A DNA stretch of 64,000 nucleotides, from NCBI GenBank assembly GCA_963920705.1, contig OY987228.1, positions 21,274,565 to 21,338,564 on the forward strand. Direction: 5' to 3'. Of this stretch, positions 1 through 64,000 are shown in pieces (positions within the stretch are counted from its first letter, which is position 1; each line of letters begins with the position of its first letter). The stretch comes from Odiellus spinosus (taxonomy: Eukaryota > Arthropoda > Arachnida > Opiliones > Phalangiidae). The notes beneath the pieces are model-generated. The model ran no database searches and was not told the DNA's origin. It saw nothing but the letters and a program-made list of their open reading frames with translations. The position numbers and the translations under genes were made by a program.

Positions 1-554
1 ATTTATTTATTGGTCTATTAACAGTTATCATTTTTATTCACGATATTTTAAGATTTTGAAGTTAATTTTAATTTAATTTTTGTGAAAAGTTAATTTATTT
101 TTGAGAGTTTTTAAGGTATTCTAAGATTTTATTACTTTTTAGCGGTTTTTGATAATATTCTAAGGTTTTGAAGTTACTTTCCATCTGCGTGAGAAATGGC
201 TTAGCTTTTCTAAGTTTTCTCGCGCTTATGGAGAGGGACCTTATAGATTTCAATAATAAATATATATCTGCTACAGAATATATTTCAAAATTAGGTCAGT
301 TTAAAGGATAACGGCAAATGTTTGGCCTTAGCTTCGAACAATATAGTCCGAAATATACCTATTACGTATGCACCCTTCAGATTTAAAAGTAATTCAATGA
401 AGCTAATGTATTTGAAGCGTTTTAGAAGATTTATCGAATTTAAGTTCAAATGGAAACTGATTTGATTTTAAATTAAACGCGGTTTTATATTCCATTCTGT
501 TTTAAATTTAAGTGGTAGGTTTATAACGTTGTTATACGTTTCTACTTTAGTTAT
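1..554. other. AT-rich sequence, nothing recognised
   Basis: AT-rich non-coding sequence with short A/T runs. I see no exon-like open stretch, RNA gene or clear repeat on either strand. Confidence 0.5.
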
Positions 555-740
555 AAAGTGAGGCTGTGACGAATTCATGAACTACAAATAGAAATTGAGC
601 AGGGTTTTCGGAAAAACGATTCAAAATATGTCGTTGAAAAAAATTACCGCGATATTAAAAATATATATTTTACAATCGTCATTTACGAAATTTTTAAAAT
701 TTTAAATTCTCTATATTACGTCATCACTATGATCTTGTAG
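555..740 (+). repeat. Family B MITE, partial copy
   Basis: Partial copy of a dispersed inverted-repeat element (family B). It starts with the family terminus AAGTGAGGCTGT, then the body: a Lys/Thr-rich-looking but non-coding A/T tract, TTCGGAAAAACGATTC, and the core TACGTCATCACTATG. It fades after about 740, so the right end is lost or diverged. Confidence 0.6.
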
Positions 741-892
741 CTATTGTAAAGTATTTAATACAGAAAATTCTAACTTTCCTATAGTAATTATCACTCATTT
801 CATCAAGGGGTTTAAAATAATAAAAATAGGAAATGTTTGTGGATTTTTGACATTATATGATATTAAAATTTGGGGATGTAGTGGCACCAGGA

Positions 893-1420
893 GCTCAGGG
901 CTCCCAGCGCATAGCCCAGAAAAAATTACAGGTATTATAGGTTTTAAAAGCCAAAAATATAGGTAATTTATAGGCCCAAAAATATCAATTTATAGGACAT
1001 TTTATAGGTTTTTAGTTTCGAAAAATAGGGGTTTTATAGGTAGGTTTCTCCGACATGTAATGCAATATAGGTTCTATAGCCTCTAGACCCGTCCCTCTGC
1101 CTTTCTTTGGCACTACTAGCTACTCACGCCCCTCTCGACAGTCTACCTAACCTCTAAAAAAATAAAGTAATAATTACCAGTGACCTAGGAGAGGAAACCT
1201 TTCTGCCGCAGCTTGGTTTTTTGCAATCATTTGCACCTTTTTAAGCAAAAGTATAATTTTTATAGTTATGTAGTTCATTCCATTCGAATTTTATCACCGA
1301 AATTGAACAAATTCCCCAAAAAATAGGTATTATAGGTTAAAAAGTGAAATTATAGGTTTTTATAATATCACTTCAGAATTAAAGGTAATTATAGGTATTA
1401 TAGGTGGTCTGGGAGCTGTT
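893..1420. repeat. Diverged element rich in TATAGGT words
   Basis: The segment is bounded by an imperfect inverted repeat: CAGGGCTCCCAGC near 896 and CTGGGAGCTG near 1410. The interior repeats ATAGGT/TATAGG words many times. The element at 47682-48130 has the same word bias on the opposite strand (CCTATA, TTCCTAT) and similar CAGGG/CCCTG ends, so the two are probably related. CAGGG termini are typical of hAT-type transposons. No target-site duplication was identified. Confidence 0.4.
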
Positions 1421-2128
1421 TCTGGATTATCCGCCTTCCCCAGTCACCAAAAGTATTTGACTACTATTAAACTTTAAACAAAAATAATTAACTTTGATTT
1501 CATAAAAAAAAAAATATATATATATATATTTCTACCTATACTTGCCCTTTAATATTTCTTATTAAAAGCCTTAGTCTTAGGTCTTTATTTTTCAAGGAAA
1601 ATTATCTTACGTACTAGTTGCCTAGTTTAAACGAAAACGCTTTTTAATTAAATTTCTCTTACTCCATTTTTCACTATATTCATTTCATACGGCCTGTATA
1701 TATTTCTTTTTTAATTCTCTAGCTGTTTTACTGGTTAAATCATTTGGGTTTTCGTTTAATAGGCCCCCAAATTCTTTTGCCTAGTTTTAATATTATTATA
1801 TTCATAGATATATATTTATTTATATAGATATATATATATTCTTTGGTGTTAAAAGATTTTCCCCCGTGGAAATTTTATTAATTTGGGCTATTAAAACTCA
1901 AAAATGGGACTAGGGAAAAGGTTATATACCAAGTCACAGTGTTGGAAGAGATACAAATTATCGTAGAATATGTGTTTCTTAAATGGAAAAATAAATTCCA
2001 TTCTAAATTGCAATTTTGTTGAAAATGGGAATTTTTTTTTAATTAATACCCTAATAAATCGTTAATAACTTTATATTATAAGTAAGCTTATTATTATGGA
2101 AGGTAAATTTTGCTTTACTGTTTTTATT
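1421..2128. other. AT-rich sequence, nothing recognised
   Basis: AT-rich non-coding sequence with short TA microsatellite runs near 1513 and 1830. No gene or defined repeat was recognised. Confidence 0.5.
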
Positions 2129-2494
2129 TAAAGTGAAAGTATCACCCATTTTTTTACGAACTCCAAATTTCATCTCCATTTTCGAAATTTTTTCACTATG
2201 GTCACGTGATTTCCCTATTGTAGAGCCTATTTGATTCTCGATGATATAAGGTCGTTTTCACGCGGTTTTTTTCGTGTAAGTACTTAGTCCAGAAAGTGAA
2301 ACCTTTCGTACGAAAATTATCGTTAATTAAGATCTAGAAAAAAAATTACGTCATACATTCCATATTTATGACATTTTAATTTTGAATGCGGCCACTCAGA
2401 GGTATTAAATTTTGTCTATATCGTTTTAATAGTATTATAAAACTATACGTATAATCATAGGCATTCGAACAATAATGGTGACAGTTTCACTTAA
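2129..2494 (+). repeat. Family B MITE, near-complete copy
   Basis: Both termini are present: AAAGTGAAAGTATCACCC on the left and GGTGACAGTTTCACTT on the right, forming the family B terminal inverted repeat. The interior carries the E-box word CACGTG (in GGTCACGTGAT) and the conserved TTTCGTACGAAAATTATCGT block. The copy is internally shorter than other members. Confidence 0.75.
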
Positions 2495-3101
2495 ATATAT
2501 GGAATTTTATGTTATAATTTTACGATTTTTCAGCTTTTGTTTAGAGTTTGTTGTTCACCCATTTTTGTTAGATAATTTGTTTAAAATTATTTAAAAATTG
2601 ATAGGTAATTTATAACTATAATGTGAACTCGCAATTTTTTCTACGATTATCGGTTAAAACTGTCTGACTCTGAGAAGTACGCGCCATCTGTGAAACTCTG
2701 GCAAAAACGTTTTTTAGTATTTTTTTTTTTTCTTCCGGTAAAAATCGATAAGACTCGAGTATAAGCCTTTGAGTTAGGGTTAAGCTCTTAGAATTCGATT
2801 GAATTTTTGGTTTTCTTGGATTATAATTAATAACCTTATTTTGCTTAATTACGAATACTAATTTAATTTAAAATATTTCCTTTAAAAATAAATTTTATTT
2901 AATTGATTTGTTAAAAGTTTTATCATATTAGCGAATGAATGCGTTTAAAGGACTATAGGGGTCGTAAACTTGCCTAAATTTTGTATTGAATACTGATTTA
3001 ATTTTAAATATTCACTTAAAATTAATTTGTTTTGTTTGATTTGATTTTGAAGGAAATTTTTGAATAAATTAAAATTTTATCACGATAATGATTTATTGCG
3101 T

Positions 3102-3355
3102 TTGAGAGCTTATCACTCTTGTCAAAACGTGCGAGAATCAACTGTAGGCTCTACAATAACCACGTGACCCTAGTGATGACGTAGTACTTATTTAAAAATA
3201 ATCGAAAATGGTGAAATATGTATTTTTACTGTCATAAATAATTTTATCTATGACATATGTATATATATTTTGAATCGTTTTTTCATGATCTTTCCGAAAA
3301 TTCTACTTAATTTCCATTTGGAGTTCGTGAAAAATTGTGACAGTATCACTTTAAA
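3102..3355 (-). repeat. Family B MITE, right-hand half
   Basis: A reverse-oriented copy ending in GTGACAGTATCACTTTAA. It includes the conserved blocks CCACGTGACC...TGATGACGTAGTA and ATCTTTCCGAAAATTCTAC, with the TATGTATATATATTTTGAATC tract between them. The other end is truncated. It lies about 60 bp left of family A copy A1. Confidence 0.7.
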
Positions 3356-3416
3356 TATACAGGGTGAAAAATATTTGACCAAAACATTGTCCAACGTACA
3401 GTATTGTGGGTTGTAT

Positions 3417-3753
3417 CAGAAGCCGATGAAACCCTCCTTTGAAGTCTACTACTCCAATGTTCCATATAGCGCTACTCTGTGTATGGGTAAAATTCCCAAT
3501 TTTACGAGTTAGAAGGGGTCCTACTTCATCCCCCCTGTCTACGGAAAATTGGAAATTCTCTCTCTCCACAAACGATGACGTTTTTTGGACGAACTCCGAG
3601 GCTGCTAGAGATATTCGCTCGACGAGCTCCCGCTCCGAAAACATCTATCGTTAGGAGGCGTACGAATCGCGCCTTTCGAGAATAACCCATACAGAGAGGG
3701 ATAGACAAGACCCGGGAGTAATAGACTTCAAAGGAGGGTTTCATCGGCTTCTG
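3417..3753 (+). mobile_element. Family A MITE copy A1 (337 bp)
   Basis: A non-autonomous inverted-repeat element with termini CAGAAGCCGATGAAACC and its complement. The inverted arms extend imperfectly for about 75-80 bp, to the word CCTCTCTGTATGGGT on both sides. A perfect 7-bp target-site duplication, GTTGTAT, lies at 3410-3416 and 3754-3760. It belongs to subgroup 1, with CTCCAATG at the left, GTTAGAAGGGG inside and GAGAATAACCC at the right. Short open frames of 70-97 codons occur on both strands in many copies, but they run through the inverted repeats and I do not consider them genes. Confidence 0.95.
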
Positions 3754-3760
3754 GTTGTAT

Positions 3761-4390
3761 TTAAAATAAGTGTTGGTCTGTCCACCCTGTACACTTTCTT
3801 CTTTATAATCCTCCACTGGACAAAGAAAACTCTTCGTTTTAATTAAAATTAAAATATATCGCGTTACTATTCCTTTAAAGAAATTGAATATCCTTTCTAA
3901 ACTGAAAGTAAGAAACTATCTAAGAATAATATAACGTAATATAATTATCTAATGAAAAATTAAAACTCTCATTCGCGAATAAAAACGCTTCATCGCGCGG
4001 CAGCGAAGGCTTTTAATATTATTTTCCAATTCACGACCTCATCCCTCCCCCCAACGAGTTAGTGGAAAATTTTACTGGCTAGATTAATGAATCTAATTAT
4101 TCGGAGGAACCCCCGTATAAAACTGCACTCCGTCGCGTCTCTTCGAATTGACACGAGTGATATTAATTAGCGAGGAAGCTCGCGAAAAATTAATTTTTCA
4201 CAATTTACTAAAAATCGAAAATCAAATCGATAAAAAAAAAAAATCTTTTTCTGACAAATATGCTTTTCACAATTTTTGAAACCCGGATGGTGACCGGACC
4301 TTCAATTTAGTCGAAGAATCCCATTATGCGTAATAGCTTTCAAATGAATTGCACTAAGCTCTATATATATCTATATTTTTTTAAATTTCA
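3761..4390. other. AT-rich sequence, nothing recognised
   Basis: Non-coding AT-rich sequence with a few CpG-containing words (around 3990 and 4130). I see no gene and no clear repeat. Confidence 0.5.
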
Positions 4391-5352
4391 AGTGAAGCTG
4401 ACACCATTTTTTATTTATTATTTTTTTTTTTTTTTGAATGTCGATGGATTATATTTTTAGTTTTATCATACTATTAAAACGTGATCTTCAAAATTCGTAT
4501 ACATTTGGGTTGATGTGTTCTTAAGAAACGTCAAAATGAAAATGACAAAAATATCCAGGTAAATATATTCGATATGACCCGAGGTATATAATAACCTCCT
4601 TCGGGGGGAAGTATGAAAGCCCCTATACTACCAATGCTAAAAATTACGAACAACAAGAGCTCGCTGCTGACTATCTAGGCCACTAGCTCGCGCTGGACTT
4701 CTCAATGTCGCTACTCTAGTAAATGGTCTTTGTATAAACAAGACGGCTCGATTTGTGTTTAGAACTTCCTGTCTCAGTAGGCAGGCTGTCTGTTAAAATG
4801 GAGTCGAAGGTTGACTTCAGCTCGCGAGTTCCGGAAGTGTGCGTAGGGAAAATTTAGTGAGGTTCAAAATGGTGTAACTATTTTTTGGGAGTAAAGCGGT
4901 GTGTCGATCCACCGCGATTTACGCCGGCCACTTTTTGTTCGTCGATTTTGCCTACCTTTCATACTTCCCCCCGAAGGGGGTTATTATATACCTCTGATAT
5001 GACGCAGTTTATTTCTAGTTTATTTTTACGCGAGTAGTTGACTTTCTGGGTTAAGTACTTTTACTAAAAAAAACCGCGCGAAAGCGACCTTATCAGTGGT
5101 GCCAGAACGCCCTAGAATCAACTATAGACACTACAATAACCACGTGACCATAGTGCCATGACGTAGTATTGCGGGAAATTTTAATTTTTAAAATTTTAAA
5201 AATGGCGATTATAAAATATATATTTTTACTGTCATGGTAATTTTATTCTATGACATACGTATATATATTTTAAATCGTTTTTTAACGATCTTTCCGAAAA
5301 TCATGCTCAATTCTCATTCGGAGTTCATTAAAATCCGTAACAACCTCACTTT
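4391..5352 (-). repeat. Family B MITE split by a family E insertion
   Basis: The family B termini AGTGAAGCTGACACC (left) and AACAACCTCACTTT (right) enclose about 540 bp of family B, interrupted by the family E element at 4579-4996. The right part has the conserved words CCACGTGACC, ATGACGTAGTATTGCGG and ATCTTTCCGAAAATCATGC. The nesting shows that family E moved after this family B copy was in place. Confidence 0.85.
4579..4996 (+). mobile_element. Family E MITE copy E1 (about 418 bp)
   Basis: The element has terminal inverted repeats: GAGGTATATAATAACC at the left and its complement, ending CTG, at the right. The inverted repeat continues through the CTTCGGGGGGAAGTATGAAAG region. A perfect 7-bp target-site duplication, ATATGAC, lies at 4572-4578 and 4997-5003. 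The left end reads CCGAGG where copy E2 has CAGAGG. It is nearly identical to E2 at 58101-58507, apart from about ten extra bases near 4918-4940 and a few substitutions. No coding capacity was recognised. Confidence 0.95.
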
Positions 5353-6604
5353 CAGTTTATATATTATCTAAAAACACGAAGATTCTTAATATTCAAATTA
5401 GCACGTCATTTTTTTCTCTCTCTCTCTCTCTCTTTTAAAACACACGTACGTACTCGCCATATGCCCAAGATTTTTGCCTTTTTCCTTATTCAAAGCGCGT
5501 CTGTTTTAAAATTTTAACTTCTTGGACTGTCTAGACTCATTTTTTCTCCCTTAAACTTAAAACATTTTTTTTTTCTTTCTTCTCGCGTGACTTTTCAACT
5601 TTTCTGGTTCAAAAATTTGAAATTTGGAATTATAATTTTAATTCTGAATAATTCCAAACCCCCGTAATAAAAATAAAACATTAAAATTATTGAAATCTTT
5701 CCACCTTCTTTTATTTTTGAAAAACCGACAAAAAGTTTTAATTTAGTTGATTTTAAAATTATAAACACACGTGACTCGATATAACCCTGGCTTTTTACGC
5801 CGAAATATTGTATAAACAAGTCAAGCTTTAATATATACATAGGTTTATATTGATTTAGTTTTAGGAAAACCTTTTATAACCATTTTTACGTTTTAAAATT
5901 AAGCCTTGGCTAGAATTAAAAAAAAATTGTAAGTTCAATATTTGTTTTTCAAAAAGGGATAAACCTTGTATATTTAAACCGAGCGCCAAGTTAGATATCG
6001 TGCCAGGTATTAGTGGGCAGAACTTTTTCAAATATTAAAGAGCAAGTATATATAAAATTACTTAAGACATTTAGGTAAATTAAGTTAATAGTTAGGCCTA
6101 ATCAGGACTGACTTATAGGCCTTTGTTTCTGGCTAAGCTAATTATCGTAGATTCGTTAGTTAATTAATAAACAAGCTTGGATAAACTTAATTGGTTAAAC
6201 ATTTTAGCACTAGTTCTCTTATTTATTTTTGATGTAAATTAAATATTTATAGTTATTACTTAACTTGTAAGACATGCTCTTTATAATAATTTTAAAATCT
6301 CCCTTTCGTTAAAATCAAAACCCTTTAAATATTTATTAAAAAAAAAAGTGAATGACTCAATTTTGACTCTTATTAAATTATAATATTTTACTTAAACTAA
6401 AAGTGGGGGTATGCATTATTTAATCTTACGCACCCTATCCTTACATATATGGTAACGATTATAATTATTTAAAAAAATCGATTGTGTATGCATTAACCAG
6501 ATATTTTTTTTTGGTCGCGAATTATAAATTATAATATTAAGTTATTAAACTTTAATCGTTTAAATTTTACGATAATTTATAAATTGGGGAACAAATTATA
6601 GTTA
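5353..6604. other. AT-rich sequence with a CT microsatellite
   Basis: Non-coding AT-rich stretch. A (TC)n run lies at about 5415-5444. No exon or repeat family was recognised elsewhere in it. Confidence 0.5.
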
Positions 6605-7066
6605 AAGTTAGACTGTAAAGGACTTTTCATGAACTTTAAATCTAAATTGAATAGCATTTTCGGAAAGATCGTTAAAAATATGTCTTGGAAATAATTATCG
6701 CGACAGTAAAAATACGTTTTTTATAATTTTTGAAATTTTTAACATAAATTTCCCGCATTACTACGTCATCACTATGGTCGCGTGGCTATTGTAGAACCTA
6801 CAGTTCATTCCCGGGCCTTCGACCACGTGATAAGATCGCTTTCGCGCGGTCTTTTTCGTGAAAGTCCTACCTTTAATGTCAAAATTATATCGTTATTTAT
6901 AAACTAATTTATAAAAAAAATTATATATATTTGAAATATTAATTTTGAAGTTTATTACGTCACGCATTAACTCAGAGGTATAAAATTTTGAATATGACAT
7001 TTTAATTTTATAATTTAAAAATATAATTCATATCCATTCGAAAAAAATGGTGATAGCTTTACTTTA
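6605..7066 (+). repeat. Family B MITE, full-length copy
   Basis: It starts with AAAGTTAGACTGTAAAG and ends with ATGGTGATAGCTTTACTTT, both diverged family B termini. Internally it has TTTTCGGAAAGATCGTTAA, TTACTACGTCATCACTATGG, and the CGCGCGGTCTTTTTCGTGAAAG block. At about 460 bp it is close to full family length. Confidence 0.8.
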
Positions 7067-7492
7067 AGCTATATTAATATTCGAAGCTTTTATTTTACTC
7101 CCACGTAAATTTGAAAGTTCACTTTATTAGAAAGTAATCTTTAATTTTATTAAAATATTAATGACTATATTAGAATGGGTTGTATTCAGAAAAATTCACT
7201 TATGATAATTGAGGCTATAAATTTATCTATATTTTCCATTAATTTCAAAATGATATTGTGAAGGGGAAAAAAAAACGATAAGTCTTTCAAAGAAATAATT
7301 ATTAAAACTTCTTGAAAGAAGAAAAAATAAAATTAGAAATAGAACTATAGGCATATTAATTGGTTTCAGAGCTTGCGAGTACATTTAATCTGATTTAGAT
7401 TAATCGATATATTTTAATTTAATCAAAAAAATTAAACTTTGAGGAATATAGGTTCATCTTTAATATTATATTAAAATGTATAATAATATTGA

Positions 7493-8010
7493 AAATATTA
7501 TCATTTAAAGTATAAAATATATTGTATATTATCATTTAAAGTATAAAATATATTATAAATTATCATTTAAAGTATAAAATATATTATATATTATCATTTA
7601 AAGTATAAAATATATTGTATATTATCATTTAAAGTATAAAATATATTATATATTATCATTTAAAGTATAAAATATATTATATATTATCATTTAAAGTATA
7701 AAATATATTATATATTATCATTTAAAGTATAAAATATATTATATATTATCATTTAAAGTATAAAATATATTGTATATTATCATTTAAAGTATAAAATATA
7801 TTGTATATTATCATTTAAAGTATAAAATATATTATATATTATCATTTAAAGTATAAAATATATTATATATTATCATTTAAAGTATAAAATATATTGTATA
7901 TTATCATTTACAGTATAAAATATATTGTATATTATCATTTACAGTATAAAATATATTGTATATTATCATTTACAGTATAAAATATATTATATATTATCAT
8001 TTAAAGTATA
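7493..8010. repeat. 31-bp minisatellite, about 17 units
   Basis: A head-to-tail array with the unit TTATCATTTAAAGTATAAAA plus an 11-bp AT tail (31 bp in all). I count 17 occurrences of the TATCATTT(A/C)AAG core. Variants cluster: three consecutive units near the right end (about 7905-7975) carry CATTTACAG instead of CATTTAAAG, and the tail alternates between ATTATATA and ATTGTATA. The array is almost pure A+T. Confidence 0.97.
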
Positions 8011-9954
8011 ATATGATATATTTTATAGACTTAATTATATAATCATATAATATAAATTGCTTCTATAAACATTTTCTATTCATCGTATAATTTCAACAAT
8101 ATGAATCTGAACTCAAAACCATAATAATTGTAACTCAATATTGTATCAAAGCTGAATTCTATGACCTCTCAGGTGTATATCAATTCCAAGAGTATCTGCG
8201 GTGTCCCCCTACGATAACACTTTAAACTACGCGTAAACTTCTCAAGCTTAGGTAAAAATCCCTCCCTTCTTCGTTTTATCGTTAAATTATTATCTCGCAA
8301 TAACTTACCACCGTTTATAAAGCGATATATTTCTATTTTTATCGCCATTTACAACCCTGATTAGTACTACTAATAGTGGTATAGAATAAGTCTGTGGGTC
8401 GGTCACCATCGGTTCCGCTTTTTGCTCCTCGAGGGGTCCTCCTGACACACAAGTCGGCGACACATATATAAATAAAAAAATCTAACCTGTCCCCACAGAC
8501 AAGTGTATAAAAAAATGCTTTTAGTTACGGGAGAGATAGTACGAATAATACACCGCACTGTCTAGGGTGTTAAAAAAACGCCTAAAAAAGAGCGAAAGAG
8601 ACCCCTCACTCTGTCCCGGGGTCCCCTCAAAAACTTTTTTTTTTGGTAGTTTCAACGTAACCCCTGAGTAGTGCCTCTTGTGTGGCAGTTAAATAGCTTT
8701 CACCCCCTAGATCAGAGACCCTACGTTACGTGCCTTAAATGGCAAATTTTGATTTTACCCCCACTTAGGGTCTCTACCCTATAGTGTTAAAAAAAATATT
8801 TTTGATAGAGAGAGCGGGGAGATCAAGCTTTAGTGAGAGTAAAAAAACGTGAGGGGCCATTTTTTTCACCCAATTTTTTTGTTGTAAACCCTGGGATACA
8901 GGTGAGTGACAAAAAAGTCATTCGATTTACTATGAGAAGATCGAATTCTATAACACCATACCACCATCGAATAAAAAAAATATATAATATTATAATACTT
9001 ACATAAAAAAATATATAAAAAATTTAGACAACCTTATAATGCCGCTTTAAAGCACATGCGTTGAAATACAAATAAGTCTAAACTATCTCCCAGAGAAAAT
9101 AAATTCCTGAGATGCAAAAAAAAAACTTTTGCTGGGTATCATTTTTTTAACCATCGTTGGCTCACCAACAAATTTCTTATATTGTAGATTGAACTGGGTA
9201 AAAAATTCTTTTTTCAAGGTTATATCCATAATAGTGAGATGCCGCGTAATGACGTTAACACAAATCCGATTTAATTATAATTATACTTTTTAATTATCAC
9301 GATTTTAAATTAAATTTTTCAGTTTAACCGAGAAATTTGGAAGATAGTCCGACTCGCAAAAAGCAAATGCTACGAATGTTTGGGCCCAAAAATTCTCGTT
9401 TCAACCCTTTCCTAGGATAGAATGGATCAAAAATTTGGGGGTTAGAATTTTCAACTAGATCTTCTAGGGGGGTGGTTAAAAAGGTTTGCATCCAAAAAGC
9501 GGTTTTACTGGTGTAGGAAAATTCTCTTTCTTAATTTTTACCCTAGCTATAAGGGGTTAAAACTTGGAGAATATGTTTTTTTATATCCATCATGCTTGGC
9601 GTTATATAATACTAAAGTTCGAAGGGAGAGGGGTGGGGGATAAAAATGGTTCCTAGGATGAAGGGAAGGGGTTACGTTCGGGAAGAAAAGGGGTTTCCCA
9701 TATATGATGGATAAAAAATTTTCGCACGATATTACCGAAAGGGGTGAATATACTCTCTTATACCTATATTATATATCTTTCCCGAACGCGGTGGCTTACG
9801 CAGTGTTGCGTAAATTGAAGCTCACGAAACGGGGGAAGCCGAAAGAAAGTGAAGGGGATGAAAATTGCCAGATACCAGGCTAAGGGTAAAGACGATGCAA
9901 CCAAGGGTTAAAGGGAGCCTGAAAAGATAATTTAAAAAAATTACAATTTAGGTA
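8011..9954. other. Non-coding sequence, no gene recognised
   Basis: Mixed-composition non-coding sequence with several runs of C and G (for example near 8600 and 9630). Around 8360-8375 (TAGTGGTATAGAAT) and 8940-8965 there is a weak inverted similarity that could mark ends of an old repeat. No coding exon was recognised. Confidence 0.4.
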
Positions 9955-10440
9955 GCTTGTCAAATTGATCTCGAGCCAAGCTCGCGAATTTAATCACGAG
10001 AAATTGAAAATTCCCGAGGTTGTGACGTTGGTTTTACTTATTCTATCAATATGATTCAATAGAATAAGAAAAAAAAATATTTTCCGATGAGGAAAATCTT
10101 TTAATTTGGCCAAAAATGAACCAAATTGTAAAATTACAACGAATCTAATCGGTATATCGATATTAGATTAGTCGCGTTCATTATAGGCCTTGGAATCGAT
10201 TTAAACAGTTCCAAAACGTTTCGCTAGAGGTCCTGTGAACGGGAAACCGTCTTTTTCTCGAATCGATTTGTTTCGATTTGTCGAAACTGCTTCGGGAACC
10301 AGTTTCTAATCGATTCGGTTTCAACAACCGATGGATGAAATTACAATAAATCGGTTTCTATAGATGCTTGATTTTTCTCATTTGGAAAGCCGATTTGAAT
10401 TAAAAAGTAAAACCGACGTCACGAGTGTGTTAAAATAGCC
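9955..10440 (+). repeat. Family H repeat, copy H1
   Basis: A moderately diverged dispersed repeat. It shares the block GGAATCGATTTAAACAGTT, GGGAAACCGTCTTTTTCTCG, GAAACTGCTTCGGGAACCAG and CCGATGGATGAAATTAC with 57720-58090 (same strand) and 46600-46870 (opposite strand). It contains the short inverted repeat AATCTAAT...ATTAGATT at about 10142-10170. No transposon ends are certain, although GTGACGT(T/C)GGTTTTACTT occurs inverted near both edges. Confidence 0.7.
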
Positions 10441-11990
10441 TCGCAAGTTAGCTAAACCTTTCGGAAAACGACGGGGAAATAATAATTTGGCCAAAAGTTT
10501 ACATGAAGTCGGTTAATTTTGAAATATAGAAAAAATGGTTAAGAAGGCTGGGAATTTGAAAATTGGACAAAAGTATAGACCGAAATGTTTGGGAATACTT
10601 TGGATATTTGGACAGCGATTAATTCTAAAATTTAACCATAAGGCTTACCGGAATAGCCTGGTGGTTTGAAAATAGGGTTAAAAGCGTAGGATAAAGTATA
10701 TTTGAAGATTGAATTAAAGGCAAATAACTAGTCAACGAATTTAAATATTGGGCTGAAAGATCACGGGAAAAGTCCAGAAATTTTGTTTCAAATCCCTGTA
10801 AAACATTACAAATTTAAGTTATCTGCATGAAATAAATATAAATATAGCCTGTAGAACCGATAAAGTTATTGGAACTAGAATTTTTAAGGCGGAATGTAAA
10901 GTTTGATAAGAAATCCATTTGATCAAATGGTGTTTGAAGGCAATTCATTTGTGCGCTTGTTTTTATTAAATTTCAGCTTTATCCAACTAATATACTGACA
11001 TCTATAAAAAAGGAAATCCCTGAATTTTTATGGTATACTTTCATTTATTTTCATAACTTTTTTACACTTATCTTTGAACTATAAAGTTTCCAAACGCAAT
11101 TTTAAATTGAACCATAGGTTTCGTGGTAATTCTTAGGAAAAAGTACGAAATCTAACTCGAAAATAGTGACTTGCTGATGCCAGTGAGAGTTAATCTTTGA
11201 ATTGAGAAGTGACCCAAACAAATGCTTTATGAAATATTGGTTCTCTTGAATTTTTTTGACGTGATTTCATTGGCGTCAGCAATTCCGACTACCCAATAAT
11301 AAAATTCCGAAACGAATAGGCTTAGCTATTTAAATTCGCAGAGTTGGTAATAAACTGTAACTTTTCTGTGATTTTGATTAACATGTTTAAGACTCGAATA
11401 ATTTGAAAATAACTTAAGAATCAAATTTTACTAAAAATAACTTGATCATTTGGATCTTCCCTTTAAAATGGGGCTAGAAAAAATGGGGGAAAGTAGATTG
11501 TTCATCCAGCCATCTAACAAATCGTGAGCGTATATGTGCGAGCAAAAGGTGCTCTCATTTTCACTCTCTCTCTCTCACTTCTGGTCGAAAACCGGTCACC
11601 TATATTTCTATCCAAACCCGGGTAAACGCTATATCTCCGTGAATTATATAAGAGGATAAAGGTTGATAAAGGTTGGAATTGTGTATATGTAGAGGAAAAA
11701 GGGGGTGGGGGGTATGAAAACGTTCTTCGAGAGCTAAACCCCTTTTATACGTATAGTAAAAAGGGGTGAACCAGTTTTCCACGTCGTGCCAACTGCCCGA
11801 TATGCCCCTATTTCGTGAACTTTCCTACCCTCCCTCGCTTTTCTTCCTTCTCGGGCTGTGGCTTCCAAAACGCGTTGTAGATTTTTGGCTTGATCCCTAG
11901 CGTGGTCCCCTATAACCCCTTACGGGATAGTATGACGTTGAATAAAGGGGGTTCCACCTTTCGCCTCTCTCAGAAAGGTTCATGACCAGT
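10441..11990. other. Non-coding sequence, nothing recognised
   Basis: AT-rich non-coding sequence without a convincing exon, repeat or RNA gene. A short CT run lies at about 11562-11578. Confidence 0.5.
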
Positions 11991-14490
11991 TTTATATCGC
12001 GCGGTATAAAAACCGAGGAGACGGAGAGAGAGAGAGGCCTCAGCATCTTCTTCTTCATCTCTATCGTCTTCTTTTCGGGGTCGACGCTAAAAAACTAGTC
12101 TATCGACCAGTTTTTTTACGCTTTACGCTCCGATCGCGGTGGACAAGACCTTTTCTTACCCCCGCCAGTTTTTTTTTTTTTTCACGTATTCTAACGGGGA
12201 CGTCTTCCCTTCTACGAAAGAATATAGTTCTTTCTGAACCCGGTTAGGATAGAGAAGAAGAGAGACGTTTTCTCTACGACCATGGGATTATACGTTTTTT
12301 CATCGGAGAGATATTTTTTAGGCTTTTTCCCGACTCTCTTCTCCCCTTTGGTTACCCCGCGCGGGTTGAAAATGTCCGGTAGTTTCGACGGTAAAGAAGT
12401 TACCGTGTCAGTAGCGACCCGTCGATGCCGGGAGAAAGTGGTCCAGTCACTTTTTAACTCGTTCAGTGAGTTTTTGAAAGGACCTCGTGGCTCAGTTTTG
12501 GATAACTTTTCGAATTCGGCGGGCGCGTCCGCGGGAAAAACGCGCGAAAATTTCGGTGTGCGCGCGTGGAATTTATATACGCCTATAAAAATAGCGGGAA
12601 ATTCTATATCTGGTGTCGAAGTTGGAAGCGAGAAAAGATTCGTTTCTAGCGTCCCCTTTCGGTGGTCTCTGGTAAAAGACGCTAAATTCGGCGCGTGCGC
12701 CAATTATACTCCCGCCAAAAATTGAATTTCCTCGAAACACGAGAGATATTTAGAAGATATTACGAGATGGAGAAACGGTGATGACATTTTTATATTTTAA
12801 TTCAAATTTTCTTAATTATATCAATATATTATAGTTTTTTTTGCGTTGAATTTTGCTCCTTTCATTTTTCTTTAAGTTATCGATTATTCTTTTTAGCGCG
12901 TAAATTTCCGTAAGCCCAAATATATATATATATTTTTTAGTAAGATAAAATTCAACTGGGTATCATCTTTCATTCCTCCTTCGCTGTCTTCCCACCGATC
13001 CCCCTTTACGCAAACAACGTCTTTCCTTATAGAGAAAGTAATTTTTCCTTTTTTTCTTCCCATCCTCCTCCTCTATCCGCCTCCTAGCTCCTTCCTCCAT
13101 CTTGGGCAGCTAGGCCCGAGAATAAAAAGCTTTTCTTCCGGCGCATGGTGGTCGCCTAATTCTAATCTCGAATTCCTTAGCAACGGGGGTGAAAAGACAA
13201 AAAAAAAGATTGTCAAAAAAATCGATAGGAAAGCTAGTTAGAACCCGAGCTCGAATTTCACCGTTACGTCGAGTTTTAGAAATTATATAAGGAATAAAAA
13301 AAGTACTCGAAAGAAGAGAGCCTCGGTATGGAAATCCGGTGTTACCGGTTTTAGAAACTGCACGCTGCCTGCTGCTGCTATAAAAAGAAGTTGGTCTTTC
13401 CGACAGCGGCTATATAGCCGTACGCTAGCACTATCCTTGTAGCGGAATTTTTCTCATCTTCCTCTTCCTCCTCCTATCATCTATTTCTGTAAAAACACCG
13501 TTAAGGGTAAGAAGAGAGAGATGCAAAAACGCCCGTGGGTGGAGGTGGTGAAGATTCGCCTTCCAGAGCGGGCGAGGGTGATATATATATCCACGTATAC
13601 GTGGAAGAAGGTGGAAGACGAAGGGGGGTCGCCGGTTATCGGGGGGGTCGGAAAAAGCGGAAGAAGAAGAAGACTAAGAAGAGAAAAGGCTCGACTGAGG
13701 GAGAGAAGGAGAGGTGATGGTGGAGGAGGAGAAGGTTCGGGGGTGGCGGGGGTACGGAAAGGAAGGAGATGAATGGCTGCAACCCTTTCGCACCGGCGCC
13801 GTAAAGTTCGCTCTCTCTCTCTCCTCTTTCTCTCCTACGGATGCTAGGGATAGCTTCTCCTAAGAGCTCCGGGTATGCCTCGACGGAGGTGGCGGGTGCC
13901 TTTTAATATAGCGGCCGCGTTCTCCCCTAAGAAAAGGCGCGAGCGTTAGTCGCGGGTCGTTCCGAGACCCCCCTTAGTACGGACGTCCGTGCGCAGGAGG
14001 CCACGGGGCATCCGCTCCAGCATCCCCCATCAGCTTGTACCGTATTCTCGGGCTAAGGCGAGCGAGCCAGCGAGGGGGCTCTCTCTCTCCTCTCTCTTTC
14101 TCTCTCGAGCTTCTTCTTCTTCTTGGTCTTTTCCTCCCTCTCACTCCGACACAGGCCACAGTTTCTCTCTTTCTCTCTTCGGCGCTCTTGGCCGCCGCCC
14201 GCCCGAAATTTTCTCCGGAACGGCGATCGGTGCGCGGGGTCCCGGCTATTTTTTTTTCTATTCTTCTTCTTGACTCGCGGCGTCCGCGGCGCTCTCTTCT
14301 CTCGTCTCAGCCGCGGCGGCGGCGTCGTTTAAAGAGTTATATCGGTCTCTCGGACCCCCTTCGCGAGAATAGTCTTCTCTTTCTCTTCCACGGCTTCGGA
14401 CCCGACGGTCGCGATTCATTTTTCGCGATGCCGAGGTCACCGACGTCCGTCAACTCGAACTTTCTTCTTCTACGACACTCTTGACTCGTG
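11990..14490 (+). promoter_or_regulatory. GC/CpG-rich region, possible promoter
   Basis: Unlike its AT-rich surroundings, this stretch has many CpGs (for example 12510-12570 and 14180-14330), purine/pyrimidine-asymmetric tracts (GA-rich 13600-13760, CT-rich 14080-14180), and a TATA-like word GGTATAAAAACC at about 12001-12012. The TATA-like word is followed at about 12040 by TCAGCAT, an initiator-like sequence. This composition fits a promoter or 5' untranslated region, conceivably for the NAB gene downstream. Overlapping open frames of 147 codons (+) and 163 codons (-) at 12212-12725 are explained by few stop codons in GC-rich DNA and match no family I know. The promoter role is inference. 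Confidence 0.35.
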
Positions 14491-17400
14491 CCCGCAACCT
14501 GGATCGTAAACAAAACAAAAAAAAACTGATACCGAAAAAAATTATATAAACTAACTTTTAAAGGTATCTTTCTCGTTTTTCTAATTCTTTACGTTTTTAA
14601 TTATACGGTTGAAACAAACCCGTCCCTCTTTTATAAATAATCGCGTGTCTGTTACTTCGTTATTTAAGATCCGCCTCTTGCCATTTGTTAAATATTATTT
14701 CAATTATAATTTATTTTTTATTACGTTTGCTCGTACAAATTCTTTTTATTATTTCAATGTAGTACTTTTTGCTCACGAATAAATCATCCCAGACCTTTCG
14801 ATCCCCATCCCCGTTTCTTTCCCGAAAGATGATTAGCTAGGGCCTCCTTTAATACTAAAGACGGAATGAAAAGTAAATTAGGGTCATCTTATAGGGTCGG
14901 TCGTTATCCCCGCGATGATTAGTAATCGCGGAGCCCGGTGTTTTCTTTTAAACCCGGTATTGGTGCTAGGATAACTCGTTGCCATCATTCTTTGAAATTG
15001 GATCGAGTTTTTGCGCGCCTGGTTAAAACAGCCGTTTTTTGATCCTCGTGTTCTTTTCATCATCATCAGCGAAATGACGTCTGCCGTTCGTAAAACACCG
15101 GTAGGCCTTTTTTTCCCGTATCTCGAACCCCCTTAAAAGCGTAGAACCCTTTAGTAAAAACCGGATATTTTATATATATAGATATAGTCCCCGTTTTAGA
15201 ATACGGGCTTTCGGAAACCGTTGTTAAAACCGGTTTATATTCAATTATTAATTTCAATCTTGGAAGCGAACGCGCGTACCCTTTCACCTCGTCATATCAT
15301 AAAATTGTAAAGAAAAATTAGGCCTCGCGCGTTAACTTAAACTCGTTTTTCTTAAAAGAGAATAGTTTATTGAACCTTGAATAATTAATTTTAATCCTTA
15401 ATACCTCCTTCATCCTATTTGATTCAAATTTGATTTCCTTTGTTTGTTTTTCTCATTTTCGTGTATGATTTAAAACGGAATGAAATTGTATTGTTGACAA
15501 TTCTTTTTGTATAATCCGCTAGCTGGATATTTGAATTTTAAACGCCGTGGGGGCATTTTGTACGTTTATAAGGATGATTTGTATATTTATTTGTACGTTT
15601 TGAATGCTTAATTTATGCTTAATTCGAGTTAAGCCTATTATTAATATTTATTACAGTTTTATTACGCTCGCGATTTTAAATCCTCGTTATATTTTCTTTT
15701 ATTTCTAAATATATATCATTAATCCGTATAGAATTTTTGTATTAGGGTGTTTACACGTTGTTTTTCGTCGGGAAACGTAACACAAAGCGTTTCCGCAAAC
15801 AAAAACGGTCTGTCTCTTTCACTCGCGGCGTTTTTGGGGTTTTGTCCTAAGCCTCGGTCGCTTATAATCCTTTCGGTTATAGCTTTAAGGTAATTGACAT
15901 TTTTGGTGGGTATCCTCTCTTTTAATACTTGAATATAGTATACGCTTGTCTGTTTGAGCTTCGTCTTAAGAATAATAGACTCTAGCGCGGCGTTCTTTTG
16001 ATAAAAGAAGCTATAGAGCGAAAGCCTGATCCATTCTTTTCGACGGAGAGATCGTAAGAGAAAAGAAAGGATGAGGAAGATGAGGTTTTCGGAGAAAAAG
16101 ATGCCGGAGCGTCGCTCGCCAGAGCCGCGCGGCTCTTTAACATCAGCCGCGCGTACTCCCGCTTGGCCGGAAAAAGGCCTATTGGCGACACAGCGGTTGC
16201 GAGACTGTATGTGATGTGTAGTACCGTGTTGGTGTACGTGACCGTCAGGCTTTAGTTCGGGAAACGGTATAGCGTTGGAATTTGGGCTAGAGAGCCTCGG
16301 CAATTACATCCGTCTAGTTCAAAGTAAAGGGAAGTAGCGAGCTAGCTTTCCTCGATCAGTTCTTCCCGCCCCCCTTCTTCGTTATAACCCCCTTCCTCCT
16401 CCCCCGCGCCTTACGGTTTTCCATCTCTGGAGCTTCCATTCCACAACCTCTCTACCCCCTCCCCCTTTGCCCTTTATTCAGAGGTTTATGTTTGGCCTTT
16501 TCAATGACCACGTCCTATCCCGCAAACATTCCATTATACCACACACCACCTTTTTCCCCCAATTCCAATCCTTTTTTTGATGGCATTTTTCACGATTTTA
16601 TACCGTGTTCGAAAACGTTAATTTTGACTTTGTAATCTATACGTTATAAACAAGGGACTGATATATTTGCTTATTTTTAACTCTATTAACAGGGTTGCCA
16701 CTGGTTAAGGAAAACCTGGGAAAGTAAGGAAATTATAAAATTGAGTCTAAATGTCATGGAAAAGTTAGGAAATGTTATCACCAAACTCGTGGTATCCCTG
16801 TAACGATAATCTCATGGAAAAAGGGGAGTAATATATACAGTCATTTGCTCAGGGAAAATATTTCATAGTTGGTCAAGATAAAACCTGGGATTATCAAAGG
16901 AATTTGTAATATATTTTTTGTCACAGCTTTGATTAATCTTTATATCAAAATAATTCACTTTTGATAATGTTATGTCTGAGAAAGGCTTTACGAAGAGAAT
17001 CAGTAAGGTTATTTATATTAAAGCATGGAAATCTGTAGATATAAGCAGGGTATGCCATTATCGGCAGTGTATGGGCCTTTCTCTCGATTATTTAGAAACA
17101 AGTTTCTCTGAGACAGTAATCACTTTTTCGTCAACCAAAAGACTGCCAAATATTGGGGTAATAAGCTCTCTGTACAATTCGTACGGTATTTTCTATATTA
17201 TCTTTTATACTTCTCAATCCAATTGCAAGATTACAGCTCTTATTATACTTGTAGTTATAAATAACCCTACTTAACATAATATACCATTAATTAAACGAAT
17301 AAATGCTTCATATGTTTGTATAAAACACTATCTTTCAGCAAAGATATATTACTTCAATAACTGACAAAAGCTGATACTCGAACCTTGTTAACGTGGGTTA

Positions 17401-19255
17401 AACAAAAAGCTTAATTAATAATCTTACAAACCTTTGTCTTGACGCCAATAAACCTTGAAAACACGACTTTATACTTTGTAATCATTCAGTTTTTTTTAAA
17501 CTGTTCGTAAACCTGTTAACGAATGTTGTCACTGACTTCTTTATTCTCTATGTGGTTTAACATTATGTATCAATCCGCCTTAGCTTTTCCCATTTCATCA
17601 ACTGCTATTGAATCTAAGTATACTTCACTTTAGCTATAATTAATAATAATTTTAAAGGTATATGCAATCGGAAACGAGCCATAAGTTCCAACAGGGCTAA
17701 ACTAAACCTTGCACATTTTCTTTACGAATGCGTACTGCTTTGAAATAAGCCCCTGTATAAGTGTTAGACTAGCAATACCCCAATATTTTTTATATAATAA
17801 GCAGAATTAGGTTTTATTTACATATAATGCAAATTATCGTTAAATCAAGTTGACTAAGAATTAAAATCATATTTAAACAATTATTTAATGTTCTATACAG
17901 TGTCTATTTTCTTAGTTGCAATATGTAGTGATATGTAACAGATAAGCGTCTTTCTTTCCACGGAACAATGGAATTTTTTATTCAAATCTCTGTTCCATAT
18001 TTATTTTCACTACTAAATTTACCATATATCACCTAGACTTAATTTCACTTCGAGTTGGCTCCCTTTAAAAGAAATATATGCAACCTGGAGGTAGAATTAT
18101 CTATCGTTATTACGTCTGCGTACATATTTATTTAAACCAGGCGATAATAATACATATATTATGTATTCCACCTTGAATTGTCCTACGAAACTACATTATC
18201 CATTATCTCTGGAGTTGTTTACGTCACCGTATAAGCTAACAAATCAAGGTGGAATAAACTGTGATTAAATATAGATATTATGTTTGGAGTTTTGTTATTG
18301 TATAGATAACTTCGTTAAAAACTAATAGAACTAGGTTATCGTCGAGTTGAAACGAGTATTAAAAGACTATGATGCCCTGTCTCTCTCTCTCTCTCTCTCT
18401 CTAGGGCTGCCCGAATATTTTATTTATATTATGTGGTTCGGGCCTTGGCTATAGCTAGCTCCTCCGCTCTTATCCTTCTTCTCTAGCCGTGGCGGCGGCG
18501 CGAGCGAATGGACGAAGCGCTAGCGCCTGTAAAGGGCGATACTCTACGAGGCTTTTACCCTAATATTGATTGGCTCATCATTTGCATCTTATATTTATAT
18601 CCTCCCTGCCCTCCTCCATGCACGCGTTTTCCCGCCATTTCGTCTCTCGTTTGGATATATTTATATATATAAATATAGAAGTGTCCATAAACGCACGTGG
18701 TGCCACCACTGCCTTAATTTAGGAGAGCGACCGATCGTCTTTCAAACTTAGTCGAAGTAACTACGCGATTTGATATTCCAAAACGATCTCTATAAAATGA
18801 AAATCTTAATTGCACCCGCGCCATAAACATTCGATTGAGGTTATAGTCGCGGTCTTATACCTTTATATAAAGGCGGGTAGTCTTTCTTCTTAATTAATTA
18901 GATATTCAAAATATATATAGTTTCATTTTATACGCATTAATAATTTATTTAATTTAACAATTAGTATTTGATTGTTTTTTAATTTGAATAACGTTTTATT
19001 TCGTAAAAGCCAAACACGTACCGCGCATGCATTGTATAAATTTTATAGTATAATAATTTTTATGGTTAAATAGTGTTATTTTAGATATTTAATTAATTTA
19101 TTATATAAGGTAATATTTTCCTTTCAATTATATTTACTTAGGATTGAATAAATATGCTCAATTGCTAACGATTTTAAAGACGTTATTTGTTAATTAAAAG
19201 TTATATGTTTAATTAACTCCTATAACTCCTATGATTCGGGATTATCTACCTTTAT
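14491..19255. other. Non-coding sequence, no gene recognised
   Basis: A mostly AT-rich stretch with CpG-rich islands near 15990-16300 and 18480-18560 and a (TC)n microsatellite at about 18378-18402. At 16690 the sequence CAGGGTTGCCACTGG, followed by repeated GGAAA/CCTGGGA words, resembles one end of a hAT-like element. No matching other end was found. The longest open frame, 194 codons on the minus strand at 15719-16303, has no recognisable domain and is treated as chance. Confidence 0.4.
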
Positions 19256-19260
19256 TAAGA

Positions 19261-19385
19261 CAGTCACTAAGTTTTATCTTACCATTTGTACTTTCACGAA
19301 ACAGACCGCGCAAAAATGACCTTATCAATGCGATTTCTTGCACGTGGTCAGGTTGATTTCGCGCGATCTTTTTATGATTTTTAAA
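19261..19385 (+). repeat. Family B MITE fragment
   Basis: A short fragment with family B words GACAGTCACT, TACTTTCACGAAACAGACC and GCACGTGGTCAGG. It is the only family B trace I recognised between 7.1 and 31 kb. Confidence 0.5.
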
Positions 19386-19389
19386 TCGG

Positions 19390-21235
19390 GTTTTATACGT
19401 TTCCATATGTACCTTTCATTTGAAAATTGATTAAGGAGGGAGGGGGATACCTTCTTAGTCCGGGTTATTACCAAGGGGAAGGTAATTATCTAGGCGTACG
19501 CGTTTTCAAGTGGTGGATATAGTGGGAAAGGAGTTTTAAGCCCCTCTACCGTACGTGCTTGGCTTGATACTCCTTCGAAGAAGACTCGAAGAGTGACGTA
19601 CAGGCGTCATGCGTGGTACGATATAGTTCGCTAAAAAGCTATATGTCGCGCATTCCTTGGCGTTTCGCCCGAGGAATGAGAGACTGTTGAATTGGAATCG
19701 AATCTCTTATTAGCTTTTATAAGCGGCTTTAGCTATTATTCGCGGAGTCAACCCATTTTAGCTGCGGTCGAAAAATGCTACGAATGGACGACTGTCTGTC
19801 TAGAAAAGAGAGAGAGAGACAGAGAGAGGTTATACGGGTTGTGGAAGAACGTATCCCGCACCTCACTCCTTTTTCCCGCCTTTTTCCAAGCCTTTTATAC
19901 CATTTCTCGACTCTTGTCTTTCATCCGTTGACCCCCTCCGCCTCTTCCCCTTTCTCCTCTCTCTCTCTCTCATTCCATCCTGCCTGAAACACTCCATCTC
20001 CTCTTCCGTCTTCTCTCTAAGAGAGAGAGAGAGGCCTAGCTCGGATTACACGGGCCCCAGCTAAAGGCGGGAAGAAAGCTAAGGCGCTATTCGGTGATGC
20101 CCTTTTCTGACGACAAAACTTGGCGCGCAAGAATAGTATACAGCGCGTCCACGCCGCTTTCGTCCTAATTTCGAAATTATTGTTATATAGCGATTGTCAT
20201 TTATCAAACCTCTCAAGGCGACGCGTCGCGGTCGACCCGAGAGTTAACCGAATTTATAACCTTTTAGCGCGCGAGCACGCTCCGATCCCCTTTTTAACTT
20301 AACGAAATGATGCCTTGCGGTTTTGAGAGTGTATATCGTTGTGGCTTACGGTCTGTGACGTATTAGACCCGCGCGACCTCGACTTCTAAGTACTCCGATA
20401 CGGTTGATCTTATCTCGAATTTTAGTCTATTAAAATTAACCTTTTTCGCCTATTTTTTCAAGTCTGTATTACAACTCTTTAGTTATAATTTTATAATATT
20501 GGAATATTAATTTTTCCCCGGACGTCGCGGAAAGTTGGGAAGGAGATTATGAGACCGGAAACTCTTATACCCTGGAAATTATAATTGGATTCTGACCAAC
20601 CTTAGATTATGCTAGCACCGGACAGTGGTAAAGATAATGATCTTACAATAAACTGAATCACCAACCTTTTAATTTTCTCGGGTGATGAATTTGACTTTTA
20701 TTTCTGACCTTGTTTCTCACCGCCAAATTAAGAAATTGGAAACTTGTTTAGACTCTTAAGCGTTAGAGTGATACACACATCCTAAGTTTGCGAATCATTA
20801 TCATCTTATCTGATTCTATATAGTTATTGTACTACCAAAGGCCCTAAAGCTGTAACAACAGAGAGTGCGTGATGTTTTTTTTGTATCATACTTGAAACCA
20901 CAAAGCGAAGAATGTGACGTCACTTTAATTATTCATAAATTTGGTTGGCATACCGTTGTATCTAATAATTATAAGCCCGTAAAGTACTCAAATTAATACA
21001 ATCTAAATAAATCAAATGCGATTAGAAGCGTCTCTGAAATGATTAAGGTAATAATTATGAAAGATTTGAACAAACACTTTAAGCCTTTGTATCAACAAAT
21101 CTTTTGTTTGAACTAAATTAGCGGAAATGTCCTCTTTTATCGCGAACGTGATCCGATTGTTCCTTAATTCCTTCGCAAAGGTAATTTAAATATGTTAAAA
21201 TGGCATTAAATTGTTTATTGCAGGTCACATTATTT
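19390..21235. other. Non-coding sequence, no gene recognised
   Basis: A mixture of CpG-containing, CT/GA-rich (19800-20035) and AT-rich sequence. Open frames here are short and lie in low-complexity CT tracts. No exon was recognised. Confidence 0.4.
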
Positions 21236-21329
21236 ATATATTTTGCTTATTTAATAATTAATATTTCATATTTTTATTTGTTTATTTATTTACGATATTT
21301 AATTATTTAGGTTTATTTATTTATGGTAT

Positions 21330-21985
21330 TTAATTATTTATTTGACTTAATTATTTATTTGGTTAATTATTTATTTGGTTAATTATTTATTTGGTTAATT
21401 ATTTATTTGGTTAATTATTTATTTGGTTAATTATTTATTTAGTTAATTATTTATTTAGTTAATTATTTATTTATTTAGTTAATTATTTATTTATTTAGTT
21501 AATTATTTATTTAGTTAATTATTTATTTATTTAGTTAATTATTTATTTATTTAGTTAATTATTTATTTATTTAGTTAATTATTTTTTATTTAGTTAATTA
21601 TTTTTTATTTAGTTAATTATTTTTTATTTAGTTAATTATTTTTTTATTTAGTTAATTATTTGTTTATTTAGTTAATTATTTGTTTATTTAGTTAATTATT
21701 TGTTTATTTAGTTAATTATTTGTTTATTTAGTTAATTATTTGTTTATTTAGTTAATTATTTTTTTATTTAGTTAATTATTTTTTTATTTAGTTAATTATT
21801 TTTTTATTTAGTTAATTATTTTTTTATTTAGTTAATTATTTTTTTATTTAGTTAATTATTTTTTTATTTAGTTAATTATTTTTTTATTTAGTTAATTATT
21901 TGTTTATTTAGTTAATTATTTGTTTATTTAGTTAATTATTTGTTTATTTAGTTAATTATTTGTTTATTTAGTTAATTATTTATTT
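21330..21985. repeat. 16-20 bp tandem array with block-wise variants
   Basis: About 33 head-to-tail units built on GTTAATTATTT plus a variable T/A tail. Unit types occur in blocks: 16-bp units with TATTTG, then 16- and 20-bp units with TATTTA, then 19-20 bp units with TTTTTATTTA, then five units with TGTTTATTTA, seven with TTTTTATTTA, and four again with TGTTTATTTA. The last 16 or so units keep an exact 20-bp period. Block homogeneity indicates repeated local expansion. Confidence 0.97.
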
Positions 21986-21989
21986 ATTC

Positions 21990-24900
21990 ATTAATTTTGT
22001 TTAATTACGGTTTTAAATTATTTGAATTAAATAACCGGATATACTAAAAAAAGTAAGGGTTGTCGAACCCTGTCTAAAAGCTGGGCACCTGTCATCTCCT
22101 AAATAGCAGCTTTGCCATGAACACCGATGCGCTACGGTTGCAACACTTCTACAGGCGCCCATTGAAAATACATTGAAAACGTTCTCTTATATCCCCAGTT
22201 TTAAAACTTATTAAAATCGTACGAACCGATAATTATCGTTAAATAGAATGTACCTTAACAGTATTTTTAGAGGTTTCGATAAAATCGCTATTTCAAATCA
22301 AGGCTTTATCGTAATTAACTTAGGTGTGAAAAATAGGGGATAAAAAAATATTACGTTAACGTCGTCTCCTCTCTGTAATTCGCTAAATGAGTTGCCCCCC
22401 CCCCCCCTTACCTTCCACACCCTCTTTTATTAAAAATAAGAATCTTTGGAAATGGTTATCACTGCCACACGGTATAACCCCCGACTTTATATCCGTTTGG
22501 CTACGCCCAAAGCTAAAAAGAGCCTAAAGAGGAACGAATAACCGCCTTCATCTCCTTCTTCCGCAATTACTGGCTCGGACCGAGAGAGGAACCAAGTAGG
22601 GGGGGGTATCGCCAAAGAGTATTAATATTGGAGTCGAAATAAAGGAGTGGTTTTACGTTAATACGTTTAATGTAGATTTACTGACGCGATATCGTGTTAA
22701 ACAAAGGGAAGACGGCTATATATAAGGTATATAAAGATATATGGGACAAATCTTTTGCGAATAGGGCGCATGCGCCAGGGAAATGTGTTTCTGATTAGCT
22801 TTGTCGTGAAGGAAATATTTGTCCAGACTAAGTTATACCCTTACTATTCCCATTTAAATTAATTATATCAACAGTATCCAATAGAAAGCGTTATTTAATA
22901 AACACCCTTGGACATCTATGGCTCCTTTTAATTTCATTATGATCAGACTTTGAAAAAGGTTATGAATGAGAACATTACCTCGAACCTTTCACGCTTGAAA
23001 ATAAAAATCATCTTATTTCGACTCCCTCGTTAATCCTCCTTGGAATTAACGGTGGGAGGAGATGGCCACGCGAGCTATAACATTCCAGCTAGCCCTTATC
23101 CTTCATTGAAAACCTTCATTCCGCACCTAGACGTATAGCAAAAAGAGTGTTATTCGTGAGACCGAGAGTGGTGCTGGCCTTATTTTTGAGAAACAAGGGG
23201 AGGCCGCGGGGAGTAAGAAGGAGAGAGAGAGAGAGAAGTGTTTTTCCGCTTGCCCCTAACGAGAAAAGAAGATGGGCCGAAATTAATATAAAAGATCAAT
23301 AACGTCGGACGGGCTTGGCCCTGTTTTTGCTTTTTCTTTCATTAGCCTGGGCAACCGCCCTAGCTCCCTTCAGCCACCTTCTCGATACAACTACCCCCTT
23401 CCCCTTCGCTCGCCCTCTCACCCCCCATCCCCCTTCCATCCCCACAAACGCCCGTCGGTTCCTCGCTTATAGAAAAACTAATTAGAAGAGGAATATATGT
23501 AAGAGTTTTACGAGGCTAGCTAGGCTTAATCGCGTTACCGACGATACCGACTCTGAAGCTAGCTAGATAGCTTACCGCTAGGGTTAATCTAGTATCTATA
23601 GCCGTATTAGTATCTTGTAGATATATGCGTGTACCAATCTGACAGAAAATTACTATCAATGTATGAACCAAATTTTAATTACGGATTGAACAATAATTTC
23701 CATTGGAAATAGTATTTTTCCTCGATAATGTACGTCCATTCGAAGAATGTAACTCGATATGTAATATCTAGAGACTCGGTTACCCCCGCTAGCTTTCCTT
23801 TCCTCCCTTAGGCCGTTTTTCGCATCGTTGTTTTAGATTGGACGTTAAAGATACGAAGCACTTTTTTGCATTTTTTTTTCTTTCCTTTCCGTTATTTAGG
23901 CTTAGGATATTCTCTACCGTAACAGCGCGTAGTTTAGGGTTAATTCGTTCTTATAATCTTAGCTTCACAGCCACGCGCAATCTATCCCCTCTACCCTTTA
24001 TCCTTTTCCCCCCTAAACGCGTGAACCCGTTAGTTCGCTTTTGTTTATAGGCCCGGCTATTTTATATATACGTTACTTCGCTTTTATAACCTTTAATACA
24101 AGAACTAGGTATACCGGGATCGTTACTCGTTTTGAGGAAAAAGAGAGCGTAGCGTATGCGCGGAAAGCGGCTAATTCTAAAAGAAGAGACTTTGCCTAAC
24201 TATAGCTAAAAAAAAAGTTAATTTATTTTGAAAACTCAGTGGCGTTAAAAGGGCCGGTAAATACGTTGTCTTTAGCCCTCCGTTAGATTTGTTGGAAAAA
24301 GGTTCGAGCGTGGGTTGTACGAGGGTACGTAGGGTTTTTGAAAATGGATGGTATAGGGATGAAGATGCGTCGGCTGAGAGAGGAAGGGGGTTAAAGTAGA
24401 AGCCATTTTCCGCGTCCTTTCTCCTTATCCCCTGGGAGAGATCGGCTCTTTTAGACGCTTCCAGCGCTAACACGGCGGAGGAGAAGGCCCTAGTTGATGC
24501 CAGAGTGAGAGAGAGAGAGAAAAAAAATAGATAAAAATTTATCTGACTCTTTAAAAATTTTCCTAGCTTCATCTAATTAGCGAAGCTGGCAGACTGATCT
24601 CTCTAATAATGTTAGTTTGGGAAAACGAGGGAAAAGAAAAGAAAAAAATTAGGGAGAACCTGACTAAAAGAGAAGGGATGGGGAAGAGAAGGCGGGATGG
24701 TGATCGCTTTTCCTATCTCTAATTTTCCCGCTCATTAAAACCTGTTTTTTTTTTTATTTTTATTCATTCTCGCTTTTTATATTAATCTCATCTCCCTCGA
24801 CGCTGTCCCGGGATACGCGTTGTATCTATCTTATACGAGGAAGATAAGTTTCTTCTTTTAAACCCGATAGAAAAGCGCTTTCGAAAAGGTTATACTCTCT

Positions 24901-27900
24901 TCTTTTCCCAGGGATTTCAGCCATAGGAGAACCGACGTTTCTTGTCCGCCATTTTTGTCGATATCAGTTTTTTTTTTTTCCTTCTCTTCTCTCTCTCTCT
25001 CTGGATTCTGCTCTTCACTTTTCCTTCTCCCCTCATCCCTATCAGCTTCTTTTTGCTCCTTTTCTCCCTCTTCCACCCCCTTTTATCCTTCTCTTTCTCT
25101 CTACCGCGTCAATTTTAGGGGTGGTGCGCGCCGGGTTCTACTCCCCCAACAAAAAGTCTAAAAAGGGGGCAGTGCACGCGCATAATCTCCTCCCTTAAAT
25201 TTCATCTCCCCCCGGTATTTTTTACCCTTATTCAAATTTATTCCCCAACACCCCCAACCTAAACCCCTTTCCGTATAGTTTTAGTTTTTGCTTCTCCGCT
25301 TCTAGAAACGAAGGCGACGAGAGAGAGAGAGAGAGGGGAATGAAAAAGGAAGAAGTATAGAAAAAAAAAAATCGCGCCCTAGTTTCCTAGGCGCGCTGAT
25401 GACTGCTTTCCATATTATATTATATATATATACGCTATGCGGCGTTTCTTTTTGACCCCTGCCCTTCCGCCTATCAGCCTATAGTCAAAGTTTAGGTGGA
25501 GGGTGGATAATGGGGGTGTTAGGGAGGGTATGAAATCGAATCTTTTTTGGGGGGTTGAAAAAAGCAAAGGGGGAAGAAAAAAAATCCGGGAGGGTGTAAG
25601 AAACATGCAGCCTTTAAAACTAGTATGTAACATACCACGTGATGTCGGTTCTTCCAATCGAAATTCTAGTTGGAACTAGTGACGCAATCTCTTTTTCATG
25701 TCCCTGGTAGAAATAATAAGAAGAAGGGGTAGGGTATGGACGAGATGGGGGGGGGAGAAAGAAAGCTTGGGGGAGCTTTAATGAGTTCAGTCCCCCCTAT
25801 CCTCTTCCCTCCTCCGCTTTTCTTTTGGCCCTCGGAGCTTACGGAGCGTTAGTTTTATGTCCTTAGATTTTATCCCCCTACCCCCTCTCTCTATTCGCAT
25901 CCCAAATTTTAATCTCACTACCCACCCGTATCACCCCCACCATTCTCTCGATGTACCACGCGAATGATGGGTAAAGAACGCCTTTCACCCCTGACTACCA
26001 CCCCCGCACCACCTAGTTTTAAACCTTACTCCTCGCTTTTTCCTATTACCCCTTTTTCTTTACGAGACATCGAACACTGGTACATTTTCCCAAAAGCCCG
26101 AATGCCAAAGAGTCGAGATTTTTTTTTCTCTTCTACGCTCTCTCTCCTTCTCTCTCTCTAGCTCTTTCTCTCTCTTTCTTTTTTCAAGTGTTCTCGTTGA
26201 AGCCCCGCTTTTGCTTGTCCAACTGTACGCTCTTGACGGTCCGATGAAACATTCGATTCGCGAATATCTGGCTCACTGACACCCAAATTGGCTAGCAACC
26301 CCCTACCCGCACCTCCTTCCTTTTTCTCTTCCGCCTTCTCTCATTCCCCCTTTTTGCTCGTACTTCGTAGCATTCCTATGGCTGTATCACCGACTGGCTT
26401 CGTAAAAAGGAAATTCTTTCACCCTCCCCCCCTCGACAATGCGTTTTAAAGTACCTTCTATTTCATTTTTCCGACTTTCCGAGAGATTTTTCCTTGTATC
26501 AAGGGTTGTCAGAGTTTTTAAGTAATATTCTGGAGATAATTATTTACCACAATTCACTATTAAACTAATTTTGTTTGATTATGTACATTGTAGATCATTT
26601 AGAGCTTTAAAATAATGTCAATTACTCTAAAATAAGTTAATAAATATTAATTAATTACATAACAATCATTTTCCTCTTGCTTTAAGTATTCAAATATATA
26701 AATGAATAGTTTTAAATATATATTCCACCTAGAAACAACCAAATCCATTGAAATTTTCTCTAAATAACTCTTCGATATAAATTTTTGAAGTTTCATTTTT
26801 ATTTGGAAAATTCAATATTAAACTTCACAAGACCCAATCACGACGTTTTTATAAGTCACGTGATGTAGAGAACAATCTCGCGTACCAGGAGAACCTCCTC
26901 TATAGATTTATCAGCCCATAGATGTATGAAAAACAAAAAAAAATATGCTTTAGGAAAAAACCAAAAAAAATGTGACAACCTCCCTTTAAGAATCAATTAT
27001 GATCAAAAAATATTTTAATAACTGATTATATAAACATAACCATGAATTAAACAATACTTTAGCTGTATAGAAAACATATGTACGGCACCAATGTACGGCA
27101 GTTAAAACATTTCTACAGGCGCCCCCTTGAAACCTAGGTAAAAAATCTGACCCTTAGTTTTTTCTTCAGCCTTAGCACTTTTGCCGGATAGTCCTTAATA
27201 TAAGCTGGAATAAATAGCATTGATTATTGAAGGCTGGAACACTTTTAGTTACGTAAATTCAATTCGAAAGATACTAATATTCTTAAAGATAAAACAACTC
27301 TCCATTTAATTGCGAAATATTTCCGGTAATATATTTTAAAAAGATCACGAAAAAATAATAAAATCAATCGATGTTCTTATCAGTTTGCAATTTCGAACCT
27401 ATAGTCAATTCCAACGACAAACCGTGGCTACCTCTTTCTTTAAGTCAACAAATTATAGAGAAAACGGGTAGGTAGCTTTGGGAACGCTGTCAACTCGAAT
27501 TCGTTAATTCTTAAATAAAAAACGTGTCAAGTTTCTAAGAAATATTTTATTTTAAAAACACGAAAATCATCATCTTCTGTTACTGAAATTGTAGGCCTAA
27601 ATTAAAGTTAAATCAACTCTTAATCGTACTTAAGACGAGTTTGGCTCGAATATATTCTTTCCCATTAGGTTTAACATCGCGTATCAATCCGCTTGAACAA
27701 TATTTAATTCCGTAAACTCTCCTTGAACATCAAGTATAAAATTCGCTCCAGAATCCTGCAGCGAAATACCTTGACGAAAAGCTCCATGATTACGAGAACC
27801 GCTCCGTATTAAATTCTTCAGTGACAAACGAGACGCGATCGCGATATAGGCGTAGGGAAAGCCTTGAAGGCAAGCCAGAACCGAAGCCAATCCAATTTAC
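21990..27900. other. Non-coding region, CT-rich and CpG patches, no gene recognised
   Basis: No convincing exon or full repeat element was recognised over about 6 kb. It contains a C run (about 22396-22407), GA/CT tracts (23219-23236, 24505-24520, 24985-25002, 25320-25335, 26130-26180), and pyrimidine-rich sequence at 25-26.4 kb. The word ACACTTCTACAGGCGCCC at about 22143 recurs with small changes at about 27109, suggesting one diverged repeat pair. The 131-codon minus-strand frame at 24177-24572 has a hydrophobic start but no recognisable family and is probably chance. Confidence 0.4.
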
Positions 27901-29092
27901 CTCTAGCGGAGAGTCTAGGATACGAGAGAGAGAGAGGTAGTGTTTTGTTTGAGATAGAATGAGCCGCTGAAGCGCCGTATTTCGTAGTTTATCTCTATCC
28001 CTTCTCTCTAGTATCGAAAGCGTTGGTTTTATTACGTAAAACGAACTCTAGCGGATATATACGTACCGAGCTTTAAAGGCCGTCGTCTGCTTGATACGGA
28101 AAACCCCCTTTTTTTCGCGGCGAGTACGCGTTAATAAAAGCGCGTTTTATTTTAATATTTAATCTTGTTTATATCATTCAATTTAAAACGATTTTAATCG
28201 AACAAAGAGTTCGCTTTCGATTCTCTTACGGTAGTTAAAGTTCCTACTGCGAGTGTATTGTTAATAAGGTTAATTCACCGAGCTTCGACGTTTTCTCGTC
28301 TTGACCAAGGCTTAAGTGAATATGAATTCGAGTTTATTGGAAAAGTGGATTGAAAATTCGGTGTTTCGCGAGATGAGGATAACCAAAGTTTCTGATCGTT
28401 GGAAAAATTAAGAAAAACCTTTTGTGTGTCCGTGTTTACTGTAAAGAAATTGCGGAGTGATTATATCGTTTCGAGTTTTATTTAAAAGAAAAATGATTCA
28501 AATTCGATTGAATCGTACGAATAGTGTAATTGTTCCTGGCTTCTCCGATAGGTTTTCGTATCAATTTAATATAGGCCTAGTGAAATCGCGTTTCGTTCGT
28601 GAGAAATTAAACTGTTTGGATGTCAGATTAGTCCATCTTTCGCCTTTAAATATTAGCACGCGTAAAGCCTTCCTATAATAATATCGCATGCTCGAAAAAT
28701 AAATCTAGTCCATATTATCGAATACATAATTAAATGGAATATACAACCATATATAGTTTTATAAGGTAAGATTTTAAGTCAGCCCCTGAACTTCTCTTGT
28801 TATATTTAAAAACTTGCAAAGATTGTATGTTAATATTGCTAATTTTAATTTAATTAATTGGGTTTTTTATTTATTTTTTTCTCCGTACAGATATATATTT
28901 AAATCCAGAGAAATTGACTTTTGGAAATGTGTTGTATTAAGAAATGATTCGGCCACGCGATGAGTGTATTTATAATACATGTATAAAGGTAATTTTAATT
29001 TTTGATTCATCTAAAATTTTTAATTTAAATCTTCCAGTTTTAATTGAAATTTTATTTAACCGTGGAATGTTACACTTTTTTGTTAATTTTAG
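27900..29092 (+). promoter_or_regulatory. Region upstream of first recognised NAB exon
   Basis: Moderately CpG-containing sequence (27990-28350) leads into AT-rich sequence just before the NAB exon. Possible 5' splice donors are AAG|GTAAGA at 28765 and AAAG|GTAATT at 28989. Either could end an untranslated 5' exon. Joining the ATG at 28944 through the 28989 donor would put a stop codon just after the junction at 29093, so that ATG is unlikely to be used in a spliced product. The promoter or 5' UTR role is inference. Confidence 0.3.
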
Positions 29093-29111
29093 GCTTGTTA
29101 AGGCCATATTA

Positions 29112-29289
29112 ATGGAGCAGCAAGTCCGCGAGTACCTGAATCACTGTTCCGTGCCTGTCTCGTCTGAAGTATCTGGCCAGGTACCATCTGGTCTCGGACC
29201 CGCTGGACCACCTCTGCCTCCTCCACCCCCACCCGGACCCGGTGGGTGCATCGGAAACAGAATTTTATCACGCAACGCGAATGGCACAA
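29112..29289 (+). CDS. nab: NAB co-repressor homologue, candidate first coding exon (partial gene)
   Basis: A candidate N-terminal coding exon of the NAB gene. The acceptor is TTTTGTTAATTTTAG at 29092 and the donor is GTAAGT at 29290. From the ATG at 29112 it encodes 59 residues plus one base of the next codon. A short polar start (MEQQVREYLN) is followed by a Ser/Val/Gly segment and a proline-rich stretch, about residues 33-44, with seven prolines in a row at its centre. The donor phase (one base) fits the acceptor of the 44689 exon, giving Arg at the junction. The frame stays open between the acceptor and this ATG, so coding could extend upstream through another exon. The ATG context has G at +4 but T at -3, which is weak. 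Assignment to NAB rests on position, strand, phase and splice signals rather than similarity, because this part of NAB proteins is not conserved. Confidence 0.6.
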
Positions 29290-32200
29290 GTAAGTACATT
29301 TTAATTTTAAATTATCAATTAAAAACTTAATTGAAAATGATCGTAAGACAGTTGAAGACTCACTTTTGTGTTTTCCTTCGACTAAAACTAAACTTAGAAT
29401 TCATAATTAAGTGTTCAAATTAAATACACGTGTCAAATAGTCAATAGACTATTAAATATCCTAAGTATTCATTAATTGAATCGTTAGATTAATTAATATA
29501 TGCAAAAATTATCTCTCTCTCTGGTTATTCGTATATACCACCAAAAATTTGAATTTTTCCGATCACGTGGATATTAGAGGGGGGGGGGAGGATATCTCCC
29601 TTCCTCCATATGGAGAGAAGAGGGTGCAGACACAATAGCTCCATTTATTGACTGAGATGAGGGTATTTTTCAATGAAAGTGCTGCCATCTAATATTAAAA
29701 GGACGAAACAGTGGTTAAATTTAAAAAATTAATCCCACAACATATTTACTCGATTTTTTTTTTGTTAGTTCATATATTATGTTGTATATTTAAAGATTTT
29801 ATTTAAATTTAATATACATATATATACTTTTTTATCTCTATAATAATTTACATATTTTTTTAAGTTACATTTAACAATATAAAACTTTTCTCCAAGGATC
29901 GAATCAATATAGAATGTTTGGGAAAAAAGGGTTGTAAAAAAGATAAAACCATACTCCAAAGTGTTCGGGCATATTGAACTAATATTTACAAGGCGGGGAA
30001 AACAGTGTTAGGAGTAACACTTCGCCTTTCTCTTCTTATATTCTCTTTCATTGTTTCAAAATCAATTTAAAAACTACCGTTAGGATCAATCTAAGTCTTC
30101 AGCGCGTACGAAACTTAGACTACCTTCTATCTCGATATCGTGCTTTTTATTACAGATACTATTTAGGCGATGCAAACTAAAATTGAAATATACCGTACTA
30201 AAGTTATATTATATTTCAACCTGATTTGTCAGCGAATGTTAAGCTAGGTTCGTTTTATCTCTAAGTAAATAAATAAAGTAGAGATAACTTTAGCGACTAT
30301 CTTCTCGCTTACTGACAAATTAAGTTGATATATATTATAAATAGTTGTGTGTCGGGATAGGTGATGCGAAGAGTATTGTAATTAATAAAATAGGTGTGGT
30401 TCGTTGTTATAGAAAATTAGAAAATGAACTCGTAAAAAAAACGAAACAAATTTGCATGCCTAAAGCATATTTTTTATTACATCAAACCAAAAAAAAAAAA
30501 AAAAATGTTTTTCATTTCTTAATTAGATAGATATATATTTTTATTTAAATACTTTTACTTTAATATGAGGGGTGAAGTATTTTTTCTTCTTCTTTTAAAA
30601 TCCTAAACGTCTGGTAAAAACTCGTTCCTACTGAAAAAAAAAGAGAAAAAATCAGTCTAAGCAAGGTTATACCTTTTTTTTTTTTCAAAGACGAATTGTT
30701 CCAATGGTAATATGCAAATATGTATGGGGGAAAAAACCTTACAGCTTATGCTCCTCCTAGTCCGCGATACTCGGAATAGGTGTAAGAAAAATATAAATTT
30801 ATACCCCCATAACTTTTTTTTTTAATTTAATTTTAAAAAAGAAGAAAAGAAAAAAAAAAAAAAAATACCGTCTGGATTTAAAAATTTATTTATTTTTCCA
30901 CGGGATAAATTCATCTATTACGCGTTTTAAAAATTAATAATTATTTTAATAGTATTTATAGATTTAATAGCGTGGGTTATAATTAAAGATCAAGTGTAAG
31001 GTTATCGGCTGACCCTAATTAGGAACCCTTTAGACATTCTGAAGTAAAATGGGCCCATACATTTCCCTTACTTCCCTTATGTTAAAATTGCAATTTTTAC
31101 AAAAGTTCTCCCTTTTTTTTCTTGATATCTTTGAGTTTGTATGAACACTGTAAAATTTAGGCCCTCAAAAATTATGAAGCCCCTATTAAAGTGAAGCTGT
31201 CACTCATTTTTCACGAACTCCAAATGGAAATTGAGTAGCATTTTCTGAAAGATCGTTAAAAAACTATTCTAAATATATGGCATAGAATCCATAGTCGTAG
31301 GGTCCTTTAATAATACCTGGGATACCTCTGTTTGCCCAGTATCAGAAACTTATTTTTAATAATAATGAGATTGTTATAAAAATACGTGTTAAGTTGATTG
31401 ATATTTTATTTTAATTGATCACTGTGATCAACATGAAATTATCAATATGAACGTGATCAGAATATCTCTCATCATTTAACGCCATACATACTTCCTTCAA
31501 AAATGATCAATTAAATTTTTAAAATTCAAATTTTTGCGGAAGGAATTAGATTTTTCCCCCTTGAAACTAAATTCAATTCATTACACTTGTCCTTTACTAA
31601 CCCCCCTGATGATTATTATTTTTTTTAATTCCTCGAATTTTTGCGTATCCCTTTTTCTTTCCCCTGGTGTAGTCTTTGACGTCAATAGCGACCTTGAAGA
31701 GGTCATGTCTACACCATCGAATAATATATAGTGTCTGGAATATGCTGGTTATATCCGGTGATGTAGACATCTATATAGACTGACCGAAGGGTAACCCTAT
31801 CCTTTTTCCAAATTCCCATCCTTATTTAATTTTCAATATGATCAAAGCTATAGTTACCTATTAATTCTATTGGAAATAAATAGGGGCTACGTATTTATAC
31901 CCGTTGAAATTTGAAAATGATTCTTAGTAATCTTTGTATTTTTCTTCGAGAGTTGTTGAGAATAAGAAGAGACCATAGGAGGGGAGATGGGGTTCAAAAA
32001 ACAGACAGTTCTGTACAGATGTACAGTTTGAAAGAACTACTTTACTACAGACTTAATTTATTATTGCGTATCAATCAATTCAGCCTCGGTTACGATGCAA
32101 ACTAACCTTGAACCTAGTATATAATGAATATAAACTTTCATTTTTTATTATTATTATTATTAAAAAAAAGTTTTTTTTTATTTTTTTTTCTGTCTGGTCT

Positions 32201-32541
32201 GTACTGGGGATATTTCTTGTTGTTGGTGACGTAATGTTCGTCTGGTTTTTTCCCCTAGACACGTGGTGAGGAAAATATATGTATATATATATTTTTTCTT
32301 TCTTTTTAGAGAGTCCTATGCCCCCACCCTGTCTGGAAATTTTTTGTATTGCCATTTTTTTTAAAAATCTCGGAAGCGTGAAGGTCTTTTATAGGATATA
32401 TAATATTTAGATTTTTTTTATCTCGTTTGTCTCTTCTTAATCGTCATTTAGAAATTTAAATCATTTATTTTAACATTGACCTTAATATTAGTTTAAATTC
32501 GACAGAGAAATTATTTTAAATTGTTCAAATTTAAATATGGT
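29290..32541 (+). other. NAB intron, AT-rich part
   Basis: The start of the about 15.4-kb intron between the first two recognised NAB exons. It is AT-rich with A and T homopolymers (30489-30505, 30850-30863). An imperfect inverted repeat around TCAACCTGATTTGTCAGCGA (30218) and TTACTGACAAATTAAGTTGA (30308) may be an old small element. No other exon was recognised. Confidence 0.45.
31186..31292 (+). repeat. Family B MITE fragment in NAB intron
   Basis: The left end AAAGTGAAGCTGTCACTCAT is followed by CGAACTCCAAATGGAAATTG, the GAAAGATCGTTAAAAAAC block and ATGGCATAGAAT. It is then truncated. Confidence 0.7.
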
Positions 32542-32545
32542 TTAA

Positions 32546-32918
32546 AGGGAGAATGAAAGGCCAAAAAAACCTATTTTTAATCGATTAAGAATGCTAAAAT
32601 AATGAGAAAAACAATAATATAACTTACCAAAAATATTTCGTTATTTTATAATCAATTTCCAAAGTTTTGAAACTTGCGGATGCTAAGCCTTGGCTGCCTA
32701 GCTCGGCGAACTAGGCGAGCACGAGCCCGTATTTTTTTTTTAAATACGCGTACTCGCTCGTGATTGGCGACAAGAACATGTCGTGCTAGCCTAGTTCACC
32801 GAGCTAGGCAGCCTAGGCTTAGCATCGGAACTTTGGAATATGATTATAAAATAACGAAATATTTTTGGTAGGATTCTTAATCGATTAATAATAGGTTGTT
32901 TCGGCCTTTCATTCTCCC
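32546..32918. mobile_element. Family C foldback MITE, copy C1 (373 bp, TTAA-flanked)
   Basis: A near-complete palindrome. It starts AGGGAGAATGAAAGGCC, ends with the complement, and is flanked by TTAA at 32542-32545 and 32919-32922. The arms include TAATCGATTAAGAATGCTA and GATGCTAAGCC(T)TGGCTGCCTA. TTAA duplications with AGGG-type ends are known from Kolobok and piggyBac groups; the class is inferred. The right arm lacks part of the sequence present in C2. A transcript through this intronic element would fold into a long hairpin. Confidence 0.9.
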
Positions 32919-32924
32919 TTTAAT

Positions 32925-33652
32925 TTGTTTCTGGAGTACGACTAATTTCATTTCAAATAAGTACACGTGTTAAAAGCTGCAATATTTTTACGTGTTGCAT
33001 TAAAAAAATAACATTTTCATATAGTTTCCGGTGTAAATGTTGTTTTCTGAGCGCTTTTAGGATTAAAAATGATATATAGAAAGTTTTTTCTCAGTTTTCA
33101 GATCTAATAATATTGTAAATTGGTAGATGTTATATCGCTTTTCGCGCCTTTTAAACGGTTTTGAGGTTTAAGATATCCTTTATCGCCTTTTCTAGCGGTT
33201 TTAAGATTAAGATAAGTACAACTTCTCACCTTTATAGCGGTTTGAAGATCGAGATATTAACCGCATTTGTTTTTTTAGCGGTTTGAAGGTTAAGATATCG
33301 CTTCTCGCCCCTTTTAAACGGTTTGAAAATTAATAAAGGCGGTTCTTATTCCTATTTGGCGTTGCTTAAACTTTAAATAAACATTGCTTTGAGCCTTTTT
33401 AATGGTTTTATAACAAAGAATACAGAAATAGGAGCTTAATTGGTCTTTCTAATTCGCTACGAAAATAAAGTTAAACTTTATTTTTCGATACCATACTTCT
33501 CACAATTCGAAATGGTGTAATGTGAAAAGTTCAGGCGGATTGATACTCAATGTTAAACCTTATATAGTATAAAAGGAGACTTATTTTTTAACCCCAGATT
33601 ATCAAAATTTAAAGGAAAACACTGATAAAAGCACAAAATAATTGTATAATAA
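32925..33652. other. Intron sequence, nothing clear
   Basis: Within the NAB intron, four or five loosely spaced copies of a AGCGGTTTTGAGGTTAAGATAT-like motif occur between 33145 and 33330. They look like a degenerate tandem of about 55 bp. Nothing else was recognised. Confidence 0.4.
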
Positions 33653-33659
33653 GTCAAAC

Positions 33660-33996
33660 CAGAAGCCGATGAAATCCTCCTTTGAAGTCTATTACTCCCG
33701 GGTCTTGTCAACCCCTCTCTGTATGGGTTAGTTTCAAAAATCGCGATTCGTACGCCTCCTAACGGTTGATATTTTCGGAGCGGGAGTTCGTTGAGCGAAT
33801 ATCTCTAGCAGCCTCGGAGTTCGTCAAAAAAACGTCGTCGTTTGTGGAGAGAGAGAATTTACAATTTTCCATAGACAGGGGGTATGAAGTAGGACCCCTC
33901 CGATCTCGTAAAACTGTGAATTTTACCCATACTGAGAGGAGCCCTATAAGGAACATTAGAGTAGTAGACTTCAAAGGAGGGTTTCATTTACTTCTG
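33660..33996 (-). mobile_element. Family A MITE copy A2 (337 bp)
   Basis: Termini CAGAAGCCGATGAAATCC and TTTCATTTACTTCTG, with a perfect 7-bp target-site duplication GTCAAAC at 33653-33659 and 33997-34003. It is in reverse orientation relative to A1. Subgroup 2: GATCGGAGGGG inside (seen as CCCCTCCGATC), CTCTAATG, and GAAACTAACCC. Confidence 0.95.
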
Positions 33997-34003
33997 GTCA
34001 AAC

Positions 34004-35471
34004 TGTTCTATAATTCATTAAATTTACCAATTATTAGGTTCAAAAACCTTTTGCCAAATGGTACGCAAGTGTGTCCCCCTTCCCCCAAACATGTCACTCT
34101 ATAAAAAAAAAATATTGAGTAATTGTCGAATAAGGTTTTAGTTCACATCGATCATTTTTCTAACGGTATTATATTTTAAAGTTTTTTTTTATATACGTAT
34201 ATAATTTTTGCTCTTTTGTTAAAAACGCTTCTCATGTTCCTGGGACGATGGGGGTGAAATTAAAAACTGGGCGAGAGAGGGGAAAGGAAGAGGAGAGGGG
34301 ATAAAAATTACGTTGTATGTAGAATTTGGAGCCGCTTGCTAGTCTGTCACGCTGTTGAATGTGGCTTAGAGAAAGGGTTAACACTCGTGTGTACGCTATA
34401 GAGAAGAAGGAATTGAGAGAAAGAGATGGAAGAGGAAAGAGAGAAAAAAAATCTAGAGACAGAATTCAAATGGGTGAAAGAGAAACCCATCCATAATCCC
34501 TTTCACCCTCTCCTCTTTTTACTCAGTTAGATTTTAACCTCCCCCTATTTTTAACCCTTTTTCGGAAGATAGGCACACCCCCGCCCTTTTTTTTTTTTTT
34601 TTAACCCCTTCAGTACGTCACCCCCTAAAAGCGTCCTTTTCCTTGGCAACGCCACCCTTTCTACCCCTCGTATCTCATTGCTTTTATTTTTTTTTTCCTT
34701 TTCGCGTGTTGTGGGGGAAAGCTGCATTGGAGGGGTTTCCTCCCCTCTCTAAGGGAGGTGGGGAGGGTGAGTATGATAAAAAATAGTGAAAGAGAGAGAG
34801 AGAGAGAGAAAACTTCGAAAATCGATATTACCGTTAGTTTTACCCCTTTTAACCCTAAGCAGCGACTTCACCTCCTCTCCCTCTCTTTTTTGAGGAACAC
34901 CATCTCACCCCCCTTCCATTTTCTATACAACTGTGCAGTGCAACCGAGACTGTAACGGGGGTCCCGTTAAGGTAGCGCCTTTATTCCGACCGCCAGAGTT
35001 GCTTAAAAGCCCATAGTAGCTAGATGGTCGATAACGGTATATGACGGGCTTCCACCTTAAACTGTACTCTATCCTTTTTTCCCTTGGAAGCTTTCTTTCC
35101 CCCCCACTTGGTTGCATTTTTTTTATCCTACCCACTTCTCTCTCTCTCTCTCTCTCTGACTGGAGTTACCACCCCTTCAGTGTTCCATCCCCCTTGATGT
35201 TTTTCTTTCCCCCATTTTCTTGCCCCACGGTTCTTATTCAATCCTTTATACACCCTCAACTTCGATGCCGCATTTTTTTTCTTACTTTTTCTTCTTCCTT
35301 CTCTTTTCTGACTTCCTCCTTAACCCTTTTTACTCGGCTTTCAAACTTCTTCTCTCGGGCTTAATCTCACCCCTTCCTCTCCCCAAACCATCTCTCCTTT
35401 CCTTTTCTCCCTCTCTCTCTCTCTTCAGGCTCGGGATAAAATCCTTCTTACGAGCGACTTTTTTACCAGTT

Positions 35472-35507
<36 letters not shown>

Positions 35508-35690
35508 GTTTTTTTTCTTTTTACGAAGATGTAATATTTTAGGACAAATTATTGACGTAACACTCGTTATAGGTCACGAGTGTTAAGTATTTAACCCAAT
35601 TATTTTGATTCTTAATTAAGATTAAAAGAAAACGTAAAAGTTTGGTCGTTTATAGGTCTTCCAATTTCTAGCCCCCCTTTTGGTCGGAGG
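34004..35690. other. NAB intron, pyrimidine-rich region
   Basis: Pyrimidine-rich to purine-rich asymmetric sequence with (GA)n at 34791-34809, (TC)n at about 35138-35158 and 35412-35424, and a run of about 27 A at 35477-35504. Open frames here reflect low-complexity CT sequence. No exon was recognised. Confidence 0.45.
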
Positions 35691-35699
35691 CAAAAAAAA

Positions 35700-36990
35700 A
35701 AAGGGCTGGGCCGTTTCTCGAAGCGCGAGTGCTACTAGGAGAAGCCACTCCGCTGCCCCTATTCCGGCGAGAGAAGGGGGGGCGATTTATCCGAACGGGG
35801 CTCGTCCTACCACGCGCCTAGCGTCTCCCTAGTCGGGGTATTTTTTTGTCCCGGTTATACTCCGCGTCAATTTCCCCTGGTTGTATCCTTACCCCCTCAA
35901 CTTTTACCCCGACCCCTCCTCTTTTCCCCGTTTTTTCTGTCCCCCATAGACCCCCGTGCGCGCTATAATCTTTACCCTCCTACCTCCGGCTCTCTCTCTC
36001 TCTCTCTCTAGGCTCTCCCTAACCCTTTTTCCTCGATTTCCACCCCCGTCTTCCCTTTTTGCCAAGCTGCGGGCTAGGCCCGGGCTGAGGCGCAACCACC
36101 GTCTCTACTTTACCTCACCGACGGACTCGCGCGTCCGGGGCCAGACAGTTTTTTGCCTCTCTTCCAGCCTCGCGCCAATTCCAGGGCAGCTCTCCGTCGA
36201 AAATTTGCCGTCCCCCACTCACTCCCAGCCGCGCGCGAACGCCCGCGCGCGCTCGCTCGTTTTATATTACGCGCGTTCTCTACTCTCCGAGGCTCTCTTG
36301 GAAAAATATCGCGCGCGCTCCGTTTTTCCTTTTAACCGTTAGCTGGCGAAGGTTTTACCGCTGGCTCGCGCGACGTCGCCCCAGGAGGAGAGTCCCCGCC
36401 GCCGTCGGTCCTCGCGACGGGCTCTCGGTAGCTGCCGGGCCGGGCGAGCGGGGTCCGAACCAAAAAACGACAACGCCATCGGTCCACCACCCAGTAGCCC
36501 GAAATCGCCGTTACTCGACCTTTCTCGTAGTTCCGGTGAGTTGATTCTTCTCCGACGCGCCGAAAGATTCGCCCTGCCCTCTTGACCCCTCTCTTTCTAT
36601 CTTTCCTTCTCATCCCGGCGTCTCCTCGTCACCGCTCTCCTCTTCCGCGCTCCTTTTCTCCATTCATCCTCTTTGTCTTCCTAATCCCGGCCGGCACCTC
36701 TAATATCTAAGGCTGCTAAAAAAGTCTCGCCTTTCACCTCGTCCCTTCTCTTTCTCTCTCTCTCTCGCGTCGCTCGAAAGATAACAATAAGAAAATCTTC
36801 TCCCCTGACTACCGGAGAAAGTATAATAAAAGGAAAGCTGTTGGCATTGTCGAGCCTCGCCGGAGAAAACGAGGGATTGTAGCGTACCTCCGTCTCCTCG
36901 ACATCACTTCCTTATAAAAAATTCCCGAGAGAGAGGGAGAGAGTCCCTGTATATCGCGATCGTAATAAAATGTGCGCGACCATTAATGGT
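35700..36990 (+). promoter_or_regulatory. CpG island in NAB intron, candidate internal promoter
   Basis: This is the most CpG-dense stretch of the window, with CGCGCG-type words at 36230-36330 and GC-rich sequence at 36360-36470. A strong 5' splice donor consensus, CCG|GTGAGT, lies at 36536. It sits inside the intron between the 29.1-kb and 44.7-kb NAB exons, on the same strand as a usable donor. A downstream promoter here could splice an untranslated first exon, ending at about 36535, onto the later exons. Translation could then start at an ATG in the 44.7-kb exon or at the ATG at 45398, close to where vertebrate NAB proteins begin. This is inference from composition and a splice-like site, with no transcript evidence. 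Confidence 0.4.
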
Positions 36991-36994
36991 ACCG

Positions 36995-39010
36995 TTATTC
37001 TCGCCGCGAGTACCCGGGTCCCTCGTCGCGAGGGACCCTTAAAAAATACGTAAAAAAAAAAGAAAAGAAATAAAAGCCTTCACTTTCTTATAGCGCCGTT
37101 TTTGTCGCTTTTATAATAAAAGAAAAAAAAGTGCGTTTATTTCGTATCGATCAACGGGTGCCTTCCGTCTTGCAGGATTATCTATAATAAGGATATCTTT
37201 TGCAAAGTATACGGTTCGTTTTTAATATAGAGTGAATTATTTTGTTTACAATTTCGTTTTAACTTTAGTTCAATTGATATATACTGATTCATTTTTAATT
37301 TAACAAGCCGGGGGACAGGTATCAGACTCTGTAAGGGGTTACCTTTTAGTTTGTTTAAACCGGGGAAGCCGAACCACGCGTTTATTTCCGAATGAACGTG
37401 GTATTCTTCACCCCTTAGTCTCTCTTGACTCTTACGTAATTCGCTTCCCTGGAGTTGGCGATTCCGTGTCCGGCGCGCGCAGCTTTTCGACTCTAGAAAA
37501 GGGCTCGTTACGTTTTAATATCGATCCCTAGGTGTATACCCCCTTCTCCTCCTTTTACACACTCATACACACATACACACGATATACACGAGGCTACCGG
37601 GAGAAGATTTCCCTCAAAACACAATTCCCGAATAGGCGTATACCTGCCACGTGCTCTCGGATCCGTTCCTTTTACTAGATATATAGGCTAGTTCTTTTTC
37701 CCGCGTTTATTCCCATATACGTACACAAACCCCCGAGTTGTCGTACACCAACGGCACGCTACGAGACTCGCGTATATATCAGCGACTGACCTACAGAAAG
37801 AGAAATATAAATTATCGACTATTTTATTCACTCGTCCTCTAAAAATGTTACGATTTGGTTTGTTAACCTTTCCTTAAACGGGGTTGTAGAAACATTACAG
37901 TAATTGGTTAAAAAGATTTCGTTACTTTAGTTTTAATGAATGATATCTAATTTTATTTTAATCGGGTTTGTTTTATAATAATTTCTGGATGGAATAAAAT
38001 TGAGGTTGGTTCTTTTGCATAAATTTTTTTATTTCCAAGAATATTTCCAGTGTTTCCAAACTTAATTAAAAAGAAATTTAGGCTTAATATGCAATTATAA
38101 TTATAAGAAATATTTCCAGTGTAAAATATTAAAACTGAAATTTGATTCGCACAAATTAAATTTGTTTTTATTTAGTCTTATTAATAGTTTTTTTGGGTTA
38201 ACTATTTTTTACGAATTCCATTTGTATTTCAAGTAGACTTAAACTTTTAATTTTAACGAAAAAAACTTAACTTTTGTCAAATATACAGAGAAATTTATTT
38301 TTATTTAAAACTCCCATCATTATTTTTAAGTCAAAATTGCTTGATTAAAAAATATATCATATATTTTCTTGTTACTTCCGGTTGGTTCCTATATCTGTAA
38401 CTAAGGTTCCTTCTGCCTAAAATTCCATTCTAGCTTCTCCCAAAGGTTATATTTTTCAGAGAGGAAAATGATGTCAAAATTCCTGGGTGCCCAAGTTTAT
38501 TTTTAGATCATCTCTCCATCCTCTTAAACTTTTTTTAAACTGTTATTTATTTTTGAGGGATATTTGTTTTTTCAAATTCTACAGTTTTTTGGCTCCACAC
38601 ACCGTTTTTTTATAGATCTATAGATCTAGATGTTAGCGAAGAGTTTCGCCAAAAAATTTCTTTTTCAATTAAGAACGCTTTTATTTTTCTGGAAATTCTT
38701 TGTTTTCTCTTAATCCGTTAGCCAACTATTTAACTTTCACCCTGGGTTAATTTATTAGTCAGTTGGTGCGTAAAAATCTTCTAGTGAGTTAGGATTATGT
38801 TCGCGATTAAGTAAATAACATGGTGTGCGTATTAATCCCGATAAATTTGGATATATCTATAATCCATTTCAAGTTTTTAACTCAAATTGACACCAGGCGT
38901 AAACTTAGACTGCCTTTTATCATTTAATTAACAAATCATATAATTATAATAGGTAGCCTATACCTTAACACGTTTTGCCAACTCTAGGTGGAATTACTAT
39001 AATTTAAATT
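36995..39010. other. NAB intron, nothing recognised
   Basis: The CpG content decays to AT-rich sequence after about 37.8 kb. There is a short perfect inverted repeat around 37009-37037 (GTACCCGGGTCCCTCG / CGAGGGACCC). No exon or repeat family was recognised. Confidence 0.45.
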
Positions 39011-39011
39011 G

Positions 39012-39316
39012 AGGTTGAGGATGACACCATTTTTTTGAATAAGTACTTTTACAAAACAGACCGCGCGAAAGGGGCAGAGCGCGTGAGAATCAACTGCAGG
39101 CTCTACAATAGCGAAATCACGTGATCATAGTGATGACGTAGTATTACGTGGAATTTTATTTTAAAATTTTTTCGAAAGTGGAGATTACAAAATGGGTATT
39201 TTTAATGTCACGGTAATTTTGTTCTATGACATATGTATATATATTTTGAATCCTTTTTTAACGATCTTTCCGAAAATGCTACTCAATTTTCATTTGTAGT
39301 TCATGAACTCACTATA
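39012..39316 (-). repeat. Family B MITE, internally shortened copy
   Basis: It begins GAGGTTGAGGATGACACC and ends CATTTGTAGTTCATGAACTC. It keeps AAGTACTTTTACAAAACAG, ATCACGTGATCATAGTGATG, ACGTAGTATTACG and ATCTTTCCGAAAATGC. The terminal GTGACAG word is lost at the right. Confidence 0.75.
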
Positions 39317-39812
39317 AAGAATAGCCAAAATTGAATTAATTTCAATCATTTAACCAATACTACAATTACTCACGTGATCTTCAAATTATGAAAAGTTTTA
39401 AAAAAGCCCCTTCCCAATATATGTTAATTTTATTTTACCGGGATACGACAATCGAAGAGTCCAAATTTGATTTATAGTTGGTTCCCGCCCTAGTACTGCA
39501 CGAGATGTAATTGAAAATAATCATTATGCAAAAATTCAACGTGCTTTATAGCTCTAGAACTAAACTTAGCCGCGTTAACAAATTGAACTATAATTTTTAT
39601 TGAATTTTTCATTATATTTTCGGACATGATTTTTGGGGGAAAATGTATACCCGAATTATAAGACAGTTGTTAATAGGGAAAAAAAGGCTTTCGATAACAA
39701 AACATTATGCAAATTTTAGATAAAGCCCATCGCGCAATTTTGTTTTGCCCAAACAGACCGCGTTATGCAATATTTAAGGTTTTAAAAGCATGTTTATGAG
39801 GAATTGAATTAA

Positions 39813-40267
39813 AGGGAGAATGAAAGGCCGAAACAACCTATTTTTAATCGATAAAGAATGCTAAAATAATGAGAAAAACAATAATATAACGCACCAAAAA
39901 TATTTCGTTCCGAAACTTGCGGATGCTAAGCCTTGGCTGCCTAGCTCGGCTAACTAGGCGAGCACGAGACGTATTTTCTTTAATATTCCCGTCTGATCTA
40001 GTCGCCAATCACGAGCGAGTACGTGTATTTTTAAAATACGCGTACTCGCTCGTGATTGGCCACAAGAACAGCCGCGAATATTAAAAAAAAATACAGGTCG
40101 TGCTAGCCTAGTTCACCGAGCCAGGTAGCCTAGGCTTAGCATCGGAACTTTGGAAATTGATTATAAAATAACGAAATATTTTTGGTGAGTTATATTATTG
40201 TTTTTCTCATTATTTATAGCATTCTTAATCGATTAAAAATAGGTTGTTTTGGCCTTTCATTCTCCCT
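39813..40267. mobile_element. Family C foldback MITE, copy C2 (455 bp, TTAA-flanked)
   Basis: The full palindromic version. Its ends are AGGGAGAATGAAAGGCC and the complement, with TTAA at 39809-39812 and 40268-40271. The two arms pair almost to the centre, where GCGAGTACG(T)GTATTTTT meets AAAATACGCGTACTCGC at about 40035. The arms also carry TTGGCTGCCTAGCTCGG and CCAATCACGAGCGAGTACG. It lies in the NAB intron, so the pre-mRNA would contain a hairpin of more than 200 bp. Confidence 0.93.
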
Positions 40268-40543
40268 TTAAAACAGGTGTAAAATTTGTTATAATTATTC
40301 ATAAAAGATGGTTACAGTCTTACTTTAATTTATAAAGAAAACAACTTTTTTTTATCGAATGGCAATGCTATGAGGTCATCAAATAAGAAAAATTCTTAAA
40401 TTAGAAAATAGATTTTGGTGAAACATCGGGGAATTTTATGGAAATTAAAAAAATGCCTAATTTATCATAATTGACCTTATATCAGCTTTAAGTTAATTGC
40501 AAAATTATCTGGGTCTAACCAAATATTCCTTATTTGGTTTTAC

Positions 40544-40880
40544 CAGAAGTAGATGAAACCCTCCTTTGAAGTCTACTACTCTAATGTTCGATATAACGCT
40601 CCTCTCTGTATGGGTAAAATTCCCAATTTTACGAGATCGGAGGGGTCCTACTTCATCCCCCCTGTCTACGGAAAATTGGAAATTCTCTCTCTCCACAAAC
40701 GACGACGTTTTTTGGACGAACTCCAAGGTTGCTAGAGATATTCGCTTGACGAACTCCCGCTCCGTAAACATCTACCGTTAGGAGGCGTACGAATCGCGCC
40801 TTTTGAGAATAACCCATACAGAGAGGGGTAGACAAGACCAGGGAGTAATAGACTTCAAAGGAGGATTTCATCGGCTTCTG
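40544..40880 (+). mobile_element. Family A MITE copy A3 (337 bp, mosaic)
   Basis: Termini CAGAAGTAGATGAAACC and TTTCATCGGCTTCTG, with target-site duplication GTTTTAC at 40537-40543 and 40881-40887. The left and middle are subgroup 2 (CTCTAATG, GATCGGAGGGG). The right arm is subgroup 1 (GAGAATAACCC), so this copy looks recombinant. Confidence 0.95.
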
Positions 40881-40889
40881 GTTTTACAT

Positions 40890-42746
40890 ATCTTGAGAAG
40901 CGAAATATCGAATTTTAACAACATGCGCGACAGGTTTGAAGTATATATTTTTGTAAATTTGTGCAGTTTTAAAGTTTTGAGAATGAACACAGAAGTTTGA
41001 AAAGTTTTTTAAATAATATATGCAAATTTTTATCTGATCTTCTATTGGTTTTTCGGAATTACATTTTTCAGCACAATATCTCCCGGACCCTATACACAAA
41101 GCCTTCCTATTTAAACTTAAATCATTTGAATTAGACTATATGTACTGTTGCAAATTAGATTTTATTATTTAACCGTTTAAAAATAATTTGTCCTGGAAAA
41201 TATTTGAATCTATAATATACTAGTTCTTCTCCTTTAAAGTTTTTCTGTTGTTTTATGATTTAAAATTAGAATAATTGTTTTTCGGTACTATCAGCAATAA
41301 GGTCCGGGTAAATGCATCGGCATATTCTGATACGAGACACACTAGCGGCCGCAGACGGTGTAAATAGTGAAATCGGAAGCGCCACCCTTTGGGGGAAAGT
41401 CTATATAACCAAGCGCGGCCCGCCTAGTTTCCGTCACTCTCTCCAGAATCAAAATATCTGGAAGAGTTCAAATCACTCGAGCCAGACAGGGGTGATGACT
41501 TTTTTTCGCTATTTTTCTATTCGAGGTATTATAATGAATATACAATATAATTGTATCTTCATTAAGATACCTTTTCACGCAAATCAGAGAGAGAAACGTA
41601 ACTATTAACGGAGTTTTTTCTCTCTCTCGCTCTCTCCAGAGAAGCAGGTAGGATTTCCAAATGACATTAATGCCAAATTAGTTTATCCCCTAATTTTTTT
41701 TTCTCTCCTCCTATTCTAAAGTTAATCCGGCGTGTCGGTAACAATTCCTCGCTCCAGCAATTATTTAATACCTTTAATCCTTAGCTTGTATACCAAAGCC
41801 AAACCCCTGGCTTTAATACATATCCCCTTCTCCAGAACGAACCCTTCGCAGCTAGGGATAGCTAGTACCTCGCTACTACTCGCCTTTTTGTTTTAAAAAC
41901 CTAGAACCTCCCTCTCTCGCTTTCTGTTGGATAAAAAGCAACGGGATTTATTCTGTCTCTGAACCATATCCTTCGCCGTGATTGACTTGAACCCTTAAAA
42001 ACCTGGTTTCTCACATAGCATTAAGAGAGTTTCTCATCCATTGTTATTTAGTTTTTCGCGTCTCTCGTACAAAATAAGATTAATTATGATTTTTTTTTAC
42101 CACAACCAAGGCTTAGAAAAAAATTAAGATATCTCATTATTTTGCATTGGATATACTGCCATACGTATAAGTTTGTGAGTCTCAGGGGTTGTTTTTGATA
42201 CTTTTTTTTGGCTTATCTCTACTGTATCTCTCTTATACGTTAGGGATTTTGAGTTGCTCGGGATTAATTTAGCCACATCATAAATTGTTAGGCCTAGATT
42301 GTGGTTTTTTAAAAAACTGCTTCATCCTTATATAGCTCTTCTTCTTCTTCTTCTTCTCTCTCTCCATCTTTCTCTTTACCATCCTTTGATCCCTGGAATC
42401 ATGCAAGCTTCCCTTTTCATCTCAACTCATCAAGGAGAGATATAGCTGAAAATTTGTCGTTAGCGAACCCCCCGTCTTAATTATTATTTTTTTTTTTTTT
42501 TTTAGATTTTTTTTTTTGTAAGGGGTTAACCCCCCTTTTTCACGAAACCAAAACCAAAGGATTATGGTTTTGATGAAGTTTCGGATTAGCCCAGCGTTAA
42601 TATGAATCGTTAAAAAATGAAGGGGTGTGGAGAGGGATAGGTGCGTGTTTTACGCTATTATTCGAATTTTCGAAATTAAAATTTAAATTTTATTAGCTCG
42701 TGTCTAATTTGGTTCAAAAGACATTATATTGAACTATAGAGAATGG
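40890..42746. other. NAB intron, no exon recognised
   Basis: AT-rich sequence with a more GC-rich patch at 41290-41640. That patch holds a 98-codon open frame (41312-41608) without recognisable similarity or clear flanking splice sites. CTT/CT repeats lie at 42340-42362, and T-runs at 42486-42518. No NAB exon was recognised. Confidence 0.4.
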
Positions 42747-43083
42747 CAGAAGCCGATGAAACCCTCCTTTGAAGTCTACTACTCTAATGTTCCTTATAGG
42801 GCTCCTCTCTGTATGGGTAAAATTCACAGTTTTACGAGATCGGAGGGGACCTACTTCATACCCCCTGTCTACGGAAAATTGGAAATTCTCTCTCTCCACA
42901 AACGACGACGTTTTTTTGACGAACTCCAAGGCTACTAGAGATATTCGCTCGACGAACTCCCGCTCCGAAAATATCTACCGTTAGGAGGCGTACGAATCGC
43001 GCTTTTTGAAACTAACCCATACAGAGAGGGGTAGACAAGACCCGGGAGTAACAGACTTCAAAGGAGGGTTTCATCGGCTTCTG
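42747..43083 (+). mobile_element. Family A MITE copy A4 (337 bp, no TSD)
   Basis: Intact termini CAGAAGCCGATGAAACC...GGCTTCTG, but the flanks differ (AGAATGG at left, CTAAAAT at right). It is the only one of ten family A copies without a 7-bp duplication, which suggests recombination or a rearrangement at this site. Subgroup 2 throughout. Confidence 0.93.
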
Positions 43084-43130
43084 CTAAAATTTATAAAAAT
43101 TGCTTACAAAAGAGTTTTCATTGTGAAACT

Positions 43131-43310
43131 TTAAAGGGAAACTATAAGCTAAAAATGAAATTTATTTTAAAATGCATCATCGAAAATTATAAATATAGGC
43201 CTAACGTTTTTCTACAATTTTAAGGCAACAGTTTAGTGTTTAATTTTCAAGGGGAAAATCGGACCAATCATATTAATCCACCCTTTTTGATTGAGTTTCT
43301 GAAAAAATCG
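43131..43310 (+). repeat. Family D repeat, copy D1 (partial)
   Basis: The left end TTAAAGGGAAACTATAAGCT and the later word ACCAATCATATTAATCCACC match copy D2 at 44812. The right end was not identified. The TTAA start and AGGGA end resemble family C. Confidence 0.5.
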
Positions 43311-43808
43311 TATTATTGAATGTTGTGAAATTTAGATTCACGTGATTGGACATTTTCTTCTTTAAATGAATTGAAAATATTGTCAAGTCGAAAAGATAAA
43401 ACACATATAGGCAAAAGTATGGGAACTTACTGCTTAATATATAAGAGATATTTTTAAATTAATATCTCTACCAGTAAATTAAATTAAAAAATAATTAAAA
43501 ATTATAAATTTAAAATCCATAAAACTATACCGTTTTTTATCTTGGTGACAGCAGTGTTTGATGATATTTATATAATACACGAAGAAAACTCAATATTTAT
43601 TGTGTGGTATTACAGGAAATAAACGTTTTTGCCGTTACAAGAATTTTTAAGGTCTAAAAAAAAAATAATAAAGGTTAATAAAAATCGGAAAAAATATATT
43701 TATTTTTTCAAAATTGTGACTTAGTTAAAAAATTTTAATTTTTAATTGATTTTTAATTGATGAGGTGTATTATTTGAAACAAAGTATTAATTACCAAGTC
43801 AGTCAGAG

Positions 43809-44027
43809 CATGGGCCAAGAAACGATAAATCCAGGGCATGACTCTAGCGTCTATTAAAAGACCGTTTTTTGGGGTCAAGTTTGTACAGTCAAAGCTATGG
43901 CGTTTTGGGAACAAAGTGACGTCATATGACGTCACAAGCTGTACGAAGGCTGTTTGTTTGGCCGACTGAGAATTTTATTCCCTCAAATAGAGAGTCACGT
44001 CCTAGATTTATCGTTTCTTGGCCCATG
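43809..44027. mobile_element. Family L MITE (219 bp, CATG ends, 7-bp TSD)
   Basis: Terminal inverted repeats CATGGGCCAAGAAACGATAA, continuing as ATC with a mismatch after 23 bp, are present at both ends. A perfect 7-bp duplication GTCAGAG lies at 43802-43808 and 44028-44034. The centre holds a 20-bp perfect palindrome at 43916-43935. Ends starting CATG plus a GT..A target resemble the P-element superfamily (P elements start CATGATG and duplicate 8 bp, ProtoP-type elements 7 bp). The superfamily assignment is inference. Confidence 0.9.
43916..43935. promoter_or_regulatory. Perfect palindrome with two CRE consensus sites
   Basis: The 20-bp palindrome GTGACGTCATATGACGTCAC contains two complete TGACGTCA sites (43917-43924 and 43927-43934), the binding consensus of CREB/ATF bZIP factors. 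It is inside the family L element and about 750 bp upstream of the 44689 NAB exon. Any regulatory effect is inference. Confidence 0.45.
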
Positions 44028-44054
44028 GTCAGAGTATACAGTTACAAATAAAAC

Positions 44055-44391
44055 CAGAAGCCGATGAAACCCTCCTTTGAAGTCTATTACTCCCGGGTCT
44101 TGTCTACCCCTCTTTGTATGGGTTATTCTCAAAAGGCGCGATCCGTACGCCTCCTAACGGTAGATGTTTTCGGAGCGGGAGCTCGTCGAGCGAATATCTC
44201 TAGCAGCCTCGGAGTTCGTCCAAAAAACGTCGTCGTTTGTGGAGAGAGAGAATTTCCAATTTTCCGTAGACAGGGGGAATGAAGTAGGACCCCTTATAAC
44301 TCGTAAAATTGGGAATTTTACCCATACAGAGAGGAGCGCTATATGGAACATTGGAGTAGTAGACTTCAAAGGAGGGTTTCATCGGATTCTG
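44055..44391 (-). mobile_element. Family A MITE copy A5 (337 bp)
   Basis: Termini CAGAAGCCGATGAAACC and CATCGGATTCTG (one substitution), with target-site duplication ATAAAAC at 44048-44054 and 44392-44398. Subgroup 1. It starts 20 bp after the family L duplication and about 300 bp before the NAB 44689 exon. Confidence 0.95.
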
Positions 44392-44688
44392 ATAAAACTG
44401 GTCAAAATTTCCGACTGATTTGTGATAAAATACTTTTAATTTTAAATGAAGCGTTTTTAACTGAAAATAAAAGTCAATGACGATATATTACATAATATAT
44501 TGAGTTAAAATCACTTACAATGTTGTATATAAACGACACACATCGAATGGCTACTTTTGACGAAAGATTACCATTCGATTAAGTGCGTTTATTCCAACAT
44601 TTTATATATTTATTTGATTTAAAAATAATAATTATTAAAGTTAACTATTAGATATTAATTTTTGACGCTTCCCCCTTGCTGTCTATAG

Positions 44689-44760
44689 GAATCGAGGACT
44701 TTGTGAATGCAATGGCAAGTCCCCCCTTCGCGAAGTCTCGAGCCAACAAATTACTAAGCC
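44689..44760 (+). CDS. nab: NAB co-repressor homologue, candidate second coding exon
   Basis: A 72-bp exon with acceptor CTGTCTATAG at 44688 and donor GTAAGT at 44761. Two bases finish the Arg codon from the previous exon. Then 23 residues follow (IEDFVNAMASPPFAKSRANK plus LLS), and one base passes to the next exon. Both junction phases agree with the flanking exons. An internal ATG (start of MASPPFAKSR) could also serve as an alternative start if a downstream promoter is used. The segment lies before the conserved NAB domain and has no similarity I recognise, so its inclusion rests on splice sites and frame. It could be an alternatively used exon. Confidence 0.6.
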
Positions 44761-44811
44761 GTAAGTGCCAATGCTGCCGAACGTGTTTTTTTTTTTTTGT
44801 ATTAATATTAT

Positions 44812-45075
44812 TTAAAGGGAAACTTGGAGCTAAAAATTTAAGTTTTTGAATTTATTTTCAGAATCACCGTGTCAAAAAACGTATTCCAGAATTTTTCGCA
44901 ATTTTTTAGACACGTTATTGGTATTTAAATTAATTTCTAAAGTTTAGTAAAATTTGAAATAAATTAAATATAAAATTGGGCCAATCATATTAGTTCAGCC
45001 TTTAAAAGGTCTTGATGTCTAAGACCTTGTGTATCAAGAGCTGTTTTAAGCTAAAATAATATGATTGGCTTTTTT
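44812..45075 (+). repeat. Family D repeat, copy D2, in short NAB intron
   Basis: It starts TTAAAGGGAAACTTGGAGCT and contains GGGCCAATCATATTAGTTCAGC, matched inverted by GCTAAAATAATATGATTGGC at about 45049-45068. It shares its left end and the CCAATCATATTA word with D1. It sits in the 632-bp intron between the second and third recognised NAB exons. Confidence 0.5.
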
Positions 45076-45392
45076 TTTTTTTCAAATCTTCCCAAACTCC
45101 TAAATTAATTTAAAAAGCAAAAACTCGTCTAATAATTCCGAAAAAATAATTTGGCATGATGATTTCAAATATATATTCAAAAGCTTTTCCATTTTTAAAG
45201 GCGTATTTTAACGGAAAAAAATATATATAAAAATAACACGTCTTCATTATCCCTTTTATTTTTTATTCGTAATTATAATTGGCTGGTTGTTGTTTGAAAT
45301 TTAAAATTGAAATTGCATTTTATCACCCCTTTATAATTTTAATTTTTTAAAGTGTCAGTAACACAATTTTTTTTTTTTTTTTTTTTATTTAG

Positions 45393-45494
45393 TTGCTATG
45401 ACATCGCAACCTACAAATGAGTCGGAACTACAACTTTACAGGGTCCTGCAAAGGGCCAACCTACTCTCTTACTACGATACTTTCATCTGCCAAG
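45393..45494 (+). CDS. nab: NAB co-repressor homologue, exon starting the NCD1 domain
   Basis: A 102-bp exon with acceptor TTTATTTAG at 45392 after a long T tract, and donor AAG|GTAAAA at 45495. Its translation contains [20 protein letters not shown], followed by ICQ and the first base of a Gly codon. This closely matches the start of NAB conserved domain 1 of NAB1/NAB2, which mediates homomultimer formation and binding to the R1 inhibitory region of EGR-family zinc-finger activators. NAB proteins act in the nucleus as co-repressors, and sometimes co-activators, of EGR factors. The phase fits the 44760 donor (Leu at the junction). The ATG at 45398 precedes the conserved block by ten residues, similar to vertebrate NAB starts, so it could be an alternative start. 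The rest of NCD1, expected to begin with Gly-Gly-Asp-Asp, and the NCD2 repression domain were not found in the window. Confidence 0.92.
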
Positions 45495-45589
45495 GTAAAA
45501 CACTTTTTAATATATCATTTTTAAATTTGATTTTAAAGGAATGGTCCGTGTTAACTATTTTTTTAATTAAGTATTATTATTCCAATATA

Positions 45590-45906
45590 CAAGAATCCAT
45601 TCAAGTTCCATAAAAATATGGGAGCATAGCTTTAGCCTCTGGTACCATCCTCCCAAACTTTGTAACAAAAGTTCGTCCGCAATTTTCGCAACATTTGTAC
45701 GCTTAGATCTTTTTTCGGTCGGCTCCATTTTTATTACCCAAAAGATTATGTCAAGGTCGTTAGTGGCGCGGGTTAATAATATAATGTCAGGAGCGATTTA
45801 CTTGAAAAATCGATTCGAAGCGGACGAACTTTTGCTACAAAGTTTGGGAGGATGGTTATTGAATCGCGGCCCTCCCATATTCTTATGGAACCTGAATGGA
45901 TTCTTG
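45590..45906 (+). mobile_element. Family G MITE copy G1 (317 bp)
   Basis: Termini CAAGAATCCATTCAAGTTCC and the complement ending GAATGGATTCTTG. The inverted arms extend about 85 bp, to ACCATCCTCCCAAACTTTGT and the matching GGGAGGATGG. The flanks (CAATATA, TTAAAAT) are not duplicates, so the target-site duplication has been lost. It lies 95 bp after the NAB exon donor, in opposite orientation to G2. Confidence 0.9.
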
Positions 45907-46595
45907 TTAAAATTAAATTGTCTATTCTAGAAAAAGAGGATAATTATAGTTAAAATAAGTTTTATCGTAAACCATTCCTTTAATCACATTTAACCTTTTT
46001 TTTATATAAAAATATTTAATTACTGGTTTTGGAGAAAAAAGCCTGTTTTTTTTTGTTAGTATTTACTAACATGAGGAAATTAAGAAATTTCTTGACCTAG
46101 ATTGAAATTCTAGTTTTAATTTTTGTTTTTATTTATTTATTATACTCGAACTTTTTAAATATGGGGCAATCAAATTTGATTTAAAAGGTTGTTATCTAAT
46201 TTTAATCACAATCCGTCATGATAATTATGTTAAAATTATCAAGATGTCAATTTTAAAAGGGTACACCCAAAAATCGTTCATAATTTTCGCAAGGAAAAAT
46301 TAATTTGCAATTATTTATTTAACAATTTTTAAGCTCTTTATAATTATATATATCTATCGTAATTTTGTTACGATTTTTAATTTCAATGACACACGAATTA
46401 GATTTGATTCTAATCTTCTAATCAAGGTAGAGCTGCTTTTATTTTATTCGAATTCAATTAGTTTTAAATCTCATGATAGGTAATTTCTGATTTTTCATAA
46501 TTTTCGCAACGAATATTAATTTGAAATTAATTAACAATTTTAAGGCTCTTTTGAATTATATATGGAATTTTTGTTACGTTTTATTTCAATGACAC
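45907..46595. other. Presumed NAB intron, AT-rich, nothing recognised
   Basis: Very AT-rich. A loosely repeated segment containing CATAATTTTCGCAA...TTAATTTGCAATTA and TTACG...TTTCAATGACACACGA occurs at about 46280-46400 and again at 46495-46595, suggesting a local duplication. Confidence 0.45.
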
Positions 46596-46599
46596 ACGA

Positions 46600-46870
46600 T
46601 TTAGATATTTTTTTTAATATTCTTTCAATCAAAATCGATTTTAAACGTTAAAATCAAACCGATATTGAAATCGCCGGGAATAGTTTTAGTGTAGCTTCAT
46701 CAATCGGTTGGTGAAACCGAATCGGTATGAAACTGGTTCGCGATTCAGTTTCGAGAAATCGAGTCAAATCGATTCGAAAAAAGACGGTTTCCCGTTCACA
46801 CGACTAAAGGGAATCGTTTTCAAACGATTTAAATCGATTCCAAGGCCAAGTATGAACGCGGCTATAAAGT
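46600..46870 (-). repeat. Family H repeat, copy H2
   Basis: Reverse-oriented relative to H1 and H3. Shared words include GACGGTTTCCCGTTCACACG, CGATTTAAATCGATTCCAAG and TCATCAATCGGTTGGTGAAA. Boundaries are approximate. Confidence 0.7.
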
Positions 46871-47681
46871 GGAGCGGGTTTTGTTGTAATTCAAAATCAA
46901 TTAACTTAAATCTCCGATTTTTTTCGCGTGGTGGCGCCACTTGTGGGGGTCTATTTAAAATAGACCACCCCTTCCCTTCACAGAATTTAGCTGCAATGGT
47001 GTTTTAAACTATGCATATCAATCTTTTGAGCACAAAGAAAATATGTCGGTTTGTTTTAAGTTAGTGAACTCCAACCATTAAGTACAATGTTACAATTAGA
47101 CCTATTTTCCCATTTTAAATCAAAACCAGTTTTAATCTTCAGCGTGTGGGGAAACTACGGCGAAAGAATACGTTATATTAACTCTCATAGAGAATAAATT
47201 TGATACTTAACTTTCGAGGTTATTTTTATTTTAAGTCAGATTCCTAATTGGACGTTCCAGACAGTGCATGCCCTCGACGAATTTTTTTTATTTTCTTTTT
47301 CTTCGTTCGTAGTCTAATACTTAGTTACCCCCCAAAAGAATTTTAACCCCTGTCTGAGTGTCTGGGTCCTGATTTTTTTTTTTATCCCCCACCTCTTCTT
47401 AATATTCAAAAATATTTCATAGTCTACTCTGTTATATTAAGAAGGCCTAAAGGATTTCAATGTATAAAATATGTCAGCATTTTGGGATTTGTTTAAAAAT
47501 TAAGATCATTAACATTCGATTTCCGATAATTTTAAAATTTAATTAGATATTTAACATCTGGAAAATAGTTGGGAGAATTTAAAACAAGATCTTCAAAATT
47601 CTGTAAAAATTATGCTTAATTCCGAAAAATATATAAATATATTTTTTTTTATTTAAGATTTTTAATTTTTTTTAAGTAACT
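46871..47681. other. Non-coding sequence, nothing recognised
   Basis: AT-rich with T-runs. No exon resembling the rest of the NAB NCD1 domain was seen. Confidence 0.45.
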
Positions 47682-48130
47682 CAGGGTGACCACTTTTCAT
47701 ATATTTCCAATTTTTTCCTATATTTTCACCTCCTTCCTATTTTCTCCTATAATTTAATGGCAATTCCTATAATCTCCTATATTTCTACTCAAAACGTCTA
47801 GTTAAGGGTAAAGTTATAAATCATACTGTCAGCTAAGGCTGTATAAGATTATTTTAGCTTAACTGTACATTTTTCAGTTAAATTGTCTGTAAAATTCCAT
47901 ACTATTTAAGCAATTGGGTCATATGAATACCGTGTTTAAACCGGTGGCGAGAGTTGTGACGCAATAATAAACATGGTTCCTACTTTTAATTATTTTCCTA
48001 TTTTATCATATATTTTACACTTATTTCTTCCTATTTTATCCTATTTTTTACATAAATTCTTCCTATATTTTCCTATATTTCGAAAAGAAATTTCCTATAA
48101 AGGATTTTAAAATTTTCAGTGGTCACCCTG
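47682..48130. mobile_element. hAT-like non-autonomous element (449 bp)
   Basis: Terminal inverted repeats of 13 bp, CAGGGTGACCACT and its complement. The interior repeats TTCCTAT/CCTATA words and contains TTCCTATTTTCTCCTATAAT-like units near 47730 and 48000-48080. CAGGG...CCCTG ends are characteristic of hAT transposons. The expected 8-bp duplication is not visible (AAGTAACT against CTGGTGGA), so it may be old. A CATTCTCCCTTTAA family C end follows at about 48150. Confidence 0.65.
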
Positions 48131-48597
48131 CTGGTGGATTAGTTATATTCATTCTCCCTTTAATAAAAACCTTAATAGGGAATAAAAAATCCGATGTAGT
48201 CAAATTTAAGTCTTTCCTAAATTAAACGCACTGTCATCATATAGATAAGAAAGCGGCACTAACCATTACAAGGGTCATCTACCGCTCCTTCCTATAACTC
48301 AACCCTTTGGCGCCCCTTTTTTAAACACGGGTCTAAAGGGGGGACCACTTGTCTCGTATCAGCTAGGTATAAATATATCCGTTCTACTTATTTCAGTTAA
48401 CGAAATAATTACGGGGGAAAAGAAGCAAAAATTAGATCAGACAGTCGTTTAGAAAATCCACCACTTTGGGTCTTCTACGTGTTAAATAAAATACATCGAA
48501 CAAACTTTTAAAAATTTAAATTTTCTTCTCTCGGCCCCACACGTGCTGTATTTTTCCGCAAGTACTCCCACGCGGTTATAAAAGTACTTTTCTTCAT
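48131..48597. other. Non-coding sequence, nothing recognised
   Basis: It contains only the orphan family C end at about 48150-48163. No gene was recognised. Confidence 0.45.
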
Positions 48598-48604
48598 ATC
48601 CTAC

Positions 48605-48940
48605 CAGAAGCAGATGAAACCCTCCTTTGAAGTCTATTACTCCCGGGTCTTGTCTACCCCTCTCTGTATGTGTTAGTTTCAAAAAGCGCGATTCGTACGC
48701 CTCCTAACGGTAGATATTTTCGGAGGAGGAGTTCGTCGAGCGAATATATCTAGCAGCCTTGGAGTTCGTCCAAAAACGTCATCGTTTGTGGAGAGAGAGA
48801 ATTTCCAATTTTCCGTAGACAGGGGGGATGAAGTAGGACCCCTTCTAACTCGTAAAATTGGGAATTTTACCCATACAGAGAGGAGCGCTATATGGAACAT
48901 TGGAGTAGTAGACTTCAAAGGAGGGTTTCATCGGCTTCTG
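48605..48940 (-). mobile_element. Family A MITE copy A6 (336 bp, mosaic)
   Basis: Termini CAGAAGCAGATGAAACC and TTTCATCGGCTTCTG, with target-site duplication ATCCTAC at 48598-48604 and 48941-48947. The element's left and middle (read on the minus strand) are subgroup 1 (CTCCAATG, GTTAGAAGGGG). Its right arm is subgroup 2 (GAAACTAAC). This is the reciprocal of A3. Confidence 0.95.
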
Positions 48941-49093
48941 ATCCTACCTAGTTTATTTTTGAATTTCGTCTAATTTTATAGATCATATATGATCATAAGT
49001 ATATATGACAAAAGTATATAAAAGTTAATTTAAATTTTTTTTTTTTTTTGTTTTGATTACCGAGGTGCAGACCGCTTTCGTTTCATAGTAATT

Positions 49094-49228
49094 AAAGTGA
49101 GCCTGTCATGAACTCCAAATGGAAATTGAGTATAATTTTCGGAAAGATCGTTAAAAAACGATTTAAAATATATATACATATGTCATAGACAAAATTACCG
49201 GGACAGTAAAAATACATATTTTATTTTT
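49094..49228 (+). repeat. Family B MITE fragment next to copy A7
   Basis: It starts AAAGTGAGCCTGTCATGAAC and runs through TTTTCGGAAAGATCGTTAA and ATATGTCATAGAC to ACATATTTT. It then stops close to the family A insertion A7. Confidence 0.75.
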
Positions 49229-49235
49229 GTACACC

Positions 49236-49564
49236 CAGAAGCCGATGAAACCCTCCTTTGAAGTCTACTACTCTAATGTTCCTCCTCTCTGTATGGGTAA
49301 AATTCCCAATTTTACGAGATCGGAGGGGTCCTACTTCATACCCCTTGTCTACGGAAAATTGGAAATTCTCTTTCTCCACATATGACGACGTTTTTTTGAC
49401 GAACTCCAAGGCTGCTAGAGATATTCGCTCGACGAACTCCCGCTCCGAAAATATCTATCGTTAGGAGGCGTACCAATCGCGCTTTTTGAAACTAACCCAT
49501 ACAGAGAGGGGATAAACAAGACCCGGGAGTAATAGACTTCAAAGGAAGGTTTCATCGGCTTCTG
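49236..49564 (+). mobile_element. Family A MITE copy A7 (329 bp)
   Basis: Termini CAGAAGCCGATGAAACC...CGGCTTCTG with target-site duplication GTACACC at 49229-49235 and 49565-49571. Subgroup 2. About eight bases are missing in the left arm, where other copies have the TATAGCGCT region. Confidence 0.95.
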
Positions 49565-49995
49565 GTACACCTTATTTCGCGTGTTTCAGCCCTCTCGAAT
49601 CCAGCTAATTAATTATAGGAATGACTAATATACCACTGTGATTACCAAATCACTCTGAAAATGAATAGTAGACAAAGGCAGTAATATAACAACGCCTCGT
49701 GGATGGCTAGATAAAGAATAGAAAGACGGGGGGGCGTGGTTTTATTTAGTTCCTACTTTAAACAAAATTTGCCTTTAGAGGACGCTTATGGTACGCCAGA
49801 TTTAGTTAAACATATTTATCTGTTAATATAGTCGCACGTTGTTAATAGGCTTAGCTTCGATACATAATTCCAAACGTTTAAACTTATGGTTATGAAATTT
49901 TGCTTATGATAGGTATAGCTAGAAATTCAGGGGAAAATAATTTCCTCCTTTTCTTTTTCTTTGGATATTTTCTGAGCCGCGTAAGTTCTCGCGTG

Positions 49996-50215
49996 ATATA
50001 TAGACTTTTTGCCGCGCCTTATGAAGGGAGCTGCCATTTTTTCCGTTCCCCTTAGTTTCGACCCCCCAATCCGCCATTTTGGTCACCCAGAAACGAGGTG
50101 GTAGTGGCTCTGCCTACTCGTTTCTGGGTTACCAAAATGGCGGATTGGGGGGGCGAACTAAGGGGAACGGGCAAAATGGCCGCCCCCTTCATAAGGCGCA
50201 GCAAAAAGTCTATAT
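49996..50215. repeat. 220-bp foldback palindrome with about 100-bp arms
   Basis: The left arm starts ATATAGACTTTTTGCCGCGC and runs to CACCCAGAAACGA at 50096. The right arm starts TCGTTTCTGGGTTACC at 50118 and ends GCAAAAAGTCTATAT at about 50215. The unpaired centre is about 21 bp. The arms are GC-rich and nearly identical, with CCGCCATTTTGG, CCCCTTAGTT and GCCTTATGAAGGG words. It is probably a foldback transposon. No target duplication was defined because both ends are TA-rich. Confidence 0.9.
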
Positions 50216-50837
50216 ATATATAGTTAAGGGGAAGCCTTCCGTTCGGGAGTACGAAAAAATGATCGTGGCTCGACGCGGGTGGGAGGCGAATAAATATTAG
50301 ATTGAAAAGAGGAGAGAGATAATTGGTCAGAAACGCTAATAGATGTCGAGGCTGAGAGAGAAAGAACCGTGGGGGGGGGGGGGGAGAAACACGCCGCGCA
50401 GAGAAAGAGAGAGAGAGAGGAAAAAGAGACGCTAAAGAGCGAAAAGAGGTATACAGCGAAAGCCTCGGGAAATGCCACGACGTGAGCTCTCTTTAAACGG
50501 AATAAATGCCCTACACAAACAAAAGCAGTCCGAATTGGCGAGCTTTACAATGATTAAACATAGACCAAAACGGGAGGCTAAAACCTCAAGTACCTATCTC
50601 TCTCTCTCTCTTATCTCTCCTCTTCCTCGCTCGCTCAAGCTTGATTCTATTTTCATATACATATAACCTTTGAGGAATTTTTTTCTAGGGTGATTGAGCA
50701 ATTTTCGGAACACGTTTACCATATTTTACGGTTAGTCTGTTAGGCGGGGTTATCGCGATATTAGTAGAGGATCATCCTCTTTCAATTAAATGGTTAACCG
50801 TGAATTGGGGTTTCTTAAACACCACTTTATCATCGAA
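50216..50837. other. Non-coding sequence, nothing recognised
   Basis: GA-rich sequence with a G run at about 50371-50383 and a CT run at 50596-50612. No gene was recognised. Confidence 0.45.
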
Positions 50838-51406
50838 TTGTCACGAGTTCTAAATAGAATTAGGGTACCATTTTCGGAAATATTGTTAAAAAACGATTAA
50901 AAATATTTATCCATAGAAAAATTACCAAAACAGTAAAAAAAAATGGAATTCCTATGGATTATATGCCTATGAAAATATGAGTTTGATTCGTTAGAAATAA
51001 ACTTCAAAATAAAAATAACAAAAATATAGAGGGCAATTTTTTAAGACGCATGACGTAGTTTATTTCTTGGACTTCATAATTAACGATAATTTTCGTACGA
51101 AAGATTTGACTTTCTGAATTAAGTACTTTTACGAAAAAGACCGCGCGAAAGCTACCTTATCACTCGTGCTAGAACTCGCCATATTCATCTCTACAATAGT
51201 GAAATCACGTGACCATAGTGATGACGTATTTTTATTTAAAAGATATCGAAAATGGCGATTATAAAATATGTATTTTTACTGTCGCGATAATTTTGTTCTA
51301 TGAGATATGTATATATATTTTGAATCGTTTTTTTAACGATCTTTCCAAAAATTATACTCAATTTCCATTTGGATTTCATGAAAAATGAGTGACACCCACA
51401 CTTTAA
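50838..51406 (-). repeat. Family B MITE with inverted double ends
   Basis: The left part (50838-50990) carries family B right-end words in inverted orientation (TCACGAGTTC, TTTTCGGAAATATTGTT). The right part (51040-51406) is a normal reverse copy, with AGACCGCGCGAAAGC, ATCACGTGACCATAGTGATG, GCGATAATTTTGTTCTATG and GAGTGACACCCACACTTTAA. The composite is a large imperfect foldback. Confidence 0.7.
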
Positions 51407-52130
51407 ACGAGCTATTTTAATAAATTTCCAATAAATCCCTCTCATTTGTACTCGAGGCAATTAAAATTTATAGAAACTCAAAATTTTACAGCTGATCTTC
51501 TATAATATAATAATTTAACCCTATTTGTAATCTTGAATATAAAAAAAAATAAGGGAAGAAAAATTGTATATGGAAAAACTCCCGGAATTTTATTTTCATT
51601 TTATTTTTTTCCTCCTCACCATCTCGTTGGAATATCTTCAAGGTCACCAGACAGTCTCTTCCTACCGTCTAGTGTAATAACGCTACGCTTCTTAATATAT
51701 AGGTCTTACACAATTCATTTCTTTCCCTTTCATAACATAAGAACGTTGGATTCTATCCCTCAAAAAAAACCTCTCACTCCAAAGCCCTATATATTTTTTT
51801 TCTTCACTTTCTTCTTAAAGTGTCGATGACGCGACAAATTTCATTGGAAAACTATTATTTCACTTTTAGGGCAAAATGACGATTATAAAATGTGTTTTTA
51901 CTGTCCCTGTAATTTTTTCTAACATTTTCTTACGATATTTATCGAGTAAAGACTTTGAGATACGAAGGATTTCTTTATTAACAGAATATTCTTCGTACTA
52001 CACGAATTACAGTTCAATGCTGACTGGCCTTATCAATGTCATAGGTCATGTGATAAGGTTAATGCTTTATGCTTTTGACTTTGTTATCGTTAATCGTTAT
52101 CTAGTTTTTTAATACAATTATACATCAGAC
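51407..52130. other. Non-coding sequence, nothing recognised
   Basis: AT-rich sequence. Two open frames, of 98 and 78 codons, have no recognisable similarity. Confidence 0.4.
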
Positions 52131-52174
52131 CATGGATTAATTATAAGTGCCTAGGGACGTATAATTAATCCATG
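52131..52174. repeat. 15-bp perfect inverted repeat with 14-bp loop
   Basis: CATGGATTAATTATA, a 14-bp spacer and TATAATTAATCCATG form a small perfect hairpin. Short degenerate repeats of TCTAGAAAATTCTGAAAA type follow at 52215-52360. Confidence 0.8.
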
Positions 52175-52214
52175 ATCAGACATAACACAATGTCCATACG
52201 TCCGTAACGTTTCC

Positions 52215-52360
52215 AAGAATGTTCTAGAAGGTTCCAGAAAAGTCTGGAGTTGTCTAGAAAATTCTGAAAAGTGCTTGAAAGGTCTGGAAAATCTCGAAAA
52301 ATTCTAGGAAAGTCTAGAAAATTTTGGAAAGCTCTGAAAAATTCTAGAAAAAAACTCGTG
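52215..52360. repeat. Degenerate short tandem repeat (TCTRGAAAA words)
   Basis: About a dozen loosely spaced TCTAGAAAA, TCTGGAAAA and TCTGAAAA words lie in tandem at 10-13 bp intervals. This indicates an old short-period array. Confidence 0.6.
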
Positions 52361-52367
52361 ATTTTCT

Positions 52368-52442
52368 TTTTAACGATCTTTCCTAAAATGCTACTCAATT
52401 TCCATTTGTAATTCGTGTTAAATCCGTGGCAACCTCATTTTT
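52368..52442 (-). repeat. Family B MITE right-end fragment
   Basis: TTTTTAACGATCTTTCCTAA, ATGCTACTCAATTTCCATTT and GTGGCAACCTCA mark the right end of a reverse copy. The rest is absent. Confidence 0.65.
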
Positions 52443-52797
52443 AATCACGGAAAAGACTTATTTTTTGGTTCATACACACGCAACATTACTGCTCTTGACT
52501 ATTTTACACGCGACAATATAATTACATCATGATTAAATCCCGTGAAATTAAGCCTTTGTCATCGTCACTTAAAGTCAGTCACTAAACCAAAAAAACTCGC
52601 CGTCTGGCTTTGAGAATTTTTTCCCGTTACCCCCTTTCACGTTAGGCCTATAGTGTGCTGTTGCCTAGAATATTTTTTAACCCAGTCTCCATGATTTTAG
52701 CCACACCTTCCCTCATAGAGGGGGTTTAGCTACTATATTGAGTAGTGCCGGCTTTCTGTCTGTCTGTCCCACAAATTTTCTATTACACATATATTGA

Positions 52798-53134
52798 CAG
52801 AAGCCGATGAAACCCTCCTTTGAAGTCTACTACTCCAATGTTCCATGTCGCGCTCCTCTCTGTATGGGTAAAATTCCCAATTTTACGAGTTAGAAGGGGT
52901 CCTACTTCATCTCCCCTGTCTACGGAAAATTGGAAATTCTCTCTCTCCACAAACGACGACGTTTTTTTGAAGAACTCCAAGGCTGCTAGAGATATTCGCT
53001 CGACGAACTCCCCCTCCGAAAACATCTACCGTTAGGAGGCGTACGAATCGCGCCTTTTGAGAATAACCCATACAGAGAGGGGTAGACAAGACCCGGGAGT
53101 AATAGACTTCAAAGGAGGGTTTCATCGGCTTCTG
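52798..53134 (+). mobile_element. Family A MITE copy A8 (337 bp)
   Basis: Termini CAGAAGCCGATGAAACC...CGGCTTCTG with target-site duplication ATATTGA at 52791-52797 and 53135-53141. Subgroup 1 throughout. Confidence 0.95.
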
Positions 53135-53149
53135 ATATTGACTAGATTT

Positions 53150-53208
53150 AACTATCTTTCGATAAATGCTACTCAAATTGGAGCTCATTAAAAATTAGTG
53201 CCAGCCTC
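53150..53208 (-). repeat. Family B MITE right-end fragment beside A8
   Basis: ACTATCTTTCGATAAATGCT, ACTCAAATTGGAGCTCATTA and TGCCAGCCTC are family B right-end words. A8 may have inserted into this fragment. Confidence 0.5.
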
Positions 53209-53214
53209 AAGAAA

Positions 53215-55160
53215 AATGAACTTTAAAAACATTTTCATGAGGTGTGGCTAACTATGGGTTTGCCAATCTTGTTAATTTTGCTTTTTTCCAATCTTTAGCA
53301 CGGTAGAGGCTGAGTGTCTCCTTTTTTCCGTGCAGTGAACGTGGGGGGAAAGTAAATCTCTAGCGTTTGTTTTGTTTCTTTTTCTCTATCCACCTAAGGA
53401 TGAGTTTTTGCTCGGTCGCTATAGAGAATAGTCGAGTTCACATTTATTTTTGACGTAATCTCAAGGTCAGATAGATTTTGTGTAGGAATCTATGTCTGTA
53501 ATGGGTTTTCCTTCGCAAGAACCCGAAATTCTAACGTCGAACTCGCTTGACCTATTTTTTTGTTTTAAATAATTTCTCTCTATTGTTTGTTTTTGAATCG
53601 AATCAGAGAATTGGAATACATCTACTTCTCAGCGTAACACAATTTAACTTTCAAATAAAATCTAATTTAGAGAGAGGTACTGGATAAAATAGTTAAATTA
53701 ATTAAAATAAATAATTATACCAAGTTAAAGTTCGAAATTGAAGCTTAGTGTCGCTTTGAAGTCAAAACGACATGGAACTTGTAATTAAGAAGACTTAATT
53801 AAGAAGGAAAAACTCCCAGTTCTGATTTATGGCGAGTAACAGTACTATGACGTCATTAAATTGGTAAAATACGCCATTTATATCAAGTCTAGCTTTATAT
53901 ATTGGCAATTTTGAATGATTAGCTTACATTTGATAAACTGCATGTTGAACTAACCCTTTCCAAACTGTACCCGAAAGATATATAGTATACCTAAGCCCGT
54001 TTTTCTACCATTTTACCAAATTAATTGTAGTCTCAAAACAAGATCAAATGGTGATATTATTAATTTAAGTACATTATGGGAAAAACTAAAATACAATATA
54101 TATTTAGGGCGAGCAGTATATTATATTTATTCCGAAGTAAAACGGAGTCCCGGGAAAAAATTGTAATTCCATATATTGGGCCATTTTCTAAGTAATAAGC
54201 CTTAGTTTTATATGAAATAATCGATATGTATGTATATACGCATACCATAATATTATTCCCTCCCTCAGATCTTAGTTCTTTTATAGGAGAGCTAAGCTTT
54301 ATAACGTGGGTTGCAAAAAATCGAAAATAAGAAATAGCAAGTTGCTAAAGCTGAAAAAAAACCTTACAGACTATGTACGGTATAAAATAAGCTTGAAAAA
54401 TAAAATTTATTTCGTCTGGGTCTGAACTAGGCTCTACAACCCTTATATCTCTACCACGAATTGAAAAAAAATATATATATTAGTAACAACAAAAAATCCT
54501 AGACAAGGAAAGAAAAAGTTTTTTTCTCCGACTCTTCTGTAGGTTAGGAGAATTTTCTTTTTGTTATTTTTTTTTTTTATTTTTTTCTTATGTCTACAGC
54601 CACGCAACTACTCTATTTTATAACATACGTAAAAGAACGAGTACTTAAGAACTAAGAAGTTAGAGATACATTATACAAGAGCTTAAGGATAAAATCCACC
54701 TTCTAGTTTCGTACTCGTTGTTTCAAAGAACCATATGGTCAATTTCATCTTAGATCGGTAGCGAGTGATACGACTATGTTTCCTTTAAATCTATAAGAAA
54801 ATGAAACGGATGTAATGGGTAACCTATGTAGCTTTCTTCTCGCTATCAAATCAAGGTGAAATATTTTTTGCTTTATCCTCTGTGCCTCTATAGCGTTTAT
54901 ATCTTTTCTGAAGGCTGAACCCTGTTAGTTGTATCTAACTAAACAAAAACAAATTCAGCCTTCTCTCTATTTCCGGGTTTTCCATTTTCTAGTTGCGCAT
55001 CTATCCTTGTTATTTTTTTTTCTCATTTTTTTATTCCCCTTTTTTTCAACCCCCCCTTTATCTCTTTCTCACTCAAGGATCTTTCACCCTAGGCTTATTT
55101 TACATCCAACTAATTGGGGCAACTGTTGCCCTCACTAGTTGGTTCGTGTGAATTGATTTT
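53215..55160. other. Non-coding sequence, nothing recognised
   Basis: Mostly AT-rich. TGACGTCA, the CRE consensus, occurs once in CTATGACGTCATTAAA at about 53846, and a similar word lies at 60180. No exon was recognised. Confidence 0.45.
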
Positions 55161-55161
55161 A

Positions 55162-55660
55162 TATTGTGAGAAATTTTGAGAATTCAAAGATTTTAAATTG
55201 GGAGAAATTTTGAGATTTCAAAGATTTTAAATTGGGAGAAATTTTGAGATTTCAAAGATTTTAAATTGGGAGAAATTTTGAGACTTCAAAGATTTTAAAT
55301 TGGGAGAAATTTTGAGATTTCAAAGATTTTAAATTGGGAGAAATTTTGAGATTTCAAAGATTTTAAATTGGGAGAAATTTTGAGATTTCAAAGATTTTAA
55401 ATTGGGAGAAATTTTGAGAATTCAAAGATTTTAAATTGGGAGAAATTTTGAGAATTCAAAGATTTTAAATTGGGAGAAATTTTGAGATTTCAAAGATTTT
55501 AAATTGTGAGAAATTTTGAGATTTCAAAGATTTTAAATTGTGAGAAATTTTGAGATTTCTAAGATTTTAAATTGGGAGAAATTTTGAGATTTCAAAGATT
55601 TTAAATTCGGATAAATTTTGAGATTTCAAAGATTTTTTTCAAAGATATTTTTGGAAGAAA
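55162..55660. repeat. 34-bp minisatellite, about 14 units
   Basis: The unit is GGGAGAAATTTTGAGATTTC followed by AAAGATTTTAAATT (34 bp). The AGAAATTTTGAGA core occurs about 14 times at 34-bp spacing. Variants include GAATTC against GATTTC and TTGTGAG against TTGGGAG, and the last units decay. Confidence 0.96.
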
Positions 55661-56202
55661 TTGTGAGATTTCAAAGTCAATTTATCTCGTGTGAAAGGTC
55701 CTTCACATTATATAAAACAAAGTTCTTTGGGCGCCTACGTAAAGTATTTTTTGTCTACGTGCCTTTCTGTAATATAGCGGTATAGACCATGGTATAATGT
55801 TTTTACGCTTATATACTTTCCTATTCTACGCGGATATTTTCGGGGTGGGTTACATGGGGGGGGGGACGATATTTTATATTATAAAGTACGTCATAGATCT
55901 TTTTATTAGTATTTTTTGTTTAATCTAATGGGGAGAGAGAGAAAGAGAGAACTCATAACGACTGTTTTAATAATTTTGATTCGTTTCCATATACATAGAA
56001 AATATAAAATTATTTAATTTTTTTTATATATAGTTGTTATAAGGGATATAGTTTATAGTTCTATTGTTATTCCCTTGTATATAAAAAAGAAGAAGAATAA
56101 GAAAATGAAAAGGATTTAGAAATTCGAGACGGTGTTTTAGTTTAATGTGTTGCGAATACGTGGAATTTTCGATATTTTAATATTTTTGGACTCGGTTTTG
56201 TT
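55661..56202. other. Non-coding sequence, nothing recognised
   Basis: AT-rich, with a G run at 55855-55864 and a GA tract at 55933-55950. Confidence 0.45.
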
Positions 56203-56690
56203 GAGGCTGTCAGAGATCTTTCATGAACTCCGAATGGAAATTGAGTATCATTTTCGGAAAGATCGTTAAAAAACGATTCAAAAAATATATACATATGTCA
56301 TAGAACAAAATTACCATGACAGTAAAAATACATATTTTACAATCGCCATTTTCGAAAATTTTTAAAATTAAAATTCCCTGCATTAGTTCGTCATCACAAA
56401 AGTCACGTGGCTATTGTAGAGCCTACAGTTGATTCTCACGCGTTCTGGCACGTGATAAGGTCGCTTTCGCGCGGTCTTTTTCGTGAAAGAACTTAAACTA
56501 TCTTTCGTACGAAGAATATCGTTAATTACGTTCCGGAAAAACAATTACCCATACATTTTTTTGACATTTTCATTTTAAAGTATCTTAAAAACGGGTCAAC
56601 CCATAGGTATAAAAATATGAATATTATAAAAGTATAATAAAATTAAAAATATAATCCAGAGGCATTCGAATATTTTAGCTTTAATTATTA
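56203..56690 (+). repeat. Family B MITE, long copy
   Basis: It begins TGAGGCTGTCAGAGATCTTT and contains CGAATGGAAATTGAG, TTTTCGGAAAGATCGTTAA, ATTACCATGACAGTAAAAA, AAGTCACGTGGCTATTGTAG, CACGTGATAAGGTCGCTTTC and AATATAATCCAGAGGCATTC. The right terminus is diverged. It ends just before A9. Confidence 0.8.
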
Positions 56691-56716
56691 ACTTCTTTTG
56701 CATTGGTTTATCTAAC

Positions 56717-57055
56717 CAGAAGTAGATGAAACCCTCCTTTGAAGTCTACTACTCTAATGTTCGATATAGCGCTCCTCTCTGTATGAGTAAAATTCCCAAT
56801 TTTACGAGATCGGAGGGGTCCTACTTCATACCCCCTGTCTACGGAAAATTGGAAATTCTCTCTCTCCACAAACGACGACGTTTTTTTTTGACGAACTCCG
56901 AGGCTGCTAGAGATATTCGCTCGACGAACTCCCTCTCCGAAAATATCTACCGTTAGGAGGCGTACGAATCGCTCTTTTTGAAACTAACCCATACAGAGAG
57001 GGGTAGACAAGACCAGGGAGTAATAGACTTCAAAGGAGGGTTTCATTGGCTTCTG
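56717..57055 (+). mobile_element. Family A MITE copy A9 (339 bp)
   Basis: Termini CAGAAGTAGATGAAACC and TTTCATTGGCTTCTG, with target-site duplication ATCTAAC at 56710-56716 and 57056-57062. Subgroup 2, with two extra T in the ACGTTTTTTTTTGACG run. Confidence 0.95.
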
Positions 57056-57062
57056 ATCTAAC

Positions 57063-57720
57063 TAATATTGGAAATTTAAATGTTATTGATTAAATTATAT
57101 TTAACTATATAATTAATGCTTAAATTTTGTACGCTCGAAAAAGGAGGTCCAGTTTTTCAAATCCCGTATATTCGAAAGGGCCGGGTAGTTTTTAAATTAT
57201 CGAAGAGGGTTTAATCGTCCAGATTTATTAGTTAATGATAAAAATCTGAGAAGGATTGACACACGATTCAAACTTTTCTTGAACACGAATTTAACCTAAT
57301 TTCATGGAGTAGTTACTTTAAAGGGACAGCTAACTTATTACGTCAATAATCATTGAACTATTAGTAAATAGAGACCTTTATTAATACTTAATAATCATCA
57401 CAAAAATATATTTTTTTAGAAAGCAAAATTACTATATTTTGAAATATGGGAAAAGCAAATTTCGAAAAATTCGGTGAGAAATAAATACGATGGTAAAACG
57501 TGTTAATAATATTTGAGACTCTTTTTTTTTTTTTATTATTATTTTATTCGAAAACGTTAGAGAAATAAAACTCCAAAGGGGCGATTTTTTAGCCTTATCC
57601 CCCCTTCTCCAGGGGGATGGTATAAGGTACTATATTCTTTAAGGTGTTGACGTCGTGCAAGAAGACGAAAATCCTGTTAGAGGAAAAATTAAATAACGAG
57701 CAACTTCTAACTCAATTCGG
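57063..57720. other. Non-coding sequence, nothing recognised
   Basis: AT-rich sequence with T-runs. No gene or repeat family was recognised. Confidence 0.45.
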
Positions 57721-58093
57721 ACAGTTTGTCAAATTAATCTCGCGTCAAACACGCGAATTTACCCTAATTACGAGAAAATTAAAAATTAACCTAGGTTGTT
57801 TTTACACGCGCGTGACGTAGATAAATTTCCATATAAGAGCCGCGTTTATACTATTATCCTTGAAATCGATTTAAACAGTTTCAGAACGATTCGCTAAAGT
57901 AGTGTGAACCGGAAACCGTCTTTTCTCGAATCGATTTGATTTGATTTCACGAAACTGCTTCGGGAACCAGTTTCATACCGATTCTGTTTCACCAACCGAT
58001 AGATGAAGCTACTATAAATCGATTTTATAAAGACACTACGCTTAAAACGATTCCAGGCGATTTGAATATCAGTTTGATTTTGAGCTTTTAATA
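57720..58093 (+). repeat. Family H repeat, copy H3
   Basis: It shares TTGTCAAATTAATCTCGCG, CGATTTAAACAGTTTCAGAA, GGAAACCGTCTTTTCTCGAA and ACTGCTTCGGGAACCAGTTT with H1. Family E copy E2 follows directly and may have inserted in its right end. Confidence 0.75.
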
Positions 58094-58100
58094 TATTTTA

Positions 58101-58507
58101 TCAGAGGTATATAATAACCTCCTTCGGGGGGAAGTATGAAAGCCCCTATACTACCAATGCTAAAAATCACGAACAACAAGAGCCCGCTGCTGACTATCTA
58201 GGCCACTAGCTCGCGCTGGACTTCTCAATGTCGCTACTCTAGTAAATGGTCTTTGTATAAACAAGACGGCTCGATTTGTGTTTGGAACTTCCTGTCTCGG
58301 GAGTCAGGCTGTCTGTTAAATTGGAGTCGAAGGTTGACTTCAGCTCGCGAGTTCCGGAAGTGTGCGTAGGGAAAATTTAGTGAGGTTCAAAATGGTGTAA
58401 CTATTTTTTGGGAGTAAAGCGGTGTGTCGATCCGTCGCGATCTTGTTGTTCGTCGATTTTGCCTACCTTTCATACTTCCCCCCGAAGGGGGTTATTATAT
58501 ACCTCTG
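58101..58507 (+). mobile_element. Family E MITE copy E2 (407 bp)
   Basis: Termini CAGAGGTATATAATAACC and the complement. A perfect 7-bp target-site duplication ATTTTAT lies at 58094-58100 and 58508-58514. Sequence and orientation are nearly the same as E1, 53 kb away. Confidence 0.96.
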
Positions 58508-58514
58508 ATTTTAT

Positions 58515-59703
58515 ACATTTTTATTTCTTTTTTATCTTTTTTTAAATTTTTAGGCGTTTAGAACCATTTGAGGGTGTGGCTATCCTTTGTCTTAACCATC
58601 TTGTTAATATTATAGTATATATGTGTTTATATAGGCTATGTATATATATATATTTTTTCATTTCTTCTTTCATACAACACGGAGCGTATACGGTTGATAA
58701 AGTAAAACGTCAGGCATTAGATCGTTAGCTGGTGATTTTTAATGACTTTTTTTTTTTTTTCTTCTTCTTCGCTCTATTCGACGAGAGCCAAATTTCGATC
58801 CATTTTTGCATTAAAAGAGAAAATGGGAGGACCTAGTAACACCCACAATTCTTACCCACCCCTCTCTCTCTCTCATTTTTTATATTCAAAACTATAACAG
58901 AAAGTAAGGTAGTAGCTGCCTTTTTTAAATCCTATTAAACTAACCATAATTCCTTCTTATAACTCCACTAACAGTTCGCGATGAAAATAAATTAATGTGT
59001 GTGGGGGAGGGGAATTTTTGGCGTCCGGTCAAAAGTATAACGGACAATTTTTGGAAAGGAAAAAAAAAATATCAGAAATATTTTATGTATATATTCGTAT
59101 ATAAGCAATGAAATTTTTAGGGGACATTTTCGTGATACATAACGATTAGGTTAGTTAAAAGAACGCCACTATTACGAGCGCACACACAATTCTAACTATA
59201 TATACACTGACCCCCTCCAAGAGGTCCAGTCAATTCAAAACTTAATTCCCCTCCCACCCCTATCTCGCAAACTTTATTACTCATGGAAATACACTATACC
59301 CATATTTTTTTTTAACTTCATTTATGCTTGTTCAACGTTTTCGAGATAATGGGTATATATAAAAATGAATGCTTGAATTTTCTTTGAACATGCTCCACGC
59401 AAATCCACTTTCTTTTTCAAACAAAGGGAGAATGCAGCCCAATCAAAAGAGTTTTTATTTTTCATAGATATTCTCTGTAAATAAAAATGTCACAAATTAG
59501 GCTTAACTAGGGTTCAGAGAGTTTGAAATCGAGCTGAACATAAACAATTTCACTTTAGTTTGAAACGTTTTATTAATGTCCGAATAAAACACGCGCTTCT
59601 AACGTGATTGGTCGAAAACTAACGGTTTATCTAAGATTTTTAACACTATCCTTTGATTTTGCCAATTAAGTTTCATTGAAACAAATAAATTTAAGGGACT
59701 GTA
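58515..59703. other. Non-coding sequence, one family C end
   Basis: AT-rich sequence with T/CTT runs at 58747-58772 and a (CT)n run at about 58862-58874. AAAGGGAGAATGCAGCCCAA at about 59424 looks like a lone family C-type end. Confidence 0.45.
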
Positions 59704-59707
59704 TTAA

Positions 59708-59917
59708 AGGGAGGATGCAACCTAACAACAAGTGATTTTTTTATCGATTCCTTATTGTTTAAATAGGCCTAAATCTCGCTAAGCCTATTTTCAGGGTAAG
59801 TTTTAAATTTATTTCTAGTTTAATATTTGTATTGTAAACTTTTTATCGATGGATTAGGCCTATTTAAACGATAAGGAATCGATAAAAAATCACTTGTAAT
59901 TAGGTTTCATTCTCCCT
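59708..59917. mobile_element. Family C-like foldback MITE (210 bp, TTAA-flanked)
   Basis: It starts AGGGAGGATGCAACCTAA and ends GGTTTCATTCTCCCT, flanked by TTAA at 59704-59707 and 59918-59921. The arms pair through AAGTGATTTTTTTATCGATT, CCTTATTGTTTAAATAGGCC and their complements, around a loop of about 75 bp. Its ends match family C, but the interior differs, so it is a separate family using the same ends. Confidence 0.88.
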
Positions 59918-59921
59918 TTAA

Positions 59922-61118
59922 GGTGCGCATTTTTATCTTGGTGCTTTCAAGTCTAGCTCTGGATTAACTTCGACTTAATACCACTTCCGTAAAATCTGTA
60001 GACTGATTACGCGATTACTTAATGCTAAATACGTACTTAGTTACGTCATCAATTTAGTACAGTCAAAGCTACAGGCTTTTACACCGAATACGTGTAATGA
60101 TCAGCCCCTGAACCTAATTATATGAAAAATATAAAATCTCAACAGTTATTTATTTTTTTTTTTTTTTGAGAGTGACAATGCTATGACGTCATAAAATGGG
60201 TAAATTTCAGAAAAAAGAAAGTCGATTTTTCAACCGGAAAATTATGATTTTATTGATCTTGGAAACGTCCAATACATATTTAAAATTAAAAAAAAATACC
60301 GTCCACAATTATTATATACTGTCCCTTCGATATCATTTATTATTTTTATTGATATTATTATCATATTTAACTGCCAGTCTTTACCTTTATTGCATCTAAA
60401 AAAGAGGTTAAACTATGCTTGGTACGTATATTTAATTCCACCTTAAGTTGAGAACACGCTTAAAGCTAGATTACCCGTTAGAATCAAAGTAACCTAAGTT
60501 AGCTGTTGCTACCAATTCGAAGTGAAATTTATTTTTATATAAAATATATTTTTTTATGATTGACCAAGTCCCGTTATATTTTCTAATCGATCTTGAGGCT
60601 CTTTTTAAAAACAGCTTCTCTGTTCCCGAATCAGGGTGAGTTTTCAGTAACTTCAAATCAATAGCTATATTTATCGAGTAAAATGTAATCAGAGTTATTG
60701 AAGTAACTTCATTTAAATTGAAAATTCCATCTGATATGTAATAAGGATTTATTTCTTCGGCGTGTTTCTTTACTTAGGGGAGGAGTTAAATTGTATTATC
60801 TCCAAATACTCCTCTTAATTTGGACTTCGTAAATAACGAACTAATTTATTTGTTAGCTTTTTTTAAATTAGTTTTTTTTTCTTTCAATGGAATAAATTAA
60901 ATTTATAAATTTTCAAAATACCTTTTTTATTTTGTATCAAACTCGTTATTATTATAATCAAATTTAAATTTTAAGAATTAGTTTGCATGTTGAAGCGAAT
61001 TTTTAAGCTGTAAGATTAAATTTAACTGAGGTCTAGAAAGTTTACGACCCTACGATTTCAAAGATTAGTTTCAAGCTTGATTTCAAACTTAAATTCTAAT
61101 ATACCGTGGGTTCTATGG
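59922..61118. other. Non-coding sequence, nothing recognised
   Basis: AT-rich. One CRE-like TGACGTCA lies at about 60183. The block GTACAGTCAAAGCTA at about 60059 also occurs inside family L at 43884, suggesting a distant relative. No gene was recognised. Confidence 0.45.
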
Positions 61119-61403
61119 GTCATTTTAAGACAAAAATGTTCTATGACGTTTTGTCGTACGGGGCGTCGTTTAAGAGTTACGAAATGAATCATGTACGGAT
61201 GACCCCTTAACGTACATTAATAAACGTATTTTTATCAAGCGCATGCTTCTAAAAAAACCAGCTAAATAATTAAACGTATTTTATCATTGAGTATACGTTT
61301 ATTAAAATACGTTAAGGGGTCATCCGTACATGATTCATTTCGTAACTCTTAAACGGCGCCCCGTACGACAAAACGTCATAGAACATGTTCGTCTTAAAAT
61401 GAC
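61119..61403. repeat. 285-bp foldback palindrome with about 120-bp arms
   Basis: The left arm GTCATTTTAAGAC...TGTTCTATGACGTTTTG...GACCCCTTAACGTA and the right arm TACGTTAAGGGGTC...CAAAACGTCATAGAACA...GTCTTAAAATGAC are near-perfect complements around a loop of about 40 bp. The 7-bp flanks do not match (TCTATGG, AAATAAA). It ends 24 bp before element G2. Confidence 0.92.
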
Positions 61404-61427
61404 AAATAAAATGCCATACGGTAATAC

Positions 61428-61743
61428 CAAGAATTCATTCAGGTTCCATAAGAATATGGGAGGGCCGCGATTCAATTACCATCCTCCCAAACTTTGTAGC
61501 AAAAGTTCGTCTGCTTCGAATCGATTTTTCAAGTAAATCGCTCCTGACATCTATTATTAACCCGCGCCACTAACGACCTTGACATAATATTTTGGGTAAT
61601 AAAAATGGAGCCGACCGAAAAAAGATCTAAGCGTACAAATGTTGGTAAAATTGCAGACGAACTTTTGTTACAAAGTTTGGGAGGATGGTACCAGAGGCTA
61701 AAGCTATGCTCCCATATTCTTATGGAACCTGAATGGATTCTTG
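61428..61743 (-). mobile_element. Family G MITE copy G2 (316 bp)
   Basis: Termini CAAGAATTCATTCAGGTTCC and GAATGGATTCTTG, with arms of about 85 bp. A perfect 7-bp duplication GTAATAC lies at 61421-61427 and 61744-61750. It is in opposite orientation to G1. A short open frame (61330-61536) crosses the boundary with the upstream palindrome and is not a gene. Confidence 0.95.
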
Positions 61744-61750
61744 GTAATAC

Positions 61751-62403
61751 TTCTTATCTTAACATGGTTAGTTAGTTTAGTATTGGTTGCTAGCTTTTTT
61801 CTGGCGCCCTCGCGTTCTTAATTTAGCAACCATTTACCACAATTTTTGCCTCCTCCGTTTCTCTGTTTCCCAACTCCTTTTCGTTCTCTCTAGAGATTCA
61901 TTACTCGGCGTAATGCAATTAAATCTTGGAGAGTCAACTTTTAATCCATTTTTCCCCTTTTTTATTTTTACTTTTCTCCACCAGCTTTCTTTGCCTTGTT
62001 ATTTTTATTTAATTAAAAGTCTCCTGAATTGGCTACGGAGTTTTAACCATTATAAACTAATTCAAAATATCGCTCGTGTGGTTAACTCTAGTTGTTTAAT
62101 TCCCCCCTAACTTCAAAATACAGTCATACTCAATTTAAAATTTTAAAAAATTATTTAAACAAATTATAATTAAGTAAAGAAAGGCGTTAGCTCCGCCGCC
62201 TTTCCGAGCTTTTGACGATATTTTCAATTAAAAATACGACCCCAATTTGTGTTTGTTTTTAAATTAATTACTCGAATTAAAACTTTTATTTGACTACCCA
62301 AACTTTAATAATTTTATATTGGTTGGTTGGTTCGTATTAGAATTTAAAATTTACCCTCAAATGTATACGCGCCTTTTTTGTTTTAGTTTTGATATATGCC
62401 TAG
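61751..62403. other. Non-coding sequence, nothing recognised
   Basis: Pyrimidine-rich then AT-rich. A 107-codon frame at 61787-62110 is hydrophobic by composition (T-rich codons) and not recognisable. Confidence 0.4.
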
Positions 62404-62407
62404 TTAA

Positions 62408-62694
62408 AGGGAGAATGAAAGGCCAAAACAACCTATTTTTAATCGATTAAGAATGCTAAAATAATGAGAAAAATAATAATATAACTCACCAAAAATATTT
62501 CGTTATTTTATAATTAATTTCCAAAGTTCCGATGCTAAGCCTAGGCTGCCTAGCTCGGTGAACTAGGCTAGCACGACCCGTATTTTTTTTTAATATTCGC
62601 GGCTGTTCTTGTCGCCAATCACGAGCGAGTACGCGTATTTTAAAAATACGCTTACTCGCTCGTGATTGGCGACTAGATCAGACGGGAATATTAA
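62408..62694. mobile_element. Family C foldback MITE, copy C3 (right arm truncated)
   Basis: It starts AGGGAGAATGAAAGGCC after TTAA (62404-62407). The left arm is complete and the central palindrome passes through GCGAGTACGCGTATTTTAAA. It stops around GGGAATATTA, where about 170 bp of the right arm is missing. Confidence 0.88.
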
Positions 62695-63145
62695 CCTAAT
62701 GGAAATATTATTTTATTAAAATAAATCCAAAAAAAAAATCTGTTCCACCTTTAGCTCGTAGTTTCCATTTAAATGTAATTTAAAATATTTAATCGTATAT
62801 ACCGTCTAGTTAAAGGTTAACTAATTAAGTTTTGCTCATTAAAGTTTAAAAGTTAATTATATAAATACTATTAAATTAAGGCACCAAACTTAAACTTTTA
62901 GCATTTTAAAATTCAAAATCTTTTATTGAAATTTAATTGCCCTACTTTGATAAAACTTATTTTAGTTTTAATTAGTTAAAAGTACTATTAACTAACAATA
63001 ATCTTTATGAAATACCAAATAATGACCTAGATGCAGAGTTATTCTAAACGTTTATCCTCGCATGTTTGATAACGATTTCTGAAAGTCTCAAATCAAGAAG
63101 AAACACTGAATTAATTGCCTATCAATTATATATTTTAATTTTATC
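62695..63145. other. AT-rich sequence, nothing recognised
   Basis: AT-rich sequence. CACCTTTAGCTCGTAGTTTCC at about 62739 resembles a reversed family D end. No gene was recognised. Confidence 0.4.
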
Positions 63146-63152
63146 ATATTAT

Positions 63153-63491
63153 CAGAAGCCGATGAAACCCTCCTTTGAAGTCTATTACTCCCGGGTCTTG
63201 TCAACCCCTCTCTGTATGGGTTAGTTTCAAAAAGCGCGATTCGTACGCCTCCTAACGGTAGATATTTTCGGAGCGGGAGCTCGTCGAGCGAATATCTCTA
63301 GCAGCCTTGGAGTTCGTCAAAAAAAACGTCGTCGTTTGTGGAGAGAGAGAATTTCCAATTTTCCGTAGACAGGGGGGTATGAAGTAGGACCCCTCCGATC
63401 TCGTAAAATTATGAATTTTACCCATACAGAGAGGAGCGCTATATGGAATATTAGAGTAGTAGACTTCAAAGGAGGGTTTCATCGGCTTCTG
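63153..63491 (-). mobile_element. Family A MITE copy A10 (339 bp)
   Basis: Termini CAGAAGCCGATGAAACC...CGGCTTCTG with target-site duplication ATATTAT at 63146-63152 and 63492-63498. Subgroup 2, reverse orientation. Confidence 0.95.
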
Positions 63492-63498
63492 ATATTAT

Positions 63499-64000
63499 TG
63501 AAAAGCCATATTCAAAATTGTACACCTCTGGGTTGAAGCATTCTTAAGAAATGAAAATGTCAAAAATATATATGCCTAGGTCATTGTTTTCCTATATATG
63601 ACCTATGGTCATGGGATGTTCAGATTTAGAAACAACAGGGGCGTTCAGAATTAGAATCGTTCGTTCAGAATTAGAAGCCGCTACTGGTGTCTTTAAAACT
63701 GCGTCTGCGTCAAAAGTACGCGTCATGGAATGACGAAAACTAGCGCAACGGGTTCGCGACTATTAAAACTTGATATTAGATAGTTAACTTCGTCGCTAAA
63801 ACTTCCATAGCAGACGAGATCTAAGATTTCTTAAAAAGTGTTCAGAATTAGGCGACCCTACCCTAGTCTATTTCTAAAACGAAATTAATGATAATTGTCC
63901 TACGAAAGGCTTGGACAAGTAACTTTCCTGAATGTTTTAATACGCGAACAAGGCTTATTTTTAATATTATAGAATTGATAAAAAATCCCAACATTTTCCT
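63499..64000. other. Non-coding sequence, possible family B remnant
   Basis: CATTCTTAAGAAATGAAAAT near 63540 and ATAATTGTCCTACGAAAGGC near 63890 resemble interior family B words, but termini are absent. No exon was recognised at the window end. Confidence 0.4.

Follow-up and report, generated by a model that had tools for sequence, protein, structure and literature searches.

CA-ended MITE families with 7-bp target duplications in Odiellus spinosus, probably mobilised by a transposase of the P superfamily

Palindromic target sites have been reported for 22 TE families of Drosophila, and the 7-bp members of the P superfamily with which we compare our elements likewise come from Drosophila. In this superfamily, 1360 (also called Hoppel or ProtoP) duplicates 7 bp at the palindromic target GTTNAAC, Galileo duplicates 7 bp, rarely 8, at the palindrome GTANTAC, and the P element, which starts with CA, duplicates 8 bp at a palindromic target of the GT...AC type. 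The flanks show a tendency rather than a defining rule, ANAGT...ACTNT in the P group and AANGT...ACNTT in Galileo, both with A at position −6.

The window described here comprises 64,000 nt of Odiellus spinosus contig OY987228.1 (GCA_963920705.1; 21,274,565–21,338,564, forward strand) and contains 15 full-length copies of four families, A, E, G and L. Family A is found on the + strand at 3410–3760 (element 3417–3753, TSD GTTGTAT), 40537–40887 (40544–40880, GTTTTAC), 49229–49571 (49236–49564, GTACACC), 52791–53141 (52798–53134, ATATTGA) and 56710–57062 (56717–57055, ATCTAAC), and on the − strand at 33653–34003 (33660–33996, GTCAAAC), 44048–44398 (44055–44391, ATAAAAC), 48598–48947 (48605–48940, ATCCTAC) and 63146–63498 (63153–63491, ATATTAT). 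Family E is found on the + strand at 4572–5003 (copy E1, element 4579–4996, TSD ATATGAC at 4572–4578 and 4997–5003) and 58095–58514 (58102–58507, ATTTTAT), family G on the + strand at 61421–61750 (61428–61743, GTAATAC), and family L on the + strand at 43802–44034 (43809–44027, GTCAGAG). The preliminary description had listed these thirteen insertions as bearing perfect 7-bp duplications, and every one of them is present and exact; two further full-length copies had escaped it, one of family A (42747–43083, + strand) and one of family G (45590–45906, − strand), both with flanks that carry no matching duplication, so that the count for the window is 13 of 15.

The duplication length holds well beyond the window. 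Across 309 kb, window included, 46 of 55 full-length copies belonging to eight families have perfect 7-bp duplications and nine do not, and no duplication of any other length within 4–11 bp was found among the 55; shuffled pairing of the flanks gives 0.95 perfect matches against the 46 observed. Outside the window the figure is 33 of 40 copies, and excluding the nine query seeds, which had been chosen for having a 7-bp duplication, it is 37 of 46. The seeds came from 38 CA-ended structures among 43 structures with 7-bp duplications in 260 kb, with a sixth M form, M6, contributed by a separate scan of the left flank; partial BLAST matches (A 55, E 12, G 6, M5 6, M1 3, L 2, M3 2, M4 2) were excluded from the census. 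Family A also occurs elsewhere in the genome: 27 further copies, drawn from the 39 non-window copies among the matches listed (40 of 1169 first-look candidates were scored), include 18 with a perfect 7-bp duplication, one with 8 bp, four matching at 6 of 7 positions and four at 1–5 of 7. The genome query contained the duplication GTTGTAT and its ranking is therefore biased, so these distant copies were used for duplication length only and left out of the target motif.

The association of the 7-bp duplication with CA ends is not due to chance, because a random pair of 7-mers from the window matches with a probability of 0.000275, and because a scan of the window for duplications of 4–12 bp, with no end letters prescribed, gave CA-ended structures essentially only at 7 bp: all 12 structures at this length are CA...TG, against none at 5, 6 and 8–12 bp and one of 59 at 4 bp. 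The earlier statement that all ends are CA...TG needs one correction: the 5′ end of E1 reads CC.

Duplication length, CA ends and a palindromic target are common to eight terminal families, four of which are additional to those first described, whereas their query sequences give no mutual match at an E value of 0.01. The terminal sequences of the class are CAGAAGCCGATGAAACC, CAGAGGTATATAATAACC, CAAGAATCCATTCAGG, CATGGGCCAAGAAACG, CAAGAAGGATYAGAYAAGG, CATAGAGACTTTTAATATAGGG, CATGGATTAATCAACC and CAGAAATAGATGAACC. In the 309 kb there are 33 full-length copies of A, seven of E, six of G, three of M1 (plus its 822-bp form, M5), two of M3 and one each of L, M2 and M4, with elements of 219–822 bp. 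The TIRs, measured on one copy each at ≤10% mismatch, span 44 bp in A and E and 37 bp in G and L. Divergence from the family majority is low, with medians of 3.9% for A (28 copies), 1.3% for E (six) and 0.9% for G (five). Short, putatively non-coding, bounded by TIRs and TSDs and present in many near-identical copies, these elements are MITEs. A search of viral contigs with three TIR patterns gave no match, nor did four end sequences sought in the literature.

The target was initially given as RTNNNAY, and the base counts behind it are correct for the thirteen window sites (R1 13/13, T2 13/13, A6 11/13, Y7 11/13), with the same totals in element orientation. The T2/A6 core recurs at the 33 perfect sites outside the window, in looser form: T2 is found in 26, A6 in 27, R1 in 19 and Y7 in 25; NTNNNAN describes 21 of 33 (background 11%) and strict RTNNNAY eight of 33 (background 2.1%). 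Taking all 46 perfect sites of the 309 kb together, the central bases are T−2 in 39, A+2 in 38, R1 in 32 and Y7 in 36, while 18 sites conform strictly to RTNNNAY. The palindromy extends past the duplication itself, in agreement with the 22 Drosophila TE families, with T−6 in 34 of 46 sites here and A+6 in 31. The palindromic target is a preference, not a rule.

These properties point to recent, non-autonomous cut-and-paste families whose transposase is most likely of the 7-bp P-superfamily branch, like 1360 and Galileo, a reading that we consider probable. Such MITEs, 0.2–0.8 kb long and lacking a transposase gene, would be mobilised in trans by a single transposase or a small set of related ones, recognising TIRs of about 37–44 bp that begin with CA and making 7-bp staggered cuts at the palindromic, AT-rich target TnnRTnnnAYnnA. 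The resemblance to 1360 lies in the duplication length and in the GTTNAAC palindrome, similar to the GT/AC-like core here, and was judged on duplication and target. Galileo offers the 7-bp, rarely 8-bp duplication (here 46 of 55 copies, and 18 distant A copies at 7 bp to one at 8) and the GTANTAC palindrome; moreover, some Galileo copies have non-matching 7-bp flanks, and short-TIR Galileo copies have been discussed as MITEs. Galileo TIRs are, however, much longer and internally repetitive. Our sites match the GTTNAAC and GTANTAC cores through T−2, A+2, R1 and Y7. The P element shares the CA start and the GT...AC type of palindromic target but differs in its 8-bp duplication. A departure is seen in the flanks: instead of the A at −6 of the P group, or the AANGT of Galileo, the sites here read TnnRT, with A at −6 in only eight of 46.

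The P-like label proposed earlier agrees with the targets of 1360 and Galileo and with the long TIRs, and is at odds with the base at −6. Because of this difference, and because no transposase was found among 28 ORFs run against Pfam (a weak test), the superfamily is still something that we infer. The suggestion of one transposase type with a symmetric target fares well as regards a single mechanistic class, since eight families agree and the core recurs outside the window; a single transposase is no more favoured than several related ones, which would give the same picture. Should a P transposase indeed be what moves them, MITEs derived from the 7-bp branch would be established in another genome, in copies young enough for studying how targets are chosen, and T at −6 in the extended motif would characterise a separate variant of target recognition.

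The main rival, that these MITEs belong to the hAT superfamily and represent an unusual type duplicating 7 bp, we regard as unlikely. The NTNNNAN core fits, hobo and other hAT elements having an NT...AN core, and so do the CA ends, which are usual for hAT, hobo included; family E alone, starting with CAGAG, conforms to the hAT end rule YARNG, which the other seven of the eight families break. An example query in the Repbase paper implies that 7-bp hAT families exist. hAT elements, however, are described with 8-bp duplications, a length seen in none of the 55 copies of the 309 kb and in one of the 27 distant A copies, and with short TIRs of 5–27 or 10–25 bp, so that the TIRs of 37–44 bp measured here on a single copy from each of the four families of the window, longer than 5–27 bp, argue against this superfamily. 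The one 8-bp structure with non-repetitive TIRs, TAGAGGTGTGCGAG with GGATTTGT, looks like an ordinary hAT and is distinct from the 7-bp class.

The families might instead depend on an undescribed or poorly sampled superfamily. Its transposases, separate from the P and hAT groups known so far, would cut with a 7-bp stagger at the palindromic target TnnnTnnnAnnnA and cross-mobilise eight or more MITE families whose interiors are unrelated. In favour of this reading, T−6/A+6 matches none of the P-group motifs compared, and eight families occur in 309 kb, yet no coding copy was seen among the ORFs tested; given how well duplication length, core and TIRs fit P, we find this decidedly doubtful. That transposases of different superfamilies should coincide in duplication length and ends would accord with the missing mutual matches between the eight families, but is highly improbable, because the families agree in duplication length, in their CA ends and in the core of the target, and because full-length copies in the 309 kb show no other duplication length. 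Dada elements have TSDs of 6–7 bp, no TIRs and insert in small RNA genes; they were rejected in view of the long TIRs and of a window in which neither an Rfam match at gathering score nor an ARAGORN tRNA was found. Tc1/mariner (2 bp), PIF/Harbinger (3), piggyBac and Kolobok (4), Transib (5), Mutator (8–11) and Merlin (8–9) were set aside on their duplication lengths.

Of the five 7-bp structures of the 260 kb with ends other than CA, one is a palindrome inside an E copy, two lie in a repeat array and another two belong to a large inverted repeat. Those at 5–12 bp outside the class were set aside as self-palindromic AT-rich sites, tandem arrays, cross-paired A copies or the same copies read with a shift, and the CA-ended ones at 6 bp (three) and 8 bp (three) all have self-palindromic “duplications”. 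The single 9-bp structure in the left flank corresponds to a copy of family A with its ends placed one base too far inside. At 4 bp, 1738 structures were counted, of which 1492 are TT-ended.

The short elements of this region have CA-ended terminal inverted repeats (TIRs), 7-bp duplications and a palindromic target, and fall into several families of low divergence. On re-reading the window, all thirteen 7-bp duplications listed in the preliminary description for MITE families A, E, G and L are real; BLAST finds 15 full-length copies there (A 10, E 2, G 2, L 1), 13 with a perfect 7-bp duplication. An A copy at 42747–43083 and a G copy at 45590–45906 have unlike flanks and intact ends; by analogy with the P-superfamily element Galileo, for which recombination between copies is described (PMC3573991), copies whose flanks differ may have arisen by such recombination, or else be inserts that changed later. 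The claim that all ends are CA...TG stands for most copies, an exception being the E copy at 4579–4996 (duplication ATATGAC), one end of which is CC. At 43802–44398 a copy of L adjoins one of A, with 13 bp between their duplications.

To drop the earlier reader's selection of ends, we scanned the window for any exact duplication of 4–12 bp with a 24-bp inverted repeat (≤5 mismatches, first two letters agreeing). All 12 structures found at 7 bp are CA...TG, and CA-ended structures numbered zero at 5, 6 and 8–12 bp and one of 59 at 4 bp. Flanking DNA was then added, 196 kb on the right and 49 kb on the left. When the window was scanned in a similar way together with its right flank (260 kb, ≤4 mismatches), 43 structures had a 7-bp duplication, and 38 of these were CA-ended; a relaxed scan of the same DNA with a 14-bp repeat gave CA ends in 32/35 at 7 bp, and the left flank in 5/5. 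At the other lengths inspected (5, 6 and 8–12 bp), the 260-kb scan had three CA-ended structures at 6 bp and three at 8 bp, all six “duplications” being self-palindromic. Since the flanks again yielded 7-bp, CA-ended structures, the prediction drawn from the window held.

Nine query copies, all of which carry the duplication by choice, matched 55 full-length copies over 309 kb including the window, and 46 of these have a perfect 7-bp duplication (37/46 with the queries removed; 13/15 within the window versus 33/40 outside), compared with a mean of 0.95 matches when left and right flanks were paired at random. No duplication of 4–6 or 8–11 bp abuts the ends of any of the 55, and CA is present at 54 5′ and 52 3′ ends. 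By family, perfect duplications number 28/33 in A, 7/7 in E and 3/6 in G; four further terminal families came from the flank scans, M1 (CAAGAAGGATYAGAYAAGG; 2/3), M2 (CATAGAGACTTTTAATATAGGG; 1/1), M3 (CATGGATTAATCAACC; 2/2) and M4 (CAGAAATAGATGAACC; 1/1), while L and M5, an 822-bp form of M1, each have 1/1. Among 27 A copies elsewhere in the 443-Mb assembly (286 contigs), 18 have a perfect 7-bp duplication and one an 8-bp duplication, the remainder matching at 6/7 bases (four copies) or 1–5/7 (four).

Query sequences of the eight families show no mutual match at E 0.01, the M1 forms excepted, and four of the end sequences had no match in a literature text search. TIRs are near-perfect over 44 bp in A and E and 37 bp in G and L (one copy measured per family). 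Divergence from the family majority is low, with a median of 3.9% in A (28 copies), 1.3% in E (6) and 0.9% in G (5), which suggests, with no clock applied, fairly recent bursts of these three. Eight families within 309 kb is notable; MITEs of this sort, like 7-bp targets in the P superfamily, are already known.

Numbered from the duplication centre and oriented along the element, the 46 perfect sites in 309 kb favour T at −2 (39 sites) and −6 (34) and A at +2 (38) and +6 (31); for the outer pair, binomial probabilities given the base composition are 2.6e-8 (T−6) and 7.9e-7 (A+6). At the 33 sites outside the window the counts are 26 for T−2, 27 for A+2, 25 for T−6 and 23 for A+6. On average 3.0 of 8 positions are mirror-complementary over 39 sites, versus 2.17 at random sites, whose mean peaked at 2.90 in 2000 draws. 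This complementarity, together with T/A at −6/+6, makes the target a palindrome extending beyond the duplication. Of the form RTNNNAY proposed earlier, the 7-bp length and the T2/A6 preference are upheld throughout the 309 kb, with no other length from 4 to 11 bp. The 13/13 given earlier for both the initial purine and the T after it makes the rule too strict: R1 (32/46) and Y7 (36/46) are preferences, and the full form occurs at 18/46 sites overall and 8/33 outside the window.

As to the transposase, the ends of seven of the eight families depart from YARNG, the putative hAT end rule. The TIRs of A, E, G and L, at 37–44 bp, exceed the 5–27 bp (PMC3517528) given for hAT, for which 10–25 bp is given elsewhere (PMC3942097). 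Among the elements described in the sources cited here, the closest in both duplication length and core are the 7-bp P-superfamily elements, 1360 at GTTNAAC (PMC3276498) and Galileo at GTATTAC/GTANTAC (8 bp in three D. willistoni copies; PMC4168063, PMC2775673); P itself duplicates 8 bp at GTCCGGAC and the hAT element hobo 8 bp at GTNCGNAC (both PMC3276498). The outer flanks count against P, as the tendencies given for the P group (ANAGT...ACTNT; PMC3276498) and Galileo (AANGT...ACNTT; PMC4168063) place A at −6, whereas these families have T. Pfam detected no transposase in 28 ORFs (20 from the window, partly covered, and 8 from the flank, a small test), so membership of the P superfamily is something we infer, and we consider it moderately probable. 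A transposase complex would grip the paired TIRs and join them to a target whose strands are staggered by 7 nt, reading T/A at ±2 and ±6 symmetrically; its autonomous source would lie, or have lain, elsewhere in the genome.

A lone 404-bp flank element (L041:4728–5131), with ends TAGAGGTGTGCGAG and an 8-bp duplication GGATTTGT, fits hAT and is unlike the 7-bp CA-ended class. It lies between an F-box ORF (L041:4122–4727) and a WD-repeat ORF (L041:5219–6058), possibly inside an intron of a single gene.

The window has a G+C content of 34.7% and a CpG observed/expected ratio of 1.29; neither an Rfam match at gathering score nor an ARAGORN tRNA was found in it. Tandem arrays occupy 7463–8019 (31-bp unit), 21281–21996 (20-bp unit) and 55155–55636 (34-bp unit). 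A second, more diverged repeat (TTTTTAACGATCTTTCCGAAAAT...) is found at 3214–3352, 5194–5360, 39175–39307, 49108–49224, 51249–51404 and 56202–56352, with 31 additional BLAST matches in 309 kb, many of them partial, and a largely self-palindromic repeat with arms GATGCTAAGCC...GGCTTAGCATC has three copies, at 32542–32923, 39809–40271 and 62404–62694.
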